Assembly (NCBI GenBank): GCA_033398695.1
Contig: CM065802.1
Coordinates: 148,352,096-148,416,095 of the forward strand
Origin: Orobanche coerulescens
Taxonomy: Eukaryota; Streptophyta; Magnoliopsida; Lamiales; Orobanchaceae
Direction: 5' to 3'
DNA: 64,000 nucleotides
Shown here in pieces: positions 1 through 64,000 of this stretch (its first letter is position 1; the number at the start of each line of letters is the position of its first letter). Position numbers and translations under genes: made by a program. The notes under the pieces are model-generated. The model did not search any database. It saw only the letters and a program-made list of their open reading frames with translations, and was not told the origin of the DNA.

Positions 1-309
1 CTGCACCTTAATCCCAACTATATTGGGGTCGGTGGCATAAAGACTACAGTGCTAATTAATTGTCTAAATTAGTTAACACTATAATTCATGCAAAAAACAA
101 AGTGGTAAAGTTTTATGCCGGATGCCCTTCCTGTCGCAACCTTCACACCAAGGAGAAATGAAATGAAATTCCAAACCATCAACATCATAGGTTTTTCCAA
201 TTCAATGGAAATATCATGAGGCGGTGATGAGTCGAGATAATTGCTATAGTCATGTCATGTTACGTGATTGATATTGTAAAATCGACACGTACATCATGGA
301 ACATGACTC
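1..309 (-). mobile_element. SINE-like / RTE-tailed non-LTR element, copy 1
   Basis: Read on the minus strand, this is a diverged copy of 8312-8648. Both copies start at the same point (GAGTCATGTTCC), contain the block GACAGGAAGGGCATCCGGC and end in a TTGGGATTAAGG segment, which resembles the 3' end of plant RTE LINEs. The tail lies off the left edge. A shared 5' boundary in two copies suggests a short non-autonomous family rather than random 5' truncation. I see no convincing Pol III A and B boxes. Confidence 0.7.
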
Positions 310-566
310 CGCTGGTCCATTTAGTATGGTAACTTAAATAAATTTATCTAAATCCTCGGATTTTTTTTCTGGCCGGATCTCAAATTCTTCTTATACTAAA
401 TGCATGGCCAGTTCAATTTACGTTACATTGTAGTTTAAGGTGAACTCAAATCATTAAATAAATTGGAGTCATCTGAAACCTGAAATGAAATGTCAAACGG
501 GATTATGATAGTTATTCTTTGTTCCTAATTGGCAATATTGACACATGCTATTTAATTGCCTCCCAG
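310..566. other. Intron sequence upstream of the first visible XPO4 exon
   Basis: AT-rich sequence ending in a pyrimidine-containing tract and the acceptor AG at 565-566. No coding segment or repeat was recognised apart from the SINE-like copy to its left. Confidence 0.5.
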
Positions 567-9231
<8,665 letters not shown>

Positions 9232-10317
9232 GACACGCGGGAGGCTACTGCATTTATATCTTACTAGTTTTTGCCTGAACTATGTATGTTGTTCCGCTTC
9301 TGTTGGTTCATTCCAGCCAGCTCTCTCATCTTTTCTCGTGACTAGAAGGCTTATAGATGGTAGCGTTACAGAAGACTGCAAGATCAGAATCTGGAAGTGT
9401 TCGTTCGAATTGGAAGCTTGGTTGCTCCATGCATCACAATGGCGGCTTGTCCGGATCCATCTTATTGGTGTGTACTTGTAAAACAGGGGAAGATACTTTT
9501 CGCTATTTACTGTCTTCCCTTTTTGTTCAGAGTCCAGCTGGAAGATTTTTTAGAATGTCTATTCTCTTTTATGTATTTCTTTCCTCTGTAATTTGGGGAT
9601 GTGTTATTAGTTTGTTGCCATGGCCGAAGCGGGTATATATATACATATATATATATATAGAAACTAATATGCATACAAAAAGTTCATTCTTATAAATTCC
9701 TGGTAGTTGTGAACAAACGAGCAGTATATCTGTCTAGCAAACTTCCCTAAAATATAAATCTGGCATTTTGAAACCCTCCGTCCTCAGCTGCCTTCATCCT
9801 CCTTTCCTTTTGATGCCTTTGGTTGGGCTTAGTTCAATTCCTACATGTTTTGAAGAGCTTACAAGCATGGACATGTACCCTCTAAATGAAAATAACTACC
9901 CTATCATAAACCAATTCCAATAATCATATTAATTCTCGTTGTCACCATCTCTTCTTTTTGCTGCCTGGACGTTATGGTTGCGGCAGTTTGTCAAAAGCAT
10001 TGAACAGGAAGCTTAAGGCAATGTTTGCAGAGAGATTGGTTGCGATTCTTAATTTTGATATTCAAAATCTTGGGTATGGACTTGAGAATCTTCTGATTTG
10101 TATTATACAAATGGAATCGTATTTGAAAAATTAATGGTGTTATTATATTGTATTTAGTTATATGTATTTAGAATATTAAATATAAATAAAGTTGAGTTTT
10201 GATTGTAGAATGATTAAATGTATTATTTACGTTTTCTAGTATAATGATTGAGTTATACATATATATATATATATATACACACACACGCACGGTACATATT
10301 TATGTGTATGTAATGTA
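9232..10317. other. XPO4 3' UTR and following intergenic DNA
   Basis: The first few hundred bases presumably hold the 3' UTR, but I see no clear AATAAA. TA microsatellites occur near 9637-9658 and 10256-10276. The segment around 9990-10070 (GCATTGAACAGGAAGCTTAAGGC) is unrecognised. No gene can be supported here. Confidence 0.45.
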
Positions 10318-10492
10318 CAGTAAAACTTCGATAAATGAATATGATCGAGACCGGAGAAAAATATTCATTTAGCGAAATTATTCATTTAACGAAAGAAAAT
10401 TTGAACATGTTATAAATAGTTGGGAACAAAGAAAATTATTCATTTGACGAGATTATTCGTTTATCAAACATTCATTTATTGAGGTTTAACTG
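10318..10492. mobile_element. Pogo/Emigrant-like MITE (Tc1/mariner superfamily)
   Basis: A 175-bp element begins CAGTAAAACTTCGATAAATG and its inverted other end begins CAGTTAAACCTCAATAAATG. TA dinucleotides at 10316-10317 and 10493-10494 are the target duplication. The CAGTNAAACCTC start is typical of plant pogo-type MITEs. It is non-coding. Confidence 0.85.
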
Positions 10493-10524
10493 TAAATACT
10501 AATCTCGTTTATCTGTATAAATAT

Positions 10525-10990
10525 ATTGTGATTAGACCGGAAATTTACCACACGACACGAAAACACGGCACGAAAATTTTGTGTTTGGTTTTGCATTTTG
10601 AGTACACGACACGAAAATACACGAACACGAAAGTACACAATCGAGATTTAGTGTCGGTTTTGTGTTTACTCTTTGGGTGCACGACACAACATGAGTTATA
10701 CGAAATAAATAAATAAATAAATACATTATTTCATATTTAATTTTATAAAAATATACATTTTATGAATTCGATTTGTACTAACTTTAAAATTTGAAAATAT
10801 AATATGCATTTTCATAAATTTCGTGTAAATATTCATGTATTCGTTGCCATTCTTTTCATTTCGTCTACTAAAACCTATAAAAATAATATTAAAATATTAA
10901 AATTATTATTTTTTTATAATATTTTAATATTTACTTTATGTTAGGTGCCTGACACGAAAACATGACACGAATTTGCGCGGTACACGACAT
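10525..10990. repeat. Degenerate ACGACACGAAA-motif repeat region
   Basis: The word CACGACACGAAA and variants (CACGGCACGAAA, GACACGAAAACATGACACG) recur irregularly at 10550-10700 and 10945-11000, with AT-rich sequence between. It may be the remnant of an unidentified repeat family. The ORFs on both strands here are repeat artefacts. Confidence 0.4.
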
Positions 10991-10994
10991 AACA

Positions 10995-12681
10995 CGAATG
11001 TCACTCAGAGAATGTTGAGTGAGGGCATTGTATTTGTAATTATGTAAATCATTTATATAAGGCAATGCATGTTTCTTTGTTTATTAGTAGTTACTGGCAT
11101 TCCTAACTCGTAAATATACGTATAGAAACTAATCCGTGTATTTGAGAGCAAAACATTCCACTCCTTATTGGATAAGGAGGTCGGCACTGGAAAGGTTTAT
11201 AGCTCAAATACTTAATCGTTCGCAAGTCGATGAAACTTGACTGGGTGTTAAGTTTATGAGAAGACTTGTATGACGCGTTCTTTGACTTGTGAGTGCCTGT
11301 CGAACACTAATGGTTAGTGGGAGCACACGTTATAGGTATGCTAATTGGATTAGTATACTCGGACCGACTCACCCTCGATTCGTCACACGGATTTCACTCC
11401 GGGACAGTCAATGACGGAATCGAAAGGTTGTGATAGGTATTCGTGAACCTTCGACTTGAGGATTTAGTAGGGATGTGCTTGTGACGTCGAGATTTTCATT
11501 AGAATAGTTCGACCCTATAAACCGGAAGGTGAGGGTCAACCTCGACGTGCATCTTGACGGGCAAGTAGCAGGTTCTACTGAATACCAAGATAGAATTCTT
11601 TCTCCTGTTAGTGAACGGGTTATATGTCATATGCGGTTATTGGCAGATGAGATCATAAGTCTTTGGCCAAAACATTGGAGCTAGTTGTATTGGATACACG
11701 AGAGCTCGATGATCTCAATTTGCATTAACACATGCATAGCATCAAGTACTGATAGGGTTTGACTGACCGTGACCCTATAACTTGATCGGGACATTTGAAA
11801 GAAGTGTTTATACGTATACTGGTATTCACAACAGAATGGTTCTTGAATGATCCCAATCATTCGTTCTCAGTTGGGGTACAGTGTAGGCCGCCAGACTGGC
11901 TAGGTGGTGCTACTACTCTTTGGTTCCTCCCATTGCTGACTGAGACGAACCTATCGAGTCGCGCAATAGGATTGACGACGGAATGAATCGAGCTAATTCT
12001 CTCATTATGAATATCAGATATTGGATATCTAATTTGGGATATTGGATGTCTAAATTAATTTATTGGATAAATTAATTTACGGCCTAATGAATTAAATAAA
12101 TTACCGAGTGATTAATTTAATTCATGAATATAATTATGTATTGGAGAAATTAATTACGTCATTATGTATTTGATATGATTAATTAATTGGATTAATTAAT
12201 CGATGTAAATACATCGGAACAGAATCGGATTTTATCTGTTTGGACTCACGGGAGTCCGAAACGGACCGAACTCACCCGGATCCTTCTAGATGGCTGCCCC
12301 TCCCCTCACCAACTCCCTCTTGGTCTTTGGTCATCATTTTAATAATGAATATCAAGATATGGAGGGACAAGATATCAAAGTGATATCTTATCATGATGGT
12401 TGGTGTTGAATATAAAGTGAAGACTATCTCATTTTGCTCCACCAACTTGAGACTTACGTGAATAGCACAAAAGAGAGAAAAGTTTTTCTTCAAGTCGTCA
12501 CATTTATTCATTGTTCTTGAGATATATTCTTGGAGAAAATATCAAGAGATAAAATTGAGAGATATAAATTATACACTTAGAGTGTTATAATAATAAAAAC
12601 TTCATCACTTGATTCTAGCCGTAACCTTAGAGGTTAATCGAGTGTTGTCATTTCGTTCGTTTCTCCGGCGCGTGACAAGTA
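10995..12681 (+). repeat. Ty1/copia LTR fragment (Copia-2 family), 5'-truncated and interrupted
   Basis: Closely related in inverse orientation to 42255-44057 and 58727-60684: GAGTGAGGGCATTG, GGTCGGCACTGGAAAGG and GTGGGAGCACACGTTATAGG all recur. The first roughly 20 bases expected of the LTR are missing on the left. On the right it breaks inside the CTCCGGCGCGTG block, exactly where the Tat-like element begins. The rest of this LTR should lie beyond the nest. Confidence 0.85.
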
Positions 12682-13604
12682 TGTTGTTCGGAGATTAATA
12701 CGCCTGGACAGCGATCGGCATAAGGCCGAGCGACCGAGTTCACGATCAAATGAGCCACGGCAAACTTTCCAATCGAAGGTAACAGTCCATCTTTGAGTAT
12801 CTAGCGATCGACCTTCCAGAGCGATCGTCTCTTGGTACCTAGCGACTGACTCTGGTGCCCGACCAAGGACGACCGTCCTATACCACGTATAAGTCCATCA
12901 TCCGTCATATCTACGAGGACTAGATCTCGGAGCGAGGACCCACGTGCAAGATCCGCAAATGGCGCCACAGAATAAGGACCGTTGACTCCAGCCCATCAGC
13001 AGCTGTCAGTGACAAGGACGGTCTCACCTACCGACAGACCCGCCGAAAGGTCCTAGGTGGGGCCTCCCAAGATAGCGACATAGACGCGTGTTGTCTTCTC
13101 ATTGGTTCGCACATCCGTCTGCCAGCAGCTGCTGCGGACTTTAAGGAGACCAACCCATGTGCTAAAGACGATCGCCCGCTTATTATGATACAGCAGAGGC
13201 GATCGCTCAGCGACTCCCAGTCCTATAAATAGAGAGCCTCCAGCAACTGGTAAAAGGTTCAGAAAAGTTCAGATTTTAAGAGTTCAGAAGTTCAGACATT
13301 CAGCTAAAGACCATTGTTGTTACAAGAACTCACAGAGCATCATCTTTGGTTCTTTCGGCAATCTTCAGCACTCAAGAGCTAAGATAACTAGGGTCTTTAC
13401 ACTCATTGTAATTGTATTATAACATTAATATTTGTACTCCCAAGTATTCGTATTAATAATATCTCGCGAGAGCAATCAAGCCCGGGACTAACAACCCCGG
13501 CAAATCTTGTGTTATTTTACTTCCCCACGGACGTGTTCTCGCATTTTGTTTGTTACTCGTCCATTCCAGCATATCATCTCTGGATAATATTTTGGGTAAC
13601 AACA
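12682..13604 (+). repeat. 5' LTR of the Tat-like element
   Basis: It starts TGTTGTTCGGAGATTAATACG and ends near GGGTAACA, just before the primer site. The part up to AGACATTCAGCTAAAGA matches the 3' LTR. It holds TATAAATAGAG at about 13224-13234, a plausible promoter. It is rich in CGATCG words (GCGATCGG, AGCGATCGAC, GGCGATCGCTC). The preceding AAGTA (12677-12681) is the expected TSD. Confidence 0.88.
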
Positions 13605-13606
13605 AT

Positions 13607-13622
13607 TGGCGCTAGAAGGAGG
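13607..13622 (+). other. Primer binding site-like sequence
   Basis: TGGCGCTAGAAGGAGG follows the LTR end after a few bases. The TGGCGC start is what many Tat/Athila-type plant gypsy elements show. The tRNA identity cannot be settled by eye. Confidence 0.6.
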
Positions 13623-13732
13623 GCATCTTAACCTTCATTTTCATTCCGACCGTCTCGAAGAATACTCACTGTTCTCCGGGGCATATACTTGAAGAAACAC
13701 TCACTGTTCTTCAAAGAAAAACCTTCAGAATA

Positions 13733-15311
13733 ATGGCGTCTGCCACCACAGCAAAGAGAGCCACTCTCATAACCTCCGGACGCCATATTCCGGCTCAATC
13801 CGAGCCCCAGCCTACGGCAGAGGGTAAGCCGCGGCGACGCGAGACTCTCGATCCCGCCCCTGAGGGACAGCCTCAGCCTCTCGCTCGACCAGTACCAAAC
13901 TGCGGAACAGATAGAGGAGGTTATGGCCATCCTAAGGGAGCGAAGGAGAGCATGCGCAGCACCCGCTATAACCCCCTCGGCCATCCGCCGCGCGGGCAAA
14001 CGGAAGCTCAAGGGGTTACTGGTCGAGCGATCGTCAGAAAGCCCCGATTCACGAAAAAAGGCTCTCGCGAGGCGGGACGGTTCCGTCTTCAGCCGCCTAG
14101 GAAGCGATCCATCGTGGCGACCGGGGCATTCTGTCCCCAACCACGAGACGACGGAATCCGAGTCCATCACTAGGAGTTCGGCATACCCAACTCCGAACCA
14201 AATACAGGTCAGCCGTCTGGCCCCCATCCGCCGAAGAGTCGAGCCATGCGGCAAGGACATCATCGACAGCGGAGCCAGGGGATCAGTACTTGATCGTCTT
14301 GGCTCCCACTCCGAGCACCTAGCCGCGAGCAAACAGGCCACGACGATGGCCGCTATGCAACGCCAGCTCGACGAGATGAAAGCGCTCATGGAAACAGGGG
14401 CAAATGCCAGTAGAAAGATCATCGGACCGACTGAGCCACTCACGGTCCACATCAAGCTTGCCCCCGTGCAACCAAGGATCTCTCCTCCCCAAACACCTTT
14501 GTATGAAGGGAGATCGGACCCCGAGACCCACTTGAGCAAGTTTCGGATCTACATGACTGGGTGTGGGGCATCAGATGCGACCAGGTGCCGAATATTCTCG
14601 TTAACGTTGGGCGAGCTGGCCCATAGGTGGTACGTCTCACTACCACCGCGATCAATCATTTCCTTTGAGAGACTGGCGAGTGACTTCACGTCATACTTCG
14701 CCGCCAAGGTAGCCAGACCAGAAGGCCCCCACCGCATGATGAAAATCAGGCAGGGGGAAGACGAATCCGATGCAGATTACATCGACCGGGTGGATGAAAT
14801 AGTCCTCACCGGCGAGCCCATAAGCGACGAGCTTGCTCTCTACTTGGTCCTGGGGGGATTCTATGGTCATTCACTCATGTTTAGGCACCTCACAAATGAC
14901 ATCCCCTCGACCTACGCGATCTTCCGCACTAAGGCGACCGATTTTCTGGCCAGGCAGAGGCTACTCTCCCTCCGCCTAGGCGAGCGGACGCCGCCTCCCG
15001 TCCAAAAGACGGCGATCGTCAAAACCAACAAGGCGGTCGCCAAGCCACCCTGTGATTTCAAGGCCTTCGAGGATGTAGAAGCCCATCTCCTCCACAAGTT
15101 CAACCGAACTTCGGCCCACATTTTTTACGCCATCAAGGGGCGCGAACCGCTAAGCAAGCCAAAGGCGATAAGGGACAACGGTCATCTGGAGCACAATAAA
15201 TATTGTGCTTACCACAAGAGTCCCGGTCACAGCACCAACCAATGCCGCGACCTCCTCAGACAACTCTGGAGATTGTTCGAGGAGGGCAAGCTGGACAGTT
15301 TATTGGCTTAG
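13733..15311 (+). pseudogene. Tat-like gag polyprotein, frameshifted near the N terminus
   Basis: ATG 13733 (MASATTAKRATL) is the probable original start. The frame holding the rest is open from about 13880 through TAG 15309-15311 (462 residues from ATG 13923), so one shift occurs near 13880. The core (about residues 190-340 of the long frame) matches the plant retrotransposon gag domain, with HLSKFRIYMTGCGASDATRC, LAHRWYVSLPPRSI and SFERLASDFTSYF. A CX2HX4HX4C zinc-knuckle variant (CAYHKSPGHSTNQC, about residues 428-441) precedes the end GKLDSLLA. Gag would form the particle and bind RNA. A 303-residue frame on the opposite strand is only its shadow. Confidence 0.85.
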
Positions 15312-15530
15312 CCGGAGCCCCATCAATCTCCCGATACGGTCACCAGAGTCGAACGCGACAGGCCGGAAAGCTCATACGAGTCGACCCCTCGATCAACCTC
15401 GGCGGCCGAATCTATATGCTTCAATCAAGAGGTGGGAACTTCGGAAGTCTTTCCCCGATTCCCACCACGTCAAACCAAAGGCTACTGCCTGAGCAACGCT
15501 TCGAAAAAGAGGATGACTCGCTCCCCCTCT
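15312..15530. other. Post-gag spacer of the Tat-like element
   Basis: Open frames overlap the gag end, but none resembles protease or RT. This is where pol would start in an autonomous relative. Confidence 0.5.
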
Positions 15531-16035
15531 AAAGTTCGTCATTTAACATGATGGACCTAGGCAGCGATCGCCTCCCTTTACACAACATATACCGTCGAAG
15601 ATCGCCATCTGACATGATGGTCCGAGGTAGAAGAGTGTCGACATGGCTGTGGAGGAAGATGGAACCGTTCTCTATGCCCATGCAAGGTCCTTTTGGGCAG
15701 CGATCGCTCGCTCTTCGTTTAAATACGAGGCGGGCATAGCGAAAAGGCCCTCCAAAATAGATCTGTGGACACGTTCGCCCGCCCTCAAAGGTCCATCACC
15801 TAACATGGCGGATCCGGACAATGCGAGGCGTCCCTCCCCCCGTCACAACGTATACCGTCGAGGATCGCCATCTAACATGGCGGTCTGAGGTAGAAAAGTG
15901 CTAACAATCTGCGGTCGTGGAGTCGATTAATCCGACGATGCCCCGTGCAAGGACTCCTCCAGACCAAGACCGCACGCCCTTCGTTTAAATACGAGGCGGG
16001 CGCAGCCTACGGAGGACCCTCACAATTTAGTGAGT
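15531..16035 (+). repeat. Two-unit 256-bp tandem repeat
   Basis: Units start at 15531 and 15787. Shared words in the same order are TAACATGATGG/TAACATGGCGG, ATACCGTCGA, GATCGCCATCT and CTTCGTTTAAATACGAGGCG. Each unit also contains two copies of the AACATGGCGG-type half-motif. TTTAAATACGAGGC could supply a TATA-like element. Confidence 0.8.
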
Positions 16036-16577
16036 CGCGAGAAGTTGGCCATCAGACGGAATGTCGCTCGCGCACAAGACATGGTCGGGGAGGTTGGTTC
16101 TATTGAACTCCGTGATCGTGCACGGTTCCTCTAGGCCGGGATGGTCGGCCTTCCTCGAGGAATCTGCAAAATTGAAGACCACTCACTCAACGATTTATTT
16201 TCGTCCCCTTACTTTCACTAAGTAAACAAAAACAAGGGGAAGGGCGGAGCTATGTATACCACGATCGTCTCTACTCAGATACATGTACGACGATCGGCAT
16301 TGTTCAGATATATGTGCAGCGATCGACTTTATTGTAAAAGTTATCAATATGAGTTTATCAATTCACTTGGAGCTGTACACACAACGATCATTCCTCACAC
16401 ACTTGTATAAAGTCACGGAAAAGACTCCGAAAGACAATCATACAAGCAAGAAATCAGAAAAGCGAATATTTATTTCATCACTTGGATTAAAAATACAAAC
16501 ACGGTCGCCCGAAGGCAAAAGTACAATGAAAGCTACAAAAATTACAAGCGAAAAACAAAAAAGAAGGACGTAAAACA
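16036..16577. other. Tat-like internal non-coding region with ACGATCG motifs
   Basis: Contains several ACGATCG/GCGATCG words between 16260 and 16325. It would be the 3' flank of the antisense gene. No protein is supported. Confidence 0.45.
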
Positions 16578-17181
16578 TCAGGCTGCCCGTGCCTGGCCTT
16601 CACCGTCGGCCACTGGATCAGCCCGCGCTCCCCCGCCGGCTTCCAGAATTGCCTCCCCGTCCTCCGGGGCATCTGGATGGACAAGATTTCCGGGAATCGG
16701 GTACCAGCTCAGGTCTACGCCGAGATCCGAGAGGTCCAGGATCGGCACGTAGAAGGCGGGATGCAGAGGATGCTCCAGCGCGTAAGCTTTGAAGTTTTCA
16801 TCCAGAGGGCCGACCTCCATCCCTCCCTTCTTAGCGGTGCGGATTGAGTCAGCGAACGCCATGTAGTAGTCAAACTCGCTGACGGACTCCATGCTGAGAA
16901 AAGGGTCGGCCTCAGTCGCCTCCAGCCTTCCTTTCAGCTCCGCAACCGCCTGATGTGCACCCTGGAGCTCGGATGCCTTAGCAACCGTTTCTTCCCTCGA
17001 CGACGCCAACTCGCTAGTCGGTAGGCGTGATCACCTTCAATCGATCGGCTTCCTTCGAGCGGCGTCACGGCCGTGAGCCTCTGTCATCTCGTCCGAATCC
17101 GGTCGGCCGTCGCCTGAGCCGCTCGAGAATCTGTCTCTTGACTCAAGATCTTGACTTGCCCGTTTAGCCGCTTCCAAGGAA
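16578..17181 (-). pseudogene. Antisense gene of the Tat-like element, 3' end of exon 3
   Basis: Continues, across Copia-1, the frame left at 27014: after removal of one TSD copy the reading goes on as KDSLEAAKRASQDLES, a coiled-coil-like stretch, until TGA at 17039-17037. A second frame, 17009 to 16578, encodes LQGAHQAVAELKGRLEAT and then SVSEFDYYMAFADSIRTAKK with an acidic end. This matches the usual C-terminal layout of putative gypsy-type transposon proteins in plants, a coiled coil followed by a FxxxxxxA block. At least one frameshift separates the two parts. Confidence 0.65.
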
Positions 17182-17186
17182 TCCTT

Positions 17187-19033
17187 TGTTAGGAATATGT
17201 CCTCGAATGCCACTCAGGGGATGAGAGTGTAGGGGCATTGTACTTGTAATTATGGAATAATTATTAAAAAAAAGGCAATACGATTCAATCACTGTTTATT
17301 GTATTTAAATTGCATTCTTGACTTGGTAAACATTGAAGTGAAGTCCATGTAAATAAATCGAACATTCCATTCTCGTTATGGGATAAGAAAAAATGCACTG
17401 GAAGTGTTTAAAGTTTATTTACATAAATCGTTCGCAAGTCAATAAACTTAAATGGGCATTAAGTTTTAATAAGACTTGTATAAGTGATGCTAGGACATGT
17501 GCATGTCTTGATAGCATAGTTATAAGTAAATTGGTGGGACCAGTATACTCGAACACGACTCATACTCGATTCAGTCACACAGTATTCACTCTCGGAGAGT
17601 CGATGACGAATCGAAAGGTTGTGATAGTATACATGGACCTTTGACTTGAGGGTTCAGTAGAAGATGTGCCTGTGACGTTTAGTTTGTCATTAGAGTAGTT
17701 AGACTCATTTGCTTAATTGCTGAGTCGACCTCGAAGTGCGGACTATACGGGCGAGTGCGATCTTTACTGTACGCTAAGAAAGGATTCTATCTCCTGTTAG
17801 TGAGCAGGCGAATGTCCTATACGGTTAATGGCAAATAAGATCATAAGTCTTTGGCCAAAGCATTCTGATATAGTCGTATTAGATACACTATTAATCAGTT
17901 GGTCTTAATTTGCATTAACATATGTATAGAGTCTAGTCAATAGTCGGGTTTGACTTTACCGTGACCCAAAGACTTGATCGGGACATCTGATGAAGGGTCT
18001 ATACGTATATAGTATTCACGACATATTGGTTCTGGAATGATCCCTTCATTCGTTCTCAGTCGGTGTTCTGATGCGGCCCGCTAAGTGGCTTAGTCTTGCC
18101 GCACTCATTGGTTCCTCCCAATGCCGGCTGAGACGGACCTACGGAGTCGCGCATCAGGAGCGTTGACGGATAAATGTGAATTTATTATCTCTCTATTAAT
18201 ATTAGATATTGGATATCTAATTTATGATTTATTGGATAAATCAAATAGCGGTCTTATGAATTAAAATTAAGTTACCGAGTAATTAATTTAATTCATAAAT
18301 TATATTTCTTAGAGAAATATATTTGTATTTGCTATAATTAATTAATTAGATTAATTAATTTATATAAATACATTGGAGATTAAATGGAGTGTACTTAACG
18401 GAGTCGTTTGACGAACGTCCGGTATACGAGCCGAGTGGCTCGGCTCGTTTCTAGGAAGATTCCTACATGGGCCGCCCCCCTCACATGGCATGATCACCAT
18501 GCATGTTATCTTGACATTTTTCAGTTGATTAAGTGATGATTGATGATATTTTTAATATCACATTATTATCACTTGGTTAGTAAATAGAAATAACAAGACA
18601 AACTCTTAAATTGAACTCTCCATCTTCATTTTGAGAGCAGCCTGCCGAGAGAGAGTTTGAGAGTGAGGGAGAAATTTTCATCTTATTTTCTTTCACTTTG
18701 AGTTGAGAAAAATAAGAGATAAATTGAGAGAAAAATTCCTACGAGTTCCCTAGTCGTGTTCTTGGAGAACGGAGTCTCGTCGAATTTTTCCGGGCAACTT
18801 CCGACGCGTGTGAAGTAGAGGCTTCGAATTTTCGGTGCTTGAAACGAAGGGATTTCGTGTTCGGGATGGGGTTCGTGATCGTCATCCATATTTACGAAGA
18901 TTTATTTCAAAAGCTTCAAGGGTATGATCTTTATCTTCGTATTTTTTTTCGTATATACGCTACTTGATCGATCCTGTTTGGGATTCATTTTTATTTCCGC
19001 TGCGTATTTCGTTTTATTTTCGGAATCCCAACA
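17187..19033 (+). repeat. Copia-1 5' LTR
   Basis: TGTTAGGAATATGTCC to TCGGAATCCCAACA. It shares a backbone with the Copia-2 LTRs (GACTTGATCGGGACAT, CTTTGGCCAAA, CGTTCTCAGT) but is a distinct subfamily. Confidence 0.93.
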
Positions 19034-19034
19034 G

Positions 19035-19046
19035 TGGTATCAGAGC
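19035..19046 (+). other. Copia-1 primer binding site (initiator tRNA-Met)
   Basis: TGGTATCAGAGC, one base after the LTR, is the exact iMet PBS of plant copia elements. Confidence 0.95.
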
Positions 19047-20745
19047 GAGGTCAATGTTTCCGTATATACGATTATTTGTGCATTTTGAATGCTTTTGGAT
19101 GATGATTATGATTTAGAATCATGTTTGGAATAACAGTAGATTTTAAATTGTTCGTTGTAGCATCACGTTTTTGGAAACGTGCCGAAAAAACGAGAAAATG
19201 GTGGTTAAACACGTATACCGCACGAAGATGCAGCTGCCGGCAGCAGCTTATTGGTCTACTGCCTGGCCGGCCGAGAGTGACTCGGTCGCTCTCATCTGCC
19301 GCGATCACTCGACCGACTGCCGGGCGGTGGTCGAAGTGACTCGGTCAAGGCGGTTCTCGGGTTTTGGCCGATTTTGAATCAGTCATGGTGGGCCTAAAAC
19401 CGGATTGTCCGGGACTCCATTTTAAGTTTATATTTCGTTGTAATTATTTCCCAAAATTTAAATTGGATTTTAATTTGACTAAATTAATATTTGGAATATT
19501 TTTTTAGTCAAGGGAAATACATTAAACGAAAATATTATTTTGGCCAGATTACTTCGAATGAATTTAAATGACGATTATTAGTATTAATTGGATTAATACC
19601 ATTAAAATTGAATAGATTAATTTTATATTGATTGGATTAATATATTAATTGATTATTTACTTTTAATGCCACTTTATATTAATTGGATTAATATAGTAGA
19701 AATTGAATAGATTAATTTATAGATTAATGAGATTAATTTATATTAAATTAATTGTTTAATTTCGTTGCCATTACTTGTATGGAATCCTTATGTGATGGTG
19801 ATATAGCTCGTGGACTTAGTTTTTGATTTGTTCGATTCGATTGGGTTGTAAATGCCGTTTTAAGCCTATTTATATTTACTAGAAAAATTTGTATAGGATG
19901 CAATTTTTCAATGATGTAATTATTTTTTTTGGGTATGACGAAGACCGAAGACAACTGACCGAGAAGACGAAGATTCGAAGACTGTGTTTTTATTTATTGG
20001 GTCATTCGCTTGCCCCAGTACTTAGGAATTAGGTCCATAAGCTATATGTTGGTAGTAACTAGGTTACTGTTTTCTGTTTTTCATTTTGAATGATTGACAA
20101 ACCAACATACGCGCGTACAAATGAATTAATATGCAAAGTGTAACATTAATCGCGAAATTCTCCCGACTACAAACACACTAAGTTATAAAGGTTACGAGGT
20201 TTCCTACCCTCCGTCAAACTCATGGAAAATTGAAATCTAAACCGGAATATTATTCTTCCGAGTATGTCGGGGTAATATTTTTGGGGAAAGTTGATAAATT
20301 CCTAGAGTGCATTAGATGCCTTTGGTTGTGAAAAATCAAACCCTATAAACCGTATGGGTTGCCGGGTAAGATTCAATTGTTAGACTAATAGAAGTTGACG
20401 GTTTAAACTTAGATAGTTCAGCGAGCCATAGAAACCGAATGGGTTGAGGGCAAGTGAACTAGGGGTAAAAGAAGATCGAATCATACATTAGATGAGTTGG
20501 TATTAGACACCACTTTATAAAGAATAATAGAATAGAAACCGTATGAGTTGCCCTCTATTAAACTTTGTAAAGAAATCGATCACCACTATGAAGTCACCCA
20601 AGACTTTCGGATTTAACATGGGAGTATGTAAATGCCGATAAAATAGTGGGAGCCGAGTTATGAACTTAAATTCTTTACTCGGATCATAATTAAATAATCA
20701 CTAACGAATCTTAAATTATTCTCTGCAGTTAACAAAACTCTCAAT
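19047..20745 (+). other. Copia-1 long leader
   Basis: Non-coding. Contains a GC-rich patch (about 19200-19380, CTGCCGGCAGCAGC) in otherwise AT-rich DNA, and a run of related words (AAACCGTATGGGTTGCC, AAACCGAATGGGTTG, AAACCGTATGAGTTGCC) at about 20347-20552. A CTGCAG tract lies just before the gag start. Confidence 0.6.
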
Positions 20746-21560
20746 ATGACAATGAACCCACTCGCTATACTACTTGAAAAGAATGTCCTGACTGGTCCGA
20801 ACTATGTGGACTGGCTTCGGAACTTGAGGATTGTCCTAACTATGGAAATGCTGGGATACGTTTTGGAGGCGGACATCCCATTGGCTCCTGCAAGAACCTG
20901 AGCCAATCAGGAATATGTCGATGCCCATGAGAAATGGGTAAAAGACGACATAAGAGTGCGAGGGTACATGTTAGGCTCAATGACCAATGAGCTTCAACGT
21001 GCCCATGAAAAGATGACGTCTTCGAGAGCCATCTTATCGCACCTGGATGAGTCTATGGAGAGCATAGCCGAACTGCTAGATATGAGATATCGAAGCAATT
21101 ATTCGGCGCCAGGATGAAGGAAGGAGAGAGGGTTGGGGACCATATCCTCAAGATGATCTTGATGATTGAGAGATTGGAAGCTCTTGATTTTCCGATACAT
21201 GCATCTCTCCAAACTGACCTTATCCTGCAGTCACTTCCTGACTCCTTTTCACAATTTGTCATGAACTTCAACTGCAATGAGATTGCATGTAACTTAGCTG
21301 GGCTAATGAACAAACTGACGACTGGCCAGTCTCAGATGAAGACAAAGGGAAAGGAGGCTGCACTTGTGATTTCTTCTGGGACTTATCCAAGAATAAGAAG
21401 AAAAAGAACAAGAAGCAGTTAGGTCCAAAAGCTAAGATCGACAAGGGAAAGGGCAAGGCCCCAATGGTTCAAAAGAGCAAGGGGGGCAAGAAAACGGATG
21501 TATGCCTCAACTGCGGTGAGCTAGGCCACTGGAAGAGGTACTGTCCAAAGCTTGACCGTA
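20746..21560 (+). pseudogene. Copia-1 gag
   Basis: ATG 20746 opens MTMNPLAILLEKNVLTGPNY, the N terminus of copia gag (UBN2-type). TGA at 20899-20901, a frameshift near 21050 and another near 21390 break it. The part from about 21114 has LQTDLILQSLPDSFSQFVMN. The CCHC knuckle is CLNCGELGHWKRYC at about 21506-21547. The layout equals Copia-2 gag on the other strand (57085-56300). Confidence 0.88.
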
Positions 21561-21567
21561 ATGCGCC

Positions 21568-21885
21568 TTGGTGCGAACTCCGGTTTTAGAAACAAATTGT
21601 TCTGTAACTGTATATTCTACTTCTTGGATACTTGATTCCGGTGCGAGTTCTCACATTTGTATAATGAATCAGGATCTGGAACGATGTAGGAAGCTGGATT
21701 CAGGGGAGGTGATGGTCACCGTCGGCAGTGGGCATAGTGTCGAGGCTTCTGATATCGGATCCCTTATGTTGGATTTAGAATCTGGTTTTATTCTTACTTT
21801 AGATGATGTACTTGTTTTGCCCAAGGGGCACAGAAATATTGTATCAATTCCGGTCATGGACCGAAAGGGATTTCACTTCTTTAGA
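21568..21885 (+). pseudogene. Copia-1 aspartic protease region
   Basis: Contains SWILDSGASSHIC (catalytic DSGA) and DDVLVLPKGHRNIVSIP, typical of copia protease. It is cut just after DRKGFHFF by the insertion at about 21884. Confidence 0.85.
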
Positions 21886-22373
21886 TGACTGTTGATAGGT
21901 GCGCTTGGAGGCGCCAAATCAGAGTTGTGGATTCTTTTGTAGGGAGCGGTGCTGTAGTTGAGAGCCTCAGGGTTGGGTTGTCTCGGTTAGCTTTGACCTA
22001 GAGCATTGCATTTTTACTTTTATTATATATTTTATCCTATTGTCTTTGCGTGTGGTGTATTTTTGACAGGGAGCTGTGCGCAGAGCCAACCTCTCTTTTG
22101 TTAGAGCAGCGTTCATCGGGAGTGAAGTAGCCTAATTCCGCTTAGGTAAGTCCCATGTGGATCAAGCCATGGGCTCAGGTATGGTCTCGAGCTTTTTCGA
22201 AGCATTTGTTTTCCTTTGTATTTATAACACAAGATTGCCGTTGTGCACTAAGCTGGGGGTCTTCACGGAAACAGCCTCCCTACCGTAATAAGTAGGGGCA
22301 TGGTCTGCGTACATCTTACCCTCCCCAGACCCTGCTCTGAGCGGGATATACTGGGTATGTTTGGTTTGGTTTG
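21884..22373 (+). mobile_element. Non-LTR retrotransposon tail / SINE-like insertion in Copia-1 pol
   Basis: About 490 bp absent from the same place in Copia-2 (FHFF / IGDGSC there is continuous). The 3' part TGGTCTGCGTACATCTTACC then CTCCCCAGACCCTGCTCTGA and a TTTGG-rich tail is the shared 3' end of plant TS-type SINEs and RTE LINEs. GATCAAGCC fits a B-box consensus, but no A box is convincing. Exact TSD is unclear. Confidence 0.7.
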
Positions 22374-22760
22374 GTTTTATTGGAGATGGGTCCTGTCGTA
22401 TTTATTTTAGAAATAAATTGGTTGGTACTGCTACATTATTAAATGGTTTATACCATTTAAATCTAAAGAATAAAACAACTGTGAACACTATAACTAGGAA
22501 GCGTGGTAGGGATGAAACGAACCAAGCACTTAAGTGGCATCTTAGACTTGGTCATATCGGTCAGACCAAGGTTCATAAAATGGAGAAAGATGGGCTTATA
22601 GGTCCATTGGGATCAGATCCCTATCCAACTTGTGAATCTTGCCTTCAAGGCAAAATGACTAAGTTACCCTTCGAGGACTTTTGAAAGAGTGCTTTGAAAA
22701 ACTTGGATTGATCCATACCGCGTCATGGCCCTTTTGAAGTGGCACGAGGCCTTTCGATAT
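22374..22760 (+). pseudogene. Copia-1 GAG-pre-integrase and start of integrase
   Basis: Reads GDGSCRIYFRNKLVGTATLL, then the HHCC zinc part WHLRLGHIGQTKVHKM with CESCLQGKMTKLPF. Its stop at 22682-22684 and decay beyond (KLGLIHT, then loss of frame) interrupt the integrase core. Confidence 0.85.
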
Positions 22761-22876
22761 TTCATTACATTCACGATGACCATACTGTATGGATTCGTGT
22801 ACTTAATGAAACATAAGTCGAAGCTTTTGATAAATTCAAGGAATTTAAAGCCCTAGTTGAAAATCAAGCAGTAACC

Positions 22877-23293
22877 GTGTTAAGACTCTTCGGTCGAATA
22901 GGTGGTGAGTACATGAGTACCGAATTTGATGAGTTCTTAAAAGAACTAGGAATAGTGTCACAATTCACTCCTCCAGCTACTCCACAATTAAATGGTGTAT
23001 CAGAAAGAAGGAATCGAACCTTGTTGGACATAGTTCGCTCCATGCTTAACTATACTGATCTACCGATTTATCTGTGGGGTTACACGCTCCTTACTGCTGT
23101 GCATATCTTGAACAGATGTCCTTCCAAATACGTTCCTAAGACTCCCCATGAGATGTGGAGTGGTAGGAAACCAAGTCTTAATCACATTAGGATTTGGGGA
23201 TGCCCTGCTTATGTCAAGAAGACTAAAGTAGAGAAATTGGAAACTAGGTCTGTGAAAGGTCGTTTCATAGGATATCCAGGGGATTCCATGTGA
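22877..23293 (+). pseudogene. Copia-1 integrase core
   Basis: Contains GGEYMSTEFDEFLKELGIVS and TPQLNGVSERRNRTLLDIVR with the catalytic Glu of SERRNR, then HIRIWGCPAYVKK. The first Asp lies in the decayed stretch upstream. TGA at 23291-23293 separates it from RT in the same frame. Confidence 0.87.
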
Positions 23294-23305
23294 TATCTAT
23301 TCTAC

Positions 23306-25155
23306 ATGCACGAAGATCATAGGATCATCGTTGCTATACAAGCACACTTCCTGGAAGATCAATTTATTCAGGAAGGAGGGGCAGGTAGAAATATTTCTTT
23401 GGAAGAAATAAAAGAAACACCAAATGAGACACCTATGAAAGATATTAGAACCCAACCTTCTGAAATACAAACACAACCTCGCAAGTCTAGTAGAATTTCT
23501 CAAATACCTGAGAGGTATGGCTATCTGCATCAAGAGGAACTGGGTGTCCATGAGATGACAGAAAGTAGTCAAGAGAATGATCCTTCTACTTACGACCAAA
23601 CGATGGTAGACGTTGACTCCACCAAGTGGCAAGAAGCTATGGAAGCTGAGATAGACTCAATGCATGCTAATCAGGTCTGGACTTTAGTAGATCGTCCTAA
23701 AGGCATAGTGCCTATTGGAAACAAATGGATCTATAAGAGAAAGACTGATGGAGATGGCAAGGTTGATAGCTATAAGGCCAGGCTTGTGGCAAAGGGTTAT
23801 TCCCAAAGAAAAGGAATCGATTACTTCGAGACCTTCTCGCCTGTAGCTATGATTAAGTCTATTCGCATGATGCTTGCCATAACAGCCCACTTAGATTATG
23901 AAATATGGCAAATGGATGTGAAAACGGCATTCCTAAATGGATTCCTCGAGGAGGAGATTTACATGGAACAGACTAAGGGATTCATATCTCAAACCAATAT
24001 TCATAAAGTATGCAAACTTCAGCGTGCCATTTATGGACTGAAGCAAGCTTCACGGAGTTGGAATCTTCGTTTTAACGAGACAGTCAAAGATTTTGATTTT
24101 GTCCAAAACGAAGAGGAGCCCTGTATTTACAAGAAGGTTAGTGGGAGCAAAATTACGTTCTTAATACTATATGTAGATGACATTCTACTTATAGGAAACA
24201 ACGTAGGAATGCTCAGTTCTGTGAAAGCTTGGCTTTCTAAAGAGTTCTCAATGAAAGACTTGGGAGAAGCTACCTATATTCTGGGTATTCGTATCTACCG
24301 GGATAGAGCGAAAAGAATGTTAGGTCTTTCCAAGCCCTCTATATAGAAAAGATCCTGAAGCGATTTAGGATGGAAGATTCTAAAAGAGGGTTCCTTCTTA
24401 TGCAACATGGTGCAAAACTTTCCCTAGAGATGTGTCCTCAAAGTGAGGAAGACAGAAAGGAAATGAGTAAGGTGCCATATGCTTCGGCAGTAGGTAGCCT
24501 CATGTATGCTATGATTTGTACTAGACCGGACATTGCCTATGCTATGAGCGTAGTAAGTCGGTTTCAGTCAAATCCAGGGCAGGAACATTGGACTGCTGTA
24601 AAGAACATTTTTAAGTACCTAAGGAGGACTAAAGACTTGGTTCTTACATACGGCGATGGAGAACTAAGAGTGATGGGTTATACAGACTCAGATTTTTCGG
24701 GGGACATGGATGCTCAGATGTCCACATCAGGGTATATCTTTACTCTGAATGGTGGGGCAGTTTCTTGGAGAAGTGCTAAGCAAAGTTCGACTGCTATCTC
24801 TACATGTCAAGCCGAATATCAGGCAGCCATGGAGGCTGCTAAAGAAGCTTTTTGGATAAAGAAGTTCACTGAGGAACTTCAAGTGGTTCCTAACGCAGAG
24901 AAGCCCGTGACACTGTTTTGTGACAACGACGGAGCTGTTGCACAGGCTAAGGAGCCTAGGGCTCACCACAACACCAAACATATTGCGAGAAAATATCATT
25001 TTGTTAGAGAAATGGTTCGGGATGGGAATATTTTACTGCAGAGAGTAGACACAACAAATAACGTTGCTGATCCGCTTACCAAGCCACTATCTCAGAAGGT
25101 CTTAGAGAGACATCTGGAGAGTATGGGTATTAGATATCATAGTTTGTGGCATTGA
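23306..25155 (+). pseudogene. Copia-1 reverse transcriptase and RNase H
   Basis: RT: QVWTLVDRPKGIVPIGNKWI, YKARLVAKGYSQ, IWQMDVKTAFLNGFLEEEIY, IYGLKQASRSW and the catalytic LILYVDDILLIG. A frameshift near 24343 leads to the second frame (24370-25155) with YASAVGSLMYAMICTRPDIA. RNase H follows with YTDSDFSGD, STCQAEYQAAMEA and CDNDGAVAQAKEP, ending SMGIRYHSLWH. The PPT AAGTGGGAGA at 25160-25169 precedes the 3' LTR. This is the best preserved part of Copia-1. Confidence 0.93.
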
Positions 25156-25170
25156 GTGCAAGTGGGAGAT

Positions 25171-27013
25171 TGTTAGGAATATGCCCTCGAATGCCACTCA
25201 GGGGATGAGAGAGTAGGGGCATTGTACTTGTAATCATGGAATAATTATTAAAAAGGCAATACGATTCAATCACTGTTTATTGTATTTCAATTGCATTCTT
25301 GACTTGATAAACATTGAAGTGAAGTCCATGTAAATAAATCGAACATTCCATTCTCGTTATGGAATAAGAGAAAATGTACTGGAAGTGTTTAAAGTTTATT
25401 TACGTAAATCGTTCGCAAGTCAATAAACTTAAATGGGCATTAAGTTTTAATAAGACTTGTATAACTGATGCTAGGACATGTGCATGTCTTGATAGCATAG
25501 TTATAAGTATATTGGTGGGACCAGTATACTCAAACACGACTCATACTCGATTCAGTCACACGGTATTCACTCTCGGAGAGTCGATGACGAATCGAAAGGT
25601 TGTGATAGAATACGTGGACCTTTGACTTGAGGGTTCAGTAGAAGATGTGCCTGTGACGTTTAGTTTGTCATTAGAGTAGTTGGACTCATTTGCTTAATTG
25701 CTGAGTCGACCTCGAAGTGCGGACTATACGGGCGGCGGCGATCTTCTTGTACGCCAAGAAAGGATTCTATCTCCTGTTAGTGAGCAGGCGAATGTCCTAT
25801 ACGGTTAATGACAAATAAGATCATAAGTCTTTGGCCAAAACATTCTGATATAGTCGTATTAGATACACTATTAATCAGTTGGTCTTGATTTGCAATAACA
25901 CATGTATAGAGTCTAGTCAATAGTCGGGTTTGACTTTACCGTGACCCAAAGACTTGATCGGGACATCTGATGAAGGGTCTATACGTATATAGTATTCACG
26001 ACATATTGGTTCTGGAATGATCCCTTCATTCGTTCTCAGTCGGTGTTCTGATGCGGCCCGCTAAGTGGCTAAGTCTTGCCGCACTCATTGGTTCCTGCCA
26101 ATGCCGGCTGAGACGGACCTACGGAGTCGCGCATCAGGAGCGTTGACGGATAAATGTGAATTTATTATCTCTCTATTAATATTAGATATTGGATATCTAA
26201 TTTATGATTTATTGGATAAATCAAATAGCGGTCTTATGAATTAAAACTAAGTTACCGGGTAATTAATTTAATTCATAAATTATATTTCTTAGAGAAATAT
26301 ATTTGAATTTGCTATAATTAATTAATTAGATTAATTAATTTATATAAATACATTGGAGATTAAATGGAGTGTATTTAACGGAGTCGTTTGACGAACGTCC
26401 GGTACACGAGCCGAGTGGCTCGGCTCGTTTCTAGGAAGATTCCTACATGGGACGCCCCCTCACATGGCATGATCACCATACATGTTATCTTGTCATTTTT
26501 CATTTGATTAAGTGATGATTGATGATATTTTTAATATCACATTATTATCACTTGGTTATTAAATAGAAATAACAAGACAAACTCTTAAATTGAACTCTCC
26601 ATCTTCATTTTGAGAGCAGCCTGCCGAGAGAGAGTTTGAGAGTGAGGGAGAAATTTTCATCTTATTTTCTTTCACTTTGAGTTGAGAAAAATAAGAGATA
26701 AATTGAGAGAAAAAAATTCCTACGAGTTCACTAGCCGTGTTCTTGGAGAACGGAGTCTCGTCGAATTTTTCCGGGCAACTTCCGACGCGTGTGAAGTAGA
26801 GGCTTCGAATTTTCGGTGCTTGGAACGAAGGGATTTCGTGTTCGGGACACGGTTCGTGATCGTTATCTATATTTACGAAGATTTATTTCAAAGGCTTCAA
26901 GGGTATGATCTTTATCTTCGCATTTTTTTCGTATATACGCTACTTGATCGATCCTGTTTGGGATTCATTTTTATTTCCGCTGCGTATTTTGTTTTATTTT
27001 TGGAATCCCAACA
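25171..27013 (+). repeat. Copia-1 3' LTR
   Basis: TGTTAGGAATATGCCC to TTGGAATCCCAACA. It differs from the 5' LTR by scattered substitutions and a few short indels. Confidence 0.93.
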
Positions 27014-27349
27014 TCCTTCTCCATAGCAACGATCCTGTTGGCAAACTCGGAGTTCTTTTTCCGAGCATCCTCGAGGTCCGCCTGAAGAAGGGAAGTAGAA
27101 GGGCGCCCTTCGAAGTCCTTCACAGCTTGGGTGGCCATCGTCGCCGCCTGGAGGGATAGAGCAAAGGCCGCCTGCATTGTATCCGCGGATCGCTGGCGGG
27201 CGATCTCATCCAAATCAGTCGTCCAGGCCTTCGGCAGAGCAGAGACAGCCCGGGAAACGTAGTGCGGGACATCACAGGCCTCGCGAGGAGATCGGCTCGC
27301 GAGAACGTCCAGTACCAGCGGCGAGCAATTCGGATTGGTGCAGCGGATC
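27014..27349 (-). CDS. Antisense gene of the Tat-like element, exon 3 (5' part)
   Basis: Begins after acceptor TTGATGCAG. The split codon AG|G joins exon 2 in frame. It reads CTNPNCSPLVLDVLASRSP, VSRAVSALPKAWTTDLDEIA, then alanine-rich MQAAFALSLQAATMATQAV and LLQADLEDARKKNSEFANRI, which look helical. The frame runs without a stop into the Copia-1 insertion and resumes at 17181. The function is unknown; the whole resembles plant antisense ORFs annotated as putative gypsy-type transposon protein. Confidence 0.7.
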
Positions 27350-27422
27350 CTGCATCAAGAACAGAAGAGTTAGCACATCTCCTACGCAAGTGACAAAACT
27401 CGGCAAAACAACCGAAGCTTAC
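27350..27422 (-). other. Intron 2 of the antisense gene (73 nt)
   Basis: Donor CGAAAG|gtaagc and acceptor tgatgcag|GATCC, with an AT-rich interior. Removing it keeps one frame (EKAER joined to IRCTNP); the unspliced frame does not. Confidence 0.75.
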
Positions 27423-27816
27423 CTTTCGGCCTTCTCGGGGTCGTGGCCGAAGAACGGCTTCCCGCGTGGGGTCTCGGCCTCGGCAGTCGCCGTGGCCTGC
27501 AGGAAAACTGACGAAGGCGTAGGCTCCTCCACCAAGGGGACCGCGGTAAGCGGAGGCGCGGCGATCGGCGGCTCACCAACAGGGGCAGAGACTGGGGGTT
27601 CCCCCGACCTCTGTCGCTTGCGGATCAGCCGGAGTCCCTCCTCCCGAACCTCCTCCTCCGCAGCGATCGGCTCCACACGAGGCCTCACCTCCGGGATAAG
27701 GGGTAGCGCCACAGGGGGAACTCGACTCGACTTCTTATGGCGCAGGCGACTCAAGACTCCAGGGTTCGACATGGCGATCTCTAGCGGAGGCTCCAGGAAG
27801 CGATGGAAACGGACCT
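27423..27816 (-). CDS. Antisense gene of the Tat-like element, exon 2
   Basis: Acceptor TTTTTGCAG precedes VRFHRFLEPPLEIAMSNPG. The exon continues as a proline- and valine-rich low-complexity linker (VPPVALPLIPEVRPRVEPIA, PVSAPVGEPPIAAPPLTAVP), usual between the conserved N-terminal domain and the coiled coil in this protein type. It has 394 nt with phase 1 in and phase 2 out, and is open throughout. Confidence 0.7.
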
Positions 27817-28148
27817 CTGCAAAAAGAAACGATTAAACAATGGTTAGACACCTTCCTCAAACAGGACGATCGCCAAGCGAAAGGAGATCGCGGAAATTCG
27901 CCCCTGGAACCAAAAGGTGGCGCGGAAAACGAAATAAGAAGCGACTGACGGCGGCTCTCTTTGTTAATCGCGGCGTTTATATCGTAAATGCAGAAGACTA
28001 CGTATCCGCTCCCAGACGATCAAAAAGTCAAAAGGTAGCTCATCAGCCGCCGGAATATGGAAGCCTGCAAAAGGAAGACCAAATTAGATCAGTTCAAAGT
28101 GTATCCGAACAAAGGGAGAGTCAGAACCCTTACTCGGATTCCTCTTAC
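27817..28148 (-). other. Intron 1 of the antisense gene
   Basis: Acceptor atcgtttctttttgcag is strong. Two donors fit the required phase: GGCTTTC|gtaagagg (exon end 28149) or CCGA|gtaagg (exon end 28134). Confidence 0.65.
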
Positions 28149-28632
28149 GAAAGCCGGTGGAAATGTCCAGCTCGCCGGTAGGGTTGTCCCTCGCAGATGC
28201 TTTCCATGCACCACCGACCCAGAACCATTTCACCGGATTGCCCCGCACTTTGTTCGGGACCCCAAGGATCACCCGACCAGAGCGGCCTTGGATGTGGTAG
28301 CCACCGACGGACCCTTTCTGAACCGTCAGTTTGAATAGGTGGTTCATCTCCAATGGAGAGGGGAGGCGGTACAATCAGTGACCGCCAAACAAAGTGAGGG
28401 CGCAGACAATCTGGAGCCAGGCGTTCGGCGTTAGCTGAAGCGGCGCCACATTCCAGGCGACCAGCAAGTTGGAAACGGCAAACGACAGTGGGAACCGCAG
28501 CCCGGCCTCCATTATCACCTCATTCACGACGACCATGCCCTCCGGAGGCTGGTCGGCTCGCTCGTTCTCGGCAGGCGCAAAAAGGTCCACATCAGAAGGG
28601 ACATGGTACCTCGCCCTCCAGATGGCCAAGTC
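28149..28632 (-). CDS. Antisense gene, second half of exon 1 (conserved domain)
   Basis: Continues from 31138 once the solo LTR is removed: WRARYHVPSDVDLFAPAE, then VVVNEVIMEAGLRFPLSFAV, LLVAWNVAPLQLTPNAWLQI and later VKWFWVGGAWKA. The order 'AGLRFPL', 'LTPNAW' and 'WFWV' is the hallmark of the Pfam family called putative gypsy type transposon (PF04195-like). One break occurs near 28374, where the frame passes a stop after LTLFGGH. Its role is unknown. Confidence 0.75.
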
Positions 28633-28989
28633 TGTAACACCCCAATCTAGGCGGATATTACAGTGCCGTGGACCCCCGACTGGGACCCACCAGGCGAATG
28701 AAAATTAATGACTTAAATAATATAATTGTAGTACCGAACCACATTATATCATTAAATTACGCCGATGAGGGATTTCATTACAACACACCCAGGATAATAC
28801 AGAATACATGTATATTTTATATGAAGATAAAATATACAACACGGAATAAATGGGTATTCAAATGGAAGTCTGCAGCGGAAATAAAAATGAAATAAACATG
28901 AAGACTGAAAAGGACTGGGGCCCCCTACTAGTATCACTGGGACTCCTCGCCGTCAACGTTCTTTTCCCGTGCCTTAGCCTTGCCATGAC

Positions 28990-30150
28990 CTGAAAACAAC
29001 ATCCCCCAACGGGGTCAGTTACACAGAACAACAATCCTCAAGAGTTAAACAATATACAACAATCACATGAATGAATTAATGAATTAAGTTGAATGATGAG
29101 CATCAATGTACGCCCGAATGAACTGAGTAAGAGCACAAATAGCCGAGTGTCCGGAGCCCCTCATATACACCCGCTATTGGCCTAATTAGTCTCACGGTTC
29201 AATGTGTCCGGAGTCCCGCGTATACACATTACCGTGCGCACAGTCCAATGTGTCTGGAGTCCCACATATACACATGACCATAGTGTGCCCGACTACAATT
29301 TCACACATGCGCCAACTGGCCATGCAATATCATTCCGGAAGATCACCAGAACAAAAATGACCAAGGTGAGGAGTAATGAATAGAATCCGATAAGGATCAC
29401 GAATGACTCACCGAGATGAAATAATGATACAACGAGTGATAGCTTCAGTGAAATGATTTTGGAACCGTCGTTCCTCGTGAGTTACATGATGAGTTGATAA
29501 ATACAAGTCTCGACATGAACGATATATTATGAGTGAATTACAAGTATGAATGAACAACAACGTAAGGAATGAATATCCTTTTAACCGAGTAAGAATTTAC
29601 TTACACAATACCGGTGTTGAAATGTCCTTCCTCAAACAACGTCCTAAAAAGAGATGTGGTCGCTCGAACAACCTTGAACGACAATTACCAACAAACGCTC
29701 AATATACGTATCAAACACGATTATAACCAACTCAAACTTCGATACAACGATATCCAAACTCATTAAGGCTTTCTAACGAATACTTAGCAAACATACATCC
29801 TTTGACAATATCCAATCCCGAATATATCGAACCCAAACGCCAAAATGAATATTTCAAACCAACAAAACACCTTCAATTATATCAATAATCCCATAGGAAT
29901 CCACAACTCGAGTTAACGACAATAATCTAATCGAAAACCCCCAAAATATCAAAGTCAACCAAAAAGTGTTCCTAAATCAAACCCCAACAATTCATGAAAT
30001 CCGAAATATATGCCATTAAATCCATAAGAATACATTTATCCAAGGTAGATGATCCATATCTAACATATTCCAACAACAATCCAAGCTTACACGAAGAAAT
30101 CAGAAGGAAAATACCCAAAATTCGAAATTCTAGATCCAAGAAATAATTAC
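28990..30150 (-). other. Putative leader intron in the solo LTR
   Basis: Minus strand: donor AATCAAG|gtaattat after the TATA box and acceptor CCCGTTGGGGGATGTTG...ttttcag|GTCATGGCAAGG. The same donor and acceptor contexts recur in Tekay-1, Gypsy-3 and Gypsy-3b. Confidence 0.5.
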
Positions 30151-30323
30151 CTTGATTTGATGTGATGGAGATGATGAAATGATGATTAATCCGAATGATA
30201 AGTTTGATGATGATGATAGGTGAGTGCAGCTCGAAAAGATCTCTCCAAATCGCCCAAAATCGCCCGAAATCTCCGAACGAGTGAAGAGAGAATGACAAAT
30301 GACGAATCTGGACTGCACTGTCC

Positions 30324-30333
30324 AATATATACT
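30324..30333 (-). promoter_or_regulatory. TATA box of the solo LTR
   Basis: Minus strand CAGTATATATTGG lies directly downstream of the palindrome array and upstream of the putative leader donor. Confidence 0.6.
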
Positions 30334-30342
30334 GTTCCCAGA

Positions 30343-30904
30343 TTAGCGCACGCTACGACCTGTTATTTAGCGTGCGCTAACGGGTTCACCGGACAGTCCA
30401 GTGAACTCTGACTGCCGTTAGCGTACTCTACGAACTTGATAGCATGCGCTAACGCCCTCCCGATAGCGTGCGTTAACTCCAAAAGTTAGCGTGCGCTAGC
30501 TAAATACCTGATGTCCAGTGACCGAAGTCCAGAACCTCCTGTCCTATGACCTGCTTGCGATAGCTCGCTACATCCAATAATCAGCGTGCGCTACTGCCCC
30601 AATAGCGTACGCTAAAATCCACTCATAGCGTGCGCTAGGAATTATTCCAAAATCAGTCCAGTACCCACTGGACTCTGCCTGATCGGCCTTAGCGCGCGCT
30701 ACACGGACTGCATAGCGGGAGTTATCCAAACTTACTATCGTGCGCTACTTACCATTCGTAGCGTGCGCTACTCCAACTTGGCTGCAGTCCAGTGCCTTCT
30801 GGACTGCAGGCCTGAACCACATTAGCGCGCGCTAATGATAAGAGGTAGCGTGCGCTACCCGTACTCAATTAGCGCGTGCTAAAGAGAGTACGTAGCGTGC
30901 GCTA
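30343..30904. promoter_or_regulatory. Array of TAGCGTGCGCTA palindromes (about 18 sites)
   Basis: About 18 copies of a 12-bp palindrome in 560 bp: six exact TAGCGTGCGCTA, two TAGCGCGCGCTA, the rest one or two changes away. They are irregularly spaced and interspersed with GTCCAGT/ACTGGAC words. The array sits at the U3 position immediately upstream of the TATA box. Confidence 0.9.
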
Positions 30905-31137
30905 CTCCTCACACACAGCCCATTACGATGAAGATAATGATGATAACTACGGTTCGGTCCTCCAACCAGGTAGAAAGTCGAATAATAACTGATGCACGAT
31001 ACAATTTACTGTGAACATTGAATACAATGAATGAATATGAACGATGAATGATCATTAATGAGTGAATAATTACTGAGTGACAATTACTGAATGATAATTA
31101 CTGAATGATAATGACCGAATTACAACCGGGTATTATA

Positions 31138-31577
31138 AAGTCCTTCCTAGTTGCCGAGTTCCTGATCTGGACAAGAGACCACGGGGAGCGCTGCGCGGCC
31201 CGTAACAGCGAACGCTTCGCGGATTGATAGGGATGGGCGATCGAGTACTCCCAATAGTCGAACTTGGGACGCGGACCGGCCACTCTCTCCATAATTTCTC
31301 GGAAGACTGAATAGGCTTGGCCGAAGGTGCTATGTTGCTCCCAGTACGCCCTCACCGCCAACTCCTTCTCGACCAGCAAGCGTTTTTGCTTAGCCGCCGC
31401 CTCCCTGGCAGCATCGGCCTCGTTGAGTAGTTCCTCGACTTCCGCGGGATTAATACCAGCGCGGATAGCCTCGACAGCTGTATCCATGTGGAATTCTGCG
31501 GAGGATCCTTCCCGGGCAGTCGAAGTCTCGGCGGCGGAGCTAGTGCCCGATTCAGACATTGTAGGTACTCCAGACAT
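31138..31577 (-). CDS. Antisense gene of the Tat-like element, first half of exon 1
   Basis: ATG at 31577-31575 gives MSGVPTMSESGTSSAAET, an acidic/Ser-rich N terminus, then AGINPAEVEELLNEADAARE (helical) and HSTFGQAYSVFREIMERVAG. The solo LTR interrupts it after NSATRKD. The start was chosen as the first ATG after the TATA box at 31722-31730; a second in-frame ATG is six codons on. With the downstream exons this gives a protein of the size and order of known antisense ORFs in Tat-type elements. Confidence 0.72.
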
Positions 31578-31721
31578 TCTCAAAAAGAAAAGGAAAAATA
31601 GGGTTGTTTCTTACCGAAGGATTGAGTCGATCGACGATCGGCAGACAAGGCTTCAAAATTTTTTTGGCTATCTTCCTCTCCGATGAAATTGCGTAAGGGG
31701 GATTACACTGTAACCCTGGAC

Positions 31722-31730
31722 CTTTTTATA
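31722..31730 (-). promoter_or_regulatory. TATA box of the antisense gene
   Basis: Minus strand CCTATAAAAAGG, about 145 bp upstream of the ATG at 31577, faces the antisense gene. It is outside the LTR and implies an independent promoter. Confidence 0.6.
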
Positions 31731-32099
31731 GGAGAAGGCGGGGGCTTCCGTGCAATTAAGGAGAATCTCGAGGGCTGAAGTGCAACCGTCGGATTAAGGC
31801 GCAGTCAAAGCCTCCCTTGAAACCCGCGTACGCGTCGTTTCAAGGACACGCCATACGAGGAGTCTTAACTAACCGTCGGACTCCCCCAATCGCATCGCGA
31901 CACATACCCCCGTGGAGTTTCGAGCCCACTATTATTTTCCGCTCTTTTCAGCGACCGAGTGGATCATGCAAATTCAAAACCAGTCCGCTCGAAAAACGAT
32001 CGTCTAAACTCATAAAAAGTCGCTCGTCTAAATCCAAGCGATCACCAGTGGAGCCACCTCACCCCACGTCTTCGACATGAGAGCAAGCTGGAGGGCAAT
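31731..32099 (+). other. 3' end of the Tat-like internal region with polypurine tract
   Basis: No ORF of note. The purine-rich AGAGCAAGCTGGAGGGCAA just before 32100 is the likely PPT. CGATCG words occur here too. The region would also contain upstream promoter sequence of the antisense gene. Confidence 0.55.
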
Positions 32100-32439
32100 T
32101 GTTGTGCGGCGATTAATACGCCTGGACGGTGATCGGCATAAGGCCGAGTGACCGAGTTCACGATCAAATGAGCCACGACAAACTTGCCAATCGAAGGTAA
32201 CAGTCCATCTTCGAGTATCTAGCGATCGACCTTTCGGAGCGATCGTCTCTTGGTACCTAGCGACCGAATCTGGTGCCCGACCAAGGACGACCGTCCTATG
32301 CCACGTATAAGTCCATCATCCATCATATCTACGAGGACTGGATCTCGGAGCGAGGACCCACGTGCAAGATCCGCGAATGGCACCACAGAATAAGGACCGT
32401 TGACTCCAGCCCATCAGCAGCTGTCAGTGACAAGGACGG
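32100..32439 (+). repeat. 3' LTR of the Tat-like element, left part
   Basis: TGTTGTGCGGCGATTAATACG matches 12682 onward and is interrupted after CAAGGACGG by Tekay-1. Confidence 0.93.
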
Positions 32440-32919
32440 TGTAACACCCCGATATATTTGGAATAATTACAGCGCCGTAAAACCTTTATATAAGAATTTA
32501 CAAGGCTAATTTGAGAAATACAAAAAAAAAATAATACTAAAGTGCCATTGCGGTTAAAATTTAAAACCAGTTCATCAATAATTCAAATGAGTCCATTATT
32601 ACAAAACATCCCCAAGACATCAACATATGTGCACTCGAGTACTAAAAATATAACCAGAAAACAAGACAACATAATTCACATCAATGAGCCACTTCATCGT
32701 CATGTCGGTACTGTGGTTGCTTCCCCGCTCTTCGGCTACCTAAACATCAAAACAAATGTCCACCCCCGAAGGGGTTAGCAAAACGATGCTAGTACAAGTA
32801 TCATAATACACAAATCGAATATGCAACAACAATGTATAACAAAATACATAATACGGACTTCCGCTATCGGAATCCGACACTGCGAATCCACGTGATTCCA
32901 TTAACACAACATGGGTATT

Positions 32920-33085
32920 CCAATGATCCAGCGCCCTCAGCATAGATCCCAAGATGATCCCGTCGGACCAACATGAGGTGGAAAAACCCGTCCAATGATC
33001 CAGCGCCCTCAGCATAGATCCCAAGATGATCCCGTCGGACCAACATGAGGTGGACATCCGATCCAGCGCCCTCAGCATAGATCGC
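32920..33085. repeat. 72-bp tandem repeat in the Tekay-1 3' LTR (about 2.3 units)
   Basis: Units at 32920 and 32992 share CCAATGATCCAGCGCCCTCA and GATCCCGTCGGACCAACATG, with a partial third unit at about 33061. The same array is at 40142-40305 in the other LTR. Confidence 0.93.
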
Positions 33086-34192
33086 ACAACATACTCAAAC
33101 ACAACTTATGCATACATGTACTCAAAAATCATTATGTTCATAAACATGAACATTCAAGCAATTGATAATGAATATCATGACAATTTAACGAAAATAATCT
33201 CATGTCCAACAATATGAACAAACAGTATACATGACCAAAAAAAAATCTCAAAATACGATACTTGCCTCAGAAATGGCGATAAGAATTGCTACTACGAATA
33301 AGCTTCAATCCGCTCGGATAATTCTCACTCGATCGCCTCACCAAAATCCAAACCTTCATCGAACAATAATACTGATATAACTAACGGTTCCGGATAGTCG
33401 TTTTAACCATCAAACGGATCATTTACAAGACATGTTATGCCCTATCATGGCGAGTGAACTAAATCTGCCCCAATTCGTTCGGTTGAATCAATACTACGCT
33501 ACTCGTCCGAACGACAACTTCGTCGAACACTATTCAAGTTAAAACGCATCTTTCGGTCGGATACATGAAATTCATCTTAGAAGGATTCTAATCAAATTCT
33601 TCCATAATAAGATATCGAAACACTTCTACGCATCATCATAAGAACTTAATCACTAGGTTCCTCTTAGATTATCATCTCCCTAATATTAATCCATTAACTT
33701 CTCCAACGAAAAGCTCGATCAATGATTTCTAAGGCTTAAGATAATATCTGAAAACTAGTTATAATAGGGTTTATAAATCTTAGAATGCTATATTCAGGAG
33801 TCTAATCACTAATAGGTTCGATCAACATGTTTAACAATGAAGGAGAACCGAATCACAACTGGACTCACTCTTCTAAAATCATGATGTTCGACTACTCATG
33901 AATATAACTGACTAGATAAACTCTAAACATGTACAAAACATCTCTAAGAATACGTTATCAAGTTGGTGAAGAATCCCTTACCTCAAAATAGTGAAGAACA
34001 AGGAGAAACTTGAAGAAACTCAACCCCGAGAGCTTGAACAACAATCCTCAATGGTCCATGATCTCCAAAATCAAGCTAGGATGATGATAAGTGAGTTAAA
34101 TGGTGAAGGATAGTCTTCAGAACCCAAAAAGCGGCCAAGGTAAGGATAATAAATGAAATGGGGTCGAGGTCTATAAATAGAATTATAATCCA

Positions 34193-34600
34193 TTACGTAC
34201 GTTACCCAAAGTCAATTACGTATGTAATCGCATTAGCGTACGCTATACTTAGCGTACGCTATACTCGAACATTAACATACGTTAACGTCTGGCCAGAGCT
34301 CACTAGACTGTTTCTGGTATTGGCTTACGTACGTTATAATACAGGCCTTATGTACGTAATGTATAGGACCTTAGCGTATGCTAAAAACCATACTTAGCGT
34401 ACGTTAAGTCCGTTGACTTGCATAGCTGGAAAGCCGTCCGGGTTCATGCGAGTGATCTCCTCGCATCTTCGTCAGGCCCCACACGCCGACCCTTGTCTAA
34501 TTCCGAGTTTGACTATGCTTACGTACGTAAATCTACACCTTTAACGTACGTTATACTGTAGTCGTAGCGTACATTATGATCATCCTTTAGCATACGTTAA
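34193..34600. promoter_or_regulatory. Array of TTACGTACGTAA / TAGCGTACGCTA palindromes, 3' LTR
   Basis: About a dozen sites (TTACGTACGTTA, TTAGCGTACGCTA, TTAACGTACGTTA and variants), all centred on GTAC. The array begins 13 bp from CTATAAATAG, on its U3 side. Confidence 0.88.
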
Positions 34601-34784
34601 GACGTGCAGAATTATGCATGCATGCATAGGAAAAAAATACCAAAAAAACGTAGGGATACGGGAAACTGATCATCGATTAATTTGTCACAAGGTCGAATCT
34701 TACAAGATCGAATACAGGATAAATACACATTAATTATCCGGGCATTATATACTACCCCTCTAAAAAGAAGTTTTGGCCTGAAAC

Positions 34785-36431
34785 TTAAAACGAAAACAAT
34801 TCCGGGTATCTTGACTTCATACTATCTTCAGTTTCCCAAGTTGCTTCTTCGACTCCATGTCGAGACCATTGAACTTTAACCAAGGAGATCGGTTTATTCC
34901 TCAATTGCTTGACTCGACTCTCAAGTATCTTGATTGGCTTTTCTTCGAACGAGCCATCATTAGCCACTTCAATCTCGCCAAAATCAATGATATGACTGGG
35001 ATCCGGTACATATTTCCGCAATTGGGATACGTGGAATACATTATGGACGTGACTCAGTGATGGCGGTAAGGCCAACCTGTATGCCAACTCTCCAACTCTC
35101 TCGAGGATCTCAAATGGTCCGATATATCTCGGACTTAGCTTACCTTTCCTCTCAAAACAGAAAATTCCTCGAGTAGGAGACACCTTCAATAGTACGTGGT
35201 CCTCAATCTCAAATTCTAGTGGGCGACGGCGCACATCACTATAATTCTGTCGACTCTGGGCAGTTAACAGTCTTTCACGAATCAGAGCTACCTTCTCTTG
35301 AGTCTGAACTATTAACTCTGGTTCTGTCCGAATCAAATCAAAAGAATCATCCCAACACAGGGGCGATCTACATCTTCTCCCGTACAACGCTTCAAACGGT
35401 GCCATCTTAATGGAAGCATGCCAACTATTGTTGTAGGTAAATTCAATTAACGGCAAGTGAACCTCCCAATCGGTTGACCAATCTAAGGCGCAAGCTCTTA
35501 GCATATCCTCTACTGTCTGTATAGTCCTCTCGGACTGACCGTCCGTCTGAGTATGATAAGCTGTGCTAAAATTCAGCTCGGTTCCCAAGGCCTTGTGAAC
35601 TTCCTTCCAAAAATGCGACACGAAACGACCATCTTGATCCGAAATAATGGTTTTCGGTGTTCCATGCAATCGGACTATCTCTGAAATAAATACTCGTGCC
35701 AACTTCTCGGTTCCCCACGTGTCTTTAATTCCTAGGAAATGAGCCGACTTGGTTAGTCGATCAACTACAACCCAAATCATGTTCATTCCCGTCTTGGTCC
35801 TTGGCATACTGGTGTTGAAGTCCATCGATATATCCTCCCACTTCCACTCAGGAATCGGAAGTGGCTTCAACATTCTGGCAGGTCGCTGATGTTCAATCTT
35901 AACCTGCTGACAAGTTAAACACTTCGAAACGTATTCTGCTACGTCCTTCTTCATATTTCCCCACCAGAAATTTTGTTTTACATCCTTATACATCTTACTG
36001 GTACCCGGGTGAATAGAATAGGGCGCGCTGTGAGCTTCCTTCAGAATTGTCTGTCTCAAAACATCATCATCGGGAACGCAAAGTCGACTCTGAAATCTCA
36101 GAACTCCATCATCTTGTATCACGAATCCTGGAGCCTTCCATTTATTTACTTCGTCACATAACCGAAGAATCAGAGAATCGTTCAACTGCTTAGATTTGAT
36201 TTCCTCGACTAGTGACGAAGTTAGTTCCATCACGTATAGTTGCCCTTGGACTCCTGGTGACCATACTTCAATCCCTTCGTGGATCAGTTCTCGTTGAATG
36301 CTGGTTTGGGACGTAAGCGCCTCCAACACTCGAAGAGAAACCAGTTTGCGGCTCAGTGCATCGGCTACCACGTTCGCTTTGCCTGGATGATAGAGGATTT
36401 CCAGGTCATAATCCTTAATTAGTTCTAGTCA
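34785..36431 (-). pseudogene. Tekay-1 integrase with chromodomain-like C terminus (end of pol)
   Basis: The segment is open after the TGA at 36431-36429. It starts with the last RNase H residues (VVADALSRK), then the HHCC zinc part (HPGTSKMYKDVKQNFWWGNM, CLTCQQVK). The catalytic core carries D (DISMDF), D (TIISDQDGRFVSHFW) and E ([16 protein letters not shown]). GPFEILERVGELAYRLALPP and LVKVQWSRHGVEEATWETED form the C-terminal chromodomain-type module. It ends SRYPELFSF with stop at 34787-34785. No break lies inside integrase. Confidence 0.93.
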
Positions 36432-37862
36432 CCTTCTCTGCCTCATGTTTAACTCCTTCTGACTGAAGATATACTTGAAGCTCTTATGGTCTGTGAAGAT
36501 CTGACAATGAGTGTCGGACAAATAATGTCGCCAAATCTTCAAGGCAAAGGCTACAGCTGCTAACTCCAAATCATGAGTTGGGTAATTTACTTCGTATGGT
36601 TTCAATTGTCGCGAGACATAGGCAATCACCCTATCCTTTTGCATCAACACACATCCCAGTCCCTGATTTGAAGTATCGCTGTATACCATGAATCCATCGG
36701 TTCCATCTGGTAATGCTAGTATAGGCGCTGTCGTCAGTCTTCTCTTAAGTTCATCAAAACTAGCCTGGCATTTCTCATTCCACACGAATTTATGAGTCTT
36801 CTGCAATAGCTGAGTAAGCGGACGAGCAATTTTGGAAAATCCCTCTACAAAACGGCGATAATATCCAGCAAGTCCTAAGAAACTTCGGACTTCTTTCACG
36901 TTATTAGGAGATTCCCATTCCAAGATTGCTTCGACTTTCTTCGGGTCCACATGAACTCCGTCAGCTGATATCACATGCCCAAGGAAGGTTACTTCCTTAA
37001 GCCAGAACTTGCATTTAAAAAGTTTCGCATAAAGCTGATCATTTCTCAAAGTGCTCAAAGCGATATGCAAATGCTCTGCATGTTCCTCTGTGTCTTTAGA
37101 ATAGATCAAGATGTCATCGATGAAAACGACCACAAATTTATCCAAGTATTCTAAGAATACTCGATTCATTAATTGCATGAATACCGCAGGAGCATTGGTA
37201 AGTCCGAATGGCATCACCACGAACTCAAAGTGCCCATACCGGGATCTGAAAGCAGATTTCGGTATATCTGATTCCTTAATTCTCAACTGATGGTATCCTG
37301 ATCGCAAGTCAATCTTCGAGAATATTCTGGCCCCCTGTAGTTGGTCAAACAAGTCGTCGATCCGTGGTATAGGATACTTGTTCTTTATTGTCACCTTATT
37401 TAGCTCCCTGTAATCAATACATAATCGGAGGGATCCATCTTTCTTTCGAAAAAAGAGAACGGGTGCTCCCCAAGGAGAAACGCTAGGTTGAATGTAACCC
37501 TTCTGCAATAATTCCTCCAGCTGCTTCTTTAGTTCATACATCTCGATTGGCGCCATACGGTATGGTGCTCTGGAAATAGGAGCGGCTCTAGGCTCTAATT
37601 CGATATTAAACTCTACTTCTCTCCGCGGAGGTAACCCAGGTAGTTCGTCGGGGAATACATCTGAGAATTCCTTCACAACTGGAATAGATGAGAGCTCTAC
37701 TCCTTCTTTCTTCATGGAATAGCACCAAAATCCGTGACAACCCTGCTTCAGTAATTTCACTGCTTTCATAGCTTTGATCAATTTCCCCGAGCTTCCCGGT
37801 CTCCATCCTTTGAATAAATGTTTAGATCCGTCACCAGCAATGATAGAAATGACTCTCTTTCG
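36432..37862 (-). pseudogene. Tekay-1 reverse transcriptase and RNase H
   Basis: RT blocks: [70 protein letters not shown] and the catalytic [32 protein letters not shown] precedes RNase H ([47 protein letters not shown]). Bounded by in-frame stops at 37865-37863 (PR side) and 36431-36429 (within RNase H after MRQRR). All segments share one frame with gag and IN. Confidence 0.95.
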
Positions 37863-38678
37863 TTAATTTAAAATAGCCCCATAACGGTTGAGCCAATCAT
37901 CTCCAAGAATTAGATCGTCACCATGGATATCAACCACAATAAGGTTTGATGGGCAATCTCTCCCTCCTATAGATACTGGAAGATCTCTAGTTTCTAGGGT
38001 TCCCACAATTCTCTCTCCACTCGGCAAACCCGCAACATAAGGCTCACAATCAAATAAACACGAGATTTTTAAACGGTGAACACAGTTTAATGATATGAAA
38101 GAATGTGTAGCTCCTGAATCGAATAAGACACTAACTGGTTGCAAAAGGATCTGAATCGTACCTGATGCAATAGCAGTGTTCTGATCGTATGACTTCCTCA
38201 TCTCGTACAGGCGCAGAGGAACGGACCCAGCACTGGATGCCTCTCTTTTCCCAACATTCTGCTGCTGAAAACCACTTTGCTGTGTCTGGTTCACACTTGC
38301 CTCTTTCGGAACTGGTGCTGGAGTGCGAGTACCAAATGATCTAGTCACATTTCCGCAAAAATTCGCACGGTGCCCTTCTTGACCACATTCAAAACAAGTC
38401 ACAAAAGGAACGGAACAATCACGTCGAATATGCCCTGCTCGATCATAGTTATAGCACTTCTTTAATGCGTACGAAACTGTTGATGTTGTCCGGAAATTCT
38501 TTCCGCCTCGGGAAGGATACGGAGGTTTCCTGGATGAATGAAATGAAGACTGGCCCTTGCGGGGCCCACCACTCTTGTTCTCCGTGAAGTTGCCAGACAC
38601 TTTCTGCTTCTTTGCCTCCGCCGATTTCTCCACCGCTGCCTCTTTCATGTCGTAGGCCAGTGCTTTGTCCTGATACTG
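37863..38678 (-). pseudogene. Tekay-1 gag C terminus (zinc knuckles) and aspartic protease
   Basis: A basic linker is followed by a degenerate first knuckle (CYNYDRAGHIRRDC, CX2 spacing altered) and a canonical CFECGQEGHRANFC. Protease carries VLFDSGATHSFIS and later LILGDDWLNRYGAILN. TAA at 37865-37863 follows at once. Confidence 0.9.
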
Positions 38679-39413
38679 TCACAAGGTAGTACACTGGAAT
38701 TTGGACATATACTGCTGAATCTCCGGCTTCATCCGCATATCGAAATGGAAAATCTTTTCTGCCTCGGTTTCGACCAAATGCCGCACACAGGTCAGCTGGT
38801 GATTAAAAGTCTTGATTATATCTGTCATAGATGCTTCCGAACTCTGCGGGGAGAAAAACTCTCGGACTCTAGCCTCTCTAACGGGACGAGGACAATACTG
38901 TGCTTCCATCATTACTCTGAATTCCGTCCAGTCAGCATTATGATCCTCAGGTCGAACAGCCTCCCACCAGTCGAAGGCCTCCCCAGTTAGAAAATATTGG
39001 GCCATCGGAACTTTTCGATCATCGGGACAGTCGATCCCTGCAAATATCTTTTCCAACTCCTTCAGCCAGTGATCCCAAGTAGGCATCTCAGCAGAATCGT
39101 CAAATTTTGGCGGGTGCAATTTGACCACCTCTGTAAGCCACTTGTCTCCCCGATTATCCTCGTTGCGCTGCTGGCCCATCGCTGTCTGCATGCGGTCAAC
39201 CACTTGAGCGAACTGGGTCATCTGAGCGACCACCTGCTGAAGCACCCCTGGCATGTAAGGATTTGCGTTATCATTCGCTGATTCCTGTTGTCCTCCAGAA
39301 TGGGAATCGGTTCGACTAGCCGATAATTCTAGGGTAGTCGCTGAATCCTCCTATCTCGCATTACCACATCCACGTCCACAACCACGTCCGCGTCCACGAC
39401 CTCCCCTCAACAT
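38679..39413 (-). pseudogene. Tekay-1 gag
   Basis: ATG at 39413 opens MLRGGRGRGRGCGRGCG, an Arg/Gly-rich N terminus. TAG lies at 39353-39351, and TGA at 38681-38679 ends the main part. The capsid-like region reads MPTWDHWLKELEKIFAGIDC, YFLTGEAFDWWEAVRPEDHN and REARVREFFSPQSSEASMTD, typical of the chromovirus gag domain. Confidence 0.9.
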
Positions 39414-39657
39414 ACTGTAAACACGAATACTCAATATCCATGGCAAAATTTTCAAAAATAAAGTCCGTCAATATTCACAAAACAGAAATTAAGTAAAACG
39501 GTAGTATAAGATATTAGGAGACTTACAACCACGATCCACATGACGACGCTGGCTGAACAGTGATGTTACAAACGACCCGTGAATCAAATAGCGTAAACAG
39601 ACCCAACTAAACCCGACTGCCAAGATATCCATGAATCTTAGCTCCGATACCATATTC
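39414..39657 (-). other. Tekay-1 leader and PBS
   Basis: Minus-strand TGGTATCGGAGC at 39652-39641, five bases from the LTR, matches the iMet PBS at 11 of 12 positions. The remaining leader before gag is short and non-coding. Confidence 0.85.
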
Positions 39658-41944
39658 TGTAACACCCCGATATATTCGGAATAATTACAGCGCCGTAAAT
39701 CCTTTATATAAGAATTTACAAGACTAATTTGAGAAATACAAAAAAAATAATAATACTAAAGTGCCATTGAGGTTAAAATTTAAAACCAGTTCAACAACAA
39801 TTCAAATGAGTCCATTATTACAAAACATCCCCAAAACATCAACAACATATGTGTACTCGAGTACTGAAAATATAACCAGAAAACAAGACAACATAATTCA
39901 CATCACTGAGCCACTTCATCGTCATGTCGGTACTGTGGTTGCTTCCCCGCTCCTCGGCTACCTGAACATCAAAACAAATGTCCACCCCCGAAGGGGTTAT
40001 CAAAACGATGCTAGTACAAGTATCATAATACATAAATTGAATATGCAACAACAATGCATAACAAAATACACAATACGGACTTCCGCTACCGGAATCCAAC
40101 ACTGCGAATCCACATGATTCCATTAACACAACATGGGTATTCCAATGATCCAGCGCCCTAAGCATAGATCCCAAGATGATCCCGTCGGACCAACACGAGG
40201 TGGAAAAACCCATCCAATGATCCAGCGCCCTCAGCATAGATCCCAAGATGATCCCGTCGGACCAACACGAGGTGGACATCCGATCCAGCGCCCTCAGCAT
40301 AGATCGCACAACATACTCAAACACAACTTATGCATACATGTACTCAAAAATCACTATGTTCATCAACATGAACATTCAAGCAATTGATAACAAATATCAT
40401 GACAATTTAACGAAAATAATCTCATGTCCAACAATATGAACAAACAGTATACATGACCAAAAAAATCTCATAATACGATACTTGCCTCAGAAATGGCGAT
40501 AAGCTACGAATAAGCTTCAATCCGCTCGGAGAATTCTCACTCGATCGGCTCACCAAAATCCAAACCTTTATCGAACAATAATACTGATATAACTAACAAT
40601 TCCGGATAGTCGTTTTAACCATCAAACGGATCATTTATAAGACATGTTATGCCCTATCATGGCGAGTAAACTAAATCTGCCCCAATTCGTTCGGTTGAAT
40701 CAATACTACGCTACTCATCCGAACGACAACTTTGTCGAACACTATTCAAGTTAAAACGCATCTTTCGGTCGGATACATGAAATTCATCTTAGAAGGATTC
40801 TAATCAAATTCTTCCATAATAAGATATCGAAACACTTCTACGTATCATCATAAGAACTTAATCACTAGGTTCCTCTTAGATTATCATCTCCCTAATATTA
40901 ATCCATTAACTTCTCCAACGAAAAGCTCGATCAATGATTTTTAAGGCTTAAGATAATCTCTGAAAACTAGTTATAATAGGGTTCATAAATCTTAGAATGC
41001 TATATTCAGGAGTCTAATCACTAATAGGTTCGATCAACATGTTTAACAATGAAGGAGAACAGAATTACAACTGGACTCACTCTTCTAAAATCATGATGTT
41101 CGACTACTCATGAATATAACTGACTAGATAAACTCTAAAACATGTTCAAAACATCTCTAAGAATACGTCATCAAGTTGGTGAAGAATCACTTACCTCAAA
41201 ATAGTGAATAACAAGGAGAAACTTGAAGAAACTCAACCCCGAGAGCTTGAACAACAATCCTCAATGGCCCATGATCTCCAAAATCAAGCTAGGATGATGA
41301 TAAGTGAGTTAAAGGTGAAGGATAGTCTTCAGAACCCAAAAATCGGCCAAGGTAAGGATGAGAAATGAAATGGGGTCGAGGTCTATAAATAGAATTATAA
41401 GCCATTACGTACGTTACCCAAAGTCAATTACGTACGTAATCACATTAGCGTACGCTATACTCGAACATTAACGTACGTTAACTTCTGGCTAGAGCTCACT
41501 GGACTGTTTCTGGTATTGGCTTACGTACGTTATAATACAGGCCTTACGTACGTAATGTATAGGACCTTAGCGTACGCTAAAAACCACCCTTAGCGTACAT
41601 TAAGTCCGTTGACTTGCATAACTGGAAAGCCATCCAGGTTCATGCGAGTGATCTCCTCGCATCTTCGTCAGGCCCCACACGTCGACCCTTGTCTGATTCC
41701 GAGTTTGACTATGCTTACGTACGTTAATCTACACCTTTAAAGTACGTTATACTGTAGTCGTAGCGTACGTTATGATCATCCTTTAGCATACGTTAAGACG
41801 TGCAGAATTATGCATGCATGCATAGGAAAAGAATACAAAAAAACGTAGGGATATGGGAAACTGATCATCGATTAATTTGTCACAAGGTCGAATCTTACAA
41901 GATCGAATACAGGATAAATACACATTAATTATCCGGGCATTACA
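39658..41944 (-). repeat. Tekay-1 5' LTR
   Basis: TGTAACACCCCGATAT to CGGGCATTACA. The putative leader intron is 41194-39962 (donor TTTGAG|gtaagt, acceptor gatgttcag|GTAGCC). The TATA-like CTATAAATAG is at 41383-41392 and the 72-bp repeat at 40142-40305. Confidence 0.93.
41403..41796. promoter_or_regulatory. Array of TTACGTACGTAA / TAGCGTACGCTA palindromes, 5' LTR
   Basis: Same arrangement as 34193-34600. Several sites are closer to a perfect palindrome in this copy (TTACGTACGTAA at about 41430, TAGCGTACGCTA at about 41448 and 41568). Confidence 0.88.
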
Positions 41945-41949
41945 GACGG

Positions 41950-42254
41950 CCTCACCTACCGACAGACCCGCCTAAAGGTCCTATGTGGGGCCTCCCAAGA
42001 TAGCGACATAGACGTGTGTTGGCTTCTCATTGCTTCGCACATCCGGCTGCCAGCAGCTGCTGCGGACTTTAAGGAGACCAACCCATGTGCTAAAGACGAT
42101 CGCCCGCTTATTCTGATACAGCAGAGGCGATCGCCCATCGACTCCCTGTCCTATAAATAGAGAGCCTCCAACAACTGGTAAAAGGTTCAGAGAAGTTCAG
42201 ATTTTAAGATTTCAGAAGTTCAGACATTCAGCTAAAGAACTTAGCACTCCATCG
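41950..42254 (+). repeat. 3' LTR of the Tat-like element, right part, truncated
   Basis: Resumes with CCTCACCTACCGACAGACCC and runs to CAGACATTCAGCTAAAGAAC, matching 13024-13317. The next bases TTAGCACTCC may be a deleted continuation. Copia-2 starts at 42255. TATAAATAGAG is kept at about 42154. Confidence 0.85.
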
Positions 42255-44057
42255 TGTTGGGATTCAGTGCCTAAAACGAAGGCCCAGCGGAAGCGGTAAA
42301 ACGAAAAATTAATTCGATCCAAATCCCTATGAGGATCGATCGAGCTACGTATATACGAACATATAAACAAAAAGCAAGAGTTGTAAGAAACTCACCCTTG
42401 AAGTCCGTTGATTAAATGGCAACCTTCTCTTGAGCTATTCCCCAAGCTTTGTTTGATCTCTACGAATCCAATCCGCTTCAAGCCCTTGAACGATCCAACG
42501 CCGAAAGCACAACGTCTCTACTTGCCACGCGCCGGAAAAATGATCGGAACAATACTCACCTCGTTATCCTCCAAGGATGCGGCTAGATCAAGGTGAGTAA
42601 GCTTGTTATAGATATTAATATCACTCTAAGTGTATGAATATCTATCTCTCTCAATATTTCCTCACAAAATTTCTCTAAGAAGTTATGAAGAAGATGAATA
42701 AAGAAGAAGATGATGAAGAAGACTTATATCTCTCTCTCCTATTGCAACCTCATGTTGGAATGGAATCAAATGAATGAGGTAAGTTTGATGAGAATCTTCC
42801 TATCTTTATTCTATTTCCACTCACATGCAAAACAAATCATCCCATATGATATTTTGCCCCACAAGCCATGTTCCTTAATATTAAAAGGAAACAACAAGAC
42901 AACGGGAAGGTGGGTGGAAGGGGTTGGGGCGGACCATGTAGAAATCGGACGAGTTCGGTTCGTTTCGGACTCCCGAAAGTCCAAACAGATAAACTCCAAT
43001 TCCGTTTTGATGTTTTTATATCGATCAATTAATCCAATTAATTAAACATATCAAATACAAAATAATATAATTAATTTCTCCAAGAAATAATTATATTCAT
43101 GAATTAAATTAATCACCCAGTAATTTATTTAATTCATTTAGGCCGTAAATCAATTTAACCAATAAATCGATTTAGACATCTAATGTCCCAAATTAGATAT
43201 CCAATATCTAATATTCATAATGAGAGAATAAGCTCGATTCATTCCGTCGTCAATCCTATTGCGCGACTCGGTAGGTCCGTCTCAGTCAGCAATGGGAGGA
43301 ACCAAAGAGTAGTAGCACCACCTAGCCAGCCTGGCTGCCTACACTGTACCCCAACTGAGAACGAATGATTGGGATCATCCAAGAACCATTCTGTCGTGAA
43401 TACCAGTAAACGTATAAACCCTTATTTCAAATGTCCCGATCAAGTTACAGGGTCACGATCAGTCAAACCCTATCTATACTTGATGCTATGCATGCGTTAA
43501 TGCAAATCGAGATCATCGAGCTGTCGTGTATCTAATACAACTAGCTCCATTGCTTTGGACAAAGACTTATGATCTCATCTGCCAATAACCGCATAGGACA
43601 TATAACCTGCTCACTAACGGGAGAAAGAATTCTATCCTGGTATTCGCAGACTGCTACTTGCCGTCAAGATGCACGTCGAGGTTGACCCCGCCTTAGGTTT
43701 ACGTGGTCGAACTACTCTAATGAAAATCTTGACGTCATAAGCACATCCCTACTAAATCCTCAAGTCGAAGGTTCAAGAATACCTATCACAACCTTTCGAT
43801 TCCGTCATTGACTGTCCCGGAGTGAAATCCATGTGACAAATCGAGGGTGAGTCGGTTCGAGTATACTAATCCAATTAGCATACCTATAACGTGTGCTCCC
43901 ACTAACCATTAGCGTTCGACAGGCACTCTCCATGTCAAAGAACACCTCATACAAGTCTTCACATAAACATAACGCCCAGTCAAGTTTCATTGACTTGCGA
44001 ACGATTAAGTATTTGAGCTATAAACCTTTCCAGTGCCGACCCACTTATCCAATAAGG
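42255..44057 (-). repeat. Copia-2 3' LTR, first part
   Basis: TGTTGGGATTCAGTGCC onward. Interrupted at AATAAGG by Gypsy-3 and resuming at 52974. Confidence 0.93.
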
Positions 44058-44433
44058 TGTAATATCCGCAATTTGGATTTCCGGTAATTTTATTTTTTTT
44101 GGCGTAAGTCCATCTTAGTGACTCTATTTTTACCATTTCATCATTCCGAGAATGATTAATGCTACACTTTTTGTCATCCGAGTTCGTCTCGGTGTCGTTC
44201 TGTTGAGTTCCGTGTTCTTAAGCGACTTTTCCACGTATGAGTTCGACTTTGTAAAATCACCATTAATTTTTGGAAACTCCAAAAATTCTGAATCTTTTCA
44301 AAATTATAGAGCATCAAGTTAGCTTTCCAATGGTTCAAGCAGTGAGTCAATCGGAGTCTGGACGAGGGAGTTATGGTCGAAATAGCTAAGACACACACAT
44401 TTTCTAGTTTTGGCCGACCAGCCTGTACCGGGG

Positions 44434-44573
44434 GCCGCGGATCCTGCCGAAAGGGCCGCGGCACGCTGCCGAGTCACTCTGCACATTTTCTAGCTTGTGC
44501 CGCGGCACACTGCCGAGCACTGGGGGCAGATTTTGGCCCTGTGCCGCGGCACACTCGGCCGGGCCGCGGCACA
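44434..44573. promoter_or_regulatory. GTGCCGCGGCAC palindrome array, Gypsy-3 5' LTR
   Basis: Five GCCGCGG cores, two of them in exact GTGCCGCGGCAC 12-mers, in 140 bp of otherwise AT-rich LTR. The array ends about 12 bp before CTATAACTTCG. The same array is at 51174-51312 in the other LTR. Confidence 0.9.
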
Positions 44574-44770
44574 CAGCGCAGTCTGCACTATAACTTCGTT
44601 TTTTGAGAGGATCAAACTCATTTTCCATCCAATATTCAAGAGAGAGGGTTTGTGGGAGAAAGTTTCATCATAAATCACTTGAATACTCGATTCTTCATCA
44701 TTTTCATTCGGTTGTGAAGCTCGGATCGTCGATCTAACGCATAAGAATCAAAGTGTTTGGATCTTCAAAG

Positions 44771-45867
44771 GTAATATTCTCAAACCTCTTGGATTTTGAT
44801 TTGTGTTGAGATATGATGTTTTGGACGTTATAATCATGTTGTATGAAGTGATATACATATGATTATGAGTATATACGAATATTCATCGGATTATTGAAAG
44901 GTTATTCAAGAACACTTTGAATATTGAGTTGGATTTGGGGGTTTTCGATTAATTGTTGTTGAAATCACGAATATGGATATTCATATTGGATTATTGATCG
45001 TATTGAAGATGTTTTGTTGGTTTGAAACACTTCTTGGGGATTTGATATTGGTATTATTGAGGTTTGGTTGTAAACAATCGAAGTTTGGCCACAACGTGTT
45101 CGATATAATGCCCCAATGAACTTGGTTTAGTCGTATCGACGTTTTGAGTTAGTTATACTCGTGTTTGATTCGTGTGTTGAACCGTATTATTGGTAATTAT
45201 GTTATTCAAGGTTGTTCGAGCGACCGACATCTCATTTAGGATGTTGTTCGTGGAAGGACATTCTTCATCGGCGTTGTGTAAGTTAATTCTTACTCGATTA
45301 AAAGGATATTCATTCCTTTTATTGTTGTTCATTCATAATCATAACTCATTCATCATTGTATTAACCGTATCGAGACTTGTAATTGTCGAATAATCATTTC
45401 ATTCACGAGGAACGACGGTTCCAATCATTTCATTGGGTTATCAATCACTTCACTATTATTTTCATCTCGGTGAGTCATTCTTGATCTTGTCGGATTATTA
45501 TTCATTGATATTCATTGTGGTCATTCTCGTTCATATGACCTTCTGGGTTCATATTGCGTGGCCGGGTGCGGATGTGTGGAATTTTTAGTCGAGCATGTGA
45601 TGATCATGTATTGGGTCACCGATACATTGGACTGTGCACACGGTAACGATTACCTCCGTGAGACTAATTAGGTACAAGGACGGGTATGTCCGGTCATTCG
45701 TCTTGTACACTTGCACAGAACATTACGGGCGTACTATGATACTCCTCTTCAGTTTAATTCATAACTAAGGATATTTCATAACTAAAGATATATCATGATT
45801 GTGTATTTTCAACCCTTGAGGATTGTTGTTCTGTGTAACTGACCCCGTTGGGGGATTATTTTTTCAG
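44771..45867 (+). other. Putative leader intron in the Gypsy-3 5' LTR (1097 nt)
   Basis: Donor TCTTCAAAG|gtaata and acceptor ttattttttcag|GTCACGGCAAGG, with the small hairpin CCCCGTTGGGGG just upstream of the acceptor. The 3' LTR has the same pair at 51517 and 52612. Confidence 0.5.
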
Positions 45868-46223
45868 GTCACGGCAAGGCAAAGGCACGGGAAGAGCATG
45901 TTGACGGTGAGGAGTCCCAGTGATACTAGTAGGGGCCCCCAATCCTGTCAGTCATTCACGTTATTGTCATTTATTTTCCGCTGCAGATTTTCATTTGGAT
46001 ACTCCGTTTCATTCAGGGTTGTGTATTTTATCTTCATATAAAATATACTAGTATTCGGTATTGTCCTGGTGTTTTGTACTTAAACTCCTCATCGGAGTAT
46101 TTGGTAATATAATGTGGTTCGGTACTACAATTATATTATTTAATTCATCAGTTTTCATTCGCCTGGTGGGTCCCAGTCGGGGATCCACGACACTGTAATA
46201 TCCGCCTAATTTGGGGTGTTACA

Positions 46224-46890
46224 GAGTTGGTATAGGAGACGTGGTTTTGAATACTACCTTCCGAGTCTTGTCTCATTTGAAATCATCGTTCATCAGACTA
46301 GTATCATTGGACTTTCGTGTCACGTGTGACCTGTGCAAGTGCCGAGCCCATCAGACCGAAAGAACTGTAAGACTTCTAACGCCATGGTATAATTTCTGGC
46401 AATAATCATTCATTCATAATTCATCGGTTAACAATCCTCAAACATCATTTTTCATTTTGATCATGTTGATCATATTAACTCATTAATCGCTCAGTTCATT
46501 TCAGTACTCAACTGTTAATCTTGAAGATCATATCATTAATCTTGTTAACTTGTTCAAGATAATCATTTCAAGAATATCATCAGATAATCATGTCACCTCA
46601 GTTAATCATTCATGTAATCACTGTGTTAGAGCGCGTATGCTCATTTTCCTCATTTCATGACGTAAATCATAATGCGGTACTCATACGAGATCTATGATTA
46701 TCATGCGACCTTCCTACTTCAGTATGGAGAGAGCTGTCAAGGGATGCACGGGGAGAGGCCGCGGTGCGGGCCGAAATCCGGGAAATAATCACTCAATGCC
46801 AGGAAGTCATACCCAGGACTCAGCTCGATCAGAAGATGTTCGGGTTGATCCACTCACTTTTATGCAGGTCATGATGACCCATATGCATTG
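46224..46890 (+). other. Gypsy-3 PBS, leader and gag N-terminal remnant
   Basis: TGGTATAGGAGAC at 46228-46240 resembles the iMet PBS with mismatches. The leader is AT-rich with TCATTCATT-like words. From 46730 a short frame has GCTGRGRGAGRNPGNN, comparable to the Arg/Gly start of Tekay-1 gag, then jumps by deletion to the gag C-terminal part. Confidence 0.6.
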
Positions 46891-47442
46891 CTCAATCATC
46901 ATTACGCCACTCTGGCCGAATTAATCGAGAGAAGTCTCTCGTGTGAGCCTGCTGCTAAGGAAATTGCTGAGCAACAACCTTCATCTGTCAGCAGGAAATC
47001 AATGAAGCGTAATCAGTCCGAAGGCGGTCAGTCAACCTTCAAGAAGCCTCGTGCGAGCCCGAATGTTTATGAGCGACCTCCTACGGCGCATAATCATGCG
47101 GGATCTCAGTCCCGAGCGGCCAGATCAGCCATCACCTATTTCAACTGTGGAGCGCCGGGTCATTACAGCACCAAGTGTCTAAAACCGTCTATCACGTGCC
47201 ATAATTGTGGGATTTTTGGGCATAAGGCCCGTTTTTGCCGAAAGGACCCCAAGCCGACTCCGGTGGCATCTCAGGCCCCGAAGCAATCAGCGATTCAGAA
47301 TCAGACTGCTCTGTCAGCGTCGTTTAAGACGACGGAAGCGAATAAAGGCGGAACTCATATTTATCATAGGGGAGCATCCGGTTCGGGGGCCGGGAAGTCC
47401 CAGATTCATGCGATGAAGAGGACCGACAATCCGAAGGCCTGA
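46888..47442 (+). pseudogene. Gypsy-3 gag C-terminal part with two zinc knuckles
   Basis: 184 residues. YATLAELIERSLSCEPAAKE (end of the capsid-like domain) is followed by a basic linker, then FNCGAPGHYSTKC (first Cys position altered) and canonical CHNCGIFGHKARFC. The capsid domain itself is deleted. Confidence 0.85.
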
Positions 47443-47865
47443 ATGATCTCAGGTATACTCGTAATTTTATTTCAACTTGTGTGTACCTTTTTGATACTGG
47501 TGCACCGCATTCATTCATTTTCGAATCGTGTTTGAATAGACTTAACTTGGATAGTCTTATTAATTATGGGCCTTATATCATTGGTCTACCTGGCGGTAGA
47601 AGAATTTTCGAAAATCATGGGGTTAAGAACTGACCGAATTAAGCTTAATAACCGCGAGTGTTTGGTGGACCTAATCGTGGTGGATTTACCTAAGGACGAT
47701 GTAATATTGGGTATTAGTGGATGGATCGTCATGATACCATTCTCAATGTTCGTAAACGTATGGTCACTATCATTTCCGTCGTTGGAGTCAAGTGTGTATT
47801 TCAGGGAGGTGATCCCCATTGTTCCGGAAGAATCATTAATATGATGAAAGCAGTAAAATTACTCA
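47443..47865 (+). pseudogene. Gypsy-3 protease remnant
   Basis: Reads CVYLFDTGAPHSFIFESCLN (catalytic DTGA), then LINYGPYIIGLPGGR in neighbouring frames and VDLIVVDLPKDDVILGI. Frameshifts break it. Confidence 0.8.
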
Positions 47866-48146
47866 ATCGAGGTGTTCAATCATTTATTGTATCATTTTCA
47901 TCGATTGGCCGTTCTAAGGCAATCGATGTGTTCAATCATTCATTATATCATTATCATCGATTGACCGTTCTATGGCAATCGAGATGTTCCATCATTCCTT
48001 ATATCATTGTCATCGATTGGCCGTTCTAAGGCCATTGAGGCGTTCAACCATTCATCGTATCGTTGTCGTCGATTGGCCACTCTCAGACAATCGAGGTGTT
48101 CAACCATTCTTGGTATCATTATTATCGTTTGACGATGTACTCCCAG
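47866..48146 (+). repeat. 56-bp minisatellite in the protease-RT linker (about 5 units)
   Basis: Units start at 47866, 47922, 47978, 48034 and 48090, each beginning ATCGAGGTGTTCAA or a variant and containing ATCGATTGGCCGTTCTAAGG. Because 56 is not a multiple of 3, the expansion shifts the frame from unit to unit. Confidence 0.92.
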
Positions 48147-49590
48147 ACGAGCTACCTGTTTTACCTCCACCGAGGGATATGGAATTCACGATAGAGTTGG
48201 AGCCTGGTACATCCCCATTATCGAAGGCACCGTACCGGATGGCCCCGACCGAAATGCAGGAATTGAAGAATCAATTAGAGGATTTGACCGAGAAGGGTTA
48301 TATCCGACCGAGTGCGTCCCCGTGGGGAGCACCAGTGTTGTTTCTCATGAAGAAGGATGTTTCGTTTCGTGTGTGTATTAATTATCGGGAGTTGAATAGG
48401 GTGACGATCAAGAATAAGTATCCTCTACCCTGTATTGATGATCTCTTAAATCAACTTCAGGGAACTTCAGTATTTTCCAAGATCGACTTAAGATCTGGAT
48501 ATCATCAGTTGCGAATTTGAGAGTCAGATATCACGAGGACGGTGTTTCGAATACGCTATGGTTATTATGAGTTCGTGATAATCCCGTTGGGGTTAACTAA
48601 TGCACCTGCAGTATTCATGGAGTTAATGAATCGGGTTTTCATCGATTTTTGGATCAGTTTGTGGTTGTCTTCATTGATGACATTCTAATTTATTCTCGTG
48701 ACCGGGAGGAGCACGAGTTTCATCTTCATCAAGTGCTCAACGTGTTGAGACGAGAGCAACTTTTTGGGAAGTTTCCCAAATGTGAGTTCTAGATGTCCGA
48801 AGTGACATTTCTCGAGCATGTAATTTCATCAGATGGAGTTCGTGTCGACCCTCAAAAGACGGAGGCTATCCGAGATTGGCAACCTCCGAAGAATGTTAAG
48901 GAAATTCGAAGTTTCCTCGGATTAGCTGGTTATTATCGGCGATTTGTGGAAGGATTTTCTAAAATCGCTCAACCCATGGCGAACCTTTTACGGAAGGATA
49001 AGAAATACACGTGGTCCGATGCGTGTCAACAGAGTTTTGAGGAACTCAAGAGCCGGTTAATTTCAGCACCTGTCCTTTCTTTATCACAGGGGACGGAAGG
49101 ATTTATGGTTTATAGTGATGCGTCCGGACAGGGTCTCGGATGTGTACTCATGCAGAACGGGAAAATTATTGCTTATGCTTCACGGCAATTGAGACCTTAC
49201 GAGGTTAATTATCCGACCCACGACCTGGAGCTAGCAACCGTGGTGTTCGCATTGAAGATTTGGCGTCATTATGTTTATGGCGTTATCTGTCAGATATTCA
49301 CCGATCATAAGAGTTTAAAGTATATATTTACTCAGAAGGAGTTAAATATGCGGCAGAGACGGTGGTTGGAACTGATCAAAGATTATGATATCGAGATACT
49401 TTACCACCCGGGCAAGGCGAACGTTGTCGCCGACGCCTTGAGTCGTAAGTCCGTTCAGGAGCAGATGCTTGATCGATTAACAGTTCAGAAGGAACTTCAA
49501 CAGGAATTTCTGAGACCCGAGATTGAGGTCTGGTTACAGCGAGTACAAGGGCAACTTTGTACGTTGGAGATTTCATCGCCACTTGAATAG
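48120..49590 (+). pseudogene. Gypsy-3 reverse transcriptase and RNase H
   Basis: RT starts [40 protein letters not shown] and [15 protein letters not shown], with stop at 48518-48520. The middle ([28 protein letters not shown]) survives only across frame breaks between 48521 and 48790. From 48793 it is open again: [20 protein letters not shown], then RNase H ([43 protein letters not shown]). TAG at 49588-49590 ends it. Confidence 0.92.
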
Positions 49591-49599
49591 GCGATCAGG

Positions 49600-50400
49600 G
49601 AGAATCAGGGTTCGGACCCATTTTTGTTACGCATTCGAGAGGATGTGACTCAGGGGAAAACCCCCGGGTTTGTGGTCCACGAGGATGGACTTTTGCGTTT
49701 TAAGAATCGGTTGTGCGTACCGGCGAATGACGAGTTGAAAAACTCGATTTTGATAGAAGCTCATGCTACCCCTTATTCCGTTCATCCGGGGTCTAGCAAG
49801 ATGTATAAAGTCTTGAAACAAAATTACTGGTGGGGTAATATGAAGCAAGAAATCGCAGAATTTGTTTCGAGTTGCTTAACCTTTCAGCAAGTCAAGATTG
49901 AACATCAGCGACCGGCGGATATGCTGAAACCGCTCCCTATTCCAGAGTGGAAGTGAGAAGGTATTTCTATGGACTTCATCATGAGTTTGCCGACGAGTCG
50001 TCGTGGCATGAATACAATCTGGGTAATTGTGGATCGCCTAGCTAAATCAGCTCATTTCCTTGAGATTAAGGATACGTGGGGTCCCGAGAGACTTGCCCAG
50101 CTATTCATTAAAGAGATAGTGAGACTGCACGGTACTCCTAAAAGTATCGTTTCCGATCGTGACGGACGATTCGTGTCTCATTTTTGGAAATCAGTTCATC
50201 GTGCCATGGGAACTCAGCTTAATTTCAGCACAACTTTTCATCCTCAGTCCGACGGACAATCAGAGAGGACTATTCAGACATTGGAGGTCATGTTGAGGGC
50301 ATGCGTCCTCGATTAGAAAGACGATTGGGAAGCCTAGGATAGTATGCAGGAGAGTTATCCCGAGTTGTTTGACCCTTATTTTCGGGGACGAAACTCTTTT
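49600..50400 (+). pseudogene. Gypsy-3 integrase, C terminus deleted
   Basis: HHCC region HPGSSKMYKVLKQNYWWGNM with CLTFQQVK, where the second zinc Cys is Phe. TGA at 49954-49956. The core then has ISMDFIMSLPTSRRGMNTIW, SIVSDRDGRFVSHFWKSVH and [20 protein letters not shown], with all three catalytic residues visible. TAG at 50314-50316 is followed at once by EDSMQESYPELFDP, the extreme C terminus of pol, so the part between is deleted. Gypsy-3b has the same junction. Confidence 0.9.
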
Positions 50401-50413
50401 AAGGGGGGGTGTA

Positions 50414-50762
50414 TGTAATACTCGCTTGTAAATTCATTCATTTTTCATTCAGTAATTGTCACTCAGTGGATTTTCACTCATTAATAATCATTCACCATTC
50501 ATGTTAATTCATTCGTGTTCACCGTTCGGACTAATGTTGAGTCGTGTATTTATATCGTTCATTGTTTCAACCTTGCTTGAGAATCGAGATGAGAATATTA
50601 TCTTGATCGTTATAATTACTTCATTAATCGATGTTGATATTAGAGTTCATGCCATTTCAAATTTCCTTCTTGTTCGAATCATGCTATTGTTGGGTACATT
50701 TGCGGTTCTTGTGTATCTCGTTGAGTTTTTCTAGCGGGATATTGCTTCTCCCTACTTGTTTT
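50414..50762 (+). repeat. Partial LTR start embedded before the Gypsy-3 3' LTR
   Basis: A PPT-like AAGGGGGGGTGTA is followed by TGTAATACTCGCTTGTAAAT and TCATTCAGTAATTGTCACTC. This resembles the start of the solo LTR (minus strand of 31137 downward), not that of Gypsy-3. A second TTTCGGGACGGAACTTC and AAGGAGGGTAGTA then lead into the real LTR at 50800. Confidence 0.75.
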
Positions 50763-50799
50763 AAGTTTCGGGACGGAACTTCTTTTAAGGAGGGTAGTA

Positions 50800-52968
50800 T
50801 GTAATATCCGCAATTTGGATTTCCGGTAATTTTATTTTTTTGGCGGAAGTCCAACTTAGTGAGTCTATTTTTACCATTTCGTCATTCCGAGAATGATTAA
50901 TTCTACACTTTTTGTCATCCGAGTTCGTCTCGGTGTCGTTCTGTTGAGTTCCGTGTTCTTAAGCGACTTTTCCACGTATGAGTTCGACTTTGTAAAATCA
51001 CCATTAATTTTTGGAAACTCCAAAAATTCTGAATCTTTTCAATATTATAGAGCATCAAGTTAGCTTTCCATTGGTTCAAGCGGTGAGTCAATTGGAGTCT
51101 GTACGAGGGAGTTATGGTCGAAATAGCTAAGACACACACATTTTCTAGTTTTGGCCGACCAGCCTGTACCGGGGGCCGCGGCTCCTGCCGGAAGGGCCGC
51201 GGCATGCTGCCGAGTCACTGTGCACATTTTCTAGCCTGTGCCGCGGCACACTGCCGAGCACTGGGGGCAGATTTTGGCCCTGTGCCGCGGCACACTCGGC
51301 CGGGCCGCGGCACACAGTGCAGTCTGCACTATAACTTCGTTTTTTTAGAGGATCAAACTCATTTTCCATCCTATATTCGAGAGAGAGGGTTTGTGGGAGA
51401 AAGTTTCATCATCAATCACTTGAATACTCGATTCTTCATCATTTTCATTCGGATGTGAAGCTCGGATCGTCGATCTAACACATATTCATCGAATCAAAGT
51501 GTTAGGATCTTCAAAGGTAATATTCCCAAACCTCTTGGATTTCGATTTGTGTTGAGATATGATGTTTTGGACGTTATAATCATGTTGTATGAAGTGATAT
51601 ACATATGATTATGAGTATATATGAATATTCATCCGATTATCGAAAGGTTATTCAAGAACACTTTGAATATTGAGTTGGATTTGGGGGTTTTCGATTAATT
51701 GTTGTTGAAATCACGAATATGGATATTCATATTGGATTATTGATCGTATTGAAGATGTTTTGTTGGTTTGAAACACTTCTTGGGGATTTGATATTGGTAT
51801 TATTGAGGTTTGGTTGTAAACAATCGAAGTTTGGCCACAACGTGTTCGATATAATGCCCCAATGAACTTGGTTTAGTCGTATCGACGTTTTGAGTTAGTT
51901 ATACTCGTGTTTGATTCGTGTGTTGAACCGTATTATTGGTAATTGTGTTATTCAAGGTTGTTCGAGCGACCGACATCTCATTTAGGACGTTGTTCGTGGA
52001 AGGACGTTCTTCATCGGCATTGTGTAAGTTAATTCTTACTCGGTTAAAAGGATATTCATTCCTTTTGTTGTTGTTCATTCATAATCATAACTCATTCATC
52101 ATTGTATTAACCGTATTGAGACTTGTAACGTCGAATAATCATTTCATTCACGAGGAACGACGGTTCCAATCATTTCATTGGGTTATCAATCACTTCACTA
52201 TTATTTTCATCTCGGTGAGTCATTCTTGATCTTGTCGGATTATTATTCATTGATATTCATTGTGGTCATTCTCGTTCATATGACCTTCTGGGTTCATATT
52301 GCGTGGCCGGGTGCGGATGTGTGGAATTTTTTGTCGAGCACGCGATGGTCATGTATTGGGTCACCGATACATTGGACTGTGCACACGGTAACGATTACCT
52401 CCGTGAGACTAATTAGGTATAAGGACGGGTGTGTCCGATCATTCGTCTTGTACACTTGCACAGAACATTACGGGCGTACTATGATACTCCTCTTCAGCTT
52501 AATTCATAACTAAGGATATTTCATAACAAAAGATATATCATGATTGTATATTTTCAACCCTTGAGGATTGTTGTTATATGTTACTGACCCCGTTGGGGGA
52601 TTTTGTTTTCAGGTCACGGCAAGGCAAAGGCATGGGAAGAGCATGTTGACGGCGAGGAGTCCCAGTGATACTAGTAGGGGGACCCAATCCTTTCAGTCAT
52701 TCACGTTATTGTCATTTATTTTCCGCTGCAGATTTTCATTTGGATACTCCGTTTCATTCAGGGTTGTGTATTTTATCTTCATATAAAATATACTAGTATT
52801 CGGTATTGTCCTGGTGTAATTGTACTTAAACTCCTCATCGGAGTATTTGGTAATATAATGTGGTTCGGTACTACAATTATATTATTTAATTGATCAGTTT
52901 TCATTTGCCTGGTGGGTCCCAGTCGGGATCCACGGCACTGTAATATCCACCTAATTTGGGGTGTTACA
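50800..52968 (+). repeat. Gypsy-3 3' LTR
   Basis: Nearly identical to the 5' LTR, including the palindrome array (51174-51312) and the putative intron borders (51517-52612). Confidence 0.94.
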
Positions 52969-52973
52969 TAAGG

Positions 52974-53158
52974 AGTGGAACGTTTTGCTCTCAAATACAC
53001 GGACTAGTTTCTATATGTATATTTACGAGTTAGGAATGCCAGTAACTACCAGTAAATAAAGAAACATTCATTGCCTTATATAATTGATTTACATAATTAC
53101 AAGTGCAATGCCCTCACTCAACATCCTCTGAGTGGCATTCGAGGGCATACTCCTAACA
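52974..53158 (-). repeat. Copia-2 3' LTR, second part
   Basis: Continues from 44057 (AGTGGAACGTTTTGCTC) to GGGCATACTCCTAACA. The purine-rich minus-strand AAGTGGGAGA next to it, at 53169-53160, is the PPT. Confidence 0.93.
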
Positions 53159-53862
53159 ATCTCCCACTTGCACTCAATGCCACACACTATGGTATCTAAT
53201 ACCCATGTTCTCCAGATGACGCTCCAAGCTAGTCTGAGAAAGTGGCTTGGTCAGTGGATCAGCGATGTTGTCGGCCGAGTCTACTCAGGCAAAGACAATG
53301 TATCCCTTGCGAACAAATTGCATTACGAGATGATACTTCCTCTCAATATGTTTGGTGATGTTGTGAAACCTCGGCTCCTTGGCTGCGCTACTCCGTCGTT
53401 GTCGTAGTACAAATGAACAAAATTTCAAAGACATGGTATCACTTGAAGTTCTCCCAGAAACTTCTTAATCCAGAACCCTTCCTTGGAAGCCTCCGAGGCT
53501 GCTTGATACTCAGCCTGACATGTAGAATCAGCAGTCGCGCTTTGCTTGGCACTGCGCCAAGATACTGCTCCTTCATTAAGAGTAAATATGTAGCCATAAG
53601 TGGACATCGAGTCGTCCTTCAGTCCTTGGAAGTCCGAATCAGTGAATCCCACCACATCCAATTCTCCACCGCCATACATCAGAACCATATCTCTAGTCCT
53701 TCTTAAGTACTTGAGAACGTTCTTTACGGCAGTCCAATGTTCCCTACCTGGGTTTGCCTGAAACTTACTCACCACGCTTACAACATGCGCGATTTCAGGT
53801 CTTGTACACAACATAGCATACATAAGTCTACCCACGGCCGAAGCATATGGTATATTACTCAC
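53159..53862 (-). pseudogene. Copia-2 end of RT and RNase H
   Basis: PYASAVGRLMYAMLCTRPEI, FTDSDFQGLKDDSMSTYG, STCQAEYQAASEASKEGFW, then stop at 53427-53425. Beyond it, decayed pieces of the RNase H end (ITKHIERKYH, DPLTKPLSQ, HLENMGIRYHS) can be followed across frames to the PPT. Confidence 0.88.
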
Positions 53863-53868
53863 TTCCTT

Positions 53869-55332
53869 TCATTGTTCCTCACTTTGAGGACACATCTTCA
53901 AGGTGAGTTTTATTCCATGTCGCATCGGTAGGAACCCTCTTTTAGAATCATCTATCTTAAATCGCTTTAAGATTTTATCTATATAGAGGGCTTGGGAAAG
54001 ACCTATTGTTCTCTTCGCTCTATCCTGGTAGAGTCGAATACCAAGAATATAGGTAGCTTCTCCCAAGTCTTTCATGGAGAAATTACTCGAAAGCCAAGCT
54101 TTCACAGAACTGAGCATTCCCACATCATTTCCTATTAGTAGAATGTCATCTTCATATAGTACTAAGAATGCGATCTTGCTCCCACTAACCCTCTTGTATA
54201 CACAAGGTTCCTCCTCATTTTGCACGAAATCAAACTCTTTGATTGCCTCGTCAAAACGAAGGTTCCAACTACGCGACGCTTGCTTCAATCCATAAATGGA
54301 ACGCTGAAGCTTGCACACTTTCTGAATATCGACTTCGGACACAAAGCCTTTAGGCTGCTCCATATAGATTTCCTCCTCGAGGAATCCATTAAGGAAAGCC
54401 GTCTTTACGTCCATTTGCCATATCTCATAATCGTGGTAGGCAGCTATAGCAAGCATCATGCGAATAGACTTGATCATGGCTACGGGCGAGAAGGTATCGT
54501 GGTAATCGATCCCTTCCTTTTGTGTATAACCCTTTGCCACAAGCCTGGCCTTGTAGGCGTCAACCTTGCCATTACCATCAGTCTTTCTCTTATAGATCCA
54601 CTTGTTCCCAATAGGCACTATGCCTTTGGGGCGGTCTACTAGAGTCCAGACCTGATTGACATGCATCGAGTCTATCTCAGCTTCCATAGCTTCACGCCAT
54701 TTCGCGGAGTCTACATCCACCATCGCTTGGTCATAGGTCGTCGGGTCGGTCTCTTGGCTATCACTTGGAACCTCATGGAGACCCAGCTCCTCCAAGTGCA
54801 CGTGCCCATACTGCTGTAAATGAGACACCCTACTAGACCTACGAGGTAGTTGTACTTGTGTTTCAGAAGGTTCGGTTCCAGTTTCTTGCACAGGTGTCTC
54901 CCGAGGAGTTTCATTGTATTCTTCTAAAGAAATACTTCTACCTACTCCGCCTTCCTGAATGAACTCATCTTCCAGGAAGTGTGCTTGTAAAGCAACAACG
55001 ATCTTTCGATCTTTGAGCATGTAGAATAGATATCCCATCGTCCCAGATGGGAATCCAATGAATCGTCCCTTTTCGGACCTAGCTTCCAACTTCTCCACCT
55101 TAGTCTTCTTGACATAGGCGGGACATCCCCAAATCCTAATGTGATGAAGACTTGGTTTCCTTCCCTTCCACATCTCATGTGGAGTTTTAGGAACGGATTT
55201 GGAAGGACATCTGTTCAAGATATACACGGCAGTCAGGAGTGCATACCCCCATAGGTAAATCAGCAAGTCAGTATAACCTAGCATGGAACGGACCATGTTC
55301 AACAGGGTCCGGTTCCTTCTTTCTGACACCAT
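53869..55332 (-). pseudogene. Copia-2 integrase C-terminal half and reverse transcriptase
   Basis: 487 residues open. It begins inside the integrase core (SERRNRTLLNMVRSMLGY, HIRIWGCPAYVKK), then RT: QVWTLVDRPKGIVPIGNKWI, YKARLVAKGYTQKEGIDYHD, IWQMDVKTAFLNGFLEEEIY, IYGLKQASRSW. The catalytic box reads LVLYEDDILLIG, so the usual Val of YVDD is Glu. It ends at a stop after CPQSEEQ; RNase H follows in the same frame. A frameshift near 55325 separates it from the upstream integrase part. Confidence 0.93.
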
Positions 55333-55975
55333 TTAACTGAGGAGTACCTGGAGGTGTTAGTTGTGAAACTATTCCATGTTCCTTAAGGAACTCGTCAAAC
55401 TCCATACTCATATACTCGCCACCTCAATCCGACCGAAGTGCTTTGATATGATTACTAGTTTGTTTCTCGACTAGGGCCTTGAATTCCTGGAATTTCTCAA
55501 AAGCCTCAGATTTATGTTTCATTAAGTATACATAACCATACCTAGTATGATCATCTGTAAACGTAATGAAATATTGATATCCGTCACGTGCTGCTTCCAA
55601 AGCACCACAAACATCAGTATGGATTAATCCCAGTTTATCAGCGGCTCTTTCAAAAGTCCATGTGAAGGGGGACTTAGTCATTTTGCCTTTAAGGCAAGAT
55701 TCACAAGTAGGAAAGGGATCCGATCCCAATGGACCCATAAGTCCATCTTTTTCCATCTTGTAAACCTTGGTCTGACCAACATGACCAAGTCTTAGATGCC
55801 CTTTCAAAACTTAATTGGTTTCATCCCTACCACGTTTTCTAGTCATATTATTCACAACTACTTTGTTGCTGAGATTTAGATGATACAATCCATTCAACAA
55901 TGTAGCAGTACCCACTAGTTTATTTCTAAAATAAATTTTGCAGGAACCATCATCAATGAAAAATGAAAAGCCCTT
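55333..55975 (-). pseudogene. Copia-2 GAG-pre-integrase and integrase N-terminal half
   Basis: GFSFFIDDGSCKIYF (no insertion here, unlike Copia-1), GHLRLGHVGQTKVYKM with CESCLKGKMTKSPF, then LGLIHTDVCGALEAARDGYQ (first Asp) and YFITFTDDHTRYGYVYLM. Stops at 55807-55811 region and 55426-55424 interrupt it. Confidence 0.9.
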
Positions 55976-57085
55976 TCAGTCCATGACCGGAATGGATACA
56001 GTATTTTTGTGCCCCTTGGGCAAAACAAGTACATCTTCTAAAGTCAAAACAAAGCCGGATTCTAAACCCAGAATAAGTGATCCTATGTGAGACGCCTCGA
56101 CACTATGCCCGCTTCCGACTGTGATCATAACTTCTCCAGCTCCAAGCTTCCTACTTTGTTCCAGATCCTGATTCACGGTACAAATATGAGAACTAGCACC
56201 AGAATCCAGTATCCAGGAAGTAGAAAATACAGTAGCACAACAATTTGTTTCCAAAACAAAAAGTTCTGTACCTGAAGTGCCATGAAGAATCGGACAGTCT
56301 CTAGCCCAGTGGACCAGCTCACCGCACTTGAGACAAGCATCCTTCTTCTTCTTGTTCTTTGGAACCATCGGGGCCTTGCCCTTTCCCTTAAGGTCCTTAG
56401 CTTGTGGTCTAGTCCGCTTCTTGGTCTTTTTCTTCATATTCTTAGACTTCCGAAGTCCAGAAGAAATCACAAGGGCAGACTCCTTCATTCGCGGAGTTTT
56501 CATCTGAGACTAAGCGGTCACCAGTTTGTTCATTAGCCCAGCTAAGTTACATGCAATCTCATTGCAGTTAAAGTTCATAACAAACTGTGAGAAGGAATCA
56601 GGAAGAGACTGTAGGATAAGGTCGGTTTGGAGAGAAGTATCCACAAGAGCCTCCAATATCTCGATCATGGATATCATTTTGAGGACATGTTCCCCAACTT
56701 TATCACCTTCCTTCATCCTTGCACCGAACAGTTGCTTGGATATCTCATATCTAGCAGTTCTGCTGTGCTCACCATAAAGTTCGGTTAAGTGAGATAGAAT
56801 CTGCCTAGCAGAAGTCATTTTCTCATGAACTCTCTGAAGCTCATTAGACATAGAAGCCATCATGTATGCACGGACTTTTACGTCATCCTTAACCCACTTT
56901 TCGTGGTTTTCGATCTCTTCCTGATTGGCTCTGGTCCGCACAGGAGGCGCCAGAATGTCCGTCTCCAAGACGTATCCCAGTGCCTCTATACTGAGGACTA
57001 TCATCAGATTGCGGAGCCAGTCCACAAAGTTAGGTCCAGTCAGGGTGTTCTTCTCGAGTAGAATTGCGAGTGGATTCATTGTCAT
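55976..57085 (-). pseudogene. Copia-2 gag and protease
   Basis: ATG at 57085 (MTMNPLAILLEKNTLTGPNF) is chosen because Copia-1 starts identically. Gag blocks LLEKNTLTGPNFVDWLRNLM, SNELQRVHEKMTSARQILSH and LQTDLILQSLPDSFSQFVMN. TAG at 56512-56510, then in the same frame the CCHC knuckle CLKCGELVHWARDC and protease SWILDSGASSHIC with LEDVLVLPKGHKNTVSIP. Stop at 55978-55976. Confidence 0.92.
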
Positions 57086-58726
57086 ATTGAGATTTGTCTG
57101 CATTAAGTATAACATATTAATTAGTGACTTGTTATATTATGATCTGAGTATAGAATTAAGGCCTTTTCTATTCTTGTTACCCAGCTCCCACTATTTATAT
57201 CGGAATAACACACTCCCATGTGATATTTGGAAGTATCGTCGCTCTACTTCATAGTGGTGATCGAGTTCTTTATAAATCTAAATAGAGGGCAACCGAACAT
57301 GTTTCTAGTCTATTAAGTTTCATAAAGTGGTGTCCAACACCAACCCATCTAATGGATGATTCGATCTTCTTTTTCCCCTTGTTCACTCCCCTCAACCTAT
57401 ACGGTTTCTATGGTTCATGAACAAGTTAAGTTTATACCATCGACGCAAATCAGTTTCACAATTGAATCTTATCCGGCAACCTATCAGGTTTCTAGGGATA
57501 AAATTTGCTCCAATCAAAGGCATCTAATTTGCTCCCGGTAATTTATCCATCCTCCCCGAACAACTACCCCGATAACTCGGAAGCATAGCACATCCGGTTT
57601 GGATTTCAATTTCCCGAAAGCTCGATGGAGGGAAGGAAAACCTTGAAACCTTATAAACTTAATAATTTGTTGTGGGAGAATTATCGCGATTAAAGTTACA
57701 CTTTGCACATTAATCATTTAAGCGCGTTTGTGGCATTCATACAACATGAAACAACCATTCACAACCTAGTTGCTACCAACATGTGGTTCATGGACCGTTC
57801 CTAGAAAACAAAAACTCCGTAATCTAATTACAAGTCTTCGTCTTCTCAAAATGGATCTTCCTCCGGTCTTCGTCATTACATATAAATTTTACATTGAAAA
57901 TCCTAGATATAAATTTTTTCTAGTAAAATAAATAAGCTCAAAACGGCCTTTACAACCCAATCGAATAAAACGAACGATTCAAAAACTAAGTCCACGAACC
58001 ACATCACCATTCAAAAGCATTCATCCAATAAATACTAAATAAATGGAAAACGTAGAGATACATTGATCCAATCAACAATATGAACCGATCAAATCGATTC
58101 ACACAATCGGTAATATGAAAACGTTCAAAATAATTCGGTCGATCACAAGTATTCCAATAAACCAATTTTCCCTTATAAAATAAAATACCATAAATCATTT
58201 TAATCATATTAAATCTAATTTAAAATGAGTAAAATCATTTTTAGGAATACACGAAGCAAACAAGCCCGAAACGGGTCCGAAATAGGCCGAACCGCGGCCG
58301 AAAACGCCACCAGCGGCATGCGTGGCCGCCAGCTGCCGCGGCCCGGCCGCGGCCCCTTGAGCTCGGGTTGCGGCCCCAAGTCTGCCGCTTCCCAGCCGGC
58401 CGCAACAGCCACAGGCCGCGGTCCTCGAGCCCCGGGCCGCGCCCTCGCTCCGACCACCCCGGACCGTCCAACGGCAATTCGGGGCTAGTTTTTCGACCGA
58501 ATATCCAATATCTATATTCTCCAACATTCATATCTTCAATATAAATCATATTTCCAAGAAATTAAGATTTATATTTAGACAAACTTACAAAAAATATAAC
58601 TACAACGAACGTAAAAACATATACCACGATTATGACTAAAATGATTCCAAATCATTTACCATCTAATCAAGCATTCCAAATGCCAATATCGTATATACGA
58701 TCGCAAGACCTACGCTCCGATACCAC
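57086..58726 (-). other. Copia-2 leader with PBS and GC-rich patch
   Basis: The iMet PBS TGGTATCGGAGC (minus, 58725-58714) is one base from the LTR. The leader is non-coding and AT-rich except 58260-58490, a GC-rich patch with CCGCGGCC/GCCGCGG palindromes that create long spurious ORFs on both strands. Confidence 0.8.
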
Positions 58727-60684
58727 TGTTGGGATTCGGTGCCTAAAACGAAGGCCCAGCGGAAGCGGTAAAACGAAAAATTAATTCGATCCGAATCCCT
58801 ACGAGGATCGATCGAGCTACGTATATACGAACATATAAACAAAAAGCAAGAGTTGTAAGAAACTCACCCTTGAAGTCCGTTGATTAAATGGCAACCTTCT
58901 CTTGATCTATTCCCCAAGCTTTGCTTGATCTCTACGAATCCAATCCGCTTCAAGCCCTTGAACGATCCAACGCCGAAAGCACCGCGTCTCTACTTGCCAC
59001 GCGCCGGAAAATCGATCGGAACAATACTCACCTCGTTATCCTCCAAGGATGCGGCTAGATCAAGGTGAGTAAGCTTGTTATAGATATTAATATCACTCTA
59101 AGTGTATGAATATCTATCTCTCTCAATATTTCCTCACAAAATTTCTCTAAGAAGTTGTGAAGAAGATGAATAAAGAAGAAGATGATGAAGAAGACTTCTA
59201 TCTCTCTCTCCTCTTGCAACCTCACGCTGGAATGGAATCAAATGAATGAGGTAAGTTTGATGAGAAGTCTTCCTCTCTTTATTCTATTTCCACTCACATG
59301 CAAAACAAATAATCCCATATGATATTTTGCCCCACAAGCCATGTTCCTTAATATTAAAAGGAAACAACAGGACAATGGGAAGGTGGGTGGAAGGGGTTGG
59401 GGTGGCCCATGTAGAAATCGGACGAGTTCGGTTCGTTTCGGACTCCCGAAAGTCCAAACAGATAAACTCCAATTCCGATTCGATGTATTTATATCGATTA
59501 ATTAATCCAATTAATTAAACATATCAAATACAAAATAATATAATTAATTTCTCCAAGAAATAATTATATTCATGAATTAAAATAATCACCCAGTAATTTA
59601 TTTAATTCATTTAGGCCGTAAATCAATTTATCCAATAAATCGATTTAGACATCTATTGTCCCAAATTAGATATCCAATATCTAATATTTATAATGAGAGA
59701 ATAAGCTCGATTCATTCCGTCGTCAATCCTATTGCGCGACTCGGTAGGTCCGTCTCAGTCAGCAATGGGAGGAACCAAAGAGTAGTAGCACCACCTAGCC
59801 AGCCTGGCGGCCTACACTGTACCCCAACTGAGAACGAATGATTGGGATCATTCAAGAACCATTCTGTCGTGAATACCAGTAAACGTATAAACCCTTCTTT
59901 CAAATGTCCCGATCAAGTTATAGGGTTACGGTCAGTCAAACCCTATCTTTACTTGATGCTATGCATGCATTAATGCAAATCGAGATCATCGAGCTGTCGT
60001 GTATCTAATACAACTAGCTCCAATGCTTTGGCCAAAGACTTATGATCTCATCTGCAAATAACCGCATAGGACATATAACCCGCTCACTAACGGGAGAAAG
60101 AATTCTATCTTGGTATTCAGTAGGACCTTCTACTTGCCCGTCAAGATGCACATCGAGGTTGACCCCCGCCTTCCGGTTTACAGGGTCGAACTACGCTAAT
60201 GATAATCTTAACGTCACAAGCACATCCCTACTAAATCCTCAAGTCGAAGGTTCACGAATACCTATCACAACCTTTCGATTCCGTCATTGACTATCCCGGA
60301 GTGAAATCCGTGTGACGAATCGAGGGTGAGTCGGTTCGAGTATACTAATCCAATTAGCATACCTATAACGTGTGCTCCCACTAACCATTAGCGTTCGACA
60401 GGCACTCTCCATGTCAAAGAACACGTCATACAAGTCTTCACATAAACTTAATGCCCAGTCAAGTTTCATTGACTTGCGAACGATTAAGTATTTGAGCTAT
60501 AAACCTTTCCAGTGCCGACCCCCGTATCCAATAAGGAGTGGAACGTTTTGCTCTCAAATACAAGGACTAGTTTCTATATGTATATTTACGAGTTAGGAAT
60601 GCCAGTAACTACCAGTAAATACAGAAACATTCATTGCCTTATATAATTGATTTACATAATTACAAGTGCAATGCCCTCACTCAA
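58727..60684 (-). repeat. Copia-2 5' LTR, interrupted by Gypsy-3b
   Basis: TGTTGGGATTCGGTGCC to GTGCAATGCCCTCACTCAA. It matches 42255-44057 plus 52974-53120; the last roughly 40 bp should follow Gypsy-3b outside the window. Confidence 0.93.
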
Positions 60685-61109
60685 TGTAACACCCCTAACT
60701 AGGCGGATATTACAGTGCCGTGGACCCCCGACTGGGACCCACCAGGCGAGTGAAAATGAATGAAATACACAGGGTAAATGTAGTACCGAACTACATTACA
60801 TCATTAATTACTCCGTTGAGGAGTTTCATTATAACACACCCAAGAAAATACCGAATATATGTTTATTTTATATGAAGATAAAATACACAACACTGAACAA
60901 AACGGAGTATCCAAATGAAAATCTGCAGCGGAAAATAAATGACAACAATATGAATGACTGAAAGGATTGGGGCCCCCTACTAGTATCACTGGGACTCCTC
61001 GCCGTCAACATTATATTCCCGTGCTTTTGCCTTGCCATGACCTGAAAACAAAATCCCCCAACGGGGTCAGTTACACAGAACAACAATCCTCAAGAGTTGA
61101 ATAAACACA

Positions 61110-61113
<4 letters not shown>

Positions 61114-61146
<33 letters not shown>
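61114..61146. repeat. (AT)n microsatellite
   Basis: About 33 bp of AT repeats inside the putative leader intron of the Gypsy-3b LTR. Absent from Gypsy-3. Confidence 0.95.
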
Positions 61147-61148
<2 letters not shown>

Positions 61149-62436
61149 TGTATAAACCACAAGTTCGATAAAAAATGAAACGATTAGTTTATAACCCAAT
61201 CTTGTTGAAAACATACGCAATCAAACATGCTGTATGAATCAACTAATGGTACAGATCAAAGGGTGGCGCCACATTACGCCTGGGATGGAAATGTGTCCGT
61301 GCACAAGCCACCAATGAGTATCGATCGAATACACGTGTGTTCTTGCACCTAATCAGTCTCACGCAGCAATCGACTCATGTGCGCAGTCCAATGTGCGGCC
61401 ACAAACCAACACATGACTTAAATGTGCCCGACATGAAAATCCTACACATACCAACCGGCACGCCAGTATGACCCGGAATGCCACGAGATAACAAAGTGAC
61501 ATCGAAATCAATAATGACTCACCGAGGTGAAATGATAGTGAAATGAATGACAGCTCAATGAAATGATTGGAACCGTCGTTCCTTGTGACTGAAGTGATTA
61601 ATTGACAATGACAAGTATTGATACGGTTAATACAATGATGAATGAGTTATGATTATGAATGAACAACAACAAAAGGAATGAATATCCTTTTAACCGAGTA
61701 AGAATTAACTTACCTTAACACCGGTGATGATACGATTTCTCTCGAACAACATCCTAAATGAGACGTCGGTCGCTCGAACAACCTTGAATAACACAATTAC
61801 CAATAATTCGGTTCAACACATGAATCAAACACGAGTATAACGAACTCAAAACGTCGATACGATTAAACCAAGTTCATTGGAGCATTATATCGAACACTTT
61901 GTGGCCAAACTTCGATTGTTTACAATCAAACTTCAATAATACCAACATCAAATCCCCAAGAAGTGTTTCAAACCAACAAAACATCTTCAATACGATCAAT
62001 AATCCAATATGAATATTCAAATTCGTGATTACAACAACGATTAATCGAAAACCTCCAAATCCAACTCAATATTCAAAGTGTTCTTGAATAATCCTTCAAT
62101 AATCCAATGAATAATCAAACATATCCATAATCATGCGTATATCACTTCATACAACAAGATCTTAACATCCAAAACATCATATCTCAATAAAAAATCGAAA
62201 TCCAAGATGTTGAAGAAATTACCTCTTGAAGATCCAAGCACTTTGATCCGAAGAACACGCATTAGATCGACTATCCGTGCTTCACGATCGAAAGGAGATG
62301 AAGAAAAACCAAGTATTCAAGTGATAGATGAAGGAAAGTCTCCCCCTCAATCCTTCTCTCTCGGATATAGGTGGAAGAATGGGAAAAATGGGTTGATTCT
62401 CACAAAAACCCGCAATTATAGTGCAGACTGCACTGT

Positions 62437-62690
62437 GTGCTGCGGCCCAGCCGAAGTGTGCCACGGCACAGGGCCAAAACTGCCCCCAGTGATCGGCAGC
62501 GTGCCGCGGCCCGGACGAATGTGCCGCGGCAGTGTGCCGCGGCCCTGTCGGCATGAGCCGCGGCCCCCGGTACAGACGGGTTGGCCGATAATTGAAAAAT
62601 GTGTGTGTGCGCCGCGGCTAGGCCAAGTGTGCTGCGGAAGTGACTCGGCAGTGTGCCACGGCCCTTCCGGCAGGAGCCGCGGCCCCCGGT
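62437..62690. promoter_or_regulatory. GTGCCGCGGCAC palindrome array, Gypsy-3b LTR (expanded)
   Basis: About ten GTGCCGCGGC-type cores, some degraded to GTGCCACGGC or GTGCTGCGGC (C-to-T-like changes at CpG), over 250 bp, against five cores in 140 bp in Gypsy-3. It lies next to CTATAATTGCGG on the TATA side. Confidence 0.88.
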
Positions 62691-63095
62691 ACAGGCTGCT
62701 CGGCCAAAACTGGAAAATGTGAGTGACTTAGATATTTCGACCATAACTCCCTCGTTCGGACTCCGATTGACTCACCGTTTGAACCATTGGAAAGCTAACT
62801 TAATGCTCTATAAGATTTAAAAGATTCAGAATTTTTGGAGTTTCCAAAAATTAATGGTGATTTTACAAAGTCGAACTCATACGTGGAAAAGTCGCTTAAG
62901 AACACGGAACTCAACAGAACGACACCGAGACGAACTCGGATGACAAAAAGTGTAGAATTAATCATCCTCGGAATGATGAAACGGTAACAATAGAGTCGCT
63001 AAGATGGACTTCCGCCAAAAAAATAAAATTATCGGAAATCCAAATTGCGGATATTACATACTACCCTCCTTAAAAGAAGTTTCGTCCCGAAACTT

Positions 63096-63444
63096 AAAAC
63101 AAGTAGGGAGAAGCAATATCCCGCTAGAAAAACTCAACGAGATACACAAGAACTGGAAATGTACCCAACAATAGCATGATTCGAACAAGAAGGAAATTTG
63201 ATATGGCATGAACTCAAATATCAACATCGATTAATGAAGTAATTATAACGATCAAGATAATATTCTCATCTCGATTCTCAAGCAAGGTTGAAACAATGAA
63301 CGATATAAATACACGACTCAACATTAGTCCGAACGGTGAACACGAATGAATTAACATGAATGGTGAATGATTATTAATGAGTGAAAATCCACTGAGTGAC
63401 AATTACTGAATGAAAAATGAATGAATTTACAAGCGGGTATTACA
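63096..63444 (-). repeat. Partial LTR start embedded in Gypsy-3b
   Basis: Mirror of 50414-50762: minus-strand TGTAATACCCGCTTGTAAAT follows a PPT-like AAGGGGGGGTGTA, and a second PPT (AAGGAGGGTAGTA) leads into the LTR at 63058. Confidence 0.75.
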
Positions 63445-63449
63445 TACAC

Positions 63450-64000
63450 CCCCCCTTAAAAGAGTTTCGTCCCCGAAACTAAGGGTCAAACAACTCGGGA
63501 TAACTCTCCCGCATACTATCCTCGGCTTCCTAATCGTTTTTCTAATCGAGGACGCATGCCCTCAACATGACCTCCAATGTCTGAATAGTCCTCTCTGACT
63601 GTCCGTCGGACTGAGGATGAAAAGCTGTGCTGAAATTAAGCTGAGTTCCCATGGCACGATGAACTTATTTCCAAAAATGAGACACGAATCGTCCGTCACA
63701 ATCGGAAACGATACTTTTAGGAGTACCATGCAGTCTCACTATCTCTTTGATGAATAGCTGGGCAAGTCTCTCGGGACCCCACGTATCCTTAATCTCAAGA
63801 AAATGAGCTGATTTAGTTAAACGGTCCACAATCACCCAGATCGTATTCATGCCACGACGACTCGTCGGCAAACTCGTGATGAAATCCATAGAAATATCTT
63901 CCCACTTCCATTCTGAAATAGGGAGAGGTTTTAGCATACCCGTCGGTCGTTGATGTTCAATCTTGACTTGTTGACAGGTTAAGCATCTCGAAACAAATTC
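63450..64000 (-). pseudogene. Gypsy-3b integrase fragment
   Basis: WEDISMDFITSLPTSRRGMN, HFLEIKDTWGPERLAQLFIK and SIVSDCDGRFVSHFWK are visible. TAA after HFWK (63663-63661) and then [20 protein letters not shown] with the same TAG and the same jump to the C-terminal ESYPELFDP as Gypsy-3. It continues off the right edge. Confidence 0.9.

Follow-up and report, generated by a model that had tools for sequence, protein, structure and literature searches.

Palindrome arrays beside TATA-like boxes in Ty3/gypsy (Tekay-like) LTRs of Orobanche coerulescens as predicted cis-regulatory dimer-binding sites

The U3 repeat boxes of Tnt1-type elements act as enhancer repeats, and U3 changes between subfamilies while other parts of the elements stay related. 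To our knowledge, these boxes are few and have neither tetrads nor a fixed pitch. VANDAL DNA transposons encode an anti-silencing factor, VANC, and are marked by family-specific short motifs. The closest precedent is found in the Sireviruses (Ty1/copia), whose repeated motifs are family-specific palindromes. Each element has eight or more of them, chiefly in the LTR's upper half ahead of a TATA box, and they stay conserved as their flanks diverge (Bousios et al., 2010; PMC2829016). All but one of these motifs have a CGG-CCG core, and the classic copia elements compared in that study are reported to lack them. PMC10760457 also mentions arrays of cis repeats that are sometimes palindromic. A sequence-only reading of the locus described below had known of no named system of this type, yet the Sirevirus U3 motifs, as family-specific palindromes upstream of TATA, are one. 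The kind of array is therefore already known; what is new is its Ty3/gypsy setting, its 23-bp grammar and its scale.

The window, a 64,000-nucleotide stretch of O. coerulescens DNA, contains six LTRs with palindrome arrays, all of them in U3 and adjoining TATA. The features are as follows.

28633..31137, minus strand: R1 solo LTR, with the 5-bp target duplication AAGTC at 28628-28632 and 31138-31142
30823..30904, minus strand: R1 tetrad 1 (distal), sites TAGCG-N2-CGCTA, spacing 23/24/23
30782..30808, minus strand: R1 linker inverted repeat CAGTCCAG/CTGGACTG, centred mid-linker
30690..30770, minus strand: R1 tetrad 2, spacing 23/23/23
30655..30674, minus strand: R1 linker inverted repeat AGTCCAGT/ACTGGACT, centred mid-linker
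30559..30637, minus strand: R1 tetrad 3
30419..30498, minus strand: R1 tetrad 4, spacing 23/24/21
30384..30406, minus strand: R1 linker palindrome, matching the OPIE-2/PREM-2 Sirevirus repeated motif at 16 of 17 bases
30344..30379, minus strand: R1 TATA-proximal pair, spacing 24
30324..30335, minus strand: R1 TATA-like box, centre 21.5 bp from the last palindrome centre
32440-41942, minus strand: Tekay-1, whole element
39658..41942, minus strand: Tekay-1 5′ LTR
41715..41795, minus strand: Tekay-1 5′ LTR tetrad 1 (distal), TWRCG-TA-CGYWA, spacing 23/23/23
41521..41602, minus strand: Tekay-1 5′ LTR tetrad 2, spacing 23/24/23
41405..41480, minus strand: Tekay-1 5′ LTR tetrad 3 (TATA-proximal), spacing 23/18/23
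41383..41392, minus strand: Tekay-1 5′ LTR TATA-like box CTATTTATAG, centre 23 bp from the last palindrome centre
32440..34747, minus strand: Tekay-1 3′ LTR
34193..34599, minus strand: Tekay-1 3′ LTR array, 13 sites
34171..34180, minus strand: Tekay-1 3′ LTR TATA-like box
44058..46223, plus strand: Gypsy-3 5′ LTR
44432..44572, plus strand: Gypsy-3 5′ LTR array, GTGCCGCGGCAC-type sites, spacing 20-21 and 44 bp
44588..44593, plus strand: Gypsy-3 5′ LTR CTATAA box, centre 24 bp from the last palindrome centre
50800..52968, plus strand: Gypsy-3 3′ LTR
51173..51313, plus strand: Gypsy-3 3′ LTR array, CTATAA at 51329
60685..63058, minus strand: Gypsy-3b 3′ LTR, the element continuing beyond the window
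62437..62685, minus strand: Gypsy-3b array, 8 sites at two or fewer mismatches, partly duplicated, CTATAA at 62416-62421

The name Tekay was given by the sequence-only reading and does not derive from placement in an RT tree. The Tekay-1 pieces carry gag, protease, RT/RNase H and integrase domains and a weak chromodomain match (19.5 bits, below the cut-off of 25.1), and nothing else. RT, which is plant gypsy-like, and RNase H precede integrase, the domain order of Ty3/gypsy elements and not of the Ty1/copia elements that carry the Sirevirus motifs. The named matches among the 120 listed of 7979 in the Tekay-like domain check are plant proteins. No chromodomain was detected in the eight Gypsy-3/3b pieces scanned, and no array in the one LTR inspected from each of the two copia elements.

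The sites of R1 and Tekay-1 share a single 12-bp form, TWRCG-N2-CGYWA, from which the Gypsy-3 word GTGCCGCGGCAC differs. Motif matches were counted against 100 exact dinucleotide shuffles of each LTR. R1, taken 5 bp short in this test, has 17 (shuffle mean 0.56, maximum 3), the Tekay-1 5′ LTR 12 (0.06, 2) and its 3′ LTR 13 (0.06, 1), while the Gypsy-3 LTRs have 4 and 5 and Gypsy-3b has 8 (means 0.00-0.04, maximum 1). The palindromes that the sequence-only reading had located are thus present far above shuffled counts, and its concern that they might be no more frequent than chance falls away for R1 and Tekay-1. As in Sireviruses, R1, Tekay-1 and Gypsy-3b hold at least eight palindromes in U3; the Gypsy-3 LTRs, unlike them, hold fewer. 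The half-sites (TWRCG in R1 and Tekay-1, GCCG/CGGC in Gypsy-3) depart from the Sirevirus CGG-CCG core, although the R1 linker palindrome comes close to it.

Motif identity within arrays is 0.86 in R1 and 0.82 in Tekay-1, whereas their 11-bp spacers match at 0.26-0.27, the level of random sequence. The central dinucleotide is CA on the element strand in 10 of the 17 R1 sites. For comparison with the CpG island that Sirevirus motif clusters form, observed/expected CpG in the array and in the rest of the LTR, respectively, is 1.23 and 1.06 for R1, 1.65 and 1.01 or 1.73 and 1.11 for the two Tekay-1 LTRs, 0.93 and 1.15 or 0.85 and 1.18 for the two Gypsy-3 LTRs, and 0.95 and 1.13 for Gypsy-3b (whole window, 1.0).

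The sites of R1 and Tekay-1 are grouped in pairs and tetrads, with a usual distance of 23 (21-24) bp. Of the distances between neighbouring sites, 10 of 16 in R1, 8 of 11 in the Tekay-1 5′ LTR and 8 of 12 in its 3′ LTR are 22-24 bp, compared with 1.3, 0.9 and 1.0 under random placement (p <= 5e-5 each). The earlier description of these sites as irregularly spaced is therefore wrong for both elements. Spacings of 22-24 bp are absent from the three Gypsy-3/3b LTRs of the window (0/3, 0/4 and 0/7), where the values are 20-21 and 43-44 bp plus one of 13 and one of 98. Gypsy-3 thus occupies the same place next to TATA with another palindrome, repeated roughly every 21 bp, and it fits the pattern less well in its word, its spacings and its partly tandem array. 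No spacing rule comparable to the 23-bp pairs and tetrads was met for the Sirevirus motifs in the portions of PMC2829016 drawn on here.

In all six window LTRs a TATA-like word, read on the element strand, follows shortly after the end of the array, as the sequence-only reading had proposed in assigning the arrays a common U3 position; its alternative, that the sites are not positioned, fails for R1 and Tekay-1. The centre of this word lies 21.5, 23 and 24 bp from the last palindrome centre in R1, the Tekay-1 5′ LTR and the Gypsy-3 5′ LTR, respectively, or about one pitch. The word CTATAAATAG quoted earlier for Tekay-1 is the opposite-strand reading of the box, which in this minus-strand element reads CTATTTATAG.

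A genome sample of 20 random 10-kb stretches (200 kb) contains 122 exact sites, where five shuffles gave 0-3 and ten altered motifs 0-5 each; allowing up to one mismatch gives a smaller excess (200 versus 43-46). All but one of the 122 fall in 20 arrays, in which runs of one, two, three, four, five and six sites number 17, 26, 4, 21, 0 and 1. Spacings of 23 and 24 bp occur 33 and 13 times, and none of 25-40 bp was found. TATA lies 9-15 bp off the array end, a range picked after an earlier look at these data, in 7 of the 20 arrays (0.23 expected from shuffled flanks), and clustering just upstream of TATA, in these arrays and in the window, recalls the Sirevirus motifs. Among the other 13, TATA is farther off in five and absent within 60 bp by the same pattern in eight. 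This register is not universal, because both LTRs of L089 and also L090 carry a second array about 830 bp beyond TATA, within R/U5. Extrapolated to the 3.65-Gb genome, the sampled density corresponds to about two million exact sites. One of five gypsy LTRs from other genomes had an array.

R1 and Gypsy-3 share 74-83% identity across two R/U5 stretches (~0.7 and ~0.5 kb), with no U3 match anywhere and with different arrays. Also, five LTR starts in the random stretches that resemble the first 188 bp of Gypsy-3 adjoin TTACGGCCGTAA arrays. Since related LTRs carry different arrays, turnover between them is supported, as is the earlier proposal of a repeated dimer-type site placed relative to TATA. 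Such turnover may, as the sequence-only reading suggested, serve the use of different host regulators or an escape from repression. U3 repeats combined with U3 turnover are features shared with Tnt1-type boxes.

Copies were aligned for both types (27 Tekay-1-type and 35 R1-type rows). Shared non-CpG variants per column number 0.014 in motifs, 0.158 in array spacers and 0.168 outside for the Tekay-1 type, and 0.069, 0.157 and 0.292 for the R1 type, so that motifs have 11-fold and 2.3-fold fewer than spacers. The shared-to-singleton contrast between motif and spacer gives Fisher p values of 0.0028 and 0.0185, respectively, which are approximate because the aligned copies are the matches most similar to the window copy and have a common history. 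Each within-tetrad interval has its modal length in 26-27 of the 27 Tekay-1-type rows and 32-35 of the 35 R1-type rows. In R1 tetrad 3, the site at 30559-30570 has degenerated in the window copy, but 19 of the 35 copies match the family motif there exactly. The near-invariant spacing and the scarcity of shared variants in motifs indicate that motif and spacing were under selection while the elements replicated. Motifs decay after insertion: six of the eight motif differences between the two Tekay-1 LTRs are CpG losses.

On balance, we consider it probable that the arrays are cis-regulatory dimer-binding sites. Each palindrome would be bound by a dimer, its two 5-bp half-sites (TWRCG) standing inverted on either side of a 2-bp centre. 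With a centre-to-centre distance of 23 bp in pairs and tetrads, and with TATA about one pitch past the last U3 site, protein dimers would form an ordered assembly by the core promoter, and this assembly may drive or tune LTR transcription. We infer that a protein binds the arrays and activates, and that it is probably host-encoded. No single known factor fits all families.

A special case of this explanation, in which the sites belong to NAC-family transcription factors, appears rather unlikely. NAC dimers bind a core TTNCGT[G/A], and a palindromic form CGT-N7/8-ACG has been screened for (in part of PMC4081100). A scan with T[TAG][AG]CGT[AG], a loosened form of the core, against 300 shuffles gave 21 matches in the Tekay-1 5′ array (mean 2.2, maximum 7), 11 in R1 (1.8, 6) and 8 in L010 (0.85, 4). 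However, 7 of 17 R1 sites are without this half-site, the T of CGT is not kept in R1 or the TTACGGCCGTAA type, the sites read CGTACG or have no CGT instead of showing the palindromic form, and the Gypsy-3 and 3b arrays have no loosened matches.

The arrays might instead be targets of an anti-silencing or chromatin factor analogous to VANC and not of a classical activator, a reading we regard as unlikely. As in VANDAL elements, short family-specific motifs are amassed in noncoding regions, here with a CpG in each half-site, and promoter-near demethylation would matter; but the domains found in the Tekay-1 pieces scanned include no such factor, and the loss of motif CpGs after insertion argues that most copies are not protected once silent. 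R1, being a solo LTR, has no genes. About equally doubtful is a role as RNA or single-stranded DNA structure, in which neighbouring 12-mers would pair into hairpins that feed host siRNA production, as has been proposed for the LTR palindromes of maize Sireviruses, or act at an RNA stage. Folding of the R1 array exceeds that of 40 shuffles (z -3.8; two control stretches give 0.7 and -0.7), arrays in R/U5 would be in the transcript, and siRNA hotspots are reported at Sirevirus palindromes (parts of PMC10760457 and PMC5311732). Folding is weaker, though, in Tekay-1 (z -2.0) and in Gypsy-3 and 3b (-1.4, -1.6), and tetrad neighbours are barely more complementary than other pairs (0.791 versus 0.792 in R1, 0.785 versus 0.773 in Tekay-1). 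The shared central CA would mismatch if two such sites paired, and hairpins predict neither a fixed pitch nor a TATA distance. An ordinary tandem or satellite repeat, amplified by slippage and now decaying, is very improbable. Some tandem origin is visible in a 16-bp duplication at 34233-34265 that created the one extra site of the Tekay-1 3′ LTR, in a duplicated segment of Gypsy-3b, in 19-bp units of L010 and in the Gypsy-3 spacers (identity 0.29-0.40). Such decay would strike motif and spacer alike, whereas in R1 and Tekay-1 the spacers are random and shared variants avoid the motifs. This origin, which the sequence-only reading had named as a possible refutation, is thus refuted for these two elements, whose spacer is not part of a repeated unit; Gypsy-3 fits it in part.

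The dimer-site explanation may extend further. Tentatively, many or most gypsy families of this genome could share one grammar read by one protein family: TWRCG half-sites, a family-specific 2-bp centre (TA, GC, CA/CG), 23-bp pairs and tetrads, and TATA as the next register position in U3 arrays. Unrelated LTR families would then vie for a common regulator or evade it, and arrays would be exchanged among related LTRs. If true, some two million sites would present a very large decoy load to the reading protein. Because plant LTR promoters diverge so rapidly, little of their regulatory logic can be read. Here, sites, pitch, grouping and U3 TATA distance are kept amid randomised spacers, so that a putative protein-assembly footprint can be read from sequence. 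The arrays carry the palindrome theme of Sireviruses into Ty3/gypsy elements, and would give direct access to the regulator of repeats that are very common in a large plant genome, as well as to the question whether elements in conflict with silencing gain, swap or lose such sites.

Six gypsy LTRs in the window carry palindrome arrays, and the window holds two copia elements as well.

28633-31137: R1, a solo LTR, with AAGTC at both flanks
32440-41942, minus strand: Tekay-1, a Ty3/gypsy element recognized by self-comparison and ORFs; LTR pair 95.4% identical
44058-52968, plus strand: Gypsy-3, a Ty3/gypsy element recognized by self-comparison and ORFs; LTR pair 96.8% identical
60685-63058, minus strand: 3′ LTR of Gypsy-3b, a Ty3/gypsy element, recognized by self-comparison and ORFs
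17186-27013: copia element
42255-60684: copia element split by Gypsy-3

The pieces of Tekay-1 comprise gag, protease, RT/RNase H and integrase in the order of Ty3/gypsy elements, and its chromodomain scores below threshold. Among the best 120 of 7979 matches, the RT relatives that bear names are plant proteins; identities among these 120 reach 72%. The segment hit by Tekay-1 (32100-32440 and 41945-42238) has a paralogue at 12682-13310, on which the Tekay-1 flanks overlap by about 6 bp, and this overlap fits a target duplication of 5-6 bp. Gypsy-3b starts at the very end of the split copia element (60684/60685). Both Tekay-1 LTRs contain a 72-bp tandem repeat in their R/U5 part (32919-33054 and 40141-40276) and, directly distal to the arrays (34615-34626 and 41811-41822), the sequence TGCATGCATGCA, an RY-like word, a type of site bound by B3 domains. 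The CpG observed/expected ratio of the whole window is 1.0, seemingly a high value for plant DNA so rich in repeats; the genome that holds it measures 3.65 Gb.

Palindromes were detected as near-palindromic 12-mers with CG that are repeated within 700 bp. A loose initial detector gave mainly AT-rich groups, and in the Gypsy-3 LTR it ranked an AT-rich word higher than the CG palindromes; the final detector demands one CG and at least four G/C. The six gypsy LTRs then score 16, 12, 10, 5, 5 and 8 (20 shuffles each, maxima 2-3). Scores are 1 and 1 for the copia LTRs (one per element), 2 for the interior of Tekay-1 and 1 for that of Gypsy-3, and positions 1-9000 yield a group of 3 versus a shuffle maximum of 2. 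The CG palindromes lie where a sequence-only reading had placed them, and are far more frequent than in shuffled sequence.

The same reading described the sites as irregularly spaced, which does not hold for R1 and Tekay-1, where they fall on a grid, mostly 23-24 bp apart within groups. With groups and longer gaps set off by semicolons, the spacings in R1 are 23, 24, 23; 64; 23, 23, 23; 64; 23, 21; 95; 23, 24, 21; 51; 24, and those in the 5′ LTR of Tekay-1 are 23, 23, 23; 124; 23, 24, 23; 52; 23, 18, 23. None of the Gypsy-3 spacings is 22-24 bp. Within the 95-bp gap of R1 lies the fourth site of a group, which is degenerate in the window copy and has the exact motif in 19 of 35 copies, so the R1 layout is 4+4+4+4+2. 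Beyond the last site, a TATA-like box fills the next register position, at a centre-to-centre distance of 21.5 (R1), 23 (Tekay-1 5′ LTR) or 24 bp (all three Gypsy-3 LTRs).

When the arrays are aligned on their sites, motif identity is 0.858 in R1 and 0.819 in Tekay-1. The 11-bp spacers of R1 reach 0.267 and 0.269 (random 0.264), and the spacers of Tekay-1 reach 0.274 and 0.263 (random 0.271). Because spacer identity is at the random level, a tandem repeat was rejected for both. Spacer identities of 0.29-0.40 in Gypsy-3 and Gypsy-3b indicate that part of their arrays is duplication. The 2-bp centre varies among the 17 R1 sites (CA 10, CG 3, TA 2, CC 1, TG 1), with TAGCG half-sites mostly retained, and is TA in all 12 Tekay-1 sites.

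To the window copies we aligned 26 further copies of Tekay-1 type and 34 of R1 type. Shared variants (non-CpG, in at least two copies) come mostly from replication and singletons mostly from the time after insertion. In Tekay-1, shared variants occupy 2/144 motif columns, 39/247 in-array spacer columns and 20/119 columns outside; the R1 counts are 15/216, 54/345 and 35/120. Singletons in motif, spacer and outside columns number 28, 79 and 36 in Tekay-1 (0.194, 0.320 and 0.303 per column), the low motif value arising in part because many CpG transitions are classed apart, and 76, 128 and 43 in R1 (0.352, 0.371 and 0.358). The shared-to-singleton contrast between motif and in-array spacer gives Fisher p = 0.0028 (Tekay-1) and 0.0185 (R1), values that are approximate since the copies are the best matches to the window copy and are mutually related. 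Interval lengths within tetrads (four sites about 23 bp apart) are nearly invariant among copies, and four of six longer linkers differ by 1-4 bp in some. The two Tekay-1 LTRs differ at 8/144 motif positions (six of them CpG transitions), 11/247 spacer positions and 55/1889 positions outside; for Gypsy-3 versus Gypsy-3b the differences are 5/60, 11/80 and 308/1996. Together, these counts indicate selection: the motifs were retained during replication and decay after insertion.

Twenty random 10-kb stretches of the genome contain 26 arrays by the detector, here with at least four copies required, and one shuffle of each contains none. Nineteen have the TWRCG form, one is of Gypsy-3 type and six use other words; the TTACGGCCGTAA type accounts for 7 of the 26. 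The palindrome TWRCG-N2-CGYWA, which combines the motifs of R1 and Tekay-1 in the window, has 122 exact occurrences, a count that is not fully blind because the motif was fixed after TTACGGCCGTAA arrays had been seen. Five shuffles gave 0, 0, 3, 0 and 2, and each of ten altered versions of the motif gave 0-5. At no more than one mismatch, it occurs 200 times versus 43-46. Exact sites are spaced by 23 bp 33 times, 24 bp 13 times and 22 bp three times, with no spacing from 25 to 40, and 121 of the 122 fall in 20 arrays on 12 of the 20 stretches. Sites grouped at most one mismatch and a spacing of 18-25 form 17 singles, 26 pairs, 4 threes, 21 fours, no fives and 1 six, such that twos and fours stand out. 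Seven of the 20 arrays have a TATA 9-15 bp from one end, versus 0.23 expected; orientation is known from LTR or pol homology for six of these seven (in stretches L085, L088, L089, L092, L099 and L101), and the TATA side agrees in all six.

Other arrangements also occur in the random stretches. Palindrome clusters of TCCGGATACGGA and GGCCTATCGGCC type without the 23-bp pitch lie at L084:5593-5722 and at L093:7614-7723 and 9526-9626, and the probes used gave no match to gypsy or copia pol. At L091:2098-2272, GTGCCGCGGCAC-type sites form three pairs at 19-21 bp, showing the Gypsy-3 word also in pairs. Furthermore, two stretches hold arrays on the 23-bp pitch in R/U5, additional to those in U3.

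L089:1671-1926 and 9130-9475: R/U5 arrays at 23-bp pitch
L090:7404-7619: R/U5 array at 23-bp pitch

In the 3′ LTR of L089, the U3 array beside the TATA is accompanied by another one, some 830 bp past the TATA and before U5, and the 5′ LTR has this additional array at the corresponding place. L090 is laid out identically, again about 830 bp past the TATA. The grid is therefore not exclusively TATA-proximal, which slightly lowers our confidence in dimer assembly beside the promoter and in a grammar shared by many gypsy families, and slightly raises it for hairpin pairing. In the window, no site of R1 or Tekay-1 lies downstream of the TATA at up to one mismatch.

Linkers contain words of their own. 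Motif Q (CAGTCCAGTG) lies mid-linker in R1 and has one instance in Tekay-1. In both 64-bp R1 linkers, (C)AGTCCAG forms an inverted repeat whose centre is at most 1 bp from the linker middle, and the 72-bp linker has two direct half-sites without an inverted repeat. Q half-sites at up to one mismatch number six in the R1 array, versus 0.55 on average and never more than 4 in 500 shuffles. In the random stretches, Q has only two exact matches in 5806 array bp, versus one in 194194 bp elsewhere. Shared non-CpG variation in Q columns, whose borders were set after the columns had been inspected, is slightly below that of other columns (0.156 versus 0.218 in R1; 0.121 versus 0.186 in Tekay-1), and Q is noted here as a side observation. 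The 51-bp R1 linker has a palindrome, centred 4 bp off its middle, that shares 16 of 17 bases with the OPIE-2/PREM-2 Sirevirus motif, the sole match in the window for 12 distinct published motifs (up to two mismatches for at least 15 bases, one for 12-14, none if shorter). Among 35 R1 copies, the word has one mismatch in nine and most commonly two (13 copies); at up to two mismatches it is absent from the random stretches.

Turnover of arrays between related LTRs, as had been proposed, is supported. R1 and Gypsy-3 have two stretches of R/U5 in common at 74-83% identity, their U3 regions do not match and their arrays differ. Ten places in the random stretches match the opening 188 bp of the Gypsy-3 LTR, and five of them adjoin TTACGGCCGTAA arrays (L087 at 63%; L088 twice, L101 and L103 at 77-85%). 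Among the others, L099 adjoins a TG-centred array and L094 a mixed array; L097, with two matches, and L085 contain Gypsy-3-type words somewhere in the stretch. Where an LTR has a Tekay-1-like U5, its arrays are of R1 type with a mixture of CA, CG, TG and TA centres (L090, L092 and L101) or are TA-centred (L089). Array type and LTR descent are thus partly uncoupled.

In viral contigs, no relatives turned up with a protein query, an alignment query or two patterns of spaced motifs. A scan of genome contigs gave 13 loci in records named as bacterial, 11 with long RT matches; we regard these loci, mostly gypsy DNA, as contaminants from plants or other eukaryotes. L001-L011 are gypsy retrotransposon contigs within bacterial genome records (e.g. 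Streptomyces, Mycobacterium, Labilibacter), likely reference-assembly contamination. U3 could be placed through the purine tract or primer site in five of the 13 (L002, L003, L007, L009 and L010), and of these five only L010 has an array. There (600-830), ACTTACGCAAGT recurs in 19-bp tandem units that end shortly before the TATA-like TATATTAG, and the LTR is followed by the primer site TGGTATCAGAGC. Arrays with another word and pitch therefore exist in another genome, and are not in every gypsy LTR.

The sequence-only reading knew of no named system of this kind, but PMC2829016 describes a precedent, the Sirevirus repeated motifs. These are family-specific palindromes in 13 elements, with at least eight copies each, that sit upstream of the TATA and define CpG islands, and their binding factor is given there as unknown. 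The arrays described here are likewise family-specific palindromes upstream of the TATA, but they differ in superfamily, core and spacing grammar. The literature searched, as far as its text was available, contains no print of the 23-bp rule. We accordingly rate the kind of array as already known, and the superfamily, core and spacing grammar as new.

How the arrays might act can be judged from their layout. That the palindromes work through pairing of nucleic acid strands, as hairpins, seems improbable: the R1 array folds better than shuffles, but neighbouring sites are scarcely more complementary than other site pairs, with no clear excess on testing, and the recurring CA centre of R1 would mismatch on pairing. 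Among proteins, LOB-domain factors were considered, with no claim attached. NAC proteins are candidate binders whose half-sites fit Tekay-1, but they fit R1 only in part and Gypsy-3 not at all, and the palindromic NAC site given in PMC4081100 does not fit the arrays. Simple same-face stacking was rejected as the source of the pitch because 10.5-bp helical turns do not fit evenly into 23 bp. The inverted half-sites, variable centre, fixed pitch, even-numbered groups and fixed TATA distance fit dimer assembly on DNA. On this pattern, we lean towards predicting that the arrays are dimer-binding sites, on which protein dimers would assemble beside the core promoter.
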